61,535 nt of DNA. It comes from Bradyrhizobium sp. (GTDB taxonomy: Bacteria > Pseudomonadota > Alphaproteobacteria > Rhizobiales > Xanthobacteraceae). The position numbers and the translations under genes were made by a program. The stretch is taken from NCBI GenBank assembly GCA_028290305.1, contig JAQGKC010000426.1:1-61535 (forward strand). Direction: 5' to 3'. The notes under the pieces are model-generated. The model had not been told where the DNA came from. It saw only the letters and a program-made list of their open reading frames with translations, and did no database searches. This document shows, one piece after another, positions 1-61,535 of this stretch. Every line of letters begins with the position of its first letter. Positions within the stretch are counted from its first letter, which is position 1.

Positions 1-1
1 G

Positions 2-397
2 GTTGATGCCGTTTTCTACATTATAGATGTTGTTGCCGACAAACGTACCTTGGCCATTGATTCCGACGTTGCCGGATGTGCCGCCGAGACCGTTGATTTC
101 GCAATTCTGGACGACCGCCCCCGTCACTCCGGCAGCGACATTGACAACAAAATAGCTAGAGGACGTGATCTTGCAGTTCTCCAACGTTACATTAGCAGCT
201 TGGATAGTAACGGTCCCCGTAATATTGAGACCGGAGATTACCGTGCCGGCCTTGGTAATCACGAGGTCGCCCGACGACGTAAGCGTCACGCCCGGGGGTA
301 AGCCCGTGTTCGTTGCATCCGGCCATCCACCGGTTGAAGTCGTCGCCAAAATAGGGCTCCTTATGGGTTCTGCAGTGACTGGCGATTTGACCCGCGC
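2..397 (-). pseudogene. Damaged or partial right-handed beta-helix protein, runs off the left edge
   Basis: Read on the reverse strand, this frame gives a beta-helix sequence closely matching the intact gene at 2556-3446. Both share WPDATNTG, then a GVTL..SG.LV..KAG..ISGL stretch, and GTF..NNIYNVENGI near the window edge. The frame is closed upstream by a TGA at 398-400 and contains no ATG before the homology starts. The signal peptide present in the intact copy (its first ~33 residues) is missing. A TTG at 349 has an AGGAG 7 bp upstream, so a short leaderless product is possible. The C-terminal part lies outside the window. I read it as a paralogue with a lost or frameshifted 5' end; a cytoplasmic product would be odd for this fold. 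Confidence 0.6.
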
Positions 398-515
398 TCA
401 AATTTCGATTGTCCCCGAGCGACGGGTCAGCAGCACCAACCTGCCCTTGCATTACAGTTTCGAAATGGTCGACGGCGGACGGCTTTTTTGAGACGACACC
501 GGGGCTTGGCTGAGG

Positions 516-719
516 TCATTTTCTTACGCTCCACGCCAAATTCGGTGATTGAAAGGAAAAATCCCACGCCAACGATCGGTTAAACGTCAGATATCCCATC
601 GATTTTTCGATATTGCGCAGCGCAGCCTCATTAAATCGGATGACTGTCGCCATCAGGGCACACTCGGTAAAATTCACTCGGGCCGACTTACAGATTTCTT
701 GCCCGTCGCATTTTGACAT
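516..719 (-). CDS. Small hypothetical protein (67 aa), doubtful
   Basis: The ATG at 719 follows a weak AGGA-type ribosome site. The product has no recognised domain, signal peptide or membrane segment, and three cysteines lie in its first 20 residues. It lies just upstream of the damaged beta-helix gene on the same strand and could be a displaced leader or a chance frame. I do not recognise a family. Confidence 0.22.
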   Translation of the reverse strand: MSKCDGQEICKSARVNFTECALMATVIRFNEAALRNIEKSMGYLTFNRSLAWDFSFQSPNLAWSVRK

Positions 720-1461
720 CGCAATTTCCTAAAACCGGCAAAAAATAGGAATTAAATCTGCATTTCCGTGATCGTCCAGCTGATTCGCCGGCTGTCACAG
801 GCATTCCGCGATCGCCGAGAGGATAATACAGCGGCCTTAAATATTACTTTTTGATATGTTTCCTATTTTATCGATGAAATCTAGCGTCGTTGAAAATTCA
901 AATGCTGCATCAAATGACGATATATGCAGTTCGAGCAGGGCGTTAGCCAACCGCGAGCGCGCTCGCTGCAGCGGGTAACCCGGCATGTTACAACCTATTT
1001 AATTATTTGATTATGCACCCTGACCCGACAGAAGCAGCGTCGGACGGGCGCGAGCCCTTCAGTGGCCGAACGGCAATTTCGGCAGAGTGGCATGCCCGTG
1101 ACATCATTATTGACATTGCCGCGCCAGCCCGGTGTCCTTCTTCAAAGGACGGAGACCGCTAGCCCCTTGCCAATCCGGTTATTGACGAAGCAACCTAATC
1201 GCCGCATCCCTGAAACTGCCTATCGGAATATAACGTGTAGCCGCTGCCAATCAGCTTATTATTCTCGACCTCAGCATTAAAAACCGAACCAAACAGAAAT
1301 TTTGTAGTCATCCACAGCGGAGGAGGTCTGTGCACGCAAGTTGACGACCACACTGGGGCCAAGCAGGTATTTGTCAGTTCGCGATCCGGGCCGCATAGTT
1401 ACTAAACTCTCTTAGGCTGCACTGCCCCACGGATCACACCAGTCGCAGGAAATATTGATCA
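720..1461. other. Intergenic region with two AATTAAAT words
   Basis: No convincing gene is seen in about 740 bp. It contains AATTAAAT at 750-757 and its reverse complement at 997-1004, in a locally AT-rich setting. A 72-codon open frame at 1062-1280 has no ribosome site or family likeness. The region probably holds the promoter of the methyltransferase gene at 1462. Confidence 0.5.
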
Positions 1462-2436
1462 ATGAAGCATTTGCGCGAAACATTATTCAGATTCATCGAT
1501 ATTATTTTGGCTCCCGCCGTGTTGATCCTGGCGCCGCTTGCGTCGGGTTTGGCTCGCCTTCGTCAGCGCGCTCCCCTATCCCGATCTATTCTCGACAAGT
1601 TCCAGGTCGCCGTCGTCCGGCATCACTACTATGAACCGATCGTTTTTCCTGGGGATCTAAAACGCGATCTTCGCTTGCCGCGACAAATCACCGGGCTAAA
1701 TTTGAACGAACAGGGTCAGTTCAACCTGATAAATCAATTTAGATACCGCGATGAACTACTTGCCATTCCCATTGAACAGACAGGTCAAACCAAGTTTGCG
1801 TACCATAACGGCTCATTTGAGCCAGGGGATGCCGAATTTCTTTACAACATGATACGCCACTTCAAGCCGCGCCGTATCGTTGAGGTCGGTAGTGGAAATT
1901 CGACTCTAATGGCTCGGCTTGCTATCGAAAAAAACAGGAAAGAGGACCCGGACCATAGGTGCGAACATATCTGCATCGAGCCCTTCGAACAGCCGTGGCT
2001 TGAATCCATTGGGGTGAATGTCGTGCGCAAAAAGGTTGAATGTTGCCCGACCAGCTTATTTGAAGATCTGGCAGAAAATGACATTCTGTTTATCGACTCA
2101 TCTCATATTATTCGACCGCAAGGCGACGTCTTGTATGAATACCTGCATCTGCTTGGCTTGCTACGGCCCAATGTGATCGTTCATGTCCATGATATCTTCA
2201 CGCCCTGCGACTATCCCTCCGAATGGTTGCTGCGTGACCGTTGGATGTGGAACGAGCAATATCTCCTGGAGGCTTTCCTGAGCTTCAATTCATGCTTTGA
2301 AGTGATAAGCGCTCTCAATTGGCTTGCTCATAATCATCTAGAAAAGTTGCACGATGCCTGTCCAATTCTGATGAAAGAACCATGGCGAGAACCGGGCTCG
2401 TTTTGGTTCCGGCGCAGAGCTGATACCAGCGCATGA
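1462..2436 (+). CDS. Class I SAM-dependent methyltransferase-like protein
   Basis: 324 residues. The SAM-binding glycine loop is EVGSGNST at residues 141-148, preceded by a predicted beta strand (RRIV). A second region around 205-225 (DILFIDSSH) and a further one near 245-255 (VIVHVHDIF) fit the class I fold of the Methyltransf_24 type. Residues 12-30 are hydrophobic, so the N-terminus may touch or enter the membrane. The ATG follows AGGAAATATTGATCA, an acceptable ribosome site. Relatives sit in polysaccharide loci, where they are thought to methylate a sugar or act on lipid-linked intermediates; the substrate here is unknown. It is convergent with the beta-helix gene at 2556-3446. Confidence 0.72.
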   Translation: MKHLRETLFRFIDIILAPAVLILAPLASGLARLRQRAPLSRSILDKFQVAVVRHHYYEPIVFPGDLKRDLRLPRQITGLNLNEQGQFNLINQFRYRDELLAIPIEQTGQTKFAYHNGSFEPGDAEFLYNMIRHFKPRRIVEVGSGNSTLMARLAIEKNRKEDPDHRCEHICIEPFEQPWLESIGVNVVRKKVECCPTSLFEDLAENDILFIDSSHIIRPQGDVLYEYLHLLGLLRPNVIVHVHDIFTPCDYPSEWLLRDRWMWNEQYLLEAFLSFNSCFEVISALNWLAHNHLEKLHDACPILMKEPWREPGSFWFRRRADTSA

Positions 2437-2555
2437 CGGAGTGGCGCACTGTATTAATGTTCTGGACCAAGCATGCCCAACGATATTTCCGCTATCGATG
2501 CACGCAGGTGCCTGCTGATCGAGCAAAGCCCTTTGTGAACGCTCTCCGCACGGCC

Positions 2556-3446
2556 CTATTCCGATCCCAGGTCTCGGCCTGTGATATGATCGACGTTTCC
2601 CCGCCACACAGTATTGGTCTTCGTAAATGCTCTATATCCATAACCGCCTTTGCCCAAGTGGTTATTTGTGAAGGAAACGCCCGTCACCGGACCGCCGTCG
2701 AATTGCGCCGAATTGTATACCGTGAAGCCGCCGCCCGTGAGCAGATTATCATCGACCTTAATATTGGAGATCGGCCCAAAGAAGTTGTCGATCATGACTG
2801 CCGACACTTGGCCCCAGGAATTGATGACCGTGTTGTGCGTTATCGTGGCGTTGGAGACGCCGCCGTCGATCTGAATGCCGTCGTAGTGCGGAGAGCCGGA
2901 AGCGTTCAGGTCATGAATATAGTTGCCCTCGATAACAGCATCGTTGCCGCCAAGTGAGATGCCGTTTTCAACATTGTAGATGTTGTTTCGTCGAAACGTC
3001 CCGCTCCCTATAATGCCGTTGGAGCCGGCGTTACCGGTGCCGACACCATTGATCTCGCAATCCTGGACCACAACTCCCGTCATTCCGGTGACGATCTGCA
3101 CCACATTATACGAACTGGAGGTGACCTTACATTTCTCAAGGACCACGTTCGGCGCATTGATGTAGACGGGGCCATGGATATCAAGACCAGAGATCACTGC
3201 GCCTGCCTTGCTCACAACGAGCTTGCCCGAAGGCCGCAACGTCACACCCGCCGGCACACCGGTATTTGTAGCATCCGGCCAACTTTTCTTTTCAGACGAA
3301 CCAGCAACTGGGGGAGCCGCGCCCTTGTCATTCGCGACTGGGTCGGCGGAGACCGGCGCACTTGCAACTCCAGAAATCGGGAGAAATGGGCTACACAGGC
3401 AAAACACCAACTGATGCAAGCGCAATAAGTAACTCGGGCGTCTCAT
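2556..3446 (-). CDS. Secreted right-handed parallel beta-helix protein
   Basis: 296 residues. Residues 1-33 form a signal peptide (basic start, hydrophobic core, ending near GVASAPVS), followed by a Ser/Pro/Ala linker. From about residue 55 the chain shows irregular repeats typical of pectate-lyase-like beta-helices: ISGLDI, VVLEKCKV, VVVQDCEING, RRNNIYNVENGI, IEGNYIHDL, ITHNTVINS. GGAGG lies 5 bp before the ATG. Enzymes with this fold cleave or epimerise acidic polysaccharides, but I cannot assign catalytic residues, and many copies are structural. The location at the edge of the EPS locus suggests periplasmic or extracellular polymer processing. A paralogous fragment lies at 2-397. Confidence 0.78.
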   Translation of the reverse strand: MRRPSYLLRLHQLVFCLCSPFLPISGVASAPVSADPVANDKGAAPPVAGSSEKKSWPDATNTGVPAGVTLRPSGKLVVSKAGAVISGLDIHGPVYINAPNVVLEKCKVTSSSYNVVQIVTGMTGVVVQDCEINGVGTGNAGSNGIIGSGTFRRNNIYNVENGISLGGNDAVIEGNYIHDLNASGSPHYDGIQIDGGVSNATITHNTVINSWGQVSAVMIDNFFGPISNIKVDDNLLTGGGFTVYNSAQFDGGPVTGVSFTNNHLGKGGYGYRAFTKTNTVWRGNVDHITGRDLGSE

Positions 3447-3869
3447 AATGGCCTCCGGTGCCAGGTCGGCTGGCCCGTTTCTCCCCTTAACCCTGCGAGC
3501 ACACCCTCAAGAGTCGCAAGGAAGCTTGCCGGCGCGCGATGCATCAGGAACCGAACCGCGACTTCCGCTATACTCTTCGTACTCACCACCACCGCCTCCC
3601 GGTGCTCGGAATGAAATGCTTCGCTCGATAATCGTTTTCCGCTGCCCCCTGGCAAGCGACAATTAAATAACGTCATCTCCAAAATGACGCGACAGAGGCC
3701 CTTAAATCCGTCCCGCCGATCAAAGGTCATCGGCCGCCGCTTACTCTTGCTAATATTCGCCTATATTACCGTTAGCTACAATGCCGAAACGTATTGGAAA
3801 ATCACTATCTCCCCTTTTGTTTGGGGGCCCCCGACGTTAATATCAATTAAATATTGCCATTGGACCTCT
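3447..3869. promoter_or_regulatory. Divergent intergenic region between beta-helix and FkbM genes
   Basis: About 420 bp between two divergently transcribed genes. It carries AATTAAAT at 3661-3668 and again at 3845-3852, the second only 18 bp before the ATG chosen for the FkbM gene. The reading frame can be extended upstream to 3684, but that stretch reads like noncoding DNA and would cover both words, so I treat it as regulatory. No classical -35/-10 pair is claimed. Confidence 0.4.
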
Positions 3870-4622
3870 ATGATGAACGCAAAGGCGTTAGCCCGCTTCC
3901 TTTATGCCAGTATTCCTGGTCTGGCGGCGGTAAGGTTCGCTGCAAAGGACCTTGCCGCCCCATACTTCGCGAAACCCGAATTTCAGGGCGTTCCGCATCT
4001 TTCGATCGGCAACAGCCTTATCGTGGATATCGGAGCCAACCGGGGTCAGAGCATCGAGGCATTTAAGCGGCTTGCCCCGGCGTCGCGGATTGTTGCCTTC
4101 GAACCCGAGCCCCGATGCGCTACCCAGCTTGAATCGCGGTATCGCCGCGATCCGATGGTCACGGCATATGGATGCGCCCTGGGCGCCGGGTCGGGCGTAT
4201 TAACCTTCTTTGTCCCGAAATACGGCCAATGGGACTGCGACGGCATGTCAGCCACCGATTACAAGGAGGCCACCGAATGGCTTCGCGATCCCGGCCGCAT
4301 GCTGCTGTTCAATGAGGCCAAGCTGTCGGTTAAGGAACATCCCGTTGAGTGCAGGACCCTGGATTCATTCGGCTTGGTGCCCCGCCTCGTCAAATTGCAT
4401 GCACAGGGCGCCGAGTTCGATATTCTGAAGGGCGCGCAGACAACCATAGAGCAACATCGGCCCGCACTGATGTTGGCTTTTGCATCAACCGCAGTTGATG
4501 CGCTTCTCTGCAGTTGGCACTATCGGCCATACGACTACCGAAACGGCTACTTCACACCTGGAATTGCTCCGCGGCCGCGGACGTTTACCTGGTATCTTAC
4601 CGACGACCAGGTGCGCGGGTGA
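3870..4622 (+). CDS. FkbM-family methyltransferase
   Basis: 250 residues from the ATG-ATG at 3870. The SAM loop VDIGANRGQS lies near residue 48, the acidic end of strand 2 is VAFEPEP near 75, and KLHAQGAEFDILKGA near 175-190 is the characteristic FkbM C-terminal signature. FkbM enzymes O-methylate sugars or hydroxyl groups, and copies are common in capsule and EPS loci. The length is normal for the family. An in-frame ATG at 3684 would add 62 residues without family likeness, so I prefer 3870, although its ribosome site is weak. The gene is monocistronic, facing the oxygenase gene at 4714. Confidence 0.82.
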   Translation: MMNAKALARFLYASIPGLAAVRFAAKDLAAPYFAKPEFQGVPHLSIGNSLIVDIGANRGQSIEAFKRLAPASRIVAFEPEPRCATQLESRYRRDPMVTAYGCALGAGSGVLTFFVPKYGQWDCDGMSATDYKEATEWLRDPGRMLLFNEAKLSVKEHPVECRTLDSFGLVPRLVKLHAQGAEFDILKGAQTTIEQHRPALMLAFASTAVDALLCSWHYRPYDYRNGYFTPGIAPRPRTFTWYLTDDQVRG

Positions 4623-4713
4623 GCGTGCGGCTTGCATGCCAGCACGATTGGCGGCCCCTCGCCGCCTCTGTCGACGTCGCGACCTTTCCAAGAAAACGGT
4701 ACGGTAGCGGCCG

Positions 4714-5823
4714 CTAACTGGCGACGGACTTCTGGGACTCAATCCACTTCTTCCTGAACTCGTCACGCATCTGTTGAGACTGCTCGTCATAGAAAAAGGA
4801 CAGAAACGCATAACGGCGATTAAGCGTCACCGGCGTCGCTTCATGCAAAAGCGAGCAGGAAAATACGATCGCGTCGCCCGGCGAGGTACGATAGGTCTGA
4901 TGGCCGAATTCGGGGAAGGAAAGATAACCGCCCTCATAACCCTCGTTCAGATTTATCGTTACGGCAAAGCGGCGGTGAGCCACGATAGGCGCCGTGTTGT
5001 CGCGGTGCGGCCGGAAATATCCACCCGTCTCCGCATCATAACAGCCTACGAGATATCGCTCGATGCGCGTCGTTCGGAATTGAAAAGCGCGATAGACCAT
5101 CGGCAGCAGCCGCCGCTCCAGCAGTTCCCTCGTCCGCCGAAGTGCCGGTTCGTCCGAGATATGCCAATCGAGGCGTTTCCTGAACTTGGGATCGAATTGC
5201 TCGACAACTTTACCCTTGTTCTCTATCGAGCCAATTTCCCGCCCACCCTCGGCTTCATAGAGATCGATCAGCTGACTGCAGAAGGCGCGATCGAATACCT
5301 GGGGCACCACCAACACCGGTGCGTTCTGGGCACCGGCCGAACTGCCCAAGAGATCGCTCAGCCGTGACGTGATACGTCCGACAAATGCTGCCGGCTCAGT
5401 CATGGGTATTATCTCGATGATCTGCAGAGTAGGACTCAACAGAAAGGCGATCGGCCTGATTGCCGCATGGATCGGCCCCGCGACTGAGTCTGCCGAAACA
5501 TATTGCCGCGTGGCAATTCCGCCTCGATCCAGGAGAAAAATCTGAGCCGCGCCATGCTGGTGCAGCCGGCCCTGGTTGAAGTCGCCGGGATCGTTGCTGA
5601 TACCAACCAACAGGGCGCGCTTATCGTCGAACAGATCATTGCGATGGCCAAGTGAGCCCAGCATTTCAGCAATGTCGGGCCGAGCGGCGCTGCCAAAGAA
5701 AAACAGGACAATGTAGCGGCCAGCCAACTCATCGAACGTGGCCGCATCGGAACTGTTGCTTCCGGTCGCCGCCGAGAACCAAGGGGCGGGTTCGCCGGCA
5801 CTAAGAGGCGAAAATGTCGTCAT
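4714..5823 (-). CDS. Peroxiredoxin-like domain fused to a 2-oxoglutarate/Fe(II) oxygenase
   Basis: 369 residues. Residues 1-160 resemble AhpC/TSA-type thioredoxin folds (GEPAPWFS, YIVLFFFGSAARPDI, GISNDP, IAFLLSPTLQII), but no cysteine occurs before C182, so the peroxidatic cysteine is missing. Residues 170-345 are a prolyl-4-hydroxylase-like oxygenase: metal ligands H273 and D275 in RPHRDN, distal H327 in LLHEATPV, and a 2-oxoglutarate-binding arginine at 336 or 337. It should hydroxylate a protein or small molecule using Fe(II), O2 and 2-oxoglutarate in the cytoplasm; the substrate is unknown. It is convergent with the FkbM gene and not obviously in an operon. The N-terminal domain is probably structural or a sensor. 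Confidence 0.8.
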   Translation of the reverse strand: MTTFSPLSAGEPAPWFSAATGSNSSDAATFDELAGRYIVLFFFGSAARPDIAEMLGSLGHRNDLFDDKRALLVGISNDPGDFNQGRLHQHGAAQIFLLDRGGIATRQYVSADSVAGPIHAAIRPIAFLLSPTLQIIEIIPMTEPAAFVGRITSRLSDLLGSSAGAQNAPVLVVPQVFDRAFCSQLIDLYEAEGGREIGSIENKGKVVEQFDPKFRKRLDWHISDEPALRRTRELLERRLLPMVYRAFQFRTTRIERYLVGCYDAETGGYFRPHRDNTAPIVAHRRFAVTINLNEGYEGGYLSFPEFGHQTYRTSPGDAIVFSCSLLHEATPVTLNRRYAFLSFFYDEQSQQMRDEFRKKWIESQKSVAS

Positions 5824-6705
5824 AGTTTCCTGATCTCGCTGCGCAAGCCGTCATCAACCCGATGAGCTTACTAAAGCCATTTACCCCCAATTCACCTATC
5901 GACTAGATTGTGTTTTAGCAGTGACGGATGGGCGATGCTTAACTCTCTATCCCGGTCGAAGTAAGCCACAGCATAAGCAGATACGTCACCCAACACTCGC
6001 ATTCCTGGCCGTCGAGAGATGTCCGTGAGTTTCATGGTTGAAAGCGTAACGTACCCCACAAGGACATGAATTCGAAACGGCACCGTCGAGAAATGACAGT
6101 CGCCGAGATTCGGTCAGGCAAAATTCGGCCCTACCCAGCGTCGATAAGAAGCACGGCTTTGGCGCGCCTGCTGAGAAAGGCAGATCCGACGGCACAGTCA
6201 AAACCAACCTAGCTAAACCGTCGGCGCAGCCACACCCATCCCTTTTTAGATCACACCAAAGCGGGCAAACGGATTAGCCAGTATAGATAATGCGTCGCCT
6301 TCGATATTTTGACAATGCCAAATTAAATATCTAAACTGAAGCTGCTTTGGCGCAATTTCGGCGATTGATAGGCACATTGAATTTCCTCAATAAATTTCGG
6401 AGCAATTCATGGGCGATTCGCTTGTGAGGGCTGAATATGAAACGCAAGGTTGTTAATAAAAGGAGCCAACGTTAGCGCCAAAATGAAATTTGGCGGTCAG
6501 TGCCTGCGGTCAATATGTGTTGTCGGCGGATGCCGGACACGGCCTCAAGCCGCGCTGTTAACCACGCGTAGCCTTGGGGGTTGCCCGGAAAGCTCGCAAT
6601 TTATTTGTGGTGAAATCATTTGAAAATGACAAACAACAGGGGGCTAGTTTGAGTCCTAGCGACGTATTTTCAATACAGGAGCGGCCGTCCGCTCGCGACG
6701 AAAAT
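5824..6705. other. Long intergenic region
   Basis: About 880 bp without a convincing gene. Short open frames here have no ribosome site or family likeness. AATTAAAT occurs at 6321-6328 inside a local AT-rich stretch. A TTG-started extension of the downstream gene (from 6574) is possible but lacks the glycosyltransferase fold. The region probably contains the divergent promoters for the oxygenase gene and the GT2/acyltransferase gene. Confidence 0.45.
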
Positions 6706-8166
6706 ATGCCCGATAACACTGTTAACAAGCTGCCGAAATTGGTCCCTGCGTTTAGCGTCATCATCCCCGCACACAACGAGGAAAAGGTGCTGGCGCGGTG
6801 CCTCGACGCTTTACTGTCAGATGCGGAGCCTGGCGAACTGGAAGTTCTCGTCGCCGCCAATGGCTGCACCGATCGCACTGTCGAGATCGCGCGAAGCTAC
6901 GGTAATCCGGTGCGCGTCGTTGAGATTCCCGAAGCCTCGAAGCACGCTGCCCTCAATGCTGGCGACGCCGCGGCGACGGCGTTTCCCCGCGCCTATTTGG
7001 ACGCGGACATCACGATTAGCGCCGCCGCCATCCGGGCCGTGGCGGCCGAATTGAATCGCACGGGTGCCTTGGCTGGAGCACCACGGGCCGTGATCGACTT
7101 CGAAGGATGTCCAGCCATCATTCGATCTTTCTACCGCGTATGGTGCGAACTACCCTGGTTCACCGACAATCTCATTGGCTCCGGCATATATGTGCTGTCT
7201 GCCGCCGGCCACGCGCGCCTTGGTGCGTTTCCCGAAATAACCAACGACGACCAGTATGTGCACGACCTGTTCGAGACTAGCGAACGCGTAACTGCGAGCT
7301 CGCACCAGTTCCTCGTGCGACCGCCGCGTACGGTCGGAGGACTTATCAGGCGACGTACGCGCACCCTGACCGGCCAGCGCGAACTCGATCAACGGTTTGG
7401 CCAGCTGCCCGGTCGCGCGCCCCGCATGTCACTCATCGACTTGCTACGTCGACGGCGAGTAAGCGTTTTGGATCTCATGGTATTTGCCGTCGTAACGAAG
7501 ATAGCGACATTGGCCGCGGCTCACAAAGAGTTGCGGGGTGATCGTGGCTGGGAGCGCGACGAAACCAGCCGCACGATTCTTGCGCCTGTGCTGCCGGCAA
7601 CAGGGGGGAAGCCAATGCCAGGCATTTTCGGCAAGATGGCCAACGGGGCCAAGTCTATGCTAGACCCGATGACGTGGCTGCATTCTTTGCGCATTCTCCA
7701 CTACTACAACTACTCGCATGTTCGGGAGAAGCGGAAGATCACCATGGGGACCGACCAAGTCTTCGGGCCCAATGTGTCGATCGCGAACGGAGAGCGAATC
7801 ACGTTGGGAAACCGGTGTCACGTCGGTGAGCGGGTTTGCCTCTGGGCAGGTGATGGGACCGGTCGCTTAACACTTGGCGATGACGTCATGATCGGACCGG
7901 GAACATTTGTCACCGCGTCGGATTACGGCTTGGAAGAGGGTACCCCCCCGGCTTTTCAACCAAAAAACGAGCGTGATGTCGTGATCGGCAACGGTGTATG
8001 GATTGGCGCCAACGCAGTTATTACCGCCGGCGTCACGATCGGGGACGGGTGCATCATCGGCGCCGGATCGGTGGTGACGCGCGACCTACCAGCGAACATG
8101 ATCTGTGCAGGTGTGCCTGCCCGGCCGATCAAACCCCGCCCGAAGCCCGCCGGATCGCTCACTTGA
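6706..8166 (+). CDS. Family 2 glycosyltransferase fused to a left-handed beta-helix acyltransferase
   Basis: 486 residues from the ATG at 6706; the open frame extends to a TTG at 6574. The N-terminal half is a GT-A, GT2 domain: [11 protein letters not shown] near residue 15, [10 protein letters not shown], and the metal-binding YLDADI near residue 100. From about residue 345 the chain switches to hexapeptide repeats ([63 protein letters not shown]) ending in AGVPARPI, as in WcaF-type O-acetyltransferases. One polypeptide could therefore add a sugar and acetylate it, or a neighbouring residue. The stop overlaps the next gene's start (TTGA), so the two are translationally coupled. Confidence 0.85.
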
Positions 8167-9149
8167 CCACGCCGCTCGCCGACGTCGCAGTCCTCATCGT
8201 CTCCTACAATACTGAGCATTTGCTTGGCGAATGCCTTCAAACTTTGTACGACCAGCGTGGCGCCCTCAAGCAGCAAGTGATCGTGGTCGACAATAAATCA
8301 GTCGACGGCTCAGTCGATATGATCCGCTCTCGCTTCGCCGACGTCGAATTGATCGAATCCACCGAAAACCTCGGCTTCGCACGAGGCGTGAATCTCGCCG
8401 CTACCCGTGCGAACGCGGAATTTTTGCTCTTGCTAAACCCCGATACGGTCGTGCTCGATCACGCAATAGAGCGCTTGGTAAAATTTGCCCGCTCACAGCC
8501 GGGGCACGGGCTATACGGTGGGCGTACCGTCAAACGCGACGGTACGCTTGAGCGGTCCTCCTGCTGGGCGCTGCCTACTGTCTGGAGCATGACCTGCTTC
8601 GCTCTTGGCCTAACCACGCTCTTTCGTAACTCGCCGTGGTTCGATCCGGAGTCTATGGCCGACTGGCATCGCGATACTGTTCGAGAGGTCGGCATCGTTA
8701 CTGGTTGCCTTCTCCTGGTACCCCGCGATGCATGGCTGGAGCTCAGCGGGTTCGACGAGCGTTACTTCATGTACGGCGAGGATGCCGACCTCGCATTCCG
8801 CGCTCGCCGGGCCGGTTTTCGTCCGATCATCTGCCCGGAAGCCTGTATCGTGCACGACGTCGGCAAGGCGTCCGCAACCCGGGCCGACAAGCTGCTATTA
8901 CTTTTCAGGGGCAAGGCGACACTCGTCCGCGACCATTTCTCGGGTTGGCGCCAACGTCTCGTTCTCTTCGAGCTTCTCGCAGGCGTAGGCCTGCGTGCCC
9001 TGCTCGCTAAGGTCGGCCCGAGGTCGAATCTGCCGCAGGCTGACGGTTGGGCTAAAGTTTGGTCGGAGCGCCGAAACTGGATCAAGGGCTACCCCCCGAC
9101 GAGCGACTCCGTCACGAAGTCAGCAAGCTTAGGGTTGAGCGAGACATGA
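8163..9149 (+). CDS. Family 2 glycosyltransferase, rhamnosyltransferase-like
   Basis: 328 residues from a TTG that overlaps the preceding stop as TTGA. In-frame codons further upstream lie inside the previous gene and read as nonsense. GT2 features are VAVLIVSYN at the start, [28 protein letters not shown] as the DxD equivalent, and [16 protein letters not shown] as the acceptor-side acidic motif. The pattern matches the WbbL/RfbF group that often transfers rhamnose, which fits the rfbCBDA genes in this window, but donor specificity is inferred. The protein is probably a membrane-associated cytoplasmic enzyme. Confidence 0.82.
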
Positions 9150-9309
9150 CATTCTCGATCCTCACTGACGGCTGCGCCGGGTGGATTGATGATTGAGCAT
9201 CACTGCAGGCACCGACGCATGGCCAACAAGAGTGCATCGCCACTTAGCAGAGGCAACTCGGGAAGCGGTTCAGCGTCCAGTGCCCATCGTCCCCCAACAG
9301 ACAGCAATC

Positions 9310-10089
9310 CTAACGCGTGGCTTTCGAGGCTGATTTCCGAAGCACCACATGGTAGTCGCCATGCGCAAGCTTGAGCCGGCCAAACGTCAATGCATTCATC
9401 AGGCCTAGTGCCGCCGTTACCATCGAGCCAATGATCGGCCTCGTCTGTCTTAAGCTCGTATAATTGCTTCCAATATACAAATTGAAGTAGATCGGTTCGA
9501 AGCCGACCTGCTCACAAAAATCCAACAGCGCCTTTGGCGAAACGATCGGGTGGTAGAAGGTCCGAAATGGTAGTTGACCGGGCTTTCCCGCCTTCTTGTG
9601 TCGCAGTATGGCGCGATAAAACCAGACATGAAACCAGTGCGGCGAATACTTTGTCACCAGACCGAAGAACGATTCGGGATTCGGTGCGCCGATAAAAACA
9701 AGGCCTCCCGGCGCTAGGGCGTGATGAAACTGTCTGATGGCCTGATCGACTGCGGGCAAATGCTCAATGACGTTATAGCAGACCACGAGATCGAAACTGT
9801 CGGGGGGGAAAACATGGGTCTGAATATCGCCGAGAATTTTGTTGTCCGCGTAGCTGTTATTGCGAAGCTGGACTTCGTCGATATCGACAACAGAAATGGT
9901 CGGCTTGTTCATCGACGATAACGGCAACACGGACAGTGATCCGCCGCCGGCCTCGTAAATCCGGACGTACTTTCCGCGACACTTGTCAGCGATAAATTCG
10001 CGTACCTCGCGCAACGCGACATCGGGCGAATCCCCCTCTCGAACGCTGGCGACGACATCCATTTTATCCATTTTCTCAGCAATCATCAT
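9310..10089 (-). CDS. Class I SAM-dependent methyltransferase
   Basis: 259 residues. The SAM-binding region is divergent (IYEAGGGSLSVLPL near residue 45), followed by VVDIDEVQLRNN. The post-motif FDLVVCYNVIEHLP near 100 and LAPGGLVFIGAPNP near 125 are typical of Methyltransf_11/23 enzymes. The ATG is 9 bp after the stop of the upstream polymerase-like gene, so this is the last gene of a three-gene operon (acyltransferase, polymerase, methyltransferase). A role in methylating the polysaccharide repeat is likely but unproved. Confidence 0.78.
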   Translation of the reverse strand: MMIAEKMDKMDVVASVREGDSPDVALREVREFIADKCRGKYVRIYEAGGGSLSVLPLSSMNKPTISVVDIDEVQLRNNSYADNKILGDIQTHVFPPDSFDLVVCYNVIEHLPAVDQAIRQFHHALAPGGLVFIGAPNPESFFGLVTKYSPHWFHVWFYRAILRHKKAGKPGQLPFRTFYHPIVSPKALLDFCEQVGFEPIYFNLYIGSNYTSLRQTRPIIGSMVTAALGLMNALTFGRLKLAHGDYHVVLRKSASKATR

Positions 10090-10098
10090 GCTCTCCAG

Positions 10099-11463
10099 TT
10101 AAGCTTGTGCGGGTGAGCGGAATCGGCCGTTCGCAATTTCATTCGCTATCGGTCGGGAATAAGTAACTGGTCGATCAGCGATCCTCATCGAATATTCTCG
10201 GAGCGAAGCTCGTATACCGATGCATATTCCCCAAAAAATCCACATGTAGTTCCAATAGTGAACCGTCAGCCCCACAAACATAAACAACACCAGGATCAGA
10301 GAAAAAGCGGTGCGCATCAGGGCCATGAAGGGATCTCCATCCCGGTTACCAGACTGCTTGACCGGCAACAGAGACGTTAAGTTTGTCAAGATCAGGAACA
10401 CGATCGTCGGAAGACCGAAGCGCAAGGACAACGCCAGCCAGACGCAATCAACGGATTGCAATTCCACCATACCAAAATCCAGGAACGCAAACCCTGTCCA
10501 GGGAGATAGGGAGATCAGTTCAATCGCAGAGTTCCACTCGAGCAACCGGAAATATCCGGATTCAGGCTCCAACGTCAGGTGCGAGAGAATCCAGCCCAGC
10601 GGATCATTGGTGGTAGCCATCCCCACGAGAACAAATGCGCCGAAGACTGTCCAGCACGCCCACCACCGCTCGGGAAATTGTTTGGTCAGTCCGCCATATG
10701 CGTATGTGGCCAACATGATAGCGAACGCCATCAGGCTGGACGAAGATAACGACAGTATGGCGCCGAAAAAACAGAGCCCAACCCACAAGACGCACTTCAT
10801 TACGTTGGTCTCAGAGTAGAGCAGCATGGCTGCGACCACGACGCAAAACGTGCCGAACAATATCGCATGATCGAATGTCGCGGTCGCCCGCACGATCCCC
10901 ATCCGGTCCTGATACTTAATTGGATCGACGTGCAGGATTGACGCGAAAATGTCGTGGATGACCAAATGTCCCGAGACGTTCTCTGCCACAGCGAAGACGA
11001 TGGATATGAACGCAAGCACTTTCAATACGCTTAGGAATTTGCGCAGGGCCAGCGGACCAAAAAAGAATCCACGCGCTACTAAATAGCCGCCAAAGAATTC
11101 GATGGCTTCCGCGGCCGCCGAAGATAACGACTCCGAGCCGTCCGTGTACACGGCTGCAACGACTATCCAGATGGCCGTTGCCGAGGCGAAAAAATCCGAC
11201 AACATCAGGCGGCGTTTCCGCTCGAGCAGCGCGAAAACAGCGGGAATCAGCAGCAACACGATGCACAGCCGCCCGACTGTGAGTTTCGCGCCAGCGATGA
11301 ATATCTGCACTTCGGCTGCTGGTATAATCAGCCCAATCAAGACCAGGCAAACCACCAAAGTGTTCCCGCGCCTACCGAGCTGCGAGTTCGAAGTCGCGAG
11401 CGCTATTTCGGCGCTGCCGCGCAGCATCGATTGCGATGGAACCCCGTAAATACGGCTCCTCAC
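10099..11463 (-). CDS. Polytopic membrane protein, Wzy/O-antigen-polymerase-like
   Basis: About 454 residues with roughly ten hydrophobic segments and a large loop around residues 300-350, the usual topology of Wzy polymerases and O-antigen ligases. Sequence is poorly conserved in this class, so the call rests on topology and context. I favour the GTG at 11463 because AGGGAG lies 6 bp upstream; a TTG at 11469 and an ATG at 11427 are alternatives. It lies between an acyltransferase and a methyltransferase in a short operon. A second candidate for this role is encoded at 49798-51156. Confidence 0.62.
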   Translation of the reverse strand: MRSRIYGVPSQSMLRGSAEIALATSNSQLGRRGNTLVVCLVLIGLIIPAAEVQIFIAGAKLTVGRLCIVLLLIPAVFALLERKRRLMLSDFFASATAIWIVVAAVYTDGSESLSSAAAEAIEFFGGYLVARGFFFGPLALRKFLSVLKVLAFISIVFAVAENVSGHLVIHDIFASILHVDPIKYQDRMGIVRATATFDHAILFGTFCVVVAAMLLYSETNVMKCVLWVGLCFFGAILSLSSSSLMAFAIMLATYAYGGLTKQFPERWWACWTVFGAFVLVGMATTNDPLGWILSHLTLEPESGYFRLLEWNSAIELISLSPWTGFAFLDFGMVELQSVDCVWLALSLRFGLPTIVFLILTNLTSLLPVKQSGNRDGDPFMALMRTAFSLILVLFMFVGLTVHYWNYMWIFWGICIGIRASLREYSMRIADRPVTYSRPIANEIANGRFRSPAQA

Positions 11464-11500
11464 CAGCAACTCCCTACCTGATATAGACCTACAGGCTTGC

Positions 11501-12634
11501 TCACTCGGCGGCCGGAGCCTGCGCCGGATCGCACGATCTTACCGGCGGCATGACGGAATCGATGCGGCGATGAACCCAGCTCGACAACGCCTTTTTCTGC
11601 TTCAGCGCGGGACCCTCGACAAATATCCACGATGCGTAGGCCAGGACCAGCGTGACAAGAAAGATGGCCGCAGCACCGATCCACCATATATGCATATTGG
11701 GGAACGTCAGACTGAACGCCGCCAGCACCAGCGCATGAATCAAATAGACGCCGTAGGACAGATCATGCTTCAGGGGCATCTTCCCGGGCAGAGCTGAAAG
11801 TCCGCAAAATATCATGAGATATGGCAGACAAATCGGCATGACGACGGGGCCCCCGCCCAATGGCAACGCAGCCAGCGCCAGCGCCAATGCGGCGCACGCC
11901 CAGACAGGAGAGAATGGAATCCGCGTCCGAAACAGGTAAAAAAGGACGCCGGATCCGAAATAGACAAACAGGCTCACGAACGTCAAAATGCGCTCGAACA
12001 CGCCGCTCGCAAACGCCGGGCTTATGCTGGCCGCGACGTAAACCGCATAAGATACGCACCAAAGCGTCAGAAAGAACGCGCGGCGGTTCAACAGGCCCAA
12101 GGCGCCGAACAAACCCAACACGATGTAGCAAAGGACTTCGAAGTGGAGCGTCCAAAGCGCGCCGTTGATGATCGGGGGATTTCCGTCGGCCGCGACGACG
12201 CCGGGCAAATATCTGACCGTCAGGGTCGATATGTTTTTCGCATAAAGGTACGTGTGCGGATCGATGAAATACGACGCCAGGGAAAACGTGGTCAGGATCG
12301 GGCCAAGTACAAGTATTGTCAGCACGACGTTGACGATCAGACCCGGGAAGATCCTGATCATCCGATGCACCGCGTAGTCCACGGCATTCCCCGTGCGCAC
12401 CAGACCTGGCGTCACCAGGAAGCCGCTGATGGCAAAGAAGATGACCACAGCGAAACGGCCAAAATCCATGAATCCCGCGCTGTAATGCAGAAGGGGATCG
12501 TTCCGGATGTCCGGATACTGGAGTCCGCGACAATGGTGCAATAGCACAATGATCGCCGCGATGAGACGGATGTGATCAAAACCAGGGCCCCTGTAGGAGG
12601 TCGAAACCAGTCTATCCTGGAAGGTCACGCACAC
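11501..12634 (-). CDS. Acyltransferase-3 family membrane protein (OafA-like)
   Basis: About 377 residues with some ten membrane segments. The N-terminal FDHIRLIAAIIVLLHHC carries the conserved arginine and the His pair of the acyltransferase-3 family near residues 21-38. FFAISGFLVTPGLVR near 67 and a glycine-rich YGVYLIHALVLA near 300 also fit. Such proteins O-acetylate (or O-succinylate) sugars of exported polysaccharides across the inner membrane. The start is one of two GTG codons (12634 or 12628) behind AGAGG. It is the first gene of the operon that continues with the polymerase-like gene 32 bp downstream. Confidence 0.82.
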   Translation of the reverse strand: MCVTFQDRLVSTSYRGPGFDHIRLIAAIIVLLHHCRGLQYPDIRNDPLLHYSAGFMDFGRFAVVIFFAISGFLVTPGLVRTGNAVDYAVHRMIRIFPGLIVNVVLTILVLGPILTTFSLASYFIDPHTYLYAKNISTLTVRYLPGVVAADGNPPIINGALWTLHFEVLCYIVLGLFGALGLLNRRAFFLTLWCVSYAVYVAASISPAFASGVFERILTFVSLFVYFGSGVLFYLFRTRIPFSPVWACAALALALAALPLGGGPVVMPICLPYLMIFCGLSALPGKMPLKHDLSYGVYLIHALVLAAFSLTFPNMHIWWIGAAAIFLVTLVLAYASWIFVEGPALKQKKALSSWVHRRIDSVMPPVRSCDPAQAPAAE

Positions 12635-12710
12635 CTCTTCTACCAGTTGACGATCGCCTCGTGGCGCGGCGCCGCGTCCGGAGCGAATTTCAAAATTAAA
12701 CAGTGGAAAC

Positions 12711-12755
12711 TAAACCATTTAATATATAATAACAACAATTAAATAAATTAACCAA
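12711..12755. promoter_or_regulatory. AT-rich island between divergent genes
   Basis: Almost pure A/T over about 45 bp in the gap between the acyltransferase gene and the GT-B gene, which are divergent. It contains AATTAAAT at 12737-12744 and the related ATTTAAT just upstream. I read it as a shared promoter/operator zone and possible target of AT-binding proteins such as the H-NS-family products encoded further right. Confidence 0.4.
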
Positions 12756-12872
12756 AGTAGATGTTTCTCAAGCGAATGGTGGATTTGTCGTGGCCTTCCG
12801 ACTTCCGTTTCGTGCCAAATTGCGTCGGAGCGCAGGCACTACCAAAACCGCAATATTTGATGGTACCGGTTC

Positions 12873-14009
12873 GTGGAAGGCACGCGTAGCGCCGCGAATA
12901 GATGGACACAACATTTTACGCGGCGATTTTTTGCAGAATCTGGTCGTTTGCTTATGGGAATAGCTCGTCGCATCGCGCAGCGGATCGGTATTCCGTCAGG
13001 ACGACATCTAGCCGCGGTTCCGAAGCTCAAGGTAAGCCGGGAACCTGCGCCGCACTCACCGACCGCGTGGTTCATCTGCCCGGATTACGAGCAACCGAGC
13101 GGCGGAATGCGCAAACTCTACCACTGCGTGGATATCTTGAACGGTGTCGGGCTGAACGCGGCCATTCTACATGCTCGGGCGGGATTTCGTTGCGGCTGGT
13201 TTGAAAACACGACCCGAGTTGCCAGCGCAGCCGAAGTCACCGTAGGGCCCCAGGATATCCTGGTCGTGCCGGAAATCTACGGCCAGACAATCCGTGACCT
13301 GCCAAAGAACATTCGACAGGTCATTTTCAATCAGAATGTCTACAACACCCTGGGATGGTTGTTGGATAGATCAACCAATGCGACACCATATACAGACAAT
13401 CCTGACCTCGCGCTGATCCTAGTGGTTTCTCAGGACAATGCCGAGGTAATCAAACATATCTTCCCGGCTGCACCGGTTCAGCGCCTTCACCTCGGTATTG
13501 ATCCCGTTTTGTTTCATCCGCCCCAGGGTCCGAAGCAGCGCCGGATCGCCTACATGCCGCGAAAGCGGGCCGGCGACGCGGCGAGCGTGCTGGCGCTGCT
13601 GAGACTTCGGGGGGCGCTCGACGGTTGGGATGTCGTTGCAATAGAGGGCCGCAGTGAGGCCGAGACCGCCGAACTGCTGCGATCAGCTAAATTATTCCTG
13701 AGCTTCAGTTCACGGGAGGGGTTTGGATTGCCCCCCCTCGAGGCCCTCGCCTGCGGCTGCCTCGTGGTCGGCTATCACGGCTTGGGAGGCCGCGAATATT
13801 TCCATCCGCCTTTCGCTACCGCCGTGGAAGACGGCGATATCGCTGGCTTTGCACGCGCGGTGGAAGCGACCCTTCGCAGAATCGACCATGACCCGCGATC
13901 CACGGATGCCATCATGGCGGCCGCGGCCACCTTCGTTTCAGAAGGTTATCCTCTGGAGACAGAGAGGCAGGATCTCCTCGACGTCTTCGGCCCTCTCCTC
14001 CACTCGTGA
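12873..14009 (+). CDS. GT-B glycosyltransferase (group 1 / GT4-like)
   Basis: Up to 378 residues from a GTG at 12873; an ATG at 12954 would give 351 and neither has a good ribosome site. The N-terminal Rossmann half starts at WFICPDYEQPSGGMRKLYH, with the Gly-Gly nucleotide loop. The C-terminal half has FSSREGFGLPPLEALACG near residue 275-295, the conserved E-x7-E of GT4 enzymes, followed by VVGYHGLGGREYF. It transfers a sugar from a nucleotide donor to the growing repeat unit; donor unknown. It ends 28 bp before the convergent GT2 gene at 14038. Confidence 0.78.
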   Translation: MEGTRSAANRWTQHFTRRFFAESGRLLMGIARRIAQRIGIPSGRHLAAVPKLKVSREPAPHSPTAWFICPDYEQPSGGMRKLYHCVDILNGVGLNAAILHARAGFRCGWFENTTRVASAAEVTVGPQDILVVPEIYGQTIRDLPKNIRQVIFNQNVYNTLGWLLDRSTNATPYTDNPDLALILVVSQDNAEVIKHIFPAAPVQRLHLGIDPVLFHPPQGPKQRRIAYMPRKRAGDAASVLALLRLRGALDGWDVVAIEGRSEAETAELLRSAKLFLSFSSREGFGLPPLEALACGCLVVGYHGLGGREYFHPPFATAVEDGDIAGFARAVEATLRRIDHDPRSTDAIMAAAATFVSEGYPLETERQDLLDVFGPLLHS

Positions 14010-14037
14010 ATGGGGGTTAACTTTAAACACACAACGA

Positions 14038-15072
14038 TCAGACACCAGTCCTAACCCAGCGCAGACGCGCGATCTCCCAACGGCCGCGCCGAATTGCTGC
14101 AGCCAACAATGAACTTGGCAGCCACCGACTTTGGCGGCCGCGTTTCCGGCGTTTTTGCAAGCCGGACCATTCCGGTAAGGAAGCGGCCGCGGGATAGGTC
14201 GTCATCGCAAAATCGACCAACCTATCTTCCAGTCCAGGATCGACCTGATCGCGATCGTACATACGACAGGCTTCGTCCAAAGCTTCGGCGGCCAGCTTGC
14301 AGCGAACGGTGGCTTCAAGTTCCACAGCGCCGCGCAATCGGTTGCCGGCGAGGGCGAAAGTGCTGATAAAGGCGTCGCGCCGTCCGATCAGGTCCGTCAT
14401 TACACCAGCATTGACAGTCCGCTGCATGCTGTTCGGATGAACCCGATAATATCCCTGATCAATGCCATTGATGCGCCCAACGTCTGACATCGCTGAGAGG
14501 CGCAACCACATTTCCACATCGGATGTATGAGGTAGTCCGGGATTGTAGCCACCTACTTCCCGCAAAGCCGAACTGCGGATCACAACTTCGGGCTGACTAA
14601 TGCAATTGACGCCAACGCTACACCGGAGCGCAAACCATTCATCTCCAGGCCAAACGGTCCAGCGCGGACGACCACGGCGTAGCGGTGGCGGCACGTTGCC
14701 AGTGAAATGACGCGGTCGACCATACACGAAGCCGACATTCGGATACTTTTCCAGCAGCTCAATTGATCTCTTCAACGAACCTGGTGGCAGCAGATCATCC
14801 GCGTCTAGTTTAACGAAATATTCGCCCTTAGCTTCGCTAATCCCACGATTGACGGCAGGTATCATTCCGACATTCTTCGGCAGCGCGATCAGCCGCACCC
14901 TGGAATCTCTGGCCGCAAGGCCATGGCCGATTGCGGCACTCTGATCGACAGATCCGTCGTCCACGACGAGAACGTTCACCTCGACACCCTCCTGCGCGAG
15001 CACGCTCTCAACGCAGGCAGTCAGGAAATGACCGTAATTATAACAGGGAACAACAACGTCAACTCTGGCCAT
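14038..15072 (-). CDS. Family 2 glycosyltransferase
   Basis: 344 residues, ATG start. GT2 signatures are VDVVVPCYNYGHFL at the N-terminus, VVDDGSVDQS near 37, KNVGMIPAVNRGI near 65 and the DxD in VKLDADDLLP near 90. PHTSDVEMWLRLS near 180 is the acceptor-domain acidic motif. It is a close paralogue of the product of 16345-17325 in arrangement (PCYNYG, DADDLL/SADDLL, VEMWLRL/MEMWLRF). It is the last gene of the long reverse-strand run and probably adds one sugar of the repeat unit. Confidence 0.84.
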   Translation of the reverse strand: MARVDVVVPCYNYGHFLTACVESVLAQEGVEVNVLVVDDGSVDQSAAIGHGLAARDSRVRLIALPKNVGMIPAVNRGISEAKGEYFVKLDADDLLPPGSLKRSIELLEKYPNVGFVYGRPRHFTGNVPPPLRRGRPRWTVWPGDEWFALRCSVGVNCISQPEVVIRSSALREVGGYNPGLPHTSDVEMWLRLSAMSDVGRINGIDQGYYRVHPNSMQRTVNAGVMTDLIGRRDAFISTFALAGNRLRGAVELEATVRCKLAAEALDEACRMYDRDQVDPGLEDRLVDFAMTTYPAAASLPEWSGLQKRRKRGRQSRWLPSSLLAAAIRRGRWEIARLRWVRTGV

Positions 15073-15103
15073 AGCTCATTCTCTACGTGAATTCAGCGAT
15101 CCG

Positions 15104-16249
15104 CTAGTTCATCAGAGACTTTAACTTTTCAGCAAAGATTCCGACGGGGTCTTTTGGCAGTAACCTACGAACGCTAGCTGCCGCGGCTTTTCCCATCTCC
15201 TCAAGCCCATCGCGCGCTGCCCATACTCGCTCCAATGCCCTATCAACGCAGGCGACAACGGGCGCTTCGGCCAAAAAGCCAGTGACACCATCCTCGATAA
15301 CCTCTGGATTGCCTGCAACGTCGGTTGCCAGCACTGGACGCCCGCAAAGCATTGCTTCGATGATTGTCAATGGCAATCCTTCATATCTGGAAGGCAGAAC
15401 CAATGCGTGATTTTCACGCCAAACTTGAACGATGGGACAGTGGCCTGCGAACACTACCCGGTCGGATAAATTGAGCTTTCTCGTCAGGCGCTCCAGCGCA
15501 TCTCGTTGAGGTCCCTCACCGTACAAGGTCAAGCGCCACTGTCGATCGGCCCACCTGCGAAGTGCCAACGCTTCAAGGAGAATATCTTGGCCTTTCTGGA
15601 GGGGCTGAAGCCGGCCTACGCAGGCTAGTCGTAACACCCCGTTGGCGGGGGAGGGCCAAGGAATCAGTGCCTCAAGGTCTATAGTAATCGGATTCCAAAC
15701 AACTTCCGCGTTGTCGAGATCGTATCCTAACAGCTTCTCTTCAAGGACCTGATTTGCCTTGGATACGAAGAAGCAGCGCCTCGCCAGCGGAAAAGCTTTT
15801 CGATACCGCGCGCCGAGTTCATCAGTCGGCCAAAATCCTTCAAAGTTCGTATGCATGATCGCTGCGAATGGCCAGCGCTTTTCGATGCATAGTTCAACAA
15901 GTTCGATCGGTGGAAGGGGACTGCCATCGGATATCACCACTAGGTCGGGCGAGAAATCGCCAAATGCCTTTCCAACGTCCAAGACAATCTGGGGCTTCGC
16001 CGATAAACTACGTCGCGCGTCGGAAAAAAGCGTGCGCTTGGGGCGAGGCTTCACAACTATTCCGTGCTTCGACAAGTCTAGCAGGCGCTTATCAGGCTGC
16101 GGCCAACCATGGACACTGGCAGCTACCGATATTCCCTGCTCTGAAAGACGGAGAGCCGTCTGTGACCAAAGTTCTTCGGACCCGCCCCACGGCGTTCCCG
16201 CCATCGTGGACACAAACAAGACTTTCCTCTGCAATCTCAAATCAAACAT
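15104..16249 (-). CDS. GT4 family glycosyltransferase
   Basis: 381 residues, ATG start. The chain begins with a beta strand and glycine loop (VLFVSTMAGTPWGGSEELW). The C-terminal donor domain opens at LACVGRLQPLQKGQDILLEAL, and LPSRYEGLPLTIIEAMLCG near 290 gives the catalytic E-x7-E. GRPVLATDVAGNPEVI follows, as in WaaG/PimA-like retaining transferases. It lies 31 bp upstream of the following GT2 gene and 95 bp downstream of the preceding one, so it is likely in the same transcript. The sugar donor cannot be told from sequence. Confidence 0.85.
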   Translation of the reverse strand: MFDLRLQRKVLFVSTMAGTPWGGSEELWSQTALRLSEQGISVAASVHGWPQPDKRLLDLSKHGIVVKPRPKRTLFSDARRSLSAKPQIVLDVGKAFGDFSPDLVVISDGSPLPPIELVELCIEKRWPFAAIMHTNFEGFWPTDELGARYRKAFPLARRCFFVSKANQVLEEKLLGYDLDNAEVVWNPITIDLEALIPWPSPANGVLRLACVGRLQPLQKGQDILLEALALRRWADRQWRLTLYGEGPQRDALERLTRKLNLSDRVVFAGHCPIVQVWRENHALVLPSRYEGLPLTIIEAMLCGRPVLATDVAGNPEVIEDGVTGFLAEAPVVACVDRALERVWAARDGLEEMGKAAAASVRRLLPKDPVGIFAEKLKSLMN

Positions 16250-16344
16250 CCGTTTGGTTCATCAAAAATCGATTCGTCCGCCCGGTTGAGTTCGCATGCT
16301 GCGCTCTCTTCGTCACATCGTTGCCCGGTTGCACTCGACTGTAT

Positions 16345-17325
16345 TCATCGGCCAAGCAGTCTACCGGCCGCCCCTCTCGCCGCCGACCGTGCCCATTCGC
16401 GCCCCTCCGGCCCGGGAGGTTTAAGCAAATTCAAAAGAAGCGGAGAATAACTCAGCCTCGGATTTAGACTCAGAGCTTCGCGGACGAGGCGAAGCCCCGA
16501 GAGGTGGCCTCGTCGCAACAATGGGACACCACTCCGAATCGCTTGCTGCGCGAGCTCGCAACGGGCCAGTGATCGCAACTCGCGCAAATTAGTCAGAGAG
16601 CTACCGTATTCATCAAAGAAGCTCTCGAAAGCTAGTCGGCGTTGCCGCAGGTCAGGATAGATCGCGGGAAAGTACGCCTTAGACATCGCAGCAGCATGCG
16701 TTCTATAAATCGCTTGCACCGCGTCGATGCGAGCAACCGCGCCATGCCCCGCAAAGCGCAGCCACATCTCCATGTCTCCCGCGTGAGGAAGGGATGGGCG
16801 ATAACCGCCAATCGCTTTCTGACTGCTGGTTCGCGCTATAGCCGTTGGCGTCGGCACAAAATTTATCGCGCTCCTGCACATATCCTTGATTATGTCCTGC
16901 CGCGACCACGTGTAGCTATGCACCGGATCGATACTTGGAAATGGAAGACCGTCCTGCCAGACTGCACTTCCTCCATAGGTAAGCCCTATATCCGAATTTT
17001 CATCCATGATCGCGACGGCGCGCGCGAGTGCCCCCTGTACCAGCAGGTCGTCGGCGGATAAAAGCAAAAAGTAGTCACTGTCGGCCCAATCGATACCTTC
17101 ATTGTAGGTTTGGATATGCCCTTTGTTGCGCGTGTGTGCGATGACGATGACGCGCTGATCGGCATTGGCCAGCTTCTCTGCCGTTGAGAGCGAGTCGTCC
17201 GATGAGGCGTCGTCAATGATGAGCACCCGTACGTCGCGAATGGACTGATCGAGAACACTGCGGACACAGTTCTCCAGGAAACGTCCATAGTTATAGCAGG
17301 GAACAAGAATATCGACCTTGGCCAT
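16345..17325 (-). CDS. Family 2 glycosyltransferase
   Basis: 326 residues. The N-terminal GT-A fold has VDILVPCYNYGRFL, IIDDASSDDS near 37, and LLLSADDLLV near 90 in place of the usual DAD. The acidic acceptor motif is AGDMEMWLRFAG near 180. It shares layout with the product of 14038-15072, so the two probably arose by duplication within the locus and add different sugars or linkages. It lies 62 bp after the upstream aminotransferase gene. Ser replaces the first Asp of the metal motif, while SADD still keeps two acidic residues. Confidence 0.84.
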   Translation of the reverse strand: MAKVDILVPCYNYGRFLENCVRSVLDQSIRDVRVLIIDDASSDDSLSTAEKLANADQRVIVIAHTRNKGHIQTYNEGIDWADSDYFLLLSADDLLVQGALARAVAIMDENSDIGLTYGGSAVWQDGLPFPSIDPVHSYTWSRQDIIKDMCRSAINFVPTPTAIARTSSQKAIGGYRPSLPHAGDMEMWLRFAGHGAVARIDAVQAIYRTHAAAMSKAYFPAIYPDLRQRRLAFESFFDEYGSSLTNLRELRSLARCELAQQAIRSGVPLLRRGHLSGLRLVREALSLNPRLSYSPLLLNLLKPPGPEGREWARSAARGAAGRLLGR

Positions 17326-17387
17326 CTGTTCTGCTTTCTAGGAAATCGGCACGCAATCCTGGCGGAGATCATTCCATACGACATTGG

Positions 17388-18527
17388 TCATACCCGCAGC
17401 TCTGCCTTCAATTCATCCGCAACGCGGATCTGATCCTCCTCATTCATCTGCGCGTAGATCGGAAGCAGGATCGCGTGGTCCTGCGCCAGTTCTGATTGCC
17501 TGAGATCATGCAGCGGTTTCTCGCCCGCATAGGGCTTCTCGCGGTGAGAACACATGATCCCGCGTCGCGTCGCGATCCCGCGGTCGAGAAGACTCTGCAT
17601 GACGGCTCTCTGATCGACCCGGTCCGGCAATCGTACGCAGTAGCTCTGCCAGTTGGAACGCGCCCAGTCAGGCTCGAAAGGCAGCCGTAGTCCTTCGATA
17701 TTCCCGAGAAGCTCGGCATAGCGCGAAGCCAGTGTGCGGCGGCGGGCAACGATGTCGGGCAGCTTCATGAGCTGCTTGCGTCCGACAGCGGCCTGCATGT
17801 CGGTCATCCGGTAGTTGTAGCCGACAACGAGATAATCTTCAAAGATTACCTGCGGGGAACCGTGCCGAACGGTGTCAGGCACGCTCATGCCGTGCTGGCG
17901 CAACAGCTTGAACTTGCGGTCGAACTCCGGATTAGATGTCGTCAGCATGCCCCCCTCGCCGGTCGTGATCACCTTGCGCGGATGGAACGAGAAGCAGGCG
18001 ATATCTCCGTGGGGCTTGCCGATCCGGTCCCATCGTTCATCGACGTGGATCTGGCTGCCCGCGGCACAAGCTGCGTCTTCAATCAGAATGATGCCATGCC
18101 GCTTGGCCAGGGCGACCAGCGCGGTTAGATCGCAGGGCATACCCATTTGATGAATGGCAAGAACGGCGCGCGTGCGCGGCGTAATGGCTTCGGCGACGCG
18201 CGCCGGATCGATATTGTAGGTTTCCGGATCGATATCAACGAAAACGGGAGTCGCGCCGCAATATCTGATGCAGTTCGCTGTTGCGATGAACGAATGACTG
18301 GCGGTGATCACCTCGTCGCCCGGGGCGATATTCATCGCCGTCAAAGCGAGGTGCAGGGCAGTCGTACAATTGGACACCGCGCACGCATAAGGCGCATCGA
18401 CCAGAGCCGCAAACTCACGCTCGAAGGCGGCCACCTGCGGCCCTTGCGAGACCCAGCCAGACAGCACCGCCTCGCGGGCCGCGTCGGCCTCGTCTTCATC
18501 AAGAAACGGCATTGCAATCGGGATCAC
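17388..18527 (-). CDS. DegT/DnrJ/EryC1/StrS-family sugar aminotransferase
   Basis: 379 residues from a GTG at 18527 whose GTGA overlaps the epimerase stop; the open frame reaches 18587 but only 18527 onward looks like the family. PLP-enzyme features are SNCTTALHLAL near residue 52, the EDAACAAGS acidic motif near 150, and the Schiff-base lysine K185 in FSFHPRKVITTGEGG. It should aminate a nucleotide-linked keto sugar using glutamate, after the coupled epimerase/dehydratase has acted. Related enzymes make perosamine-like or 4-amino sugars, but the exact product is not determined. It is distinct from the second aminotransferase at 19592-20737. Confidence 0.84.
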   Translation of the reverse strand: MIPIAMPFLDEDEADAAREAVLSGWVSQGPQVAAFEREFAALVDAPYACAVSNCTTALHLALTAMNIAPGDEVITASHSFIATANCIRYCGATPVFVDIDPETYNIDPARVAEAITPRTRAVLAIHQMGMPCDLTALVALAKRHGIILIEDAACAAGSQIHVDERWDRIGKPHGDIACFSFHPRKVITTGEGGMLTTSNPEFDRKFKLLRQHGMSVPDTVRHGSPQVIFEDYLVVGYNYRMTDMQAAVGRKQLMKLPDIVARRRTLASRYAELLGNIEGLRLPFEPDWARSNWQSYCVRLPDRVDQRAVMQSLLDRGIATRRGIMCSHREKPYAGEKPLHDLRQSELAQDHAILLPIYAQMNEEDQIRVADELKAELRV

Positions 18528-19528
18528 GAAACGACAGCCTCTTGTTGAGCCGACACCGCGAACGAGCCGCGTTCGCTCCGCCACCAATCCACAAGTTCAT
18601 GCAGTCCCTGTTCCAGCGGGACGCTGGCGCGGAAACCAAGCAATCGTTCAGCTTTCGTCGTCGATGCCAGACGGCGGGGCACCGGGTTGACCGATCGCTC
18701 CGGCGCGAACTCCGGAATCAGATGTCCCTGACCCATCACTGAGGCCAGCGCAGCGGCGAGTTGGGCGAGGCTTGTTTCCGCACCGCTCGCCACGTTGAAT
18801 ACGTGATCGCTGGCTTTTGCCTTGGCTCCGAGGATGTTGGCGCGGGCAATATCCCGAACGTGGACAAAGTCCATCGTCTGCTGGCCGTCGCCGAAGATAA
18901 TCGGCGGCAACCCGGCTTCCAAGCGCTCCATCCACCGGATCAGCACTTCGGTGTAGCGCCCATGGATATCCATGCGATCGCCGTAGACGTTGAAATATCT
19001 GAAGGCAACGTAGTCGAGCCCGTACATATCATTGAACGTACGAAGCAGGCCTTCGTTGAAGGCCTTTGCGGCGCCGTAGATTGTCCGGTTGTCATAGGGA
19101 TTTTGCCGCTCCGTCGTCGGAAACTCCTCGGCCATTCCATAGACCGATGCCGATGATGCTGCGATGACTTTCTCGACATCGTGCTGAACGCAAAGTTCAA
19201 GCAAATCGAAGGTCGCCTGCACCATGACTTCCATCGCCAGACGCGGTTCGGCCGCGCAGTGGGTGATGCGCAGTGCCGCCTGGTGAAAGACAATGTCTGC
19301 CGCCTTCACCAGCGGCCCCATTAACTTGGCGTCGCGGATATCGCCGTGCACCAGACGTACCGGCCCTCGCGTCGAGGCGCGCTTGAGATTTTCGGGCCGT
19401 CCGCGAACCATGTTGTCGATAGCAACGATTTCGAGGCAGCCCTCGTCGCACAGCAAATCCACGATGTGCGAGCCGATAAATCCGGCGCCGCCGGTCACCA
19501 GAACGCGCTTTCCCTTCAAATGAACCAC
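18524..19528 (-). CDS. NAD-dependent sugar epimerase/dehydratase (extended SDR)
   Basis: 334 residues. The NAD-binding GGAGFIGS lies at residues 13-20. The catalytic triad is S126 region (AASSASVYG), Y151 and K155 (TIYGAAK). The C-terminal sugar-binding part has FRYFNVYG and TMDFVHVRDIARA. It resembles UDP-glucose 4-epimerase-type and related UDP-sugar epimerases/dehydratases. It is translationally coupled to the following aminotransferase by a 4-bp overlap, which suggests they act on the same nucleotide sugar. The 62-bp gap to the upstream aminotransferase has no obvious promoter. Confidence 0.82.
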   Translation of the reverse strand: MVHLKGKRVLVTGGAGFIGSHIVDLLCDEGCLEIVAIDNMVRGRPENLKRASTRGPVRLVHGDIRDAKLMGPLVKAADIVFHQAALRITHCAAEPRLAMEVMVQATFDLLELCVQHDVEKVIAASSASVYGMAEEFPTTERQNPYDNRTIYGAAKAFNEGLLRTFNDMYGLDYVAFRYFNVYGDRMDIHGRYTEVLIRWMERLEAGLPPIIFGDGQQTMDFVHVRDIARANILGAKAKASDHVFNVASGAETSLAQLAAALASVMGQGHLIPEFAPERSVNPVPRRLASTTKAERLLGFRASVPLEQGLHELVDWWRSERGSFAVSAQQEAVVS

Positions 19529-19591
19529 AATACTCTCCTATTCGCCTGTTCCATCGACAAGATGTTTAGTGAGGCAAAGTCTGCTGTCGCC

Positions 19592-20737
19592 CTATGCGGC
19601 TTCGGCAAGAAAGACCTTTTCCAGTTCCATAACCACTTTGGAAACCTGCTCCGACCGAAGTTCGGCATAGATCGGAACCGAGAGGAATTCATTGGCCAAT
19701 AGCTCGGTGACGAGAAAATCTCCCGCTCCATATCCGAGATTTGCATAAGCCTTTTGAAGATGAACCGGCACGGGATAATGGATGCCGACGCCGATGCCGG
19801 CCGCCTGCAGGGCTTTCTGTGCCTCATCGCGTCGCGCAAGACCCACGGCATAAACATGATAAACATGCCGGCTGTGCGAAGGCGGTGTCGGCCGCCGGCA
19901 TCGATGTTTCACCAGCAGCTGATCATAGTACGAAGCAACTGCTCTGCGCGCTTCGGTCCATGCTTCGATGTAATTCATCTTCACGTTCAAGACGGCGCCT
20001 TGAATTCCATCCATTCGATAGTTGTAACCGGGCACCACGTGATTGTACTTGGACTCCTGTCCCCAGTCCCGCAGCAGGGAAATGCGACGCGCGAGTTCGG
20101 GCTGATTGGTGACGACCGCGCCGCCTTCGCCATACGCACCCAGGTTTTTGCCGGGATAAAAGCTGAAACAGCCGAGATCGCCGATCGATCCCGCACGGCG
20201 CCCCTTGTATTCTGCGCCATGCGCCTGCGCCGCGTCCTCGATGACGACGAGGTTGTGGCGGCGGGCAATCTCCATAATCGCGTCCATGTCGGCCATCAGG
20301 CCGTGCAGATGGACCGGCAGGATCGCTTTGGTTCGGGGCGTGATCGCGGCCTCGATCAAGCTCGGATTCATTGTCCATGTGACGGGATCAACATCCACGA
20401 ACACAGGCCTCGCGCCGCTGTAGAGAATGGCGGCGGTGGTCGCGACAAATGTCATCGAGACCGTTATCACCTCGTCACCGGGCCCAACTCCGGCGGCTAG
20501 AAGCGCTAGATGCAAGGCCGAGGTCCCGCTATTGACCGCGAGACAATGTCTTGCATCGCAATAAGAGGCAAAACGCTCTTCAAATGCAGAAACTTCCGGT
20601 CCCAGCACAAACTGGGCGCTATCGATGGCGCGCAGTACGGCGGCATCGATCTCCGGTTTCATCTGTTGGTACTGCGCCTTCAAATCAAGGAAAGGTATCA
20701 AAGGGCTGGTCCTGTCCAAAATGCCGCACGATCGCAC
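19592..20737 (-). CDS. DegT-family aminotransferase, WbpE/WlbC/FdtB-like
   Basis: Up to 381 residues from a GTG at 20737; a TTG at 20701 behind AGGA gives the family's usual beginning ([10 protein letters not shown]). PLP features are [11 protein letters not shown] near 69, D168 in [15 protein letters not shown], and the PLP lysine K197 in [16 protein letters not shown]. The overall pattern is that of 3-amino-sugar aminotransferases such as WbpE, WlbC and FdtB. The nearby acetyltransferase (20892-21377) and Gfo/Idh dehydrogenase (23171-24235) are the partners expected in that route. The 154-bp gap in front holds an AT-rich island and probably an internal promoter. Confidence 0.8.
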
Positions 20738-20740
20738 GGG

Positions 20741-20845
20741 TTAAATGAATTAAATCGAAGCTCCAAAATTAAATCATAAATCAAAAATAAACAAATAAAA
20801 TAAATAGCATTATTCTGCAAATTGCTGAATTCGTGTAAATCGGTT
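20741..20845. promoter_or_regulatory. AT-rich island upstream of the WbpE-like aminotransferase
   Basis: A sharply AT-rich stretch in an otherwise gene-dense run. It has two copies of AATTAAAT 19 bp apart (20748-20755 and 20767-20774), followed by repeated AAATAAA words. It separates the broken acetyltransferase gene from the aminotransferase gene and is the only long gap between 14.0 and 24.2 kb. I infer a promoter or silencer-binding site. Confidence 0.45.
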
Positions 20846-20891
20846 AATTGGGCGCCAAAGCCGCTGCACCTATTTTCCGACCTTCAGGACT

Positions 20892-21377
20892 TCAAGCGCC
20901 GTCCGTGACCGCCTTGGGGTCCATCGCGCGGGCCGGCACGCCGGCCACGACCGCCCGCGGAGGAACATCCCGCGTTACGACCGAACCGGCACCGACGGTC
21001 GCCCCCGCGCCAATGGTGATTCCGCACAAAATCGTAGCGTTCGACCCAATCGACGCTCGATGGCCGATCCGGGTGGCTTCCACTTTCCAGTCGGTCGGCC
21101 CTTGCGGTCGGCCATCCTCCGTGGTCGCCCTCGGAAACCTGTCATTCGTGAACATGACGCCGTGCCCGATGAAGACCTCATCCTCAATCGTCACTCCTTC
21201 ACATATGAAGGTGTGTGACGATATCTTGCATCGCGATCCGATCTTCGCTCCGGCCTGAATCTAGACGAACGTACCGATCCGGGTTTCATCGCCGACCACA
21301 CAGCCATAGAGATTCACGAGGTCTGGATGGAATATCCGGACGTCACGGCCGAGCTGAACATCTTTTGCAACAGGCAT
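20892..21377 (-). pseudogene. Sugar N/O-acetyltransferase (WbpD/WlbB/FdtC-like) with an in-frame amber codon
   Basis: From the ATG at 21377, with GGGAG 9 bp upstream, the frame would encode 161 residues of hexapeptide-repeat acetyltransferase. Features are VRIFHPDLVNLYGCVVGDETRIG, then IQAGAKIGSRCKI, VTIEDEVFIGHGVMFTND, IGSNATILCGITIG and the C-terminal AGVPARAM. Codon 39 (21263-21261) is TAG, where family members usually have a glutamate after GTFV. Downstream the frame is fully preserved for 122 codons with no other lesion. Either the gene died recently, the base is a sequencing error, or a shortened protein is made from an internal GTG at 21194. Its normal role would be to acetylate the amino group installed by the WbpE-like enzyme. 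Confidence 0.82.
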
Positions 21378-21429
21378 CCAAATTTCTCCCTCGGCAGATC
21401 CTCATCCGCCATTGACGTACGGTCTGGGG

Positions 21430-22917
21430 CTATCCGATCGAATTGCGCTTTGCGTAGCCCGCGAATCTAAGGAATGGCAGATCAAAGATGCCGGTGGCCG
21501 CCAGTTGTAGCCGGGGCCAGAGCGGATGCTCAGTGACGACCATACTTAATAGCCAACATACTGCCGCGGAAACACAGGCCAGGCCCAATCCAACGATCGG
21601 AGGCAGCAGACCATATTCCACCATCGCAGCGCAGACTGCCACTCCGGCGCAACTCACGACCGCAACGATTGCGCTCTTGAATGTCGCGCGAAAGAGATCG
21701 CGCCATCCAATGTGGAGGTGCCGGCTGATAAAATAGATCGCAACAGCCGCTTGAAACGGCAAAGTGAGCATTGCAGATGCAGCAACCGCCTGCACACCAA
21801 AGAACGAAGCAACAAAGATGACAAGCAGCGATGGAGGAAGCGAAATCAGCGACGATATCAGTGCGTCGCGCACGCTGCCCACGGCAACCAGCACGGGATA
21901 TGTCAGGCAGGCCGCGAACAGCGAGAGATATGCAATGCACATCATGCGAACCAAGGGAACGATTTCCAGCCAGGTTGGGCCGAGCCAGATCGAGATGATC
22001 GGCTGAGCCATGATTGCAACGAAAGCAAGAAACGGCCAATGCACCGCGGTAAGAAGCGTAACTGCATCTAGATAGATGTGCTTCAGATTTCCGCCGGCTT
22101 TGGTTTGGGCAAAAATTGCCGGCATGACCACCGGGCTCAAAACCTGGCCGACTAGTCTATCGAACACTTGCGTGATGCCGATGGCGCGGCTGTAAAGCCC
22201 TACGGCCGCAAAATCCAGGATACGCGCAAGGAAGATCTGCGGTGCCAAATTGTAGAACACGTTGATAATGCTGACGCCGCCAGAGTAGAGGCCGAACCTT
22301 ATTACGTCCGGGTATTCCGCGAGAGAAGGACGGAAGACCCGTTTGTTTTTGCAAAGGGCGATCAGCAGGACCGTGAGAATGACATTTCCAGCAACCGCGC
22401 CCCAAATCGGGGCCATAAAGCTATAGTGCATGATAGCCAGCGCAATTGAGACTGCAATTGAAACACAATTCGCTGCAAGATTACAAATCGCAAGCTTGCC
22501 AAATTCCATGTCGCGGCGAAACAACGCCGATGTCACGACTGAAAACGGTGCTAGCGCGAAATTCAAAATAGAAACTGCGATACCCGCTTTTAAACCGTCT
22601 TGCCTGAAAAACCAGACGAACGCATCGCTGCAGACGAAAAGAGCGAGGCCGATTATCATCGAAATACAAAATGTAATCGTAAATGCCGTTCTGATATTTT
22701 GTTCTGAAAGCATCTTTTTTTGAATGAGATAATTGGCCCCGCCAAATTCCTGAAATGACGCAGTAATGACAGCGATGACCGCGTTGATCACGGCGTAGAT
22801 TCCGAATTCCCCGGGAGTCAGTAACCGCGACAGCACTGCGGTCGAGAAGAGCAAAAGCAGCAAGCTTCCGTAGCGCTCGATCGCAGAGAAGAAGATTGAG
22901 CGGTGAATAGCGGTCAT
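21430..22917 (-). CDS. Wzx-type polysaccharide flippase (MOP/PST family)
   Basis: 495 residues with about 12-14 membrane segments. The N-terminal ERYGSLLLLLFSTAVLSRLL and LTPGEFGIYAVINAV are typical of PST-family transporters (WzxC/TuaB-like). DFAAVGLYSRAI and VLSPVVMPAIFAQ near residues 240-270 match the central region. It should flip undecaprenyl-diphosphate-linked repeat units to the periplasmic face for Wzy. ATG start. It lies between the acetyltransferase and the dehydrogenase genes on the reverse strand and was probably co-transcribed with them. Confidence 0.86.
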   Translation of the reverse strand: MTAIHRSIFFSAIERYGSLLLLLFSTAVLSRLLTPGEFGIYAVINAVIAVITASFQEFGGANYLIQKKMLSEQNIRTAFTITFCISMIIGLALFVCSDAFVWFFRQDGLKAGIAVSILNFALAPFSVVTSALFRRDMEFGKLAICNLAANCVSIAVSIALAIMHYSFMAPIWGAVAGNVILTVLLIALCKNKRVFRPSLAEYPDVIRFGLYSGGVSIINVFYNLAPQIFLARILDFAAVGLYSRAIGITQVFDRLVGQVLSPVVMPAIFAQTKAGGNLKHIYLDAVTLLTAVHWPFLAFVAIMAQPIISIWLGPTWLEIVPLVRMMCIAYLSLFAACLTYPVLVAVGSVRDALISSLISLPPSLLVIFVASFFGVQAVAASAMLTLPFQAAVAIYFISRHLHIGWRDLFRATFKSAIVAVVSCAGVAVCAAMVEYGLLPPIVGLGLACVSAAVCWLLSMVVTEHPLWPRLQLAATGIFDLPFLRFAGYAKRNSIG

Positions 22918-22918
22918 A

Positions 22919-23167
22919 TCAGCCTGCTACTAGCAAATTGCGGCGAACGGTGAGAAAATACAATACAAGCGAGGTCCACGTCGAACGAAATGCCACGTGT
23001 TCCCAGCCGAATATCTTGTCTTGCCAGGGCCGCAGAGGCTGATTGTGTAACGCGCTTCCCGCACAAACCGCTAAATCGACGATACTTCGAGGCTTCCGCC
23101 AATCAGTGCCCATAAAACGCCGGCCGCTCTCGCATAGGATATGTCCTGATAGGAGCCGGATCCGCAA
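22919..23167 (-). CDS. Small hypothetical frame (82 aa), doubtful
   Basis: A TTG-started frame filling the 253-bp gap between the flippase and the dehydrogenase genes. Its C-terminal half (FGWEHVAFRSTWTSLVLYFLTVRRNLLVAG) has one hydrophobic stretch. I do not recognise a family and see no ribosome site; it may be a gene remnant or chance. Confidence 0.2.
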   Translation of the reverse strand: MRIRLLSGHILCESGRRFMGTDWRKPRSIVDLAVCAGSALHNQPLRPWQDKIFGWEHVAFRSTWTSLVLYFLTVRRNLLVAG

Positions 23168-23170
23168 CCA

Positions 23171-24235
23171 TCACACTCTCTCCGGTAGCTTATGGGCTTG
23201 ATTTAACCGGACCGGCCTTCCCTGTTCTTTGATCGAACGTGACGCCGCCTCCAGGATCTCCACGACCCGCAGGCCAGACTCCGCGCTGGAAATGGGCGTA
23301 TTGCCGGTGCGCAGGCAGTCGACAAAATGTTGCACCTCGGTTTGCAGCGCCTCCTTCGCCGCCAGATGTGGCGCCCACATATCTCCGGCGCGATATCCGA
23401 TCCTGAGCTGGTGCGCCTTCTCCGGTGAGCCGTTCAGCGTGATCCCCTTGTCGTAAATCTTGATCTTCTCGGTGGGTTCGACATCATCATAGACGATCAT
23501 CTTCCGGCTGCCGCCGATAAACGTCTGCCTGACCTTGATCGGCGACAGCCAGTTGACGCTGACATGGGCCACGCAGCTGCTTTGAAAAAACAGCGTTATG
23601 TGAGCCATATTCTCGGGCGCTCCCGTAACATGGCACGAGCCCGTTGCCGAGACGGCAACCGGCGCCTCGTTCAGGATGTGCTGGATGATCGATATGTCGT
23701 GTACTGCGAGATCCCAGATCACGTTTACGTCGCTTTGAAAAAGCCCCAGGCTCGAGCGGATACTGTCGTAATAATAGATCTCTCCGAGCGCGCCTTCGCG
23801 CAACAATTCACTAATTTTCTGGACGGCCGGCGTGTACAGGAATGTGTGGTCGACCATTAGAACCAGATTCCGCTTGTCCGCCTCCTCGATGAGACGGCGC
23901 ACCTGATCTGATGTGGGCGCCAGCGGCTTTTCAACGAAGACATGTTTTCCAGCCCGCAGCGCGGCGAGCGCCAGTTCGTAATGAGTATGTACGGGCGTTG
24001 CGATAGCTACCGCGTCAACCCTGGGATCCTGAAGGATATCGCGAAAGTCGGTAGTCGTTCCGATCTCCGGATGGAGACGTCTGCTGACGGCGAGCTTCGC
24101 CGGGTCCAGATCGCTAACGCTGACGACGCGCGAAGTCTCGCCGCACGCAAAGTTGCGAACGAGGTTCGGACCCCAGTAACCGTATCCGACCACACCAATT
24201 GCGACGAAGCTATTCGGCATTTGACACCCATTCAT
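23171..24235 (-). CDS. Gfo/Idh/MocA-family sugar dehydrogenase, WbpB/WlbA-like
   Basis: 354 residues. The Rossmann loop is GVVGYGYWGPN near residues 14-24, IATPVHTHYELALAAL is near 78, and the family's catalytic lysine is K103 in VEKPLAP. LAVHDISII near 175 supplies the conserved histidine. The C-terminal alpha/beta domain ends with the LRVVEILEAASRS helix. WbpB/WlbA enzymes oxidise C3 of UDP-GlcNAcA before amination by WbpE/WlbC, and both the aminotransferase and (broken) acetyltransferase are nearby. ATG at 24235; a second ATG five codons later is possible. Confidence 0.82.
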   Translation of the reverse strand: MNGCQMPNSFVAIGVVGYGYWGPNLVRNFACGETSRVVSVSDLDPAKLAVSRRLHPEIGTTTDFRDILQDPRVDAVAIATPVHTHYELALAALRAGKHVFVEKPLAPTSDQVRRLIEEADKRNLVLMVDHTFLYTPAVQKISELLREGALGEIYYYDSIRSSLGLFQSDVNVIWDLAVHDISIIQHILNEAPVAVSATGSCHVTGAPENMAHITLFFQSSCVAHVSVNWLSPIKVRQTFIGGSRKMIVYDDVEPTEKIKIYDKGITLNGSPEKAHQLRIGYRAGDMWAPHLAAKEALQTEVQHFVDCLRTGNTPISSAESGLRVVEILEAASRSIKEQGRPVRLNQAHKLPERV

Positions 24236-24392
24236 ACAAAAACATCTATCAAAAGTGGCCCATTAGGGCGGCGTACGCCTGCATCGGGCTAGTCAAATTC
24301 CCGATCGTTATGGTTCGGCCTGTAGACGAGGCCCTCTCGTTCTTGTTCGGCATTCGATACTGACAACGCCGTCTCTATCGCGGTCATGTTGG

Positions 24393-25655
24393 TCACGTTC
24401 GCGCCGGCATGTCCTGCCAGATCCCGCGCGTATCGATAACGTCGAGATGCCTTCGCTCCGCCAGAGGCACCATCTTGAATTCGTCGTGGTCAACCAGGAG
24501 AACGGCAATCTCGCAGCTTCGGAGAGCTTCATCGATGCCAAGGAACTCCGCTCCGTATTGTTCGAACGCGAGAGGCAGCCGGCGAAGGTTTGGCTCTACG
24601 ACCTTGATGCGCGAGCCGTATTTGGCCGCGAGATGCAACGCGATATCCATTGCGGGACTTTCCCTGAGGTCATCGATGTTCGCCTTGAAGGTCAGACCGC
24701 AACAAGCGATGTTCGCGTAGGGATGATCGTCGATCAAAGCCTGAGCACGCTCGATGACCATCGTTGTCTTGGAGTTATTGACATCGCGGCTCGTCCTCAT
24801 GACACGCGCGAGATCGGGCGCGGAATCGATGATGAACCAGGGATCGATCGCAATGCAGTGTCCGCCGACGCCGGGCCCGGGCCGCAATACGTTCACCCGC
24901 GGATGACGGTTTGCAAGGTCGATGACTTCCCAAACGTTGATATCAAATCGGTCGCAGATCAGAGAAAGCTCGTTGGCGAACGCAATGTTTGTGTCGCGAA
25001 AGGCATTTTCAGTCAGCTTTACAAGTTCCGCTGCCCGGGCGGTTGTAGGCACACAAGCGCCCCGGACGAACATCTTGTAAAAGCGCTGCGCCCGCCTGGT
25101 GCACCAGGGAGTTATGCCTCCGATGCAGCGGTCGTTGTTAATGAGCTCGGTCAGTATTCGGCCCGGCAAAACACGCTCGGGGCAATAAGCAACGGAAACG
25201 CAGGCATCGTCTTTGCCGTTGGTGTCGATATGCAGGTCGGGGCGGCACTCGGTTATCCGCTTTGCGATCCCTTCGGTCGTCCCGATCGGCGATGTGGATT
25301 CCAGGATGACCAGATTACCCGGCGCCAATACGTCCATGATACTTTCGACAGCGGCATTCACGCTCGTCAGGTCCGGCCGGTTTGCACCGTCAATGGGGGT
25401 CGGCACCGCAATAATGAATACGTCCGCAGGCTGAGGCTTCGTCGAGGTCACCAGCGATCCGCTGGATACGACCTTCTGTACGAGGCCATCCAGATCGGGT
25501 TCGGCGATGTGGATGGCCCCTGACGCGACGGTACGGACCACATCTTCTTTCGTATCGATCCCGATCACCTGGATCCCGCGACTGGCGATCAACGCCGCAG
25601 TCGGCAGGCCTATGTAACCGAGCCCGATAACTGCAACCTTTTGAAACTCAGGCAT
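24393..25655 (-). CDS. wecC: UDP-N-acetyl-hexosamine 6-dehydrogenase, WecC/WbpA-type
   Basis: 420 residues. NAD-binding GLGYIG at 11-16, AVPTP at 83-87, STSPIGTTE at 120-128, the LVKLTENAFRDTNIAFANEL helix with K213 and N217, and the catalytic C267 in GPGVGGHCIAIDPWF. The final GLTFKANIDDLRESPA region is also present. WecC oxidises UDP-ManNAc to UDP-ManNAcA in two NAD-dependent steps; WbpA does the same to UDP-GlcNAc. The adjoining wecB and wecG favour the ManNAc substrate. The ATG overlaps the wecB stop by 8 bp, showing translational coupling. Confidence 0.87.
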   Translation of the reverse strand: MPEFQKVAVIGLGYIGLPTAALIASRGIQVIGIDTKEDVVRTVASGAIHIAEPDLDGLVQKVVSSGSLVTSTKPQPADVFIIAVPTPIDGANRPDLTSVNAAVESIMDVLAPGNLVILESTSPIGTTEGIAKRITECRPDLHIDTNGKDDACVSVAYCPERVLPGRILTELINNDRCIGGITPWCTRRAQRFYKMFVRGACVPTTARAAELVKLTENAFRDTNIAFANELSLICDRFDINVWEVIDLANRHPRVNVLRPGPGVGGHCIAIDPWFIIDSAPDLARVMRTSRDVNNSKTTMVIERAQALIDDHPYANIACCGLTFKANIDDLRESPAMDIALHLAAKYGSRIKVVEPNLRRLPLAFEQYGAEFLGIDEALRSCEIAVLLVDHDEFKMVPLAERRHLDVIDTRGIWQDMPART

Positions 25656-26766
25656 TCAGAAGCACCTTCACAATGCGTTCGCTTGCCCGCCCATCCCCGA
25701 AAGGGTTGTGAGATCGCGACATCGCCGAGTAGCACTCGTCGTCATCGAGCAAACGAAATGTTTCTTCTACAATTCTGGTGCGGTCGGCTCCGACCAGGCG
25801 AGCCGTGCCGGCTTCGACGCCCTCCGGGCGCTCGGTGGTTTCGCGCATCACGAGAACCGGCTTGCCGAAAGTCGGCGCCTCTTCCTGGACGCCGCCGGAA
25901 TCGGTCAATACGAGATATGCCAGCGACAGCAAACCAACGAAGTCGGTATATTCCTGTGGTTCGATCAGTATCACGCGCGGATGGTTGGACAGACGTGCGG
26001 CGAAAATGTCATGCACGTTTGGATTCGGATGAATGGGCAGAACGATTGCGACATCCTCCCTCTGGAGAATCGTCAGCAGCGCTTCAACGATGTTGAGGAT
26101 GCCGTCTCCGAAATTTTCCCGCCGATGGCAAGTTACGAGAATGATACGGCGGTTTCCGTGATGCTGCCTTATGCTGTCCCAGCGTGACGCAAGATGCGGG
26201 TCCGCATCAACGATCGCCTTCGCGGCAATCAGGGCGTCGATGACGGTATTTCCCGTTACATGTATCCGGTCCTTCGGCACATTCTCGGATTGTAGAGCTC
26301 TCGCCGCTCTGTCGGTTGGAGCAAAGTGCTGGTCGGCAATCGAGCCCACAATCTTCCGGTTCACCTCTTCCGGCCAGGGAGCATATATATCTCCGCTCCT
26401 CAGCCCGGCTTCGACATGCGACACCGGGATACGACGGTAGTACGATGCGAGCGCGCCGGTCATTGCAGTCGCGGTATCACCCTGAACAATGACCCTGGTC
26501 GGCTTAACGCGGTCCAACACATCGCTGATGTCGCCGAGCAGCCGCGCGCTCAAATGATCGAGCGTCTGGTTGGCCGTCATGATGTTGAGATCGAAGTCGG
26601 GCACGATGTTCGCCAGCTTGAGCACCTGGTCGAGCAAATGACGATGCTGTGCCGTCGCACAGACAGTGACGGTTGAATTGTTTTCGGCCTTTAGCCGATT
26701 GATGACCGGAAAGAGCTTGATCGCTTCCGGACGCGTTCCCAAAAGAATCAGAAAATGCTTTTGCAC
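25648..26766 (-). CDS. wecB: UDP-N-acetylglucosamine 2-epimerase (non-hydrolysing)
   Basis: 372 residues with WecB hallmarks: GTRPEAIK at 10-17, TAQHRHLLDQVLKL at 38-51, IVPDFDLNIM, QGDTAT with D97, HVEAGLRSGDIYAPWPEE with E119, CHRRENFG with H213, and TDSGGVQEEAP. These cover the substrate- and UDP-binding residues known for E. coli WecB, and similarity runs the full length. It converts UDP-GlcNAc to UDP-ManNAc. A GTG start lies 3 bp after the wecG stop. A WbpI-type role (2-epimerisation of a diacetamido-uronate) is a less likely alternative. Confidence 0.88.
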   Translation of the reverse strand: MQKHFLILLGTRPEAIKLFPVINRLKAENNSTVTVCATAQHRHLLDQVLKLANIVPDFDLNIMTANQTLDHLSARLLGDISDVLDRVKPTRVIVQGDTATAMTGALASYYRRIPVSHVEAGLRSGDIYAPWPEEVNRKIVGSIADQHFAPTDRAARALQSENVPKDRIHVTGNTVIDALIAAKAIVDADPHLASRWDSIRQHHGNRRIILVTCHRRENFGDGILNIVEALLTILQREDVAIVLPIHPNPNVHDIFAARLSNHPRVILIEPQEYTDFVGLLSLAYLVLTDSGGVQEEAPTFGKPVLVMRETTERPEGVEAGTARLVGADRTRIVEETFRLLDDDECYSAMSRSHNPFGDGRASERIVKVLLNA

Positions 26767-26769
26767 GCG

Positions 26770-27564
26770 TTAGCCCCCGCTGCGGGTCGAACTGGGGGGC
26801 ACCACCCTATTCGCTCTTGGAATTGGCTGCAGGTTTTGCTGAACAAATGCCTGAGCCAGAATTCCGGCAAACAGCGTATTGGTCTTTGCGTATCGCCACC
26901 ACATCCGTCCCGGCTCCTGGTAAACGCGGTAGAGCCATTCAAGCCCTAGCTGCTGCATTCGGACAGGAGCCCGTCGAACTTGACCGGCGAGAACGTCTAA
27001 AGCCCCTCCCACCCCCATGATGAATGGGACGTTGAGTTCGTCACGATAGCTCGCGAGAAATCGCTCTTTGCGGGGCGTCGGCATGCCAATGAACAGGCAA
27101 TCCGCTCCACTGTCCCGGATGGAATCGACAACCTGCCTTTCCTGGTCCGCAGAGAAATAGCCGTCCCTAACTCCGGAAAATTGAATTGACGGATGCTTCT
27201 CACAAACCCGCCTGACCGCCCGTTCCGATACCTCGGGTGTCGCTCCAAGAAAGTACGGCTTGAACCCTTCATCGGCACACACCGCGAGGAGTTCAGTGAG
27301 CAGATCGACACCTGTCACCCGGACTTTGGCTGGAAGACCGACACATCTCGCTGCCCAGACAATTCCCATCCCATCGATGCTCACGACATCGCTGTTCGCC
27401 ACATCGGCAGCAAGAACGGGATCGCGTCGCATATTGACGAATTTCGCGACATTGAGCGCGACGTGTTGCAACCGCTGACGGTTACGCATCGCGTTTCTTG
27501 CAAGATCCACGGTTTCGGCCATTGTGAGGATATCGATCGGACATCCTAGAAAACTTTCACGCAT
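26770..27564 (-). CDS. WecG/TagA/CpsF-family glycosyltransferase (GT26)
   Basis: 264 residues from the ATG at 27564, with a G-rich ribosome site (GGGGG) just upstream; TTG and GTG codons 6-12 bp earlier are possible. The family's catalytic aspartate is in VSIDGMGIVW near residue 64. GMPTPRKERF near 160-169 and the GVGGALDVLAG then RRAPVRMQQLGLEWLYR block complete the family pattern. The C-terminal tail is basic and amphipathic and probably binds the membrane. WecG moves ManNAcA onto lipid-linked GlcNAc; TagA moves ManNAc. With wecB and wecC directly downstream, ManNAcA transfer is likely. It is the first gene of the long reverse-strand run. Confidence 0.85.
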   Translation of the reverse strand: MRESFLGCPIDILTMAETVDLARNAMRNRQRLQHVALNVAKFVNMRRDPVLAADVANSDVVSIDGMGIVWAARCVGLPAKVRVTGVDLLTELLAVCADEGFKPYFLGATPEVSERAVRRVCEKHPSIQFSGVRDGYFSADQERQVVDSIRDSGADCLFIGMPTPRKERFLASYRDELNVPFIMGVGGALDVLAGQVRRAPVRMQQLGLEWLYRVYQEPGRMWWRYAKTNTLFAGILAQAFVQQNLQPIPRANRVVPPSSTRSGG

Positions 27565-27586
27565 TATCACCCCCAATAAACAGCCA

Positions 27587-27682
27587 AATTAAATGCTACG
27601 GGCGACGCGAACCGGATGATTGCCAACCCATTCCGCTGGTCGGTATTTAATATAATATTATATTATGCGAGATGCTATTTAA
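27587..27682. promoter_or_regulatory. AT-rich promoter region of the wec run with an 18-bp palindrome
   Basis: Upstream of the first gene of the wecG-wecB-wecC run lie AATTAAAT at 27587-27594 and, at 27648-27665, the perfect palindrome TAATATAATATTATATTA. Related ATTTAAT words sit beside it at 27645-27651 and near 27672. Such a perfect, pure-AT palindrome in GC-rich DNA suggests a protein-binding site or DNA-structure element; a chance AT tract is not excluded. Confidence 0.42.
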
Positions 27683-27917
27683 TAACAAGACGTGAATTAT
27701 TAATTTGAATCGCTGCGTTAGCCGCATCCGATCGGTCGGTATCGCACATTTACCAAGGCATCGAACCGAACACTGCGGGGTATCAAAACCATGATTTACT
27801 TGACTTTTACGCCGCTTTTGCTCCGCGGCGACGCATTCGGTACCAGCATAAATGACCGGCGGAGGACGCCGCTGGGATAATAATAGAGCCCCTGACAAAA
27901 TTAAATAGCGTTAATAA

Positions 27918-28147
27918 CGCCATGATCTCTGCGATTTCCCACGCCTTAATCAGCCCGACCGACTGGAAGCCTGCCTCCGCAGCCTCGAGGTACAAACTCT
28001 CAGCCGACCACCGTTCGAGATCATCGTGGTCGACAATGGCTCCGCTGCCCCGCCCCAAGAGGTTGTTGCTCGCCACGCAGGCGTGCGGCCCAACCGGGCC
28101 CGGGGTCCCGCCCGCAACACGGGCGCAGGATCGGCGACGGATGCCAA
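27918..28147 (+). pseudogene. Relic of a family 2 glycosyltransferase
   Basis: In one forward frame this reads FPRLNQPDRLEACLRSLEVQ and then FEIIVVDNGSAAPPQEV, the opening of a GT2 catalytic domain. A decayed GPARNTG motif follows about 20 codons later. There is no start codon in frame, the first beta strand is gone and the frame stops at 28147-28167 just where a different homology begins. It is a truncated relic, not a functional gene. Confidence 0.68.
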
Positions 28148-28566
28148 CTACCTTGGAGCGTTGCTGAAGGCCTGATTGTGGGTCAACTGGCAGAGGTCGG
28201 AACGTTGACCGAACGACCAGAGAATCCATCCGAGCTCATAGCTCCGGCACTCAAGGCGAAGTCCGACATCGGCCGGATCGATCAAGGTTGACGAACGCCC
28301 CAGGTATGCATTCCGAACGGCGCGCAGTACGCGCATCTTCTTCGTTTGCAAGTTCGCATTTCCTGACCTGCGAGCGAATGCTCAACTGCAGCTTGGGTAT
28401 GAGCATCGACTTGCCCAGCTGGTTCTCGCCGAGAACCCAGTGGAATCCCTTTGTCAACGCCGCGCGGGCTTCCTGGACATCATGACATTCGGCGCACTCC
28501 AGCAAAGCGGGAGCCATGCCGTATTGGTGAACCGAATAAACCTCGTAGAAATCGAGAACACGGCCG
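28148..28566 (-). pseudogene. Relic copy of the 3' end of the alpha/alpha-toroid gene
   Basis: This matches the C-terminal ~135 codons of the intact gene at 30280-31512, beginning exactly at the same TAG stop. Shared blocks include LDFYEVYSVHQYGMAPALLE, WVLGENQLG.SMLIP.LQLS, RNAYLGRSSTLIDPA and LECRSYELGWILWSFGQR. Reading frame is broken at least once (near 28350). Its upstream end is fused to exporter-gene sequence at about 28566. The intact gene lies 2.1 kb away in the same orientation, so this is a partial duplication. Confidence 0.85.
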
Positions 28567-28885
28567 AGTTCGATCGTGAACGAAACGTCGTCGAGGGCCG
28601 GCGCGCCTTCCGCGCCGTACCGGAACGACACGTTCTCGAATTCGATTTTTCCGGTGAACTCCGGCCGCAATCCGTCGCGATTGCCCCTGCGCTCCATCAC
28701 CTCGCCGAGCATTTTCACGGCCAGCGCGGTATTCATGAACCATGGTGACCATCTGCACCAATGGCCCCGAGAACCCGCCCGGCGAGCATGTTGAAGGCGA
28801 CCAGCGCACCGATCGTCATCTCGCCATTGAACACATCCAGCGCGCCGAGCGCGATGATGCCGAGAGTCATCAGCCCCGTTAGCCC
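28567..28885 (-). pseudogene. Relic copy of the type I exporter ABC gene
   Basis: This corresponds to about 33570-33895 of the intact exporter gene. GRVLDF follows directly after FENVSFRYGAEGAPALDDV and SFTIELG, whereas the intact gene continues SFTIEPGKVFGIVG into the Walker A motif. Further upstream the homology (VFNGEMTIGALVAFN, SGPLVQMVTMVHE) jumps frame at small deletions, so it cannot encode an exporter. Homology stops near 28885. Walker A, signature and Walker B are all absent. Confidence 0.83.
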
Positions 28886-29176
28886 GCGTTGCCCCGGCCC
28901 AGTCGCCGTAAATTAGCGTCAATCCCAAAGTCAAGCCCATATTCGACCTGGTTGGGGTTGAACCAAGAATCAACGTGCGATAGCATGAAACCTCGGCAAG
29001 GCGTCTTGATACATGCCCTGCCATTCAACGGCAGCTTGGGTTACACCTGCTTCGTCGGGTGTCGAACGAATAGACGAGGCCTGATCCAAAAGCCGAGAGG
29101 TGGCGCGCCTCTCGGTTGGCTTGTCGTCGATTAGGCCGCAGCCAGGCGGATACCGGGGTCGGCACCCAAGCTGCTG
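28886..29176. other. Unassigned region with a strong hairpin at 29093-29115
   Basis: About 290 bp between the relics and the next GT2 gene. I recognise no gene; a reverse-strand stretch (DSWFNPNQVEYGLDFG) looks peptide-like but is short and interrupted. CCGAGAGG-TGGCGCG-CCTCTCGG at 29093-29115 is a perfect 8-bp stem, preceded by AAAA and followed by a modest T-rich tail. It may be an old transcription terminator. Confidence 0.4.
29093..29115. terminator. Possible hairpin terminator
   Basis: Perfect 8-bp inverted repeat with a 7-base loop, GC-rich stem, A-run before it and TTGGCTT after it. The T tract is short, so intrinsic termination is plausible but uncertain. It lies about 60 bp before the forward GT2 gene and could insulate it. 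Confidence 0.35.
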
Positions 29177-30076
29177 ATGTCAAACACCCGGCGCTGGCCG
29201 GGCAGCTTGGGGTTCGGTATGGCTGATTCGCAGTCGGCACATGTGCCGAGTCCGGAAGGACGTCGCGCGTTCGATTCAAATTACAGCGCGTTAATTCGGA
29301 CCTTCAATTCTGGGAAAACCATTAGCGACACAATCCGATCACTTGAGGCGCAGTCGTGCCCACCGGATCATTATATCATTGTCGATTCGGGGTCGACGGA
29401 TTCAACGCTCAAGCTGATCCCGCCGAATTCGACCGTGATTAACTACGTGGGGTCGAAATTCAATTACTCGTCCGCGATCAACCAGGGCCTCGAACTGGTC
29501 GGCACGGATTACGTTCTGATCATCAGCAGTCACACGCAGCTTTGGCACATCTCGGCGCTACACTATGCCCTGGATTGGTTGCGGCTCAATTCAAGTTATG
29601 GCGCAGCCTATTTCTGCAACGAGGAAGGTCCAAATCCGACCGGAATTGAAGTCGATGTTGAGACCTTTGACGGCCACAATGGGATATGGAATACAAGCGC
29701 GCTCTTGAGGACAGATTTGGTTCGTCATCGGCCGTTCCGTCCCGAGGTATTTTCCGCCGAAGATCAGGAGTGGTCTCGGTGGCTTCTGGAGAACACACCT
29801 TTCACGATACTCCGGATATCCGGCGCTGGCCTCAAATATGGCGGACCGAACGGATATTCGATCAAGAAAAGACTGGACGAACACGAAGCCATCGCTGTGT
29901 TCACCAAGCCCGGCAAACTTACTCCGGCTTACCTGCTACGCGTGGGCTACCGTGTCGTGCGACCTATTTCATCTTTTGACGCGCGCCAGTTTAACTTCCT
30001 GCTCTTGATGCGACTTGTCGGCCGAGTTGCGCGTTCGAAGCTATTTCGCGATGGGCGGGATAACAGACATGCGTGA
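29177..30076 (+). CDS. Family 2 glycosyltransferase
   Basis: 299 residues from the ATG at 29177, or 285 from the ATG at 29219, which has GGGG upstream and is about as likely. The GT2 core is SALIRTFNSGKTI, YIIVDSGSTDSTL, and KFNYSSAINQGLE, with SSHTQLWH in place of a classical DxD. EDQEWSRWLLE supplies the acceptor acidic pair. The pattern is like rhamnosyltransferases of the RgpF/WbbL kind but shorter. It stands alone on the forward strand between the relic block and the type I secretion operon. Confidence 0.8.
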   Translation: MSNTRRWPGSLGFGMADSQSAHVPSPEGRRAFDSNYSALIRTFNSGKTISDTIRSLEAQSCPPDHYIIVDSGSTDSTLKLIPPNSTVINYVGSKFNYSSAINQGLELVGTDYVLIISSHTQLWHISALHYALDWLRLNSSYGAAYFCNEEGPNPTGIEVDVETFDGHNGIWNTSALLRTDLVRHRPFRPEVFSAEDQEWSRWLLENTPFTILRISGAGLKYGGPNGYSIKKRLDEHEAIAVFTKPGKLTPAYLLRVGYRVVRPISSFDARQFNFLLLMRLVGRVARSKLFRDGRDNRHA

Positions 30077-30279
30077 AAGCATCATACGTGCGAGCGCCAG
30101 TTTCCTAATAGGCTCGCGCGGCGGGCGAGGAAATGCCAGAGCAGAAATCCACGTGACCACGCTTAGACGCTCACACGACCCCTACATCGTCGACTGTTAA
30201 CAAGCCGGATTGAGCGCTGATCGGATGATTAGGCCGCGCAGGATAGCGATCAGGCTCAAACAAGAAATCAGCGCTTTAT

Positions 30280-31512
30280 CTACCTGAGAGCGCTGCTGAA
30301 GGCCTGATTGTGGGTCAACTGTGATAGCTCGGGACGTTGACCAAACGACCAGAGAATCCATCCGAGTTCATAGCTCCGGCATTCGAGGCGAAGGCTGACC
30401 TCGGCTGGATCGATCAAGGTCGACGAACGCCCCAGATAGGCATTCCGAACGGCGCGTAGCATGCGCTTGTTCTTCGTATGCAACTCGCTTTTCCTGACCT
30501 GCGAGCGAATGCTCAACTGCAGTTGGGGTATGAGCATCGACCTGCCCAACTGGTTCTCGCCCAAAACCCACTCGAAGCCCTTTACCAATGCCGCGCGGGC
30601 TTCCTGGACATCATGACGTTCGGCGCATTCAAGCAAGGCGGGCGCCATTCCGTATTGGTGGACCGAATAAACCTCGTAGAAATCGAGTACCCGGCCGTGT
30701 TGAGCATCGAAGAACCAGGGCCACTCGCCGCGGGGACCTTGCAGCGCAATCAGTTTCCGGGTGCAGGCGTTGGCCATGGCAATAGCCGCAGAATTTCCCG
30801 CGAACTCGCCATAGTGATAGCAAGCAATCGTCAGGTAAGTCTGGGTGGCAAAAGAAGCAAATCGCCGCCGAAAGCCCGAAGCGGCGTCGAAGAACAGCCC
30901 GGACTCGCTGTGGTATCGTTCGCTAAGGAAGGAAAACAGCGGGCCTGCAAGGTGATACCACTGCTTTCGGCCGGCCTTCGCCTGAGCGACAATTCCTGTC
31001 AGCAGCATTCCAAGGTCCTGCGCGCGAAAATCCTTCCAGTTCTTCTCCAGCAGCAGGCTATTCAGATCTTGCACAACGTCCTCGGGGACATCCAGCTCGA
31101 GCTCTGCGGCCGCCCACAGCGCCATGCCGAATGCATACTTCGCGACCGGCATCCTCGTCAGCTGACGAACATTACGCCGGAAGATTTCCGATACATTGAC
31201 GCTGTCCGGAATCTCGCCCACGCGGGACATCCCAAGCAGCACATTGAGCGTGTAAAACACGTCGCTTGGCGGCAGAGATTCATTCGGCCGGTCACGGCCA
31301 TCCAAATGATAGATATGCGACCAGCGGCCGTGCTCGGGAATCCAGCATTGCTGAAGACCGCCCAGAACGTAATTCACCATGGGTGAATTACGCGACAATG
31401 GGTCGGATCCTGGTCGCATCGGAATCCTTAAACTGCTGATGTTCGAGCTCATGTTCATAGAAAAATGCCATGCTGAAGATAACGAATGATCAATATTCGC
31501 GTATACTTTCAT
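30280..31512 (-). CDS. Alpha/alpha-toroid (six-hairpin glycosidase-like) protein of unknown function
   Basis: 410 residues. Helical repeats with aromatic and acidic residues (SDVFYTLNVLLGMSRVG, KYAFGMALWAAAELEL, FATQTYLTIACYHYGEFAG, GEWPWFFDAQHGRVLDFYEV, YSVHQYGMAPALLECAE) look like the six-hairpin or terpenoid-cyclase-type toroid used by glycosidases and polysaccharide lyases. No signal peptide is evident, so it would act in the cytoplasm. The ATG at 31512 lies 23 bp inside the adaptor gene end; an ATG at 31458 is an alternative. It is the last gene of the type I secretion operon. I cannot name a catalytic pair, so enzymatic activity is inferred only from the fold. Confidence 0.68.
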   Translation of the reverse strand: MKVYANIDHSLSSAWHFSMNMSSNISSLRIPMRPGSDPLSRNSPMVNYVLGGLQQCWIPEHGRWSHIYHLDGRDRPNESLPPSDVFYTLNVLLGMSRVGEIPDSVNVSEIFRRNVRQLTRMPVAKYAFGMALWAAAELELDVPEDVVQDLNSLLLEKNWKDFRAQDLGMLLTGIVAQAKAGRKQWYHLAGPLFSFLSERYHSESGLFFDAASGFRRRFASFATQTYLTIACYHYGEFAGNSAAIAMANACTRKLIALQGPRGEWPWFFDAQHGRVLDFYEVYSVHQYGMAPALLECAERHDVQEARAALVKGFEWVLGENQLGRSMLIPQLQLSIRSQVRKSELHTKNKRMLRAVRNAYLGRSSTLIDPAEVSLRLECRSYELGWILWSFGQRPELSQLTHNQAFSSALR

Positions 31513-32923
31513 CCAATCCGCGAAGCAGCGGATAGAGGAAATAAGAGATCACGCTGCGACGTCCCACCTTCAATTCGGCGGTCACGGCCATTCCCGGAAT
31601 CATCTGAATGCGTTCGGGCTGAAGACGGAGCTTTGTGTCGGTGACGTCTACCAGCACCCGGTAATATGGGGCCGGCATTCGATGCGCACCTTCCGCCTTT
31701 GGATCGGGTGCAAACGTGTCCTGACTGACTACACGGACAGTTCCTGTCCCCGTTCCATATTTTTGAAACGGAAAGGCCTCGAATTTGATCCGCACCGGCT
31801 GACCGACCGTAACCTGGCCGATGTCCTTGCCCTCCACATTGATCTCGGCCTGCAGCGGCACATCCCGGGGAACCAGGACGAATAGCGTCTCCGCCTCGCG
31901 AACGACCGAGCCGACCGTACGATTGGCGACCTCGAGCACGATTGAATCCGCTGGTGCCGACAGCATGATCAGTTGCCGACGGAGTTCGACCTTCTTGAGA
32001 TCCTCCGCCGCACTGTTACGCTTCGCCAGCGTCTCGACGAGATCCTGATAGGCGGTCTTACGGAACTCTTCGACGAAGACCTGTTGATCCGCGCGGGCTT
32101 TCTCTACCTTGTGCTCGTAGTCCACCAGGTTTCCGCGAACGCGCGACAGATTGCTTTCAACTTCGAGGCGCGCATCGCGGGATAGCAAAAGATTCAACTT
32201 TGAGCCGACTTCCTTGGCCATCAGCGTCCCGCGCATGGTCTCGATTGACGTCATGGTCTCGAGCCGCTGAACCAGCACCGCCTCCTCGTCCTGGCCGGTC
32301 TTGAGATTGGCGCGAGCGCTCGCGATCTGGGCATCAAAGTTGCGTAGCTGGGTCTCATAGAACGTTCGGCGTTGAAGAAACATCTTGCCTTGCAGGACGT
32401 CGTCGGGATTTGCGGAATCGGTCACGACAAAGTCGTAACCGCCCAATTCCGCCTTGAGGCGGTTGATCGTCGCGTCAAACGCCGCAACGCGCGTTCGCAA
32501 CTGATCCAGGTCCGCCTGCGAGAAGGTCGGATCAAGCGTCGCCAGCGCATCACCACGGTTGACGACGTCACCGGCCCTGACATGAATTTCCCGGATGACC
32601 GATGTCTCCAGCGGTTGGACAACAAGGTTGGGACGGGTTGTGATCAGCTTTCCTTGCGCCGTCACGATCATGTCCACATGCGAAACGCATGCCCATGTAA
32701 CCGCGGCAAGGATCAGTGCGACAACGCTATACAGCGTAAGGCGCGCGATGCGGGGTGGCGTGCGCTCCTCAACTTCGATCGCGTCCGACTGGAATTGCGC
32801 GACTACGGCCGGCCGCGGCCGCGAGAACGCCCGGAACAGAGATCGTCGACGCCGCTCAACGCTTTTCGGCGCCGGTGCTTTGCCAACTTTCAGGTCATCA
32901 GGTTGTTTGTCAGCGCGGGTCAT
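31490..32923 (-). CDS. HlyD-family type I secretion membrane-fusion protein
   Basis: 477 residues from an ATG overlapping the exporter stop as ATGA. One membrane segment (LTLYSVVALILAAVTWACVS) follows a cytoplasmic tail of about 60 residues. Next come the lipoyl/barrel part (TTRPNLVVQPLETSVIREI, VRAGDVVNRGDALATLDPT), a long coiled coil and the C-terminal beta-barrel with QPVRIKFEAFPFQKYGTGTG. It links the ABC exporter to an outer-membrane TolC-like channel, which is not encoded here. Transport of the 1,980-residue product of 35475-41417 is the natural role. Confidence 0.9.
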   Translation of the reverse strand: MTRADKQPDDLKVGKAPAPKSVERRRRSLFRAFSRPRPAVVAQFQSDAIEVEERTPPRIARLTLYSVVALILAAVTWACVSHVDMIVTAQGKLITTRPNLVVQPLETSVIREIHVRAGDVVNRGDALATLDPTFSQADLDQLRTRVAAFDATINRLKAELGGYDFVVTDSANPDDVLQGKMFLQRRTFYETQLRNFDAQIASARANLKTGQDEEAVLVQRLETMTSIETMRGTLMAKEVGSKLNLLLSRDARLEVESNLSRVRGNLVDYEHKVEKARADQQVFVEEFRKTAYQDLVETLAKRNSAAEDLKKVELRRQLIMLSAPADSIVLEVANRTVGSVVREAETLFVLVPRDVPLQAEINVEGKDIGQVTVGQPVRIKFEAFPFQKYGTGTGTVRVVSQDTFAPDPKAEGAHRMPAPYYRVLVDVTDTKLRLQPERIQMIPGMAVTAELKVGRRSVISYFLYPLLRGLDESIREY

Positions 32924-35148
32924 GCGATCTGCTTCGTCTGCTGGTTCCAAAGATGTCGATAGATTGTGCACTTCGCCAGAAGCTTGTCGTGGCGATCTAC
33001 GTCAACGATCTGGCCGCGATCGATTACGAGAATCGCATTCGCTTCCGCGAGCATCGACAGCCGGTGCGAGACGATGATGACGGTGCGCCCTTCCGCGAGC
33101 CGGCGCAGATTCCGACGGATGATCATCTCGCTTTCGGAGTCCAGGGCGCTCGTCGCCTCATCAAAAATCAAGACTCGCGGATTGACAATCAACGCCCGGG
33201 CAATCGCAAGACGCTGCTTCTGGCCGCCAGACAAATTCGAGGCATCTTCCTCGAGCATGGTATCGAAGCCACGCGGCAAGCGCTCGATGAACTCATCAGC
33301 ACCCGCAAGTTGCGCCGCCTGTACCACCTCGGCGAAGGTCGCATCGCGCTTTACGCACGCGATATTCTCGCGAACGGTGCCGCGAAACAGGAAATTATCC
33401 TGCAGCACGAGCCCGAGATTCTTGCGCAGATGCACAAGATCGAGCTCGCGAGAGTCATATCCGTCGATGCGCAGCAGCCCCTGCTGCACCGGATAGAGCC
33501 CCGCAATGAGACGCGTCAGGGTCGTCTTGCCCGATCCGCTCCTGCCGACAATGCCAAACACCTTGCCGGGCTCAATCGTGAACGAGACGTCATCAAGCGC
33601 CGGCGCGCCTTCCGCGCCGTACCGGAACGATACGTTCTCGAATTCAATTTTCCCGGTGAACTCCGGTCGTAACCCGTCGCGATTGCCCTTGCGCTCGGGC
33701 TCCTGGTTCATCACTTCGCCCAGCATCTTCACTGCCAGGGCAACTTCCTGATATTCGTGAACCATCGTGACCATCTGCACCAATGGCCCCGAAACCCGCC
33801 CCGCAAGCATGTTGAAGGCAACGAGCGCACCAATGGTCATTTCGCCATTGAACACATCGAGCGCACCGAGCGATATGATTCCAAGTGTCATCATCTTTTC
33901 GAGAAATCCGGTCACGGACTGCGCTCCGGCCGAAATTTTTTCAACCCCGAACCGCATGGAAACCGATTGCGCGCAGCGGTCATCCCAGACCCTGCCTTGC
34001 AGTGGTTCCATCGCCAACGACTTAACCGTACGCATTCCGTGGACGGTTTCGACAAGAAGCGCCTGGCGCGCGCCTTCGGCCTGATAGAGATCGTAGAGGC
34101 GGCGCCGAAATGGCCCCATCAGCGAGGTAACGACGGCGCCGCTAAGTGCCGTAAAGGCAAGCACCAGGCATGTGAGCTTGATGCTGTAGAGCGCCAGGAT
34201 AGGAATAAAGACGAACAGCGACAATGCATCCAGCATCGTCAGGAAAAGACGGCCGGTCAGGAATTCGCGGATGCGGGCTGCCTGCTGCATGTGCTTGACG
34301 AGCACGCCGGCCGACATATGCTCGAAGAACGAGATGGGCAGGCCGAGGAGATGGCCGAATGTCTTGGTCGCAACGCGAATGTCGACCTTGTTGGTGGCGT
34401 AGAGCAAAAGGTAGCGACGCAGAAAGTTGAATATGGAATCGAATGCCAAGGCGGCCGCCGCGCCTCCAGCCAGGACATAAAGTGTCGTGAAGCTTTCGTG
34501 AACGAGCACCTTGTCGATGACAAGCTGAAAGAAGATCGGAAGCGCCAGGCCAAGCGCATAGAGCAGAATGGCAGCGACCGCGACGTCGGCGAGCAGTCGC
34601 CACTCGCGCCGCAGTTCAGGGATAAACCAGCGGAATCCAAAAACTTGTTGTGAACCGGAAAAGCCACTATTTCGCTTGATCAGAATCGAATCGCCACGCC
34701 AATTGGCGCAAAATAATTCCCTGCCGACAACCAGCGGCTCGTGCTGTCGCTCCGCAAGCGGATCGATAACGCTGACCATCTCTTCGCCGCCCGGCCCCTC
34801 GCCTGCGCCCGACACGATGATCCAATTGCCGTTCGCCAGCCGCACAAGTGCGGGATAGGCCTCACCCAGCCGAAATAGGGTATCCCAGTCGAGCCGGGTG
34901 GTCCGTGCGCGCAGTCCCGCTTCCTTCGCCATGCGAAGCAGCAAATTTTGCGAGATCGGAGCGCCATCCAGAGCATATGCATGCCTCAAGCGTTCGACCG
35001 GCAGGTCAACGCCATGGTGTGCCGCGACCCGGGCAAGACATTCGAGTGCAGTCTGCGATTCCGAACGTGGGGAAGCCGGCGCATCCGCCGCAGGCTCTGC
35101 GGCGGGATTGCTGCCCTGTTCCGCGTCAGCGGAAATTTGCTGAGACAT
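32920..35148 (-). CDS. Type I secretion ABC exporter with degenerate C39-like domain
   Basis: 742 residues from the ATG at 35148; 35217 is an alternative start. Residues ~30-150 resemble a C39 peptidase domain, but the usual catalytic cysteine motif is replaced (TALECLARVAAHHG), the non-cleaving CLD type of HlyB-like exporters. The six-helix membrane domain is followed by an ATPase domain: Walker A GRSGSGKTT near residue 530, the Q-loop in VLQDNFLFRG, signature LSGGQKQRLAIA, Walker B VLIFDEATSALD and the H-loop SHR. It should export an unprocessed protein with a C-terminal signal. It overlaps the small gene upstream by 23 bp and the adaptor gene downstream by 4 bp. Confidence 0.9.
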   Translation of the reverse strand: MSQQISADAEQGSNPAAEPAADAPASPRSESQTALECLARVAAHHGVDLPVERLRHAYALDGAPISQNLLLRMAKEAGLRARTTRLDWDTLFRLGEAYPALVRLANGNWIIVSGAGEGPGGEEMVSVIDPLAERQHEPLVVGRELFCANWRGDSILIKRNSGFSGSQQVFGFRWFIPELRREWRLLADVAVAAILLYALGLALPIFFQLVIDKVLVHESFTTLYVLAGGAAAALAFDSIFNFLRRYLLLYATNKVDIRVATKTFGHLLGLPISFFEHMSAGVLVKHMQQAARIREFLTGRLFLTMLDALSLFVFIPILALYSIKLTCLVLAFTALSGAVVTSLMGPFRRRLYDLYQAEGARQALLVETVHGMRTVKSLAMEPLQGRVWDDRCAQSVSMRFGVEKISAGAQSVTGFLEKMMTLGIISLGALDVFNGEMTIGALVAFNMLAGRVSGPLVQMVTMVHEYQEVALAVKMLGEVMNQEPERKGNRDGLRPEFTGKIEFENVSFRYGAEGAPALDDVSFTIEPGKVFGIVGRSGSGKTTLTRLIAGLYPVQQGLLRIDGYDSRELDLVHLRKNLGLVLQDNFLFRGTVRENIACVKRDATFAEVVQAAQLAGADEFIERLPRGFDTMLEEDASNLSGGQKQRLAIARALIVNPRVLIFDEATSALDSESEMIIRRNLRRLAEGRTVIIVSHRLSMLAEANAILVIDRGQIVDVDRHDKLLAKCTIYRHLWNQQTKQIA

Positions 35149-35467
35149 TTGGAGACCGTGGGGTGTTCGGAGTCGTCGAGGTACCGCCCTCGCCGACCGG
35201 GCTGATCGTCGGCGCATCGATCGGCGCTCTCGCCTGGTTGCGCTTGACCACTCCGGCGTCGACTAGACCCTGGAGCGCATTTTGCATGACTTCGACCGAG
35301 TTCGCGAACGCTTCGACCGAGAAGATCAATCTTTGACGAAAGACCTTTTTCGGCGCGTTGTTGGCGTCGCGTTCGGTCGGCGAAAGACTTACCAGATCGA
35401 CGCGCACGATTGCGCCGCCAACGGTGATCTCGTCAATTCCATCCGTGTAAACCTCGGCGTGCATCAT
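35126..35467 (-). CDS. Small conserved-looking protein of the type I operon (113 aa), unknown function
   Basis: The ATG pair at 35467 has AGGAG 4-7 bp upstream; that ribosome site overlaps the stop codon of the giant gene, so translation is coupled. The first 75 residues look structured (VGGAIVRVDLVSLSPTER, RQRLIFSVEAFANSVEVMQN), with an alpha/beta flavour recalling small DUF3467-like proteins. The last 35 are a Pro/Ser/Thr tail. No signal peptide or membrane segment. Its place between substrate and exporter suggests a secretion chaperone or regulator; this is inference. I do not recognise a named family. Confidence 0.7.
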   Translation of the reverse strand: MMHAEVYTDGIDEITVGGAIVRVDLVSLSPTERDANNAPKKVFRQRLIFSVEAFANSVEVMQNALQGLVDAGVVKRNQARAPIDAPTISPVGEGGTSTTPNTPRSPNVSANFR

Positions 35468-35474
35468 ACCGCTC

Positions 35475-38400
35475 CTATGCTGCCAACTGCGCTTTAAAGA
35501 GGACATCAACGCCGTAACTCGTTGAATTGAAGCTGTTGGTGGGGAAAAGACTCGAGCTACCGTACGCATAGACCCCGTTGCCACCGCTGCTTGAACTCGC
35601 GGGAGCTGTCAGCGGGCCGTTGGTCTGCGCAGTAGCGAATAGATTTGGATCAGCCGAGTAATCACCATTGGTGTGGTAGGACGCGACGTATGTCGTGCCC
35701 GCGGTGATCGCTACCGGATTGGAGAAGTTTACCTGCTGCCAACCGCTGGCTGTCTCATTGGTGAACGCTGCAGTTGCAAGCAGCGTCCCGGTCGAACTCC
35801 ACAGATCCGCAACATGCGGTCCAGTGTTCTCCGGCCCCTTGTAGAAACGCAGGCCTGTGATTTCACCGTTCGTGTTAGCCTGGAACTTGAAGCCTAGTTC
35901 GATCGAATTGGTATCGTTCTCCGTTACAACGGCCGGTATCGAGGTGGGACTGAACAGGCTGGTCGCCGAAGGATCATTGACAATGAGCGATGCGCTCGCC
36001 GATGCACTCGCGCCGCTGCTATCCGCGACGGAATAGGTAAAACTTGCTGTTCCCGTATACCCGGCATTCGGCGTGAAGCTGACGGATTTCGCCGTAGAAT
36101 CGTAAGAGACGGTGCCATTGGTCGGATTGCTGACACCCGTAACCGACAGCGACAAACCATTGGGATCGGTATCATTGGCGAGCAGTGCCGAAGCGGAAAT
36201 CGTGGTCGAGCCGTTTTCGTTGACCACGAAGCCGCTATCATTGGTCGCAACCGGCGGCTCGATCGATTTGGTGTAGACAACGTCGACCCAATAATTGCTG
36301 GCGTCGAATGTACTGGTCGGGAAAATGCTGCTGGCCCCGTAGGCATAGACGCCATTGCTGCCAGCAGGCGCCGTCAGATCGCCGCTCACCGCCGGGTTTG
36401 TGAAATATCCGGCGTTTATCGAGTAGTCGCCATCGGTGTGATAAGACGCGATGTAGGCCGTTCCGGCGGTAATCGCCACCGGATTGGAGAAATTGACCTG
36501 CTGCCAGCCACTGGCGGTTTCATTGCTGAAAGTTGCGGTAGCGAGCAGCGTCCCGTTCGAGTTCCACAGATCCGCGACATGCGGCCCGGTGTTTTGCGAT
36601 CCTTTGTAGAAGCGCAGGCCCGAGATCATTCCGTCTGCGGAGGCCACGAATCTGACGCCAAGTTCCACCGCATTGGTATCATTCACTGTCACCGTGCTCG
36701 GGACCGAACTGAGGCTGAACAGACTCTCGGTCGACGTGGAATTGACCAAAAGTCCGACGCTCGCGGTAGCGGTCCCTCCGGCTGTATCGCTGATCGTATA
36801 GCTGAAACTTGCGTCCCCCGTGTAGCCGGCATTTGGCGTGAAGGTGGCGGTCTTTGCATTGGGATCGTAGGAGACGGTTCCGTTAAGCGGGTTGGTGACG
36901 CCCGTGACAGTCAGCGGCAAACCGCCGGGATCGGTGTCGTTGGCGAGCAATGTCGACGCCGCAATCGTGATCGAGCCGTTCTCGTTGACCACGAAGCCAC
37001 TGTCGTTGTTAGCAACTGGCGGCAGGATGACATTCGAGCCATTGAAGACAACGTCGACCCAATAATTGCTCGCACCGAACGTATTTGTCGGGAAGATGCT
37101 CCCGGCGCCGTACGCGTAGACGCCGTTGTTGCCAGCGGGAGCGGTGAGCTCTCCATTGGTGAGCGAGGTGGTAAAATAGTTGGACGTGTCAGAGTAGTCG
37201 CCGCTGGTGTGGTACGAAGCCACATACGTCGTGCCCGCGGTGATCGCCACCGGTGAAGCGAAGTTGACTTCCTGCCAACCACTCGCGGTTTCGCTGGTAA
37301 GGGTCGCGGTCGCAAGTAGCGTGCCCGTCGCGCTCCATAAATCCGCAACATGCGTCCCTACGTTACCGGCCCCCTTGTAAAAGCGAAGGCCGGTGATGGT
37401 TCCGTTTGCGGACGCCGTAAATTTTACGCCGAGCTCGGCCGGGCTGAAGTCATTGGACGCGATCACGCTTGGCGTATCATTGGTGCCGAAAAGACTTTGC
37501 GCCGAAACCGGATACTGGACATTGGCTGAAACCTGCGCGGTCCCGGTGGCTCCACTGGTATCGGAGATCGTATAGGTGAAAGTCGCCGTTCCGGCATATC
37601 CAGCAGTTGGAACGAAGGTCACGACCTTTGTCTGGGCGTTGTAGCTTACCGTGCCATTGGCGAGATTGCCGACGCTTGCGATCGAAAACGACAGGCCGGC
37701 CGGATCGCTGTCATTGGCAAGCAACGAAGACGCGGCGATCGTAAGTGTGCCGTTCTCGGTCGTCGTAAAGCCGCTATCATTGTTGGCCTGAGGCCCGGCA
37801 CTCATGTCGTTGAATACAACATCAACCCAGTAATTATCGCCTGAAGCGGAAATATTGCTCGGGAAGACGCTGCCGCTGCCGTACGCGTACACCCCGTTCG
37901 TTGCCTCGCCTGGGGCCGTCAGTGATCCGTTGGTTTGTCCCGAGTAGGTATCAAAATAACCCGAAGTATCGGAGTAGTTCCCGTTGGTGTTGTACGAAAC
38001 GATATAGGTGGTGCCGGCAGTGATTCTCACCGGCGTCGATAGATTCGCCTGCTGCCAGCCGCTGGCGGTCTCATTGCTGAAGGTGGCGCTGGCAAGCAAG
38101 GTGCCGTTGGTGCTCCACAGATCGCCTACGTGAGTGCCGGTGTTCTGCGGGCCCTTATAGAAGCGAATGCCTGTAATCTCGCCGTTTTCAGCGGACGTAA
38201 ATTTGACCCCGACCTCTACCTGGATGTCGCTTACGTCCAAGACAGCAGGGGTACCACTGGAGGAAAATATGCTGATGGCCGAGGATGGCGTGACCGTATA
38301 TGCGGTCCCCGAGCCGGGGGTCTCGAGATTGAGGCTATCATCTACCGCCCGGGTCTCGATCGAATATTTCCCAGGCGCCGGCGCAGTAAATGTATAAGTC

Positions 38401-41400
38401 CAGTTCACACTTTGCGTGCCAATTTGGCCGCTCGTCTGATGCCATGTATTGCCGCCGTCCGTTGAAATCTGAACGGCGCCAATCACGCCGCCAACATCGG
38501 TGGCGGTCCCGGTCACGGTAACAGTCCCGCCTTCAACCACGCTGGCCGCCGAAACGCTGGTGATCTTGGAGGTAGGCGGCGTATGATCGGTCGATGCGCT
38601 CGCGATGACAAGACTCGCTTGCAGCGTCTGCGGCTGGACCCCCATGTCCGCGAACAGATTCACCATCGCCTGCTGGACATTCGGGTCGGTCGTCGTCGTG
38701 TTGCCGTCCGGGCCTGGGTCGTGTTGTGAGGAAAGGCCCCATGACCAGAAGACGGTCCCGGCCCCAAACACGAGCGCGCCGCTGGTCGGATCACGGTACT
38801 CGACGAGATTGTGGGTTGCGGTACCCGTCCCGTCGACGTTCCCGAACTGAGAATTGACGGTAGGTTCTTGCAGTGTCGTCGAGGAGACGTTGATTAGCCC
38901 GGCCGGCATGAACCCGTTGTCCGGGGATGAGTCCCACTCGTATCCCAAAAGGCCCGGTTCGAGCGATGCGGTTTGACCCGGCGCCGTGGTGGCAACACTG
39001 GTGTTTCGCCAGATACGCAGCTTCGTCATATCAAAGGGAATTGTAATCGTACCAAGGGTCGGGGTCTGGTCGACCGAGAACAACTGGCCAGTCAGTGCGT
39101 TGGAGGGTGTGTTAACGCCCCCCCAACTGACTGGGGCTTCAAAAGCGCCCGTCCCCTGCCCGATGGGATTGATCAAACTTTCGAAATGACTGTCCTTGTA
39201 GGACACAAGAGTGCGGTTGGCTGTCCCACTGCCGTCGATGCTCGGAGCAAACTGCGTCTGCCAGAAGATCTCGTTGCCGCTCAGGAATACGAGATTAACG
39301 CCCGCGTTTTTTGCGGCCTCGACATTCGCGACCTGGCTATCGGTCCAGTATTCATCGTGCCCGGCATCCATGAAGACTTTATGATTGAGCAGCAATGAAC
39401 CGTTAGTCGCAGTATCCATGCCGGCAATATAACTTACGTTATAACCGTTTTCTTCCAGCCAATAAATCGCCGAGTATTCAGCTCCAAACAGAGAATCCTG
39501 CGGCCCCGCGAACTCGCCGACACCATCACGAACAACGATGGGCCGATTGTAACTAACCGCAAAGGCCGCGCCGGGAACGGCTTCTCCACCAGCGTTGTCG
39601 GGCGGATTGGAAGGACCGTTGCCTCCGTAGAGATTGGCGCCGCCCCAACCATTGTAGGCCTGCCAGGTCTCATCATCCGTTTGAAACACGATGTCGCTTG
39701 TGGAGTTGGGATCCTTGACAACAAACGGAATCTGGAAAATTTGCGAGCCTTCGACGATGTTTGCGACATAGACGCCGGACGTCGCGTTGCTGGGGATCGC
39801 CCAGGAATCAGTGACCTGCCAATTGCCGGCGTCGACCTCACCAGTTGCTGGATTAACGATGGGCGCCGGCTGGACGACAGCGCTCGTCGCGTGATGCTGA
39901 ATTGTGGCGGCCAGGGTGGCTCCGTCTCCGCCATAGTAACCCAACCGGTAGATATTGATCTGGTAGTTCGGGACGCCCGTCAGATTGTCGATTTTGAAAT
40001 CGACTGTGCCGCCAATATTGGTGCTGATCTCGGTAGTGAAGCCCAGTATCGTCGTCGAATCATCTCCCGGATCGACTTGCCACACACTTGGCAGCGTTCC
40101 CGGCTTCTCGTTTTCCAGCGCGATTGGATTCAAAGTGACGGCGTTGATCGTCACGCTGTTTGCTGAAAACGTGGAAATCGTCGAAGCCATAGTTATTGTA
40201 GCGGCAGAAGTAATCGTGCCAGCAGAGCTCTGCACAATATTGCCGGGCGTCTGTACGGGCTGCGGGCTTGTGACCTGTAGTGCAGCAAAATTGCCGTTCA
40301 TGCCGAGCGGCGTTGTCGCAGGAGGCAAAAGCCCCACGCCGCCCGTTAATGGGGCATCAGGCTTCACCGTTGATGGCGAGGTGCTGGGGGAGCTCTGCCC
40401 AGTCGGTGCGGCCCCGCCCCGCAACACGGTGGTCGACAAGGGAGTGGCGGCAAGTGGCGGGGTGCTCGAGCCGATACGATGAGGATGCGAGTTGTCGGTC
40501 GCAGGTGTGTTCGCATTTCCTGGACCTGTGACTCCCGCATTCCCCACATTGAGAGTCTGTACTTGCGTTGAGATAAACGGTGGCGGCGCCAAGACCTGAT
40601 CAGACAATGGAGCTGTCGTCAGACTCGCGTGCTCGCTGTTCTGTACGGGTGCGCCAGGGTGTGCCGCCTCGTTCCGTTCGGCCGGCGATGCGATAGCCGC
40701 AGAATGCGAAAGGGTCGCCTCCAGTAGTAGCGCAACAGCGAGCGGCGCAACAATGTTGCTGCCGGTCGCAGAGATCATGTTCGGCGTACTCATCGGAGGG
40801 GCATCTGGACCCACAACCAGCAACACAGCCCCGGTGACGGCTGTCTCCGCGGGACCGCCAGCGCGGTATTGCAGAAGTGAAATCTCTCCACTCGCGTCAG
40901 CGGCCGGCGCGAAGATCAATCCATTCAGTTGCGCAAAACTCAGAGTTTGCCCCTGTACGACCGCGGTGGTCCCATCGGCCAGCAGCACGGTCCCGTTCGA
41001 GGGCAATTCAGTGATCGTGACATAAGATTCAACGGAGATTTCGGATTCACCGGAGATTTCCGAAGCCTGAATGCCGATCGGCCTTGGTTCGCCGTTCTGC
41101 GGAACACTCAAGACAAACCAGTTCTCCAGCTTCGGCTGGATTGCCGACCCGATTGCAGATCCGGTTTGGGCGGTGGCCGGCCTAAACTTCAGCGCCGAAA
41201 GCTCGGCTGCGGTAACCACCTGCCCGAGAACAAGCTGCGTGATGCCGTCTTCCTTCAGGACCGCGCCTTGCGAAGGCAGCGCCTTCACGTTCACGGCCAA
41301 ATCATGCGGGGTGTAGTTGGTGTCGGCGATCGTTGCGATACGGAAGGGTGTGGCGCGACCATTTTCGCCCGTCAAGGAGGTCGGATTCAGGCTCAACATT

Positions 41401-41417
41401 GAGAGCACCCGTGACAC
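35475..41417 (-). CDS. Giant type I secretion exoprotein: cadherin-like, dimethylformamidase-beta-like and DUF4082 domains
   Basis: 1,980 residues from a GTG at 41417; an ATG at 41399 is possible. Order: residues ~15-240, two cadherin-like repeats (PSQGAVL, PSNGTVLLADG); ~240-430, Pro/Ser/Thr linker; ~436-940, a domain like the N,N-dimethylformamidase beta subunit (NIYRLGYYGGDG, QTDDETWQAYNGWGG, GHDEYWTDSQV near 687, FLSGNEIFW); ~945-1045, an Ig-like domain (QISTDGGNTWHQTS). Then four DUF4082 repeats (ELGVKF..., GLRFYKG, HVADLW, SGWQ.VNF, AGT.Y..SY) alternate with three cadherin-like repeats (NENGS...LLANDTDP). No N-terminal signal peptide and no GGxGxD RTX nonapeptides. Probable role: large adhesive or matrix protein exported by the downstream genes; an enzymatic function of the middle domain is unproved. 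Confidence 0.83.
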   Translation of the reverse strand: MSRVLSMLSLNPTSLTGENGRATPFRIATIADTNYTPHDLAVNVKALPSQGAVLKEDGITQLVLGQVVTAAELSALKFRPATAQTGSAIGSAIQPKLENWFVLSVPQNGEPRPIGIQASEISGESEISVESYVTITELPSNGTVLLADGTTAVVQGQTLSFAQLNGLIFAPAADASGEISLLQYRAGGPAETAVTGAVLLVVGPDAPPMSTPNMISATGSNIVAPLAVALLLEATLSHSAAIASPAERNEAAHPGAPVQNSEHASLTTAPLSDQVLAPPPFISTQVQTLNVGNAGVTGPGNANTPATDNSHPHRIGSSTPPLAATPLSTTVLRGGAAPTGQSSPSTSPSTVKPDAPLTGGVGLLPPATTPLGMNGNFAALQVTSPQPVQTPGNIVQSSAGTITSAATITMASTISTFSANSVTINAVTLNPIALENEKPGTLPSVWQVDPGDDSTTILGFTTEISTNIGGTVDFKIDNLTGVPNYQINIYRLGYYGGDGATLAATIQHHATSAVVQPAPIVNPATGEVDAGNWQVTDSWAIPSNATSGVYVANIVEGSQIFQIPFVVKDPNSTSDIVFQTDDETWQAYNGWGGANLYGGNGPSNPPDNAGGEAVPGAAFAVSYNRPIVVRDGVGEFAGPQDSLFGAEYSAIYWLEENGYNVSYIAGMDTATNGSLLLNHKVFMDAGHDEYWTDSQVANVEAAKNAGVNLVFLSGNEIFWQTQFAPSIDGSGTANRTLVSYKDSHFESLINPIGQGTGAFEAPVSWGGVNTPSNALTGQLFSVDQTPTLGTITIPFDMTKLRIWRNTSVATTAPGQTASLEPGLLGYEWDSSPDNGFMPAGLINVSSTTLQEPTVNSQFGNVDGTGTATHNLVEYRDPTSGALVFGAGTVFWSWGLSSQHDPGPDGNTTTTDPNVQQAMVNLFADMGVQPQTLQASLVIASASTDHTPPTSKITSVSAASVVEGGTVTVTGTATDVGGVIGAVQISTDGGNTWHQTSGQIGTQSVNWTYTFTAPAPGKYSIETRAVDDSLNLETPGSGTAYTVTPSSAISIFSSSGTPAVLDVSDIQVEVGVKFTSAENGEITGIRFYKGPQNTGTHVGDLWSTNGTLLASATFSNETASGWQQANLSTPVRITAGTTYIVSYNTNGNYSDTSGYFDTYSGQTNGSLTAPGEATNGVYAYGSGSVFPSNISASGDNYWVDVVFNDMSAGPQANNDSGFTTTENGTLTIAASSLLANDSDPAGLSFSIASVGNLANGTVSYNAQTKVVTFVPTAGYAGTATFTYTISDTSGATGTAQVSANVQYPVSAQSLFGTNDTPSVIASNDFSPAELGVKFTASANGTITGLRFYKGAGNVGTHVADLWSATGTLLATATLTSETASGWQEVNFASPVAITAGTTYVASYHTSGDYSDTSNYFTTSLTNGELTAPAGNNGVYAYGAGSIFPTNTFGASNYWVDVVFNGSNVILPPVANNDSGFVVNENGSITIAASTLLANDTDPGGLPLTVTGVTNPLNGTVSYDPNAKTATFTPNAGYTGDASFSYTISDTAGGTATASVGLLVNSTSTESLFSLSSVPSTVTVNDTNAVELGVRFVASADGMISGLRFYKGSQNTGPHVADLWNSNGTLLATATFSNETASGWQQVNFSNPVAITAGTAYIASYHTDGDYSINAGYFTNPAVSGDLTAPAGSNGVYAYGASSIFPTSTFDASNYWVDVVYTKSIEPPVATNDSGFVVNENGSTTISASALLANDTDPNGLSLSVTGVSNPTNGTVSYDSTAKSVSFTPNAGYTGTASFTYSVADSSGASASASASLIVNDPSATSLFSPTSIPAVVTENDTNSIELGFKFQANTNGEITGLRFYKGPENTGPHVADLWSSTGTLLATAAFTNETASGWQQVNFSNPVAITAGTTYVASYHTNGDYSADPNLFATAQTNGPLTAPASSSSGGNGVYAYGSSSLFPTNSFNSTSYGVDVLFKAQLAA

Positions 41418-41672
41418 AATAGCTCGAAAAAAATGGGCTTTGTAATTTTTAATTTAACTACTTATTAACTCCGACGTCAATTCAATGTATTTAAAATTAA
41501 ATGGTGATAGTAAATATCGCCGGCAAAAAATTAATCATGTGATTGCAATACACCCCGCAATTTGCGAGAGATTCCAATGAACCGGCGCGCAACTCCCCCA
41601 AGCGAAGCCGCCGAATGAATAAATGAGACATCTCAGGATCGTGTGGATAAACCGCAAACCGCATCCACGTTT
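41418..41672. promoter_or_regulatory. AT-rich region upstream of the giant exoprotein gene
   Basis: Between the giant gene start and the rfbA stop, both on the reverse strand. The part at 41441-41517 is strongly AT-rich and includes AATTAAAT at 41495-41502. It should hold the promoter of the type I secretion operon and any rfb terminator; no clear hairpin was seen. Confidence 0.42.
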
Positions 41673-42545
41673 TCAAACCGAGCGGAGAATGTCGACCAGA
41701 TAACTTCCGTAGCCACTTTTCTCCAGGGATTTGGCCAGGACCATCACCTGGTCGCGATCGATGAACCCGAGCCGGAAGGCGATTTCCTCGAGACACGCAA
41801 CCTTCATGCCCTGCCTCATTTCGAGAGTCTGGACGAAACTTGCGGCATTGATCAGCGACTCGAAGGTTCCGGTATCAAGCCAGGCAAATCCTCGTCCCAT
41901 CCGCTCGACGTGCAGTGTGCCGGCAGACAGATAGCACGTCTGTAAATCGGTTATTTCCAACTCTCCCCTCGCCGACGGCTTGACCTCTGACGCATAGCGC
42001 ACAACGTCGTTGTCAAAGAAGTACAGACCTGTGACGGCCCAGTTCGAATTCGGGCGCGTCGGCTTCTCTTCGATGCTTACGGCCCGGTCGTTCTGGTCGA
42101 ACGTGACGACGCCGTACCGCTCCGGATCGCGGACATGATACGCGAAGACCGTCGCTCCCTGCTGACAGGCAGCGGCCTTGGCAAGGAGTTCGGGGAGTCC
42201 GTGACCGAAGAAGATGTTGTCGCCCAGCACCATGGCCACGCGATCGCTTCCGATAAAGTCGGCCCCGATAATAAAGGCTTCGGCAAGCCCTCGGGGGCTG
42301 AGTTGCTCCGCATAACGGAGACGCACCCCCCATTGGCTGCCGTCCCCGAGCAGCCGTTCGAACTGGCAACGATCCGTTGGCGTCGTGATAATGAGAATGT
42401 CGCGGATGCCTGCCAACATCAAAGTCGACAGCGGGTAATAAATCATCGGCTTGTCGTAGATGGGCAGCAATTGTTTGCTCACGCCCCGTGTGATCGGATA
42501 AAGCCTGGTTCCACTGCCTCCTGCGAGTACGATCCCCTTCAGCAT
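41673..42545 (-). CDS. rfbA: Glucose-1-phosphate thymidylyltransferase
   Basis: 290 residues from the ATG at 42545. The nucleotidyltransferase signature [16 protein letters not shown] starts at residue 3, followed by [36 protein letters not shown] and [10 protein letters not shown]. It makes dTDP-glucose from glucose-1-phosphate and dTTP, the first step to dTDP-L-rhamnose. Length and motifs are normal for RmlA. The start overlaps the rfbD stop by 7 bp; a longer frame to 42584 has no family likeness. Last gene of rfbCBDA. Confidence 0.93.
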
Positions 42546-43447
42546 GCGTGCGATTCCTTTGGCATTTCCAACTGGTCGAGGCATATTTCAAGCGAGGACC
42601 GCCAGGATGGGAGCCGAACACCAAAGATCCGCTCCGCCCTGGATGAGTCCAGGCAAGAATTTTGGGGGCGGCGGGCTGGAGTCGGATATTCTGCCGTCGT
42701 GATGGCCTGCAGCCTCGGGACGCGTCGCCCGCGGCGCGCGAGGCTCGCGAAGATGGCAGCCGCGAATCCGTGCCAACTCGTTTCACCCTCGCCAGCGAGG
42801 TGGTAAGTTCCGGCATTGTCGCAGCCATTGGCCGACCGAAGATGCTCGACGACCGCCAGAACGGCCGCAGCCAGATCTGCCGCCGACGTCGGCGTCCCGC
42901 GCTGGTCGTCGACAACCCTCACCATTGGTTGCGTTTCGGACAGCCGCAGCATCGTACGCACGAAATTGTTGCCGTAGGGACTGTAGACCCATGAGGTCCG
43001 TATCACGGCGGCGCACGGACAGGCCTTGAGCACCGCCGTTTCGCTCGCAAGTTTCGAAGAGCCATAAACATTCAGCGGCGCCGTAATGTCGTCTTCGCGA
43101 TAAGGCGACGGTTTGCTGCCGTCGAAAACGTAGTCGGTCGATATCTGGATGAAGGGGATACCGTGTCGTGCTGCCGCATCGGCAAGCCGCGCCGCTCCGT
43201 CGCGATTAATCCCAAAGGCGCGTTCCGGCTCCGCTTCGGCCGCATCTACCGCCGTATAGGCAGCCGCATTGACGATCGCCGACGGCTCGACCGCGGCCAT
43301 TACGCGATCGATTCCCTTTCCGTTTTCAAGATCCAGTTCAGGCCGGCCGACCGCTACCATCGGCAGGTTGCGCAAGACCGCCACGTCACGAAGGCATCGA
43401 GCCAACTGACCGCTCTTGCCCGCAACGAAGATCGGCTTTTCTGCCAT
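42539..43447 (-). CDS. rfbD: dTDP-4-dehydrorhamnose reductase
   Basis: 302 residues from the ATG at 43447, 8 bp after the rfbB stop. It has the short-chain Rossmann start [26 protein letters not shown] near 65, [10 protein letters not shown] near 100, YGSSKLASE with catalytic Y and K near 125-130, and [17 protein letters not shown]. It reduces dTDP-4-keto-L-rhamnose to dTDP-L-rhamnose with NAD(P)H. The glycine loop reads GKSGQL instead of the usual GxxGQL, which is a minor variant. Confidence 0.92.
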
Positions 43448-43455
43448 TTTCGATC

Positions 43456-44514
43456 TCAGTGCTGCATTTCCGGAAGCCCAAGACGCGTTCCGCCATAGAC
43501 ATTGGAGCGCGGCGCTTCCCACCAGGCCCGGCTTTCGAGATACCACTGCACCGTTTGCGCGATGCCCTCTTCAAAGGTCTTGCTGGGCTTCCATCCGAGC
43601 TCGCGATGCGCCTTTGATGCATCGATCGCATAGCGCAGATCGTGTCCGGGCCGATCCTTCACAAACTTGATGAGCGACCGCATTTTTGCCCGTCCCGGAA
43701 CCATCCGGTCGAGGGCATCGCAAATGAGTTCGACGACCTCGAGGTTACTGCGCTCGCTGTTGCCGCCGAAGTTGTATTTCTCTCCCGGCATGCCCCGCGT
43801 CAGCAGGCTAATGAGACCCTCTGCATGATCGTCGACATGCAGCCAATCACGTACGTTGGAACCGCTGCCATACACCGGCAGCGGCTTGCCCTCGATCGCG
43901 TTGAGGATAATCAGTGGAATGAGCTTCTCTGGAAATTGGTACGGACCATAATTGTTCGAACAATTCGAGACGATGACGGGCAGGTCATATGTCTTGAACC
44001 AGGCATGCGCGAGATGATCGGAAGCCGCCTTGCTGGCCGAATAAGGCGAGCTCGGCCGATAGGAAGTCTCTTCACAAAACAACCCGGTCGCGCCAAGTGA
44101 GCCATAGACCTCATCGGTCGAGACATGGACGAAGCGAAACCGGATGCGTCTTTGGGGCGTCAGCCGGTCGTAGTATTTTCTCGCCGCCTCGAGCATGTTG
44201 TAGGTTCCGACGATGTTCGTGTTGATGAAGGCGGACGGACCGGTGATCGAACGATCGACGTGACTTTCTGCGGCGAGATGGATCGTCGCGTCCGGCTCAT
44301 GCTTCGCGAAAACACTGTCGACGGCCGCACGGTCGCAGATATCCACTTGTTCGAACGCATAGGCCAGCTCTCCGGCGAGCGAATCCAGCGAGCGAAGATT
44401 GGCTGCGTAAGTAAGCTTGTCGACGTTAACGACAGCAGTCCCATGATCCAGGACCAGGCGACGGCAGACCGCTGACCCGATGAAGCCTGCCCCGCCTGTC
44501 ACCAATACACGCAT
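43456..44514 (-). CDS. rfbB: dTDP-glucose 4,6-dehydratase
   Basis: 352 residues from the ATG at 44514. Hallmarks are GGAGFIGS at 7-14, [12 protein letters not shown], the catalytic [35 protein letters not shown] and [12 protein letters not shown]. This is the full RmlB signature. It converts dTDP-glucose to dTDP-4-keto-6-deoxyglucose. It follows rfbC by 17 bp. A longer in-frame extension to 44619 covers part of rfbC and is not credible as coding. Confidence 0.94.
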
Positions 44515-44531
44515 CGGGTTATTCTCCACGG

Positions 44532-45092
44532 CTATTCGAAAATTGGGGCAAGATCGGCGAGCATTGGCAGTCCGCGGTCCTTCTCGGACAAAATCGCCTC
44601 TGCCGAAGCAACGGGCCAATTAATTCCCAATTCGGAATCGGCCCAGTTGACTCCGCCGTCATGAGCGGCCGAATAGACCTGATCGACCTTGTAAAAAACC
44701 ACCGTATCGGGCTCGAGCGTGCAAAAGCCATGAGCGAAACCGGCCGGAACGAGCAGTTGCTCGTTACCCTCGCTGCTCAGCTTTATGCCGATATGTCTCC
44801 CAAAACTGGGTGACGAACGGCGAAGGTCGACAGCCACATCGAAAATACTCCCGTGCAGAACACGAACCAGCTTCGTCTGAGCAAAAGGCGGCCGTTGAAA
44901 ATGCAGGCCGCGAACGGTTCCCGACCGAGCGGAACTCGACTGATTGTCCTGGAGAAAATCGTTTTCGAGCCCCTGCGCGGCAAAGTCCGCTCGCTGGAAC
45001 GTCTCGCAAAAGTATCCCCGGGCGTCGGAAAATCGCGGCGTCCTGATCAATTTGACATCAGGAATTGCCAAAGAATGTACATTCAGTTGCAT
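44532..45092 (-). CDS. rfbC: dTDP-4-dehydrorhamnose 3,5-epimerase
   Basis: 186 residues from the ATG at 45092, which has AAAGGA 7 bp upstream. RmlC cupin features are [31 protein letters not shown] (catalytic His), [40 protein letters not shown] and [10 protein letters not shown] near the end. It epimerises dTDP-4-keto-6-deoxyglucose at C3 and C5. First gene of the reverse-strand operon rfbCBDA, with the promoter in the divergent gap to the Wzc-like gene. Confidence 0.93.
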
Positions 45093-45593
45093 CCGCATTC
45101 CTTTGCCGTCGATGCGCAGAAAACTCCCGTCGTTCGCACGCAAGGGCTGGGAAACTTCGGGCGACAAATCCATCGTCAAGCCTCAATCTGACACAATTTT
45201 CAATGACGGCCCGGTCTATGACCCACCGGCGAGATTAAAAAAACAGAATTAAATTCATCGCTACCCCGATAATCCACCGCCCTCCCGGCAGCAGATGCCG
45301 CTTCGAATATTCCGCATAGGCGGGCACGGTAAATGCCAATGGATTTCAATGCGTTCCGCTAAAACTGCTGCAACGTCAAGCTGTCTGCAAAATTCATGTT
45401 AATTTTAAACCATTATCATTTAATTTGAGCAACCACTTTCTTTATCTGGTACATTGGTATTAAATGCAAATAATTCGTAATCAGCCGCAGACGTCAAGAA
45501 CCCGCTTGTTTCCGGCGTCGCAATACAAGCTTGTCGTGCGTTGGCAGGCCGCCGGCGCGGTTCGAAAATTCGCAATGCAAGTGGGCCATTTCG
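45093..45593. promoter_or_regulatory. Divergent control region between rfbC and the Wzc-like gene
   Basis: A 500-bp gap between divergent genes. AATTAAAT is at 45247-45254 and in reverse at 45418-45425, with further AT-rich DNA to 45475 and the variant TATTAAAT near 45456. It is expected to hold the promoters for rhamnose synthesis and the export machinery, so it is a key control point. No gene is seen in it. Confidence 0.48.
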
Positions 45594-47933
45594 ATGCTTC
45601 AGAGTAATATGTTGCAGAACGACAGAACGCGCGCGTTGCTGGACAGCGTCATGCCGCGGGAGCAAGCCGAAGAAGGTGGCATCGGCCAGCTCGTCGACTT
45701 CGCACTGGGATTTCTGAGACGACAATATGCGGTGATTATTTTCATTGCCGCGCTCGCGTTCGCGACGAGCGTAATCTATCTGCGGGTCACACCGCCGACA
45801 TACAACGGGCAAGTCAAAGTCCTGTTCGGAATTCCGAAGCCTCAATTCGTCCAGCAACAGTCCCTGCTGGCCGAAGCATCAATCGACAACGCGCAACTTG
45901 AAACGCAGATTCAGATATTGAAGTCAAAAGCCATTGCAACTTCCGTCATTAATCAGCTCAGGCTTGCTGATGACCCGGATTTCAAGGCATCAGGCCGATC
46001 ATTGCGTTCGGTCTGGCAGGGCATCCGGGGATGGTTCCGCAGTACACCACCGGATATTCAGGTTGGACAGCCGGACGTGGACGGCCTCGTTGCTGCTTTT
46101 GACAGTCGGCTGTCGGCCGTTCGGCTTGGCTACAGCACCGTGATCGAAATCACTTATAGCGCCAGCAACGCAGAACGAGCCGCGGAAATCGCAAATGCTG
46201 TTGCAAACGCCTATATCACGGACCAGCTCAACGCGAAATTCGAGGCCAATCGCGTCGCAACGGGCTGGCTGCAGGACCGCCTCAAGGAATTGGGCCAGCA
46301 GGCTCTGACAGCCGAACGTGCGGTCAACGCGTTTCAATCTCAGAACAATATCGTCGCCGCCGGCGGCAAGTTCATGGACGAACAGCAGGTAGCCGAGCTT
46401 AACAGCCGTCTGGTCGCGGCCCGCGCCCTGACGTCCGACACGCTGGCGCGGCTGAACCGTTTCGAGACCATACTTAAACTTAACTCGAGTTCGACAGATC
46501 CGATGTCGATCGGCACTCTCGATGCATCCGGGACGGATGCCCTGAGCAACCCGATCATCAACGGCCTTCGTCAGCAATATCTCGAATATGCGAGACGAGA
46601 AGCCGAATGGTCCGCCAAGTTCGGCAGGGACCATCTGGCCGTCGTCAGTCTGCGCACTCGGATGGGGGGTATCCGAGCCTCGATATTGGACGAGGTGCGC
46701 CGGCTTGCCGAAACCAGCAAGAGCGATTACGAGGTGGCCAAGCAGCGACAAGACGAGATCGAAAAACAGCTCGCGCTGGCCGTATCGCAGTCACGGTCTA
46801 CGAATTCGGCCGAGCTAACCATGCGCGAGCTCCAGACTAGCGCCAAAGGATATCGCAGTCTCTACGAGAGTTTCCTGCAGCGGTATATGGGATCGGTTCA
46901 GCAGGAATCATTCCCGACATCGGAGGCGCGGGTGATCTCGCCCGCCGCCCCCCCGCAAAGCAAAAGCAAACCCAAGTCTGGATTGATATTGGCGTTGGGC
47001 ATCCTGGGCGGGATTGCGCTGGGCACTGCTCTTGGATTTCTCAGAGATATTATGGATCGTGTTTTTCGAACCTCCGCGCAGATCGAGGCGACATTACATT
47101 TGCCCTGCCTGTCATTGGTGCCTCTGCTGAGAGACCCCGAGCAAAAAAAGCTGCCGTATCGAGCCGCCGTTCACGCTGACAAGGAAGTTGGCCAAAGAAC
47201 GCTCTCCCGAAGCTCGGGAATGTACTGGGCCGCCACCGCCATGCCATTGTCCCGGTTTGCGGAATCTATTCGTTCGATAAAACTCGCGATCGATTTAAAT
47301 CCGACGAAAACCTCAAACAAGATTGTCGGTATTACTTCGGCACTCCCTAATGAGGGAAAATCCACCGTCGCGGCCTCGCTGGCCCAACTTATTGCCCATG
47401 CGGGCAAACGGGTCATCATCGTCGACTGCGATCTCAGGAACCCGTCCCTGTCCGCCAATCTTGCACCGAACGCGAGCGCTGGCATCATTGACGTCTTATC
47501 CGGGGCCCGGTCTTTGGAAGAAACGATCTGGAGGGACCCAAAGACAAATCTAGTCGTCTTGCCGGCAGCGAAGCGAGCCCCGCTTTTCCATACGAGTGAA
47601 ATCCTGTCCGCCGAGCAAACCAGGAAACTGTTTGACAAATTACGGGCGAGCTATGACTACGTCATAGTTGATCTTCCCCCGCTCGCGCCGATCGTCGACG
47701 TCCGGGCAACGACACCGCTGGTCGATTGCTTCATTCTGGTCGTCGAATGGGGACGAACCAAGATCGACGTCGTCCAGCATGCGCTCCATACCGCCCCGAA
47801 CGTGTACGAGAGCTTGATCGGTACAGTGCTCAACAAGACCGACATGAGCGCGATGAAACGTTATGACAATTACCATAACGACTATTACAACAACGAGCAC
47901 TACACCCGTTACGGCCAAGCGTCGGCGGAATGA
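45594..47933 (+). CDS. Wzc-like polysaccharide co-polymerase with BY-kinase domain
   Basis: 779 residues from the ATG at 45594; an ATG at 45609 is equally possible. Wzz part: a membrane segment near 47-65 (AVIIFIAALAFATSVIYL), a long periplasmic coiled coil, and a second segment near 460 (GLILALGILGGIALGTALGF). The cytoplasmic kinase has Walker A ALPNEGKST (583-591, K589), Walker A' VDCDLRNPSL and Walker B YVIVDLPPLAP. The C-terminus is Tyr-rich (MKRYDNYHNDYYNNEHYTRY), the autophosphorylation cluster of Wzc/BY-kinases. It controls chain length and export through phosphorylation cycles. It is likely co-transcribed with the Wza-like gene downstream. Confidence 0.9.
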   Translation: MLQSNMLQNDRTRALLDSVMPREQAEEGGIGQLVDFALGFLRRQYAVIIFIAALAFATSVIYLRVTPPTYNGQVKVLFGIPKPQFVQQQSLLAEASIDNAQLETQIQILKSKAIATSVINQLRLADDPDFKASGRSLRSVWQGIRGWFRSTPPDIQVGQPDVDGLVAAFDSRLSAVRLGYSTVIEITYSASNAERAAEIANAVANAYITDQLNAKFEANRVATGWLQDRLKELGQQALTAERAVNAFQSQNNIVAAGGKFMDEQQVAELNSRLVAARALTSDTLARLNRFETILKLNSSSTDPMSIGTLDASGTDALSNPIINGLRQQYLEYARREAEWSAKFGRDHLAVVSLRTRMGGIRASILDEVRRLAETSKSDYEVAKQRQDEIEKQLALAVSQSRSTNSAELTMRELQTSAKGYRSLYESFLQRYMGSVQQESFPTSEARVISPAAPPQSKSKPKSGLILALGILGGIALGTALGFLRDIMDRVFRTSAQIEATLHLPCLSLVPLLRDPEQKKLPYRAAVHADKEVGQRTLSRSSGMYWAATAMPLSRFAESIRSIKLAIDLNPTKTSNKIVGITSALPNEGKSTVAASLAQLIAHAGKRVIIVDCDLRNPSLSANLAPNASAGIIDVLSGARSLEETIWRDPKTNLVVLPAAKRAPLFHTSEILSAEQTRKLFDKLRASYDYVIVDLPPLAPIVDVRATTPLVDCFILVVEWGRTKIDVVQHALHTAPNVYESLIGTVLNKTDMSAMKRYDNYHNDYYNNEHYTRYGQASAE

Positions 47934-48150
47934 ATACCTTCATCATTAATTAATCGCATCGCAGCACGCTCGTACAGCTGAACACTGGGCTGACGGTCAG
48001 TGTTGCGTTTAGGTAACAGTGCGCTCCGCTATTTAATTGCAGACGCACGATTCGCTGGTTTGAATCATCCAACAGTGTCAACGTGTATGCACAAGGTCGG
48101 GATCGACGGGGGCTCTTCTGTTCGGGTCAAAACATAGCTGGGCGAATATC

Positions 48151-49356
48151 TTGGTAGCATTCCTGGCATTGTCTTGTGCCGGGTGCGCCATCATGCCGGC
48201 TGACGGTCCGCAAAGCATGGACATTCGCACCTCTCAAGCCGGGGAACCTGAAAGCCTGCCCTACGCGCTGGTGAAGCTGACACCTGACATCGTTCATGTT
48301 CTGGGTCGATATACGCCAAGACTTTCAACAGCGTTCTCAGACAGAAGCCCCCCGAAGGCATTCCGTTTCGGCATCGGCGACACAGTCAGTATTACGATTT
48401 TCGAAGCTGCGGCGGGCGGCCTGTTCATTCCGGCCGAGGCAGGCGTTCGCCCCGGTAATTTCGTCACGATCCCCAACCAGGCGGTCGACGACCGTGGCAA
48501 TATTGCAGTGCCGTATGCGGGCGCGGTCGCGGCGAAAGGCCGGACGCCCGCCGAAATACAGCACGCAGTCGTTGATGCACTCAAGAGTCGCGCTATCGAG
48601 CCGCAGGTGGTTGTGTCGCTGGTCGACCAGCACACCTCGCTCATCAGCGTCCTCGGCGACGTTCACACGGCCGGCCGTTTCCCTGCGAGCCCCTCCGGGG
48701 AACGTATTCTCGACACGATCGCACGGGCTGGTGGACCGGTTACTCAGGGCTACGATATGTGGGTCACGCTCGAGCGGGAAGGACACCGAGCGAGCGTCCC
48801 GTTCGGAGCGCTTCTCTATGAACCGTCCAACAACATCTACGCGCTTCCGAACGACGTGATTTATCTCTACAGCCAGCCCCAGACCTTCGTGGCGTTTGGC
48901 GCCGCAGGGACCCAGGGACAGTACAGATTCGATGCCTGGCGTATCTCGCTTGCGGAGGCCGTCGGGAAGCATGGCGGGCTCAACGACGCCCAGGCGGACC
49001 CTGCCTCGGTGTACCTCTATCGCGGCGAGACCCGGGAGGTCGCCCAGCAGCTCGGAGTTGACTGCTCGCGTTTCGAGGGCCCCATCGTTCCAATCATTTA
49101 CCTCGTCAACTTCCGTGATCCATCCGGATATTTCCTCGCGCAAAACTTCGAGATGCGGAACAAGGACGTCATTTACACATCGAATGCTGCCTCCGTTGAG
49201 ACCACGAAGTTCCTGAACTTCCTGCGGACAATCATGGCCACCGCGAACGACCCGATCATCTATGCAACCAACGGCTACGCTCTGAAAGCTGCGATCAACG
49301 GCACGTCGACATCGACGATCATTACGACGCCAACGCCTATTGTCACCACGCACTAA
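48151..49356 (+). CDS. Wza-like polysaccharide export lipoprotein (OPX family)
   Basis: 401 residues from a TTG. The family polysaccharide-export domain begins FRFGIGDTVSITIFEAAAGG near residue 71, followed by ISVLGDVHTAGRFP and a SLBB-like part with ILDTIARAGGPV. LSCAGC near residue 7 looks like a lipobox, but only seven residues precede it and none is basic. An in-frame stop at 48061 limits any extension, and only non-standard starts exist between (for example a CTG at 48118 giving LFGSKHSW before the hydrophobic run). The annotated start is therefore uncertain. The protein would form or gate the outer-membrane channel for the polymer. Confidence 0.82.
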   Translation: MVAFLALSCAGCAIMPADGPQSMDIRTSQAGEPESLPYALVKLTPDIVHVLGRYTPRLSTAFSDRSPPKAFRFGIGDTVSITIFEAAAGGLFIPAEAGVRPGNFVTIPNQAVDDRGNIAVPYAGAVAAKGRTPAEIQHAVVDALKSRAIEPQVVVSLVDQHTSLISVLGDVHTAGRFPASPSGERILDTIARAGGPVTQGYDMWVTLEREGHRASVPFGALLYEPSNNIYALPNDVIYLYSQPQTFVAFGAAGTQGQYRFDAWRISLAEAVGKHGGLNDAQADPASVYLYRGETREVAQQLGVDCSRFEGPIVPIIYLVNFRDPSGYFLAQNFEMRNKDVIYTSNAASVETTKFLNFLRTIMATANDPIIYATNGYALKAAINGTSTSTIITTPTPIVTTH

Positions 49357-49797
49357 TCTGTTGACCTGGCCCTCTTCCTTCTTGCGGAGGCGGCGTATGG
49401 CCAGGCAACCCCGGCGCAGCGTCTCGATGACCGCTGGCAACGCCGATGGACGCGCCCCCTCCAGCCGGAAGTAACGGCAAGCTTTGGTTTCGAAAGGCCT
49501 GATTTCAGGGGGCAGCCAAACCCTGAACAACCGGGTAGAATGCCGTTGCCGCAAGGTAATATATTATATTAACGTATTATATATTGCATAATTTATGGAT
49601 TTAATAATTAAATAACTCGTGCCGACCGCCTGAAGCGGTCCCGATTTTAAATTCGCTGTCGAGGGCCCTCGCTTGATCAGGCTCGTCCAAGAATCCTGTT
49701 TCTCTTACAAAAAGCCTGTCATTGCCGTGATTCCGTCCAGAGCAACCACCGGCACGGATTGGGATGATCCAGCCGCCACAATCTGCGATGACGCCTG
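49357..49797. promoter_or_regulatory. Intergenic region with AT-rich island
   Basis: 440 bp without a gene. Positions 49557-49617 are almost pure A/T with overlapping inverted repeats (ATATTATATTAACGTATTAT) and AATTAAAT at 49606-49613, next to ATTTAAT. The flanks are GC-rich. It probably contains the promoter of the membrane-protein pair downstream. Confidence 0.42.
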
Positions 49798-51156
49798 ATG
49801 ACCACAGCTTTCATCATATTGAGCGCGCTGCTCGCACTCCTGCCCACGCTCATGATGGTCGATGGCATCCTTGCGAACGGAGTGGTTTCGGCAATGGACG
49901 CGATCGCGATCGTGATGATCGCGCTCACGCTGCACAGCACTGATCTTAATCGCTTTTCCCGGCTGCTCGGACCCACCGCCTTCACTGTTCTATTTATTCC
50001 TGGCCTCTGGATGCTGTTGCAGGTTCTCCCGATTCCGATCCGCTCGCTGGCCAACCCGATCTGGGCGAGCACATCCACGGCGCTGGACAAGCCGTTCGCC
50101 GGTGCCATCAGTTTGGATATCGGAGCAACGTTACTTTCTCTCGCCCGCTATTGCGCCAGTCTGGCCGCGGCCTTCATCACTACCGCTGTCACTCTCAACA
50201 AACAGCGCGCGGAAAGTGTTCTATCCTTGCTGACGGCTATCGCCGCGCTGATTGCGGCGGAACTGATCGGATTCGATCTGGGTTATTTGCACTTACCCGG
50301 GTTCGAGCGCGCAGACGCGATGAGCATCGCCGTCATCGGATTCATTCTGTCCTGTGCGACCGGCATCAGGGCCTACGAAGTTTTTGACACGCCAAACACG
50401 CGAAACCGGAATTCACGGATGGCGGCGAAAGTCGCGGGTTCGGCGTCAATAGTGGCGCTCTTCATTTGTCTGTCTGCGATCCTGATCAGCGCGAATGAAG
50501 TTTTGTTTTTTGCCGCCCTGTTCGGCACCGGCATTCTCATCAGTGTGTCGGCCATTCGCAAATGGCGGCTTGGTCTATGGGGACAGGCGGGGATAGCCGC
50601 GCTCGCAGCGGTGGTAGTGGTCGGATTCTTCGCAATTGCGCCTGCGAAAAAGGATGCTGATCCGACACTTGCATTGTCGACGCAAAGTCAGAATTCCTCG
50701 ATCGAGCGAATGCTGTCTGATACAAAATGGGGGGGATCAGGCGCCGGGTCATTCGAAGCTCTGTTGCCGATCTATCGCGACTCCAACGAAGTGGATTCCT
50801 TCGAAATTCCCACCGCCGCGGCGACGATAGCAATAGAGATGGGGCAACCGTTCCTTTGGGCATGCGTCGTTGTTTTTCTAATCGGAGCGTCGACGCTTTT
50901 CAGACGAGCTCTCCTGCGGGGTCGGGATTATATTTATTCGAGCGCTGGAGCGGGGTGCATCATCGCACTTCTTGTCTCGTTGTTCGCGAACGACGGCAAT
51001 TTAGGGCTGTCCGCATCGGTGATGATCAGCGTCTTGTGTGGGTTGGCCTTCGCTCAAAGCAAAAGTGCCAGCAACAGAGATTCGGGGCTGTCCGAGGAGC
51101 TGTACAGTGTTCCAATCAGGACGAACGATCGCGCCGCGGCGGAGGTTTCTCGATGA
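49798..51156 (+). CDS. Polytopic membrane protein, O-antigen ligase/polymerase-like
   Basis: 452 residues with about ten membrane segments from the very N-terminus (TTAFIILSALLALLPTLMMV). A periplasmic-type loop near residues 290-330 carries KWGGSGAGSFEALLPIYRDS, similar in place and style to the G-x-G-x-G-S/N-F loop of WaaL/Wzy proteins. It lies between the Wza-like gene and an accessory gene whose start overlaps its stop (ATGA). It is a second candidate, besides 10099-11463, for the polymerase or ligase. The ATG at 49798 is not preceded by a clear ribosome site. Confidence 0.65.
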   Translation: MTTAFIILSALLALLPTLMMVDGILANGVVSAMDAIAIVMIALTLHSTDLNRFSRLLGPTAFTVLFIPGLWMLLQVLPIPIRSLANPIWASTSTALDKPFAGAISLDIGATLLSLARYCASLAAAFITTAVTLNKQRAESVLSLLTAIAALIAAELIGFDLGYLHLPGFERADAMSIAVIGFILSCATGIRAYEVFDTPNTRNRNSRMAAKVAGSASIVALFICLSAILISANEVLFFAALFGTGILISVSAIRKWRLGLWGQAGIAALAAVVVVGFFAIAPAKKDADPTLALSTQSQNSSIERMLSDTKWGGSGAGSFEALLPIYRDSNEVDSFEIPTAAATIAIEMGQPFLWACVVVFLIGASTLFRRALLRGRDYIYSSAGAGCIIALLVSLFANDGNLGLSASVMISVLCGLAFAQSKSASNRDSGLSEELYSVPIRTNDRAAAEVSR

Positions 51157-51848
51157 AGCCTAACACGTCCGACAAGACATGGCTCCGCGTCGTACTGGCC
51201 TTATTCGGTATCGTTCTATCTACGCAAGCCGCCTGGATCTTGCTCGGCGAAAGATATTGGCCGAACCATATTCGGCTTCCCGTCGACGGGAAGACGGCCC
51301 CGATCGCGTTTGCCGAACAGGACAAGATCAGGCAGGCGGCATCCCTCGCGGTTGTGCGAGGTGATCTATGGGCAGAAAGCGCGTTTACATATGGCGACCA
51401 TCTCTGGACCGATCAGGCGATGGACTTGAATGCCGGCGACAAACTCAACACGGAGGCATTAAAGACTCTGGTCCAGGCCCTGCGATATTCACCGCATCGC
51501 GGGGACGTCTGGCTCATGTTCGCGGCCCTGGCAGATCGATACAAATGGTCAGGATATCAGCCGGGTTCGCTGCTCAAGATGTCCTATTACACGGCGCCGA
51601 ATGAACTTGCCTTGTTTCCACTGCGCCTGAATGTTTCGCTTCGTGCCAAGGGAGTGATCGACGACACTGAGCTCCAGGACATGGTCAGACGAGACATCAG
51701 CGTCATTCTCACCCGCGCGCCTGCCCTGAAGCCGGCACTTGCTGCAGCCTACAGGTCAGCCTTGCCGCAGGGCAAAATATTTGCCGAACGCGTGATTTCC
51801 GAAATCGATCCGGCCTATCTCGGCGCCGTGCGCGCCGGATATCCGTGA
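51153..51848 (+). CDS. Membrane-anchored accessory protein, unknown function
   Basis: 231 residues. GGAGG lies 7 bp before the ATG, which overlaps the upstream stop as ATGA. One N-terminal membrane segment (WLRVVLALFGIVLSTQAAWIL, residues ~10-30) is followed by a helical periplasmic domain with TPR-like features (LVQALRYSPHRGDVWLMFAALADRY). I do not recognise a named family. Tight coupling to the O-antigen-ligase-like gene suggests a partner that positions or regulates it. Confidence 0.72.
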   Translation: MKPNTSDKTWLRVVLALFGIVLSTQAAWILLGERYWPNHIRLPVDGKTAPIAFAEQDKIRQAASLAVVRGDLWAESAFTYGDHLWTDQAMDLNAGDKLNTEALKTLVQALRYSPHRGDVWLMFAALADRYKWSGYQPGSLLKMSYYTAPNELALFPLRLNVSLRAKGVIDDTELQDMVRRDISVILTRAPALKPALAAAYRSALPQGKIFAERVISEIDPAYLGAVRAGYP

Positions 51849-51901
51849 GCGTGTTGCATCCGGCACGCGCCCTCCTCGAATCATCCCCACACGGATTAAA
51901 T

Positions 51902-52171
51902 TTAAATACCAGGACGACGGCGGGGTCGAGCGTCGGGTTCGGCGAGACCCGCGTGCTCGAGCACACTACGGAAATAAATGCCTCCAAGGTAGCCCATCTG
52001 GACCGCGATCAGGCTTCCCAGCGACCAAAATCCCACGGACAAACCCCAGGCGATTGTCACTCCGGCGCACTCAATCAAAACCAGCACCACCAGGGTCAAA
52101 AGCGCCCGCACGGCAAAGATAGATCCCGTAACCGACCCGGCAAGAAAGTGAAATGCGACCACGGATATCAA
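51902..52171 (-). CDS. Small three-segment membrane protein
   Basis: 89 residues, nearly all hydrophobic up to residue 72: three membrane segments (near 2-22, 24-45, 47-66) and a basic tail ending ARPRRRPG. The start is a TTG at 52171 or a GTG at 52162, both without a clear ribosome site. QMGYLGGIYFR before the tail recalls small EPS-repressor membrane proteins (SyrA/ExoX-like), but the likeness is too short to name it. It is the only reverse-strand gene among the export genes, immediately before wcaJ. Confidence 0.5.
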   Translation of the reverse strand: MISVVAFHFLAGSVTGSIFAVRALLTLVVLVLIECAGVTIAWGLSVGFWSLGSLIAVQMGYLGGIYFRSVLEHAGLAEPDARPRRRPGI

Positions 52172-52355
52172 GATACTGCCCCTCGGGCGTAGGATTCCCG
52201 AGACTAGGTGGGAAACAGTTTACCGATGCTTAAGGTTGGGAAAATTTAAATAAAAAATTTAAATAATATCTCTTGCCGATTTAATCGTTATTGTATAATT
52301 AATTAAAAATTAACCACTTATTTTCCTTCGACCCCGGTGTACCTCAGTACCCCCG
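52172..52355. promoter_or_regulatory. Upstream region of wcaJ with paired AATTTAAAT elements
   Basis: AATTTAAAT occurs at 52243-52251 and 52256-52264, 13 bp apart, each with a palindromic ATTTAAAT core. A long AT stretch continues to about 52325 and includes ATTTAAT at 52279. This is the only gap upstream of the initiating transferase gene, so these are good candidates for its promoter and operator sites. Confidence 0.48.
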
Positions 52356-53834
52356 ATGAATTTTGTGAAGCAGCCCATTAGCGCGGATCTATCGGTAGGC
52401 GTTTCCGCTCGCGGTTTGGAAGAACAGCCGCGCGCAGGGCGCAAGTGGCCAATCCATTATGATTCCGTCGAGTTGCTTGCGATCGTGGCCGATTTCGCGA
52501 CGATCACTCTGGCCAGCGTGTTCTCCGGCCTTTCATATCATCTTCAAGACTCGGGGACATCAGGCGATCTCGGCAAGTCCCTCGGCTCGGCAATGCTCGT
52601 CTCGGCTTTGTTCATTTCGTTGATGAAGATACGCGGGATGTACAGACCAACCGAACTGCTGGTCCTGCGCAATCAGATACGCGTGGTTTGTCTGGCCTGG
52701 GCGAGCGTATTCCTGCTGCTCGCCGGCACGGTGTTCGCGCTGAAAATCGGAAATGAAATCTCGCGCGTCACCAGCATGCTCTTCGCCATGTTTGGCCTTA
52801 TCGCGCTGATTGTGCACCGGAGCGTCCTGAGAGAACTGCTCAGCAAAGGTCTTGCCGAGAGGAGATTTTCCGGCCGCAACATCGTCCTGATTACCGACCA
52901 TTCGCAAATCGGCGACGCCAGTCTCACTCAAACTCTTACAGGGCTCGGCTTCTGTGTGGAGGAGCACTTTATTTTTCCACCTCCAAGTGCGAACTCCCGC
53001 CATCGGGAAAGAGTCGTTGCAGGAGTGATCGAATGCATTCGCGGCTCTGACATCGAAGAGATTGTGGTCGGTGCCGACCCGAACCGTTGGCCCGAGCTAA
53101 GCGCCATGGTCGCCGAGTTGAGAGTTCTGCCATTCCCGGTCAGCTTCGTTCCCCTCGGGGCAGCTTCGGAGATATTCAGGCGGCCTTCCCGTGAGCTCGG
53201 CAGTGCCATTTGCGTTGAGTTGCAGCGCGGCCCGCTGACTTCGTTTGAGCATGCTGCAAAGCGATGCGTTGACGTCCTGTTCGCTGGGGTAGCCGTGGCG
53301 GCCCTCCTGCCGCTGCTCGCGGTCGTGGCAGTTGCCATCAAGCTGGACTCGCCAGGTCCCATCCTGTTCAGGCAGAAACGCTGCGGCTTCAACGGCAAGA
53401 GCTTCTTAATTCGCAAATTTCGCACGATGTCGGTCCTCGAGGACGGCCCCTCGATCATTCAAGCTCAGCTTGCCGACAAAAGAGTAACGCGCTTGGGAAC
53501 ATGGCTGCGCAGGACGAGCATCGATGAGTTACCCCAATTGCTCAACGTGCTGGACGGCAGCATGTCTCTGGTGGGCCCACGCCCTCATGCAGTCGCCCAT
53601 GACAACCAATTTGACAAGCTCGTTCGAAACTATGCGTTCCGGCGCCGTGTAAAGCCGGGACTGACGGGATGGGCGCAAGTGAACGGATGCAGGGGACCAA
53701 CTCCCACTGCCGCGTCGATCGAACGGCGCGTCGAATATGATCTCTGGTATATCGACAATTGGAGCATCGGGCTTGACTTTGCGATTCTGCTCCAGACCCC
53801 TATCGAGATATTACGCGGTCGCAACGCCTACTAG
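52356..53834 (+). CDS. Undecaprenyl-phosphate sugar-1-phosphate transferase (WcaJ-type)
   Basis: 492 residues. The N-terminal half has four membrane segments and a CoA-binding-like domain. The C-terminal PHPT catalytic domain starts AAKRCVDVLFAGVAVAALLP near residue 302. It continues SPGPILFRQKRCGFNGKSF, KFRTM, LGTWLRRTSIDELPQLLNVL (catalytic Asp-Glu) and SLVGPRPHA, and ends with VKPGLTGWAQVNG. It puts the first sugar phosphate (usually glucose or galactose) on undecaprenyl phosphate and starts the repeat unit. Full-length for WcaJ/PssY-like proteins. The ATG lacks a strong ribosome site. Confidence 0.9.
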   Translation: MNFVKQPISADLSVGVSARGLEEQPRAGRKWPIHYDSVELLAIVADFATITLASVFSGLSYHLQDSGTSGDLGKSLGSAMLVSALFISLMKIRGMYRPTELLVLRNQIRVVCLAWASVFLLLAGTVFALKIGNEISRVTSMLFAMFGLIALIVHRSVLRELLSKGLAERRFSGRNIVLITDHSQIGDASLTQTLTGLGFCVEEHFIFPPPSANSRHRERVVAGVIECIRGSDIEEIVVGADPNRWPELSAMVAELRVLPFPVSFVPLGAASEIFRRPSRELGSAICVELQRGPLTSFEHAAKRCVDVLFAGVAVAALLPLLAVVAVAIKLDSPGPILFRQKRCGFNGKSFLIRKFRTMSVLEDGPSIIQAQLADKRVTRLGTWLRRTSIDELPQLLNVLDGSMSLVGPRPHAVAHDNQFDKLVRNYAFRRRVKPGLTGWAQVNGCRGPTPTAASIERRVEYDLWYIDNWSIGLDFAILLQTPIEILRGRNAY

Positions 53835-54457
53835 AGCGCGTTCACCTTTAATTGCCCCGAGTAATTGCCCCGCAGCTGCGCTCTATCCACGCATGAACTG
53901 CATTGCCCGACTTCTTCCCGGTCAGTGCCCGTCGTCATGTTCCTGGAGCGCTTCCTCGATGTGTTTCAGAATCGATTCAGCATCGGCTTTCGATACTTCG
54001 GGCCTTTTGCGACTCAGATCAGCCGGCTGCGGGCGGCCATGCCCGCGCTTCGCTGGAAGCGCGGATTCGAGTTCAGCTTCGATACGGTTCCAATCTCGGT
54101 TACCCACCGTCGCCCTCTGTGCAACATCTCCCGATGCGCGGGCAGAATACGGCAGTCCGGCTGCATAAATGAAAAAACCGGGATAAGTGGTTAATAATCT
54201 CCGTCGCAGCGCCCGGAGACTCAACTGCAGACCGGTGCTTTAAGCCGGTTCCCCGTGACGCGCCCATCCGTATAGCTTTTCGGCCTCACCGACCTTGCGA
54301 TCGGAACGATCCGCCCTGCTATGCCCGATTGTTGCACGTCCTGGCGGAATTGAGCGCCACATCGGCTCCGGTCGGCAATCGAGTCTGCGCTCTTAATCGC
54401 GACTCATGCCACCGCCGCAGTTCTTGAGATAAAAATAAAACTGAACGAAATCCGACT
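53835..54457. other. Intergenic region downstream of wcaJ
   Basis: About 620 bp. A near-repeat TAATTGCCCCG occurs twice just after the wcaJ stop. A TTG-started reverse frame at 53922-54224 (100 codons, charged C-terminus) has no ribosome site and I do not accept it as a gene with confidence. No convincing terminator is seen. Confidence 0.4.
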
Positions 54458-54838
54458 TCACATCCTTTGGCGTCGGCCCTTCGACCCGCCCGCTTCGCCA
54501 ATCTTAAAATCTTCGATCTTACGACCGGTTTTTATGGCAGCGGCCAACCAACGCGGTTGCTTCCCGCGGCCCGACCATGTTTCGGAGGGCGTCTGAGGAT
54601 TGCGATACTTCGGAAAGACCCTCGGATATTTGCGTCGAGCCTTACCATTAGCATTGTAGGACTGCGCAGCATCTCCCCCTTCAATGAGGTCCCTGCCCCG
54701 GTTGAGGACTGCCAACCGCTTCTCAAGTTCACGCTTTTCCGACGTGATCCTTGCGGAAAGAATTCCGCTAATCTTTTCATGGAGCGACCAGAGGTCATCG
54801 ACGGACATAGCTTCCAGATCGATTTTCTTCAACGACAT
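54458..54838 (-). CDS. H-NS-family nucleoid protein
   Basis: 126 residues, ATG start. An N-terminal coiled-coil oligomerisation part (VDDLWSLHEKISGILSARIT, SEKRELEKRLAVL) is followed by a basic linker. The C-terminal DNA-binding motif is YRNPQTPSETWSGRGKQPRWL near residues 78-98, the core of the H-NS histone family (PF00816). Such proteins bind AT-rich DNA and silence or bend promoters. It is a paralogue of the product of 56061-56450. The many AT-rich islands in this locus are possible targets, which is inference. Confidence 0.88.
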   Translation of the reverse strand: MSLKKIDLEAMSVDDLWSLHEKISGILSARITSEKRELEKRLAVLNRGRDLIEGGDAAQSYNANGKARRKYPRVFPKYRNPQTPSETWSGRGKQPRWLAAAIKTGRKIEDFKIGEAGGSKGRRQRM

Positions 54839-56060
54839 ACTGCGGCCTTGTATTTCCGGTGTGCGGCGTTTGTCGGCTTGATGTCATATTACCCGGTTAA
54901 TCATTCCGCAAGTGGCCCGCTACCCCTTTCGGTGATGATCGCTTCGGCATGCACCAAGAAATTTATTAGAAGGGCCTATCCGATGTTTATGATCCCGTTC
55001 ATAGCCCATTGAAGCATTTGACCTTTTTTGTCGGCCGTACATCGCATATCTGGCGGGCAACGTGTTGGCTTAAATTTTTGCAACTTTAAGTTACAGGCCG
55101 TTCATCTGGTCCAGAACGCTGCCGACGCACCCGGAATTCGTGCGCCAATTTGAAACCTGAAGCACCGCACAATAACGCCCATCCCGGGCAACCTGTGCCC
55201 CGCAGATGTAGCGCGCCGTTGAGTTGGATATCTCAAATGAGTTTTTTTCAGCAGCATATTGCGGCCATCACCACCCGGCGGCCAATCTCATCACTCAGTT
55301 ATGCGAATCGAACGAACTACTCGAGCGGGTCAGGAAAGCGCAGCTATCAGTTCGGCGAACGCAACGGACAAACCAACGACATAGAACGTGGATATGGAAT
55401 CATGGAGGCCACCTCAGTTGGCGGCCTCTTCGTTTCAGCCCGGATTGCGTTGCGTTCGCGCCGCGTCGATATCCTTACGCCGCGCATACCGGATATGGCT
55501 GTGATTGGAAATTCGACCGCGCCGAAGGCACCCACCAAACACCTTACACCTGGGTATATAACACTTGGCGTCTCCGGACACATCGACTACCCGCCAATAT
55601 GGGCTTTTGCCGCCCCGGCGTTGAAATCTTCGGCTCTCCGCAGTCCGTAAGAAATAAATTAGTTAATGCAAACAAGCGCCCGGGCCTGCCCGCATCGCCA
55701 CAACACTACTCAATTCGTTGGAAACGCTAATATTTCCGTATTCAAATGGAAGTATTTGGGATATAATTAAATTTGCCAAACATGTGAATAACATGTGACG
55801 CGGAATTAATTTTGCTTTAATTTAAACATCAAGCTTATATATATTAAGCACGCGCTAGAGTTGTGTAGGATGATTCAGTGACTTCGAGAATGAAGACTGC
55901 GTGCCGCCCCAATTTACTGAGGCTGCATCGTCTTCGAACGCGAAGAGATTGACGGCGGGTGCGACGGTGTAGGGACGGGCTCATTTCAAGACGCCGAAAT
56001 CAGCCCGAGCTTATGTCGAGGATATCTTGATCGTTCCAGACCAACAGTCACGAGAGCGCG
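54839..56060. other. Large gene-poor region between the two H-NS-family genes
   Basis: About 1.2 kb. Several overlapping forward frames exist but none has a ribosome site, domain or consistent codon use. It contains a hairpin at 55405-55428, an AT-rich stretch at 55740-55850 with AATTAAAT at 55765-55772, and a pair of ACATGTGA words 11 bp apart at 55780-55798. It probably holds both promoters and old gene debris. Confidence 0.42.
55405..55428. terminator. Possible hairpin terminator
   Basis: GAGGCC and GGCCTC flank a 12-base interval whose inner CC/GG can extend the stem with one mismatch; TTCGTTTC follows on the forward strand. Weak intrinsic terminator or structured-RNA candidate with no clear gene upstream. 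Confidence 0.28.
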
Positions 56061-56450
56061 ATGCGCAAGCCAGATCTAGACGCGATGCAATTTGATGAGC
56101 TGTGGCTGATCCACGAGGAGCTCACCAAAATACTGTCGGATAGAATAGTCGCGGAAAAGCGCGAGTTGGAAGAGCGTCTGGCGAAGTTAAATCGGGTCGA
56201 CATCATCAGGGAGCCCGGAAACGCTAATCCACTGTCCATCAGTGATCGCGCGCCGCGCCGCAAGTATCCAAAGGTTCTGCCCAAATACTGTAATCCCTTG
56301 TCTCCATCGGAAACATGGTCCGGCAGAGGGAAACGACCGAGGTGGCTCGTTGCAGCCCTTAAAACCGGCCACAAACTGGATGATTTTAAAATCGGTAACG
56401 TCGAAAAGGGGCTCCGCCGAAATCGGACTGCACGCAGCCAACACACCTGA
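56061..56450 (+). CDS. H-NS-family nucleoid protein
   Basis: 129 residues. The layout equals that of the protein from 54458-54838: an N-terminal coiled coil (FDELWLIHEELTKILSDRIV, AEKRELEERLAKL), a basic linker and the DNA-binding core YCNPLSPSETWSGRGKRPRWL near 81-101, followed by LKTGHKLDDFKIG. The ATG has GAGAG some 11 bp upstream. The two genes point away from each other, separated by 1.2 kb. Shared targets or hetero-oligomers are likely from family behaviour but not shown. Confidence 0.88.
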   Translation: MRKPDLDAMQFDELWLIHEELTKILSDRIVAEKRELEERLAKLNRVDIIREPGNANPLSISDRAPRRKYPKVLPKYCNPLSPSETWSGRGKRPRWLVAALKTGHKLDDFKIGNVEKGLRRNRTARSQHT

Positions 56451-57777
56451 TGCTCTGTACCTCAAACCATGCGCAAAGCGTAACGCTCAAAACGCCGTTC
56501 GCGAGCCGTTAGATTCTTTTATCGGATCGCCTCCAATATGTCGCAGCATCGCGAGCCGCCATCTATCTTCCTTGTCTCGAACGATTTGCCAAGTTGCGTC
56601 GTGGGACGATTGAACGCTTGCTGCTGCGGATAGGTCTAGCGACGAAAGAACGACGACGGACTGACCCGCAGCATCCCATCCGTCCTTCCAGGCTCGAGCG
56701 AATTGCTCGAATTTCCCCCAGTAAAATATCGCAAAGCCTAATTTGTGAGGCCAATACAGTTGTTGTCGAATTGCATGCTGTTAACGAATGAAGTCGTGTT
56801 TTAGCCAATTGAATTGTGCTCAGCGAGTGACGCAGTTTATCATTAAATCGCTTAGTCCGATAAATTTCCATATTCAGCCCTCCAGCTAACTAAAATCCCC
56901 GCCAGGGAGGTAAGCAAGTATTATTCCAGTCAAAAAATAGATGTTGTTCCAGTTAGACAATATCGGAACAGTTTGGTTCAAACCCCCACGCTATTTTCAC
57001 TATTTTCACCGCAATCATTGCGGAGCGCGGGACGGTATTGTTACCGAATACCGGAACGAGTTCTGTCCCACGACCGGAACGAAATTCAGGCGTTTTGTAT
57101 CTGGCCGCCGCTGACGGTTCCATTTTTTTGGACTTTGATGTCCCTGTTTGATCAATTTTGGGACAACCCGGATCCGGGCAAGCAGCGACTAAACATAGGG
57201 CTAGCTGTGCAAATCCGATACGTAAGCAAGCCGATATCTATTCATAATTCATGTCCGGCACAAGGTTAAGACGATGGCCGGCATTCGGTTAAGTTCAATG
57301 CGACCGATCGACGCCTGAGCAAGGTCGCCAAGACCGCAATATGCTTATTTACCTCATGAAATTCGACAAGGCTGTCTTTCGTGCGCAGTGGCCGCCAGAC
57401 GAAGGCCAACACCCGAATCGCTCGCTAGCATGATGCCGATGGACCAACTCATGCAGATGCAGCGGCAGGCCGTACCATGACATCCGATCTGCATCGGATT
57501 TTCCCGAAAAACACCGCGTCGTCCAACTGAGGATTTCCTTCTCGAAGTGACGGCCTTGCCTCATCATTTCAAATCGGCTTGAGAATTCTAAACCGGTTTT
57601 TAATTGAGAACATTGCATTCGGCCGCCATCTTGAAACCGGCTGCCGACGCTTCGTTCAATCTCTGCATCTGCAGTTTATTCGGGTGAGCCTTCCAGGAAA
57701 GCGTTCTCGGGGAAGCGTTACAAGCTGGGCGATAGAAAAGTCCATGCGCGCAACGGCTAATTCTGTTCGGAGGCAAG
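56451..57777. other. Large gene-poor region
   Basis: About 1.3 kb with at most one small gene (56563-56871, reverse strand). GGAACGA/GGAACAG and TTCCAGT words repeat loosely around 56930-57080. A reverse frame at 57349-57618 has no ribosome site. I find no RNA gene and no transposon ends. Confidence 0.38.
56563..56871 (-). CDS. Small hypothetical protein (102 aa), uncertain
   Basis: The ATG at 56871 has a strong GGAGG 7-8 bp upstream, better than most genes here. The first 60 residues are plausible (MEIYRTKRFNDKLRHSL then a helical LRLCDILLGEIRAIRSS-like stretch), while the Arg/Ser-rich rest looks out of frame. I do not recognise it; it may be a short real gene or a decayed one. Confidence 0.3.
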   Translation of the reverse strand: MEIYRTKRFNDKLRHSLSTIQLAKTRLHSLTACNSTTTVLASQIRLCDILLGEIRAIRSSLEGRMGCCGSVRRRSFVARPIRSSKRSIVPRRNLANRSRQGR

Positions 57778-58329
57778 ATGATTCTGTTCTCACGCTCCTA
57801 TATTCGCAAACGTGTGATCTCTCTCGCGACGACGGCTTCGGTCGCAGCGACGTCACTTGCCATGGCGCACGGGCCAACATCGGGGCAGCGAGTTCGTGCC
57901 ACCATACCGGATCAATACCTCGCCGATCGGTCGGGCAATTCCGGAGAAGCGCCGTTCTTGTCGGAAAACGAATCCGCCATGAACAAGATGATGGCGGACA
58001 TGAATGTCAAGCCGACCGGCGATGTCGATCGGGACTTCGTCGCGATGATGGTGCCGCACCATCAAGGCGCCGTCGATATGGCGAAGGCTGAGCTCAGATA
58101 CGGACACAACGAGCAGCTTCGCCATCTAGCGCAGGAAATCGTCGCGAATCAGCAGCAGGAAATCACCGTGATGCGGCATGCCGTCGGCGAGTCGTCGCCG
58201 CCATCGGTCGCGCCACCTGACCAGTCATCGTCATCGTCATCGCCGGAAATCAGCCCGCACCCGATGCCGCAAGGCGCAATGAGCATGCCCGACGATTCGA
58301 TGTCCAATACCTCAATGAAGAGCAAATAG
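57778..58329 (+). CDS. Periplasmic DUF305-family protein
   Basis: 183 residues with GGAGG 4 bp before the ATG. A signal peptide covers residues 1-30 (RKRVISLATTASVAATSLAMA). The DUF305 core is MNKMMADM, then DFVAMMVPHHQGAVDMAKAEL with the His pair H94-H95 and Met residues, and IVANQQQEITVM. The C-terminal 45 residues are Ser/Pro/Met-rich. Family members are found beside copper and metal-handling genes, and Met/His residues could bind copper; that is inference. It starts the right-hand, non-EPS part of the window. Confidence 0.85.
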   Translation: MILFSRSYIRKRVISLATTASVAATSLAMAHGPTSGQRVRATIPDQYLADRSGNSGEAPFLSENESAMNKMMADMNVKPTGDVDRDFVAMMVPHHQGAVDMAKAELRYGHNEQLRHLAQEIVANQQQEITVMRHAVGESSPPSVAPPDQSSSSSSPEISPHPMPQGAMSMPDDSMSNTSMKSK

Positions 58330-58340
58330 GAGCACGCGCA

Positions 58341-58397
58341 ATGAAGCGTGTTTCTATGGCTCAAGCGATCTCGGAACGTATCGCTCTGGCGGTCTAA
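58341..58397 (+). CDS. Very short open frame after the DUF305 gene (18 aa)
   Basis: ATG preceded by AGGAGC 8 bp upstream, 11 bp after the DUF305 stop, encoding MKRVSMAQAISERIALAV. It looks like the start of a gene whose body has been lost, or a short leader peptide. Too short to test by composition. Confidence 0.25.
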   Translation: MKRVSMAQAISERIALAV

Positions 58398-58560
58398 GCA
58401 CAGGCAGCGTTCGACGGTCGCCCCTTAAACCCCGCCGCAATTACAATCAATCTTCCAGCCTTCAAATTCGATATCCCACCAGTGATCCGCCGCGCATTGG
58501 CGTGCAGCGCTTGACGCTTTCTGCGTTTGCCCGCATCGGGCAGTCGTTGCCGGCCAAGAC

Positions 58561-58590
58561 AATGAAAGCTTTTTTAATGAAAGCTTTTTT
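58561..58590 (+). repeat. Tandem 15-bp repeat, two perfect copies
   Basis: AATGAAAGCTTTTTT occurs twice head to tail, with the next two bases continuing the pattern. It lies in the 390-bp gap between the DUF305 and aldo/keto reductase genes, inside an open frame without family likeness (it would encode MKAFLMKAFL). A replication-slippage duplication is the simplest origin. Confidence 0.8.
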
Positions 58591-58721
58591 AATCGAAATC
58601 CCGGTTGGCCCACATCATGTTCAGGCAACGGAAGCCAGCACGACGCCATCGCGTCGTAAACGCGTCGCCGCGGCTTTCCTCGCACCACCGAAACTGACGC
58701 GCGCCGCCTAAACGGGAATTA

Positions 58722-59750
58722 ATGATGTCACGCTCCGAACGAACCAACGTCGAAATGGAATTCGTCGAAATTCCCCACACCTCGCTTAGGGCGTCGCGCC
58801 TCGCGCTGGGAACCTGGGCGATGGGCGGCTGGATGTGGGGTGGAAGTGACGAGAAGGATGCCATTCGCACCATTCATGCGGCGCTGGACCGCGGGATCAA
58901 CCTGATCGACACCGCGCCGGTCTACGGTTTTGGGCGTTCGGAGGAGATCGTCGGCAAGGCGCTGGCTGCCGGAGGCCGGCGCAAACACACCCTCATCGCC
59001 ACCAAGGTCGGGCTCGACTGGACCGATGGCAAACCATTTCGCAATGCCAGCAAAGCGCGAATCGTCCAGGAGGCGGAGCAATCATTGCGGCGTCTGCGAA
59101 CCGACGTCATCGATCTCTACCAAGTGCACTGGCCGGATCCGAACACGCCAATCGCGGAAACTGCCGATGCCATGAGCACTTTGCTCCGCGCAGGAAAGAT
59201 TCGCGCCATCGGCGTCAGTAATTTCAGCCCGGTACAGATGGACGAGTTCCGTGCGGTTGCACCGCTGCACGCCGCTCAGCCGCCCTACAATCTGTTTGAG
59301 CGCGCGATCGAACAGGATGTGCTGCCATATTGCCGCGATCACAACATCGCGCTGCTCGCCTATGGCTCGCTCTGCCGCGGTCTGCTCTCCGGGAGCATGT
59401 CCCGATCAAGCCGCTTTACAGGCGACGATCTGCGCAAGGCCGATCCGAAATTTCAGCCGCCTCGCTTTGAACAATACCTCGATGCGGTCGAGAAGCTCGA
59501 TCTGTTTGCCCGTGAGCACTACGGCAAGCGCGTCATCCATCTCGCGGCACGTTGGGTGCTCGATCGCAACAACACGAATATCGCGTTGTGGGGTGCCCGG
59601 CGGCCTGAGCAATTGTCGCCGGTCGCTGACGTCATGGGATGGCATATCGGCGACTCCGCAATGGCGGAGATCGATCACATTCTCGGGCAGACAATCAAGG
59701 ACCCGGTGGGACCGGAATTCATGGCGCCACCGGACCGGCTCGCCGCGTAA
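58722..59750 (+). CDS. Aldo/keto reductase
   Basis: 342 residues from the ATG at 58722 or the adjacent ATG at 58725, with GGGAA upstream. The catalytic tetrad is D63 and Y68 (LIDTAPVYGFGRSEE), K95 (IATKVGLDW) and H136 (YQVHWPD). IRAIGVSNFSPVQMDEF near 165-180 and ARWVLDRNNTNIALWGARR near 280 give the cofactor-binding strands. It reduces aldehydes or ketones with NADPH in the cytoplasm; the natural substrate is unknown. It appears unrelated to polysaccharide synthesis. Confidence 0.9.
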   Translation: MMSRSERTNVEMEFVEIPHTSLRASRLALGTWAMGGWMWGGSDEKDAIRTIHAALDRGINLIDTAPVYGFGRSEEIVGKALAAGGRRKHTLIATKVGLDWTDGKPFRNASKARIVQEAEQSLRRLRTDVIDLYQVHWPDPNTPIAETADAMSTLLRAGKIRAIGVSNFSPVQMDEFRAVAPLHAAQPPYNLFERAIEQDVLPYCRDHNIALLAYGSLCRGLLSGSMSRSSRFTGDDLRKADPKFQPPRFEQYLDAVEKLDLFAREHYGKRVIHLAARWVLDRNNTNIALWGARRPEQLSPVADVMGWHIGDSAMAEIDHILGQTIKDPVGPEFMAPPDRLAA

Positions 59751-59782
59751 GCCGCCGCGCCATTTGAATTTGGGAGGAAACA

Positions 59783-60622
59783 ATGAGGCAATCTGTGATC
59801 GTCGCGCTCTTGCTGACTGTTTTCGGATACAGCGCTGCATTCGCCCAGGTCGAAGATCCGCTCACGGCTACGCCTTCGCTCGGTGTCACCTCTCCGCTTG
59901 GAATGGGCACCGATGGATCAGTCGGCGGAACTGGAATCCCGCTGGACTCCACTGAAATGACGTCACTCGGAGTCAGTCCGGCGCCCACCGGCGGCGTAAC
60001 GGGCACAATTGCAATTCCAACCAGTGGTGCAATTACCAACAGCGGTGCGTCATGTTCGACCGTGGGGACTTCGTATTCGGGAATGTTCGGATCAACCGCA
60101 AGCTTCGACGGCGGCGGAACGGCAACGGGAACCGCGGCGCCTGCCACCGCAGCGACGACGGGTAGCACCGCGATGGCGAGCACCACGGCGACGTCGGGAA
60201 TGTCGACATCCTCAGGAATGCTGGACACGTCGGGAATGTCGGGAACGTGCGGCTCCGGCTCAAGCAGCATTGGTTCATCGTCGACTCCAACGTCAACGTT
60301 GCCCACCACGCCGGGCGGCGCCGCTCGAACCGGAATTCCGTTGGGTTCGATGGAGATCAGCAATCTCGGCGTTAGTTCCGCACCAGCGGTACCGACGACA
60401 GGCGTATTGCCCATTGTCGGCACCGTGGGGCCGAGTTCGTTGGTACCAACGATGCCCATTGTTTCACCGACGACGGTAAACGCCGCGGCGTGTGGGACCA
60501 CTGGCGGCATCGGGACCGTTGGGATGCCGAGCGCCCGTACTGGAGCCGGGAACGCCGGAATCACCGGAACGTCGATCTCGGCGCGTCTGCTGAGACAAAC
60601 TTTCCTTTGTGCGCGGTCATGA
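59783..60622 (+). CDS. Secreted Ser/Thr/Gly/Pro-rich protein, tandem copy 1
   Basis: 279 residues with AGGAGGAAA-like sequence (GGGAGGAAACA) before the ATG. Signal peptide at 1-22 (VIVALLLTVFGYSAAFA). The mature chain is low-complexity with recurring TGIPL, TSGMSTSSGML and SSTPTSTLPTTPGG, and IPLGSMEISNLGVSSAPAVP, shared with copy 2. Five cysteines suggest little disulfide structure. The last 15 residues (SARLLRQTFLCARS) run through sequence that in copy 2 is untranslated, so the original stop was lost by frameshift or divergence. Its stop overlaps an ATG as ATGA. Function unknown; cell-surface or periplasmic. Confidence 0.7.
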   Translation: MRQSVIVALLLTVFGYSAAFAQVEDPLTATPSLGVTSPLGMGTDGSVGGTGIPLDSTEMTSLGVSPAPTGGVTGTIAIPTSGAITNSGASCSTVGTSYSGMFGSTASFDGGGTATGTAAPATAATTGSTAMASTTATSGMSTSSGMLDTSGMSGTCGSGSSSIGSSSTPTSTLPTTPGGAARTGIPLGSMEISNLGVSSAPAVPTTGVLPIVGTVGPSSLVPTMPIVSPTTVNAAACGTTGGIGTVGMPSARTGAGNAGITGTSISARLLRQTFLCARS

Positions 60623-61398
60623 AAAAGAAGGTCGTTGCGTCCACTGCGCTACTGACTGCGGTGCTTGCGGCCGCTCGCTTATCGGAGAAATGCTCCATGA
60701 GACCCATCTTAGTCGCCGCGACGGCCTGGCCCCTGTTGTGCTGGGGCCCCGCATTCGCCCAAGTCGGCACGCTCACGCCTCCACTCGGCGCCACCTCTCC
60801 ACTTGCAATGGTTCCCGGGGCGTCAGTCGGCACGACCGGCATCCCGATGGGCGCCACCGAACTCGTATCACCCGGAGTCAGTCCGGTGGCCTCCGGCGTA
60901 ACGGGCACAATTACCATTCCGAGCACAAGCAGCGGTATGGCGTGTTCGACCACGGGGACTTCGCCACTGGGAACGTTCGGATCCCCCGCAACCTACGACG
61001 GCGGCGGAATGGGAATGGTAACCGGAACCGCGACGCCCGCGACCGGCGCAACGTCGGGAACATCAACGTCGCCGGGAATCTCGGCGACGTCGGGAATGTC
61101 GACATCCTCAGGAATGCTGGAAACGTCGGGGTTGTCGGGAATGTGCGGCGCCGGCTCAAGCAGCGTTGCTTCATCGTCGACTCCAACGTCAACGCCGCCC
61201 ACCACGTCGGGTGGCGGCGCTCGAACCGATATTCCGTTGGGTTCTATGGAGATCAGCAATCTCGGGGTTAGTTCCGCACCCGCGGTACCGACGACAACCG
61301 TATCGCCCATTGTGGGCACCATGGGGTCGGTACCAACGGCGCCCACTGTTGCATCTCCGCCCACCGTCTCATCTACGACGCCAAGCACTGTCCCGTGA
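60619..61398 (+). CDS. Secreted Ser/Thr/Gly/Pro-rich protein, tandem copy 2, with a captured leader
   Basis: The family homology starts at the ATG at 60697 (GGAGAAA upstream), whose signal peptide is RPILVAATAWPLLCWGPAFA, giving 233 residues. The same frame is open from an ATG at 60619 whose first residues, MKKKVV and LLTAVLAA, duplicate the start of the gene at 61429. Which start is used is not clear; the upstream one gives two leader sequences in a row. The mature part repeats copy 1 blocks (TSGMSTSSGMLETSG, IPLGSMEISNLGVSSAPAVP) with a shorter C-terminus. Confidence 0.68.
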   Translation: MKKKVVASTALLTAVLAAARLSEKCSMRPILVAATAWPLLCWGPAFAQVGTLTPPLGATSPLAMVPGASVGTTGIPMGATELVSPGVSPVASGVTGTITIPSTSSGMACSTTGTSPLGTFGSPATYDGGGMGMVTGTATPATGATSGTSTSPGISATSGMSTSSGMLETSGLSGMCGAGSSSVASSSTPTSTPPTTSGGGARTDIPLGSMEISNLGVSSAPAVPTTTVSPIVGTMGSVPTAPTVASPPTVSSTTPSTVP

Positions 61399-61428
61399 AA
61401 CAAATTTCATCTGTGAGCGAGCGCGGCC

Positions 61429-61535
61429 ATGAAAAAGAAAGTCGTTATCCCTGTTGCCTTACTGACTGCGGTGCTTGCGGCCGGCGGTCTGTTGTACTTC
61501 ACGCATATCCGCCCATTGGATAAGGTCGTTGCCGC
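61429..61535 (+). CDS. N-terminus of a membrane-anchored protein, probably a periplasmic adaptor (runs off the right edge)
   Basis: The first 35 codons are seen: MKKKVVIPVALLTAVLAAGG then LLYFTHIRPLDKVVA. A basic start and one hydrophobic segment (residues 6-24) point to a signal anchor or a signal peptide. The opening resembles HlyD-like or RND periplasmic adaptors, but too little is present to be sure. A partial copy of this start lies at 60619. Confidence 0.45.
   Translation, partial: MKKKVVIPVALLTAVLAAGGLLYFTHIRPLDKVVA

Follow-up and report, generated by a model that had tools for sequence, protein, structure and literature searches.

Introduction

Silencers of the H-NS type are usually thought to recognise the shape of an AT-rich groove, not a fixed word. 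The closest described system is Ler, which is encoded in the island that it controls (LEE). The available sections of PMC3219716 describe Ler and H-NS as reading the minor groove by its shape, across many sequences and with no fixed word; both bind AATT better than TATA, and a TpA inside the tract, or replacing TpG after AATT, weakened binding. The same sections give a proposed 10-bp nucleation consensus for H-NS/StpA, tCG(t/a)T(a/t)AATT. According to the accessible part of PMC7074111, Ler counteracts H-NS and resembles it in the C-terminal domain alone, and Hfp (H-NSB) and H-NST of the serU island are island-encoded H-NS homologues for which no island-wide word is described there. In other rhizobia, exopolysaccharide genes are under the control of MucR, a zinc-finger, H-NS-like silencer of the MucR/Ros type (PMC10572780 and PMC8227245, sections available).

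We analysed a stretch of Bradyrhizobium DNA of 61,535 nucleotides (the window), in which an 8-bp word, AATTAAAT, recurs in the gaps of a polysaccharide island that encodes two H-NS-family proteins of its own. As with Ler, the regulator would be encoded in the island that it controls, the C-terminal domain of a window protein is similar in sequence to the Ler chain 2lev (E 2.6e-05), and an AATT tract stands beside a wide step, in keeping with minor-groove reading as set out in the sections of PMC3219716 at hand. The locus differs from Ler in its two old paralogues, its repeated word and its polysaccharide island, in a contact loop that reads WSGRGK (GRGK) where Ler has GVGR, a lysine replacing the key arginine, and in the TpA that follows AATT in AATTAAAT, where Ler preferred TpG. 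It shares with H-NS/StpA the PF00816 family and an A/T-only tract with a TpA step, but AATTAAAT has no CG part and is largely clustered in one island encoding its own H-NS. No island-wide word is described for the serU proteins, and MucR/Ros proteins, for which the accessible literature reports no tight consensus, are encoded elsewhere and unlinked to the clusters. AATTAAAT is among 18 AT-only 8-mers scanned as potential sites of the actinobacterial silencer Lsr2 in Streptomyces (PMC11596768, text in part), where it is one candidate of many and not island-specific. Among the papers listed for the word, its use described here was found neither in titles or the beginnings of abstracts nor in the available text of PMC11596768. 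Searches on H-NS in Bradyrhizobium, exopolysaccharide and HvrA, in literature lying mostly outside subscription journals, gave no title or abstract beginning that describes such an island H-NS pair, and the term H-NS is absent from the main text, as available, of a review of rhizobial exopolysaccharide regulation (PMC8227245).

Results

An exact search of both strands of the window returned 16 copies of AATTAAAT, 13 on the plus and three on the minus strand, at precisely the positions of the original prediction and nowhere else. Unless marked as minus, the following sites are on the plus strand. One gap holds the first two, 705 bp (750..757) and 458 bp (997..1004, minus) upstream of a methyltransferase gene. 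The divergent gap between a beta-helix gene and FkbM contains 3661..3668, and 3845..3852 lies shortly before the in-frame FkbM ATGs at 3870/3873; two further divergent gaps, one preceding a GT2-hexapeptide gene and one between acyltransferase and glycosyltransferase genes, hold 6321..6328 and 12737..12744. Two copies spaced 19 bp apart (20748..20755 and 20767..20774) form a pair, the first of them 11 bp upstream of a minus-strand DegT aminotransferase gene, and a further gap, upstream of a WecG-like gene (minus), contains 27587..27594 and 27899..27906. A DUF4082 exoprotein gene (minus) is preceded by 41495..41502, and the RfbC/Wzc divergent gap holds 45247..45254 and 45418..45425 (minus). The site at 48031..48038 (minus) stands 113 bp before a plus-strand Wza-like polysaccharide export gene (48151..49356; Poly_export and SLBB domains), and 49606..49613 is upstream of the gene at 49798-51156. 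The last site, 55765..55772, falls in the divergent gap separating the two H-NS genes. A convergent placement of the site at 48031 was ruled out, the Wza-like gene lying under a slightly longer antisense ORF.

This recurrence far exceeds chance. In 100 dinucleotide-preserving shuffles of the window, AATTAAAT occurred 1.38 times on average and at most 5 times, and none of the 100 reached 16; the fair expectation is thus about 1.4 copies and not the half copy first estimated, and base counts put A+T at 43.6%, slightly above the assumed 42% or so. AATTAAAT is the most frequent 8-mer of the window gaps, and the first-pass gaps alone hold 14 copies, against 0.6 or 1.15 expected in the same gaps under order-1 and order-2 Markov models. 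The other two sites, 3845 and 27899, were covered by first-pass ORFs. Because the former precedes the FkbM ATGs, in a segment whose codon-position GC is not coding-like, and the latter is overlain by an unsupported ORF, which has no family match and no tblastn match in the island stretches searched, none of the 16 sites lies inside a supported gene, as had been predicted. The shorter ATTAAAT variants that had been listed are all present as well, within about 3 bases of their predicted places. EM motif models of widths 10, 14 and 20 seeded on AATTAAAT drifted to generic AT-richness; counts of single substitutions, used in their place, give a core of ATTAAAT, with position 1 tolerating change the most.

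Gap orientation, strand and distance were assessed on gene sets drawn by a simple ORF and codon-GC rule. Per kb of gap, the core occurs 2.84 times in divergent, 1.96 times in tandem and 0.18 times in convergent gaps, and convergent gaps with an AT fraction of 0.45-0.55 hold 4 sites against 21.9 expected. Of 53 loci, 49 have a core in the 300 bp preceding the sugar transferase, and of 47 divergent gaps of the H-NS genes, 41 contain one. AATTAAAT thus marks the 5' sides of genes. Within tandem gaps its strand is even (34 same, 30 opposite) and its distance to the start spans 18-415 bp (5-95%), unlike a sigma-factor promoter element, which calls for a fixed strand and distance.

In Bradyrhizobium, Afipia and Rhodoblastus, AATTAAAT is rare genome-wide and concentrated in the same exopolysaccharide island. 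Across four genomes (G045, G007, G199 and G005), 44 of the 103 copies are found no farther than 60 kb from the H-NS pair, a radius chosen after site positions were known, against 1.92 expected. The densest 80 kb holds 9-18 sites in nine genomes with pair-type H-NS genes (one of them, G003, with the minus type only) and 1-5 sites in 23 genomes without them; these counts cover sets of 18 and 15 genomes with complete site lists, and G001, G018, G200 and most of a set of 61 genomes are among those left out. Islands carry 141.5 copies per Mb, against 2.5 in control stretches of the same genomes. Counting against composition controls leaves the enrichment in place: AT-matched windows gave 28 copies against 1.70 expected (in those bins that contain 32 or more control windows; 40-bp, half-overlapping windows, with controls hand-placed in even steps away from islands and island limits set after site positions were known). 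In islands, AATTAAAT is 6.5 to 7 times as frequent as the mean of its permutations, of which TAAATTAA is one, and it ranks first among 56 permutations in six of seven islands and second in the seventh. Other A5T3 words are also enriched about 11-fold (21.8 per Mb in islands, 2.0 in controls). The related loci are not independent of one another. Stray sites were also inspected: a regulator common to the gene neighbours of 20 stretches that carry them was sought and none was found.

The island spot holds H-NS-family genes, commonly two in divergent orientation. This is also the arrangement in the window, where P0001 (54458..54838, minus; 126 aa) and P0002 (56061..56450, plus; 129 aa), of the minus and plus lineages, carry a C-terminal Histone_HNS domain above cut-off (PF00816, E 1.4e-18 and 5.8e-17). 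As judged from their sequences, these paralogues diverged long ago. At the place of the core contact motif, TWTGXGRXP (PMC3219716, available sections), both read TWSGRGKxP, and R91 and K93 are invariant in all 31 aligned sequences; the arginine of the reference motif is therefore a lysine here. A single-chain AlphaFold model of P0001 predicts a long N-terminal helix over residues 13-53, a candidate for the helical oligomerisation region of the family (pLDDT >90 to about residue 40; pTM 0.35). The window proteins scanned matched no DNA-binding family besides H-NS, several having no match at all, and PADLOC, run on four proteins, gave no result.

To relate the word to these genes we used 77 loci fetched by the sugar transferase only (52356..53834, plus; Bac_transf domain) and thus independently of site positions. 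AATTAAAT is carried by 50/50 loci with an H-NS gene (181 sites, 1.80 per 10 kb) and by 4/27 without one (5 sites, 0.094 per 10 kb), in a count that omits L077-L079 (Pseudomonas) and in which L003 and L023 stop short of the H-NS position. In G003, a 40-kb stretch keeps 10 sites though few window sugar genes match there. Two loci with a lone H-NS gene carry the word, L144 with 10 sites and L135 with 3; L135 has no other window homologue, and L144 may be linked to polysaccharide itself, given its Wzy-like match (40%). Among 20 H-NS loci of a second draw, two of pair type (own profile score at least 180 bits, against at most 112 for the others) have 7 sites each and the other 18 have 2 in total. 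Many other H-NS genes occur without AATTAAAT sites, as in 12 of the 20 neighbourhoods of our first set and at three lone H-NS loci of G004 with zero sites. Conversely, a 34-kb stretch of G193 contains 5 sites but neither an H-NS gene nor a window homologue, and G196 has 6 at a DUF4082 exoprotein on a different contig without H-NS. In Nitrobacter (G006/L021), a minus-type gene is accompanied by a single site in its locus, and the genome shows no cluster, its densest 80 kb, at another place, having 3 sites. Because the pair and the island are inherited together, the linkage is partly one event counted repeatedly.

Discussion

The original prediction held that the word is a shared site for a silencer or regulator, of either the H-NS family or the MucR/Ros type. 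Comparative evidence favours the first of these and makes the second less favoured. With moderate confidence, we propose that AATTAAAT is a conserved cis-element of the island, most likely a high-affinity nucleation site of the island-encoded H-NS pair. The two proteins would occupy the minor groove at AATTAAAT in 5' gaps and then spread or bridge among the many sites, so that island operons would be silenced or coordinated; silencing, rather than activation, would be the presumed outcome. The pair's own divergent promoter region would be included, which may provide self-feedback. The co-inheritance of the pair with the island, together with the exceptions, leaves the identity of the binder a matter of inference, and our confidence is tempered by the TpA after AATT, which Ler disfavours, and by the lack of a cluster in Nitrobacter G006. 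If the proposal is right, an island with its own H-NS pair and a recurring word would allow direct tests, in culturable Bradyrhizobium, of sequence-specific nucleation and of how an island retains private chromatin during gene exchange, and would offer a candidate exopolysaccharide regulator for the Bradyrhizobium group. More tentatively, the two H-NS paralogues, long separated and divergently encoded, might form with the 8-bp word a self-contained chromatin code, a module co-inherited with exopolysaccharide islands in at least two families and imposing island-specific chromatin on swapped-in sugar genes.

It is unlikely that AATTAAAT serves instead as a promoter element or as the site of a different sequence-specific regulator whose gene lies beyond the window. 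Such a factor would fit a word that is short, lacks symmetry and is favoured above its permutations, and it would fit the clusters of G193 and of the G196 exoprotein locus, both without H-NS; a promoter element is at odds with the even strand and broad distances in tandem gaps, and the scan of window proteins, several of them matchless, gave no other DNA-binding family.

We consider it rather unlikely that AATTAAAT is the site of MucR/Ros, a zinc-finger silencer whose gene lies elsewhere in the genome. MucR was found in 10/10 genomes tested, it controls exopolysaccharide genes in other rhizobia, and, of the 12 MucR loci fetched, two have AATTAAAT nearby: in G010 it precedes the domain match by 80 bp, and in G009 it is about 0.8 kb away. 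However, G008 and G010 have MucR but neither the H-NS gene nor the cluster, with 4 and 8 scattered copies, a comparison that is not a clean test because an orthologous island was seen in neither. Moreover, the accessible literature describes S. meliloti MucR as requiring no consensus and Brucella MucR peaks as sharing merely a degenerate 26-bp AT-rich sequence, and PF05443 places fall outside AATTAAAT clusters, although this tests linkage, which a regulon does not require.

Finally, the main rival named in the prediction, that AATTAAAT is merely a frequent AT-only 8-mer in the gaps of an AT-rich island, is very unlikely: other A5T3 words share in the island enrichment and only two control windows reach at least 75% AT, but AT-richness alone is insufficient because it fails the AT-matched and permuted-word controls, and convergent gaps of equal AT are mostly without the word.

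Distribution of AATTAAAT in the polysaccharide island

The window is a polysaccharide island encoding glycosyltransferases, Wzx, Wzy-like, Wzc and Wza-like proteins, rfb genes, a WecG-like gene and a sugar transferase (52356-53834, plus strand), whose nearest match among the sequences searched is from an alphaproteobacterial MAG (79% identity), followed by Bradyrhizobium; the island also encodes a DUF4082 exoprotein together with a type I exporter. We found exactly 16 copies of the 8-bp word AATTAAAT in the window, all at the positions originally listed, versus a mean of 1.38 and a maximum of 5 in dinucleotide-preserving shuffles, and it is the top-ranked 8-mer in the window's gaps. The claim that no site falls inside an accepted gene also held (0/16 in supported genes), given that the FkbM start is moved to the ATG at 3870/3873 and the ORF at 27807-28229 is dismissed as unsupported.

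AATTAAAT marks 5' gaps. Across 644 gaps of 53 related loci, the density of its core ATTAAAT is 2.84 per kb where the flanking genes diverge, 1.96 per kb where they run in tandem and 0.18 per kb where they converge, and convergent gaps with an AT fraction of 0.45-0.55 hold 4 cores versus 21.9 expected. In 49 of the 53 loci the 300 bp preceding the sugar transferase contain the core (the exact word in 29), as do 41 of 47 divergent H-NS gaps (the exact word in 16). The sites have no fixed strand or distance to the gene start; among pairs of exact sites at most 120 bp apart in 41 stretches, 14 of 34 are spaced by 10-19 bp.

The AT-richness of the gaps is not enough to account for this enrichment: in three genomes, the other 55 words of equal composition average 21.8 per Mb in islands and 2.0 per Mb in controls, a roughly 11-fold enrichment of AT words generally, whereas AATTAAAT is enriched about 57-fold (33 copies in 233 kb of islands, 2 in 800 kb of control stretches). 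When 40-bp windows are matched for AT, the bins that have 32 or more control windows give 28 hits versus 1.70 expected; at AT of at least 75%, where there are 2 control windows only, 26 further island windows are uninformative. Judged by single substitutions in the gaps of the 53 loci, the first position is the loosest; at positions 2, 3 and 6, variants with C or G occur at about the background level.

Association with the H-NS pair

The window encodes two divergent H-NS-family proteins (54458-54838, minus, P0001; 56061-56450, plus, P0002), 56% identical and well supported as family members by their domain. Of 77 loci retrieved with no anchor but the sugar transferase, the word is present in 50/50 with H-NS genes and 4/27 without; at the 25 loci that have no more than a distant sugar transferase, 508 kb contain 5 sites. 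Counts over ten whole genomes reached via sugar-transferase loci show AATTAAAT to be scarce (4 to 53 copies per 4.0-8.5 Mb). Within four relatives' genomes (G045, G007, G199 and G005), 44 of 103 copies lie at most 60 kb from the pair, versus 1.92 expected; the first three are represented by one contig each, with a full site list, and G045 and G199 had been drawn order- or family-wide for H-NS, blind to the word. We compared the peak number of sites per 80 kb over 33 genomes with full site lists. The nine with pair-type genes have peaks of 9-18, and a Nitrobacter (G006) bearing a single minus-type gene peaks at 3; the 23 without pair-type genes range from 1 to 5, and of these only G193 reaches 5.

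An H-NS gene of just any kind is not enough for the sites. Within a first set, 12 of 20 H-NS neighbourhoods lack any site; in a second, there are 7 sites at each of two pair-type loci, compared with a sum of 2 over the remaining 18. No site accompanies any of three lone H-NS genes in one genome (G004). Another lone gene (L144), adjoining a TubC-type docking domain and a methyltransferase gene, with a Wzy-like match of 40%, is accompanied by 10 sites, and a further one (L135), where H-NS is the only window homologue, by 3. Genome G003 carries the minus gene alone, with 10 sites in its 40 kb and few window sugar genes matched. Near the lone gene of L135, a 63-aa ORF (L135:11239-11427, plus) matches the N-terminal part of the pair profile (E 2.4e-15); it has no DNA-binding domain or Pfam match and is reminiscent of H-NST.

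In a 110-row tree, where short sequences leave many forks unsettled, a branch with support 94/92 separates off the plus proteins (47 rows), and 52 of 54 minus proteins cluster together with modest support (83/81). Since both groups span Nitrobacteraceae and Rhodoblastaceae, the pair seems to stem from an old duplication whose copies were maintained side by side. In Bradyrhizobium sp. ARR65, additional H-NS copies adjoin the pair (L008:5687-7970); the tree places two of them with the lone type.

Candidate regulators of the sites

The explanation we favour has the H-NS pair of the island, as candidate binder, nucleating on AATTAAAT; the strongest limit on it is that pair and island are co-inherited. 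It is also possible that MucR shares the sites, because every one of the ten genomes examined for it has MucR and, of 12 MucR loci retrieved, two lie close to a site. At one of these (L111, in G010, whose genome has just 8 copies) the word stands 80 bp ahead of the MucR domain match. MucR nevertheless leaves the clusters unexplained. Some other regulator possibly uses the word, which would fit G193 (L225-L226), with 5 copies in 34 kb and neither an H-NS gene nor a window homologue, and the exoprotein locus of G196 (L227), with 6 copies around a DUF4082 homologue on a contig other than the island's. Two genomes (L092 and L099) each have one copy outside the island, between divergent genes that read, from their translations, as LysR-type and permease-like.

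With respect to binding of AATTAAAT by the H-NS pair, published work on Ler describes a Ler-DNA structure in which the protein reads the minor groove of a narrow AT tract beside a wide step, stronger binding of AATT than TATA by both Ler and H-NS, weakening by TpA steps inside the tract, and a preference for TpG over TpA after AATT (PMC3219716). AATTAAAT instead reads AATT, a TpA step and then AAAT, which counts against a simple fit to that description (PMC3219716). The contact loop here is GRGK in 31/31 aligned sequences, unlike the published TWTGXGRXP (PMC3219716), and therefore the DNA specificity of the island proteins could differ from that published. Silencing by the pair is assumed from family membership, and an activating or anti-silencing role, as with Ler, is possible.

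Among the island's other genes, the stretch 30280-41417 covers a 1980-aa DUF4082/DMFA2_C/cadherin-like exoprotein and, adjoining it, a C39-type ABC exporter and HlyD partner. An antisense ORF (48337-49554, minus) slightly exceeds the Wza-like gene (48151-49356) in length and masks it, so that longest-ORF calling takes the wrong strand.
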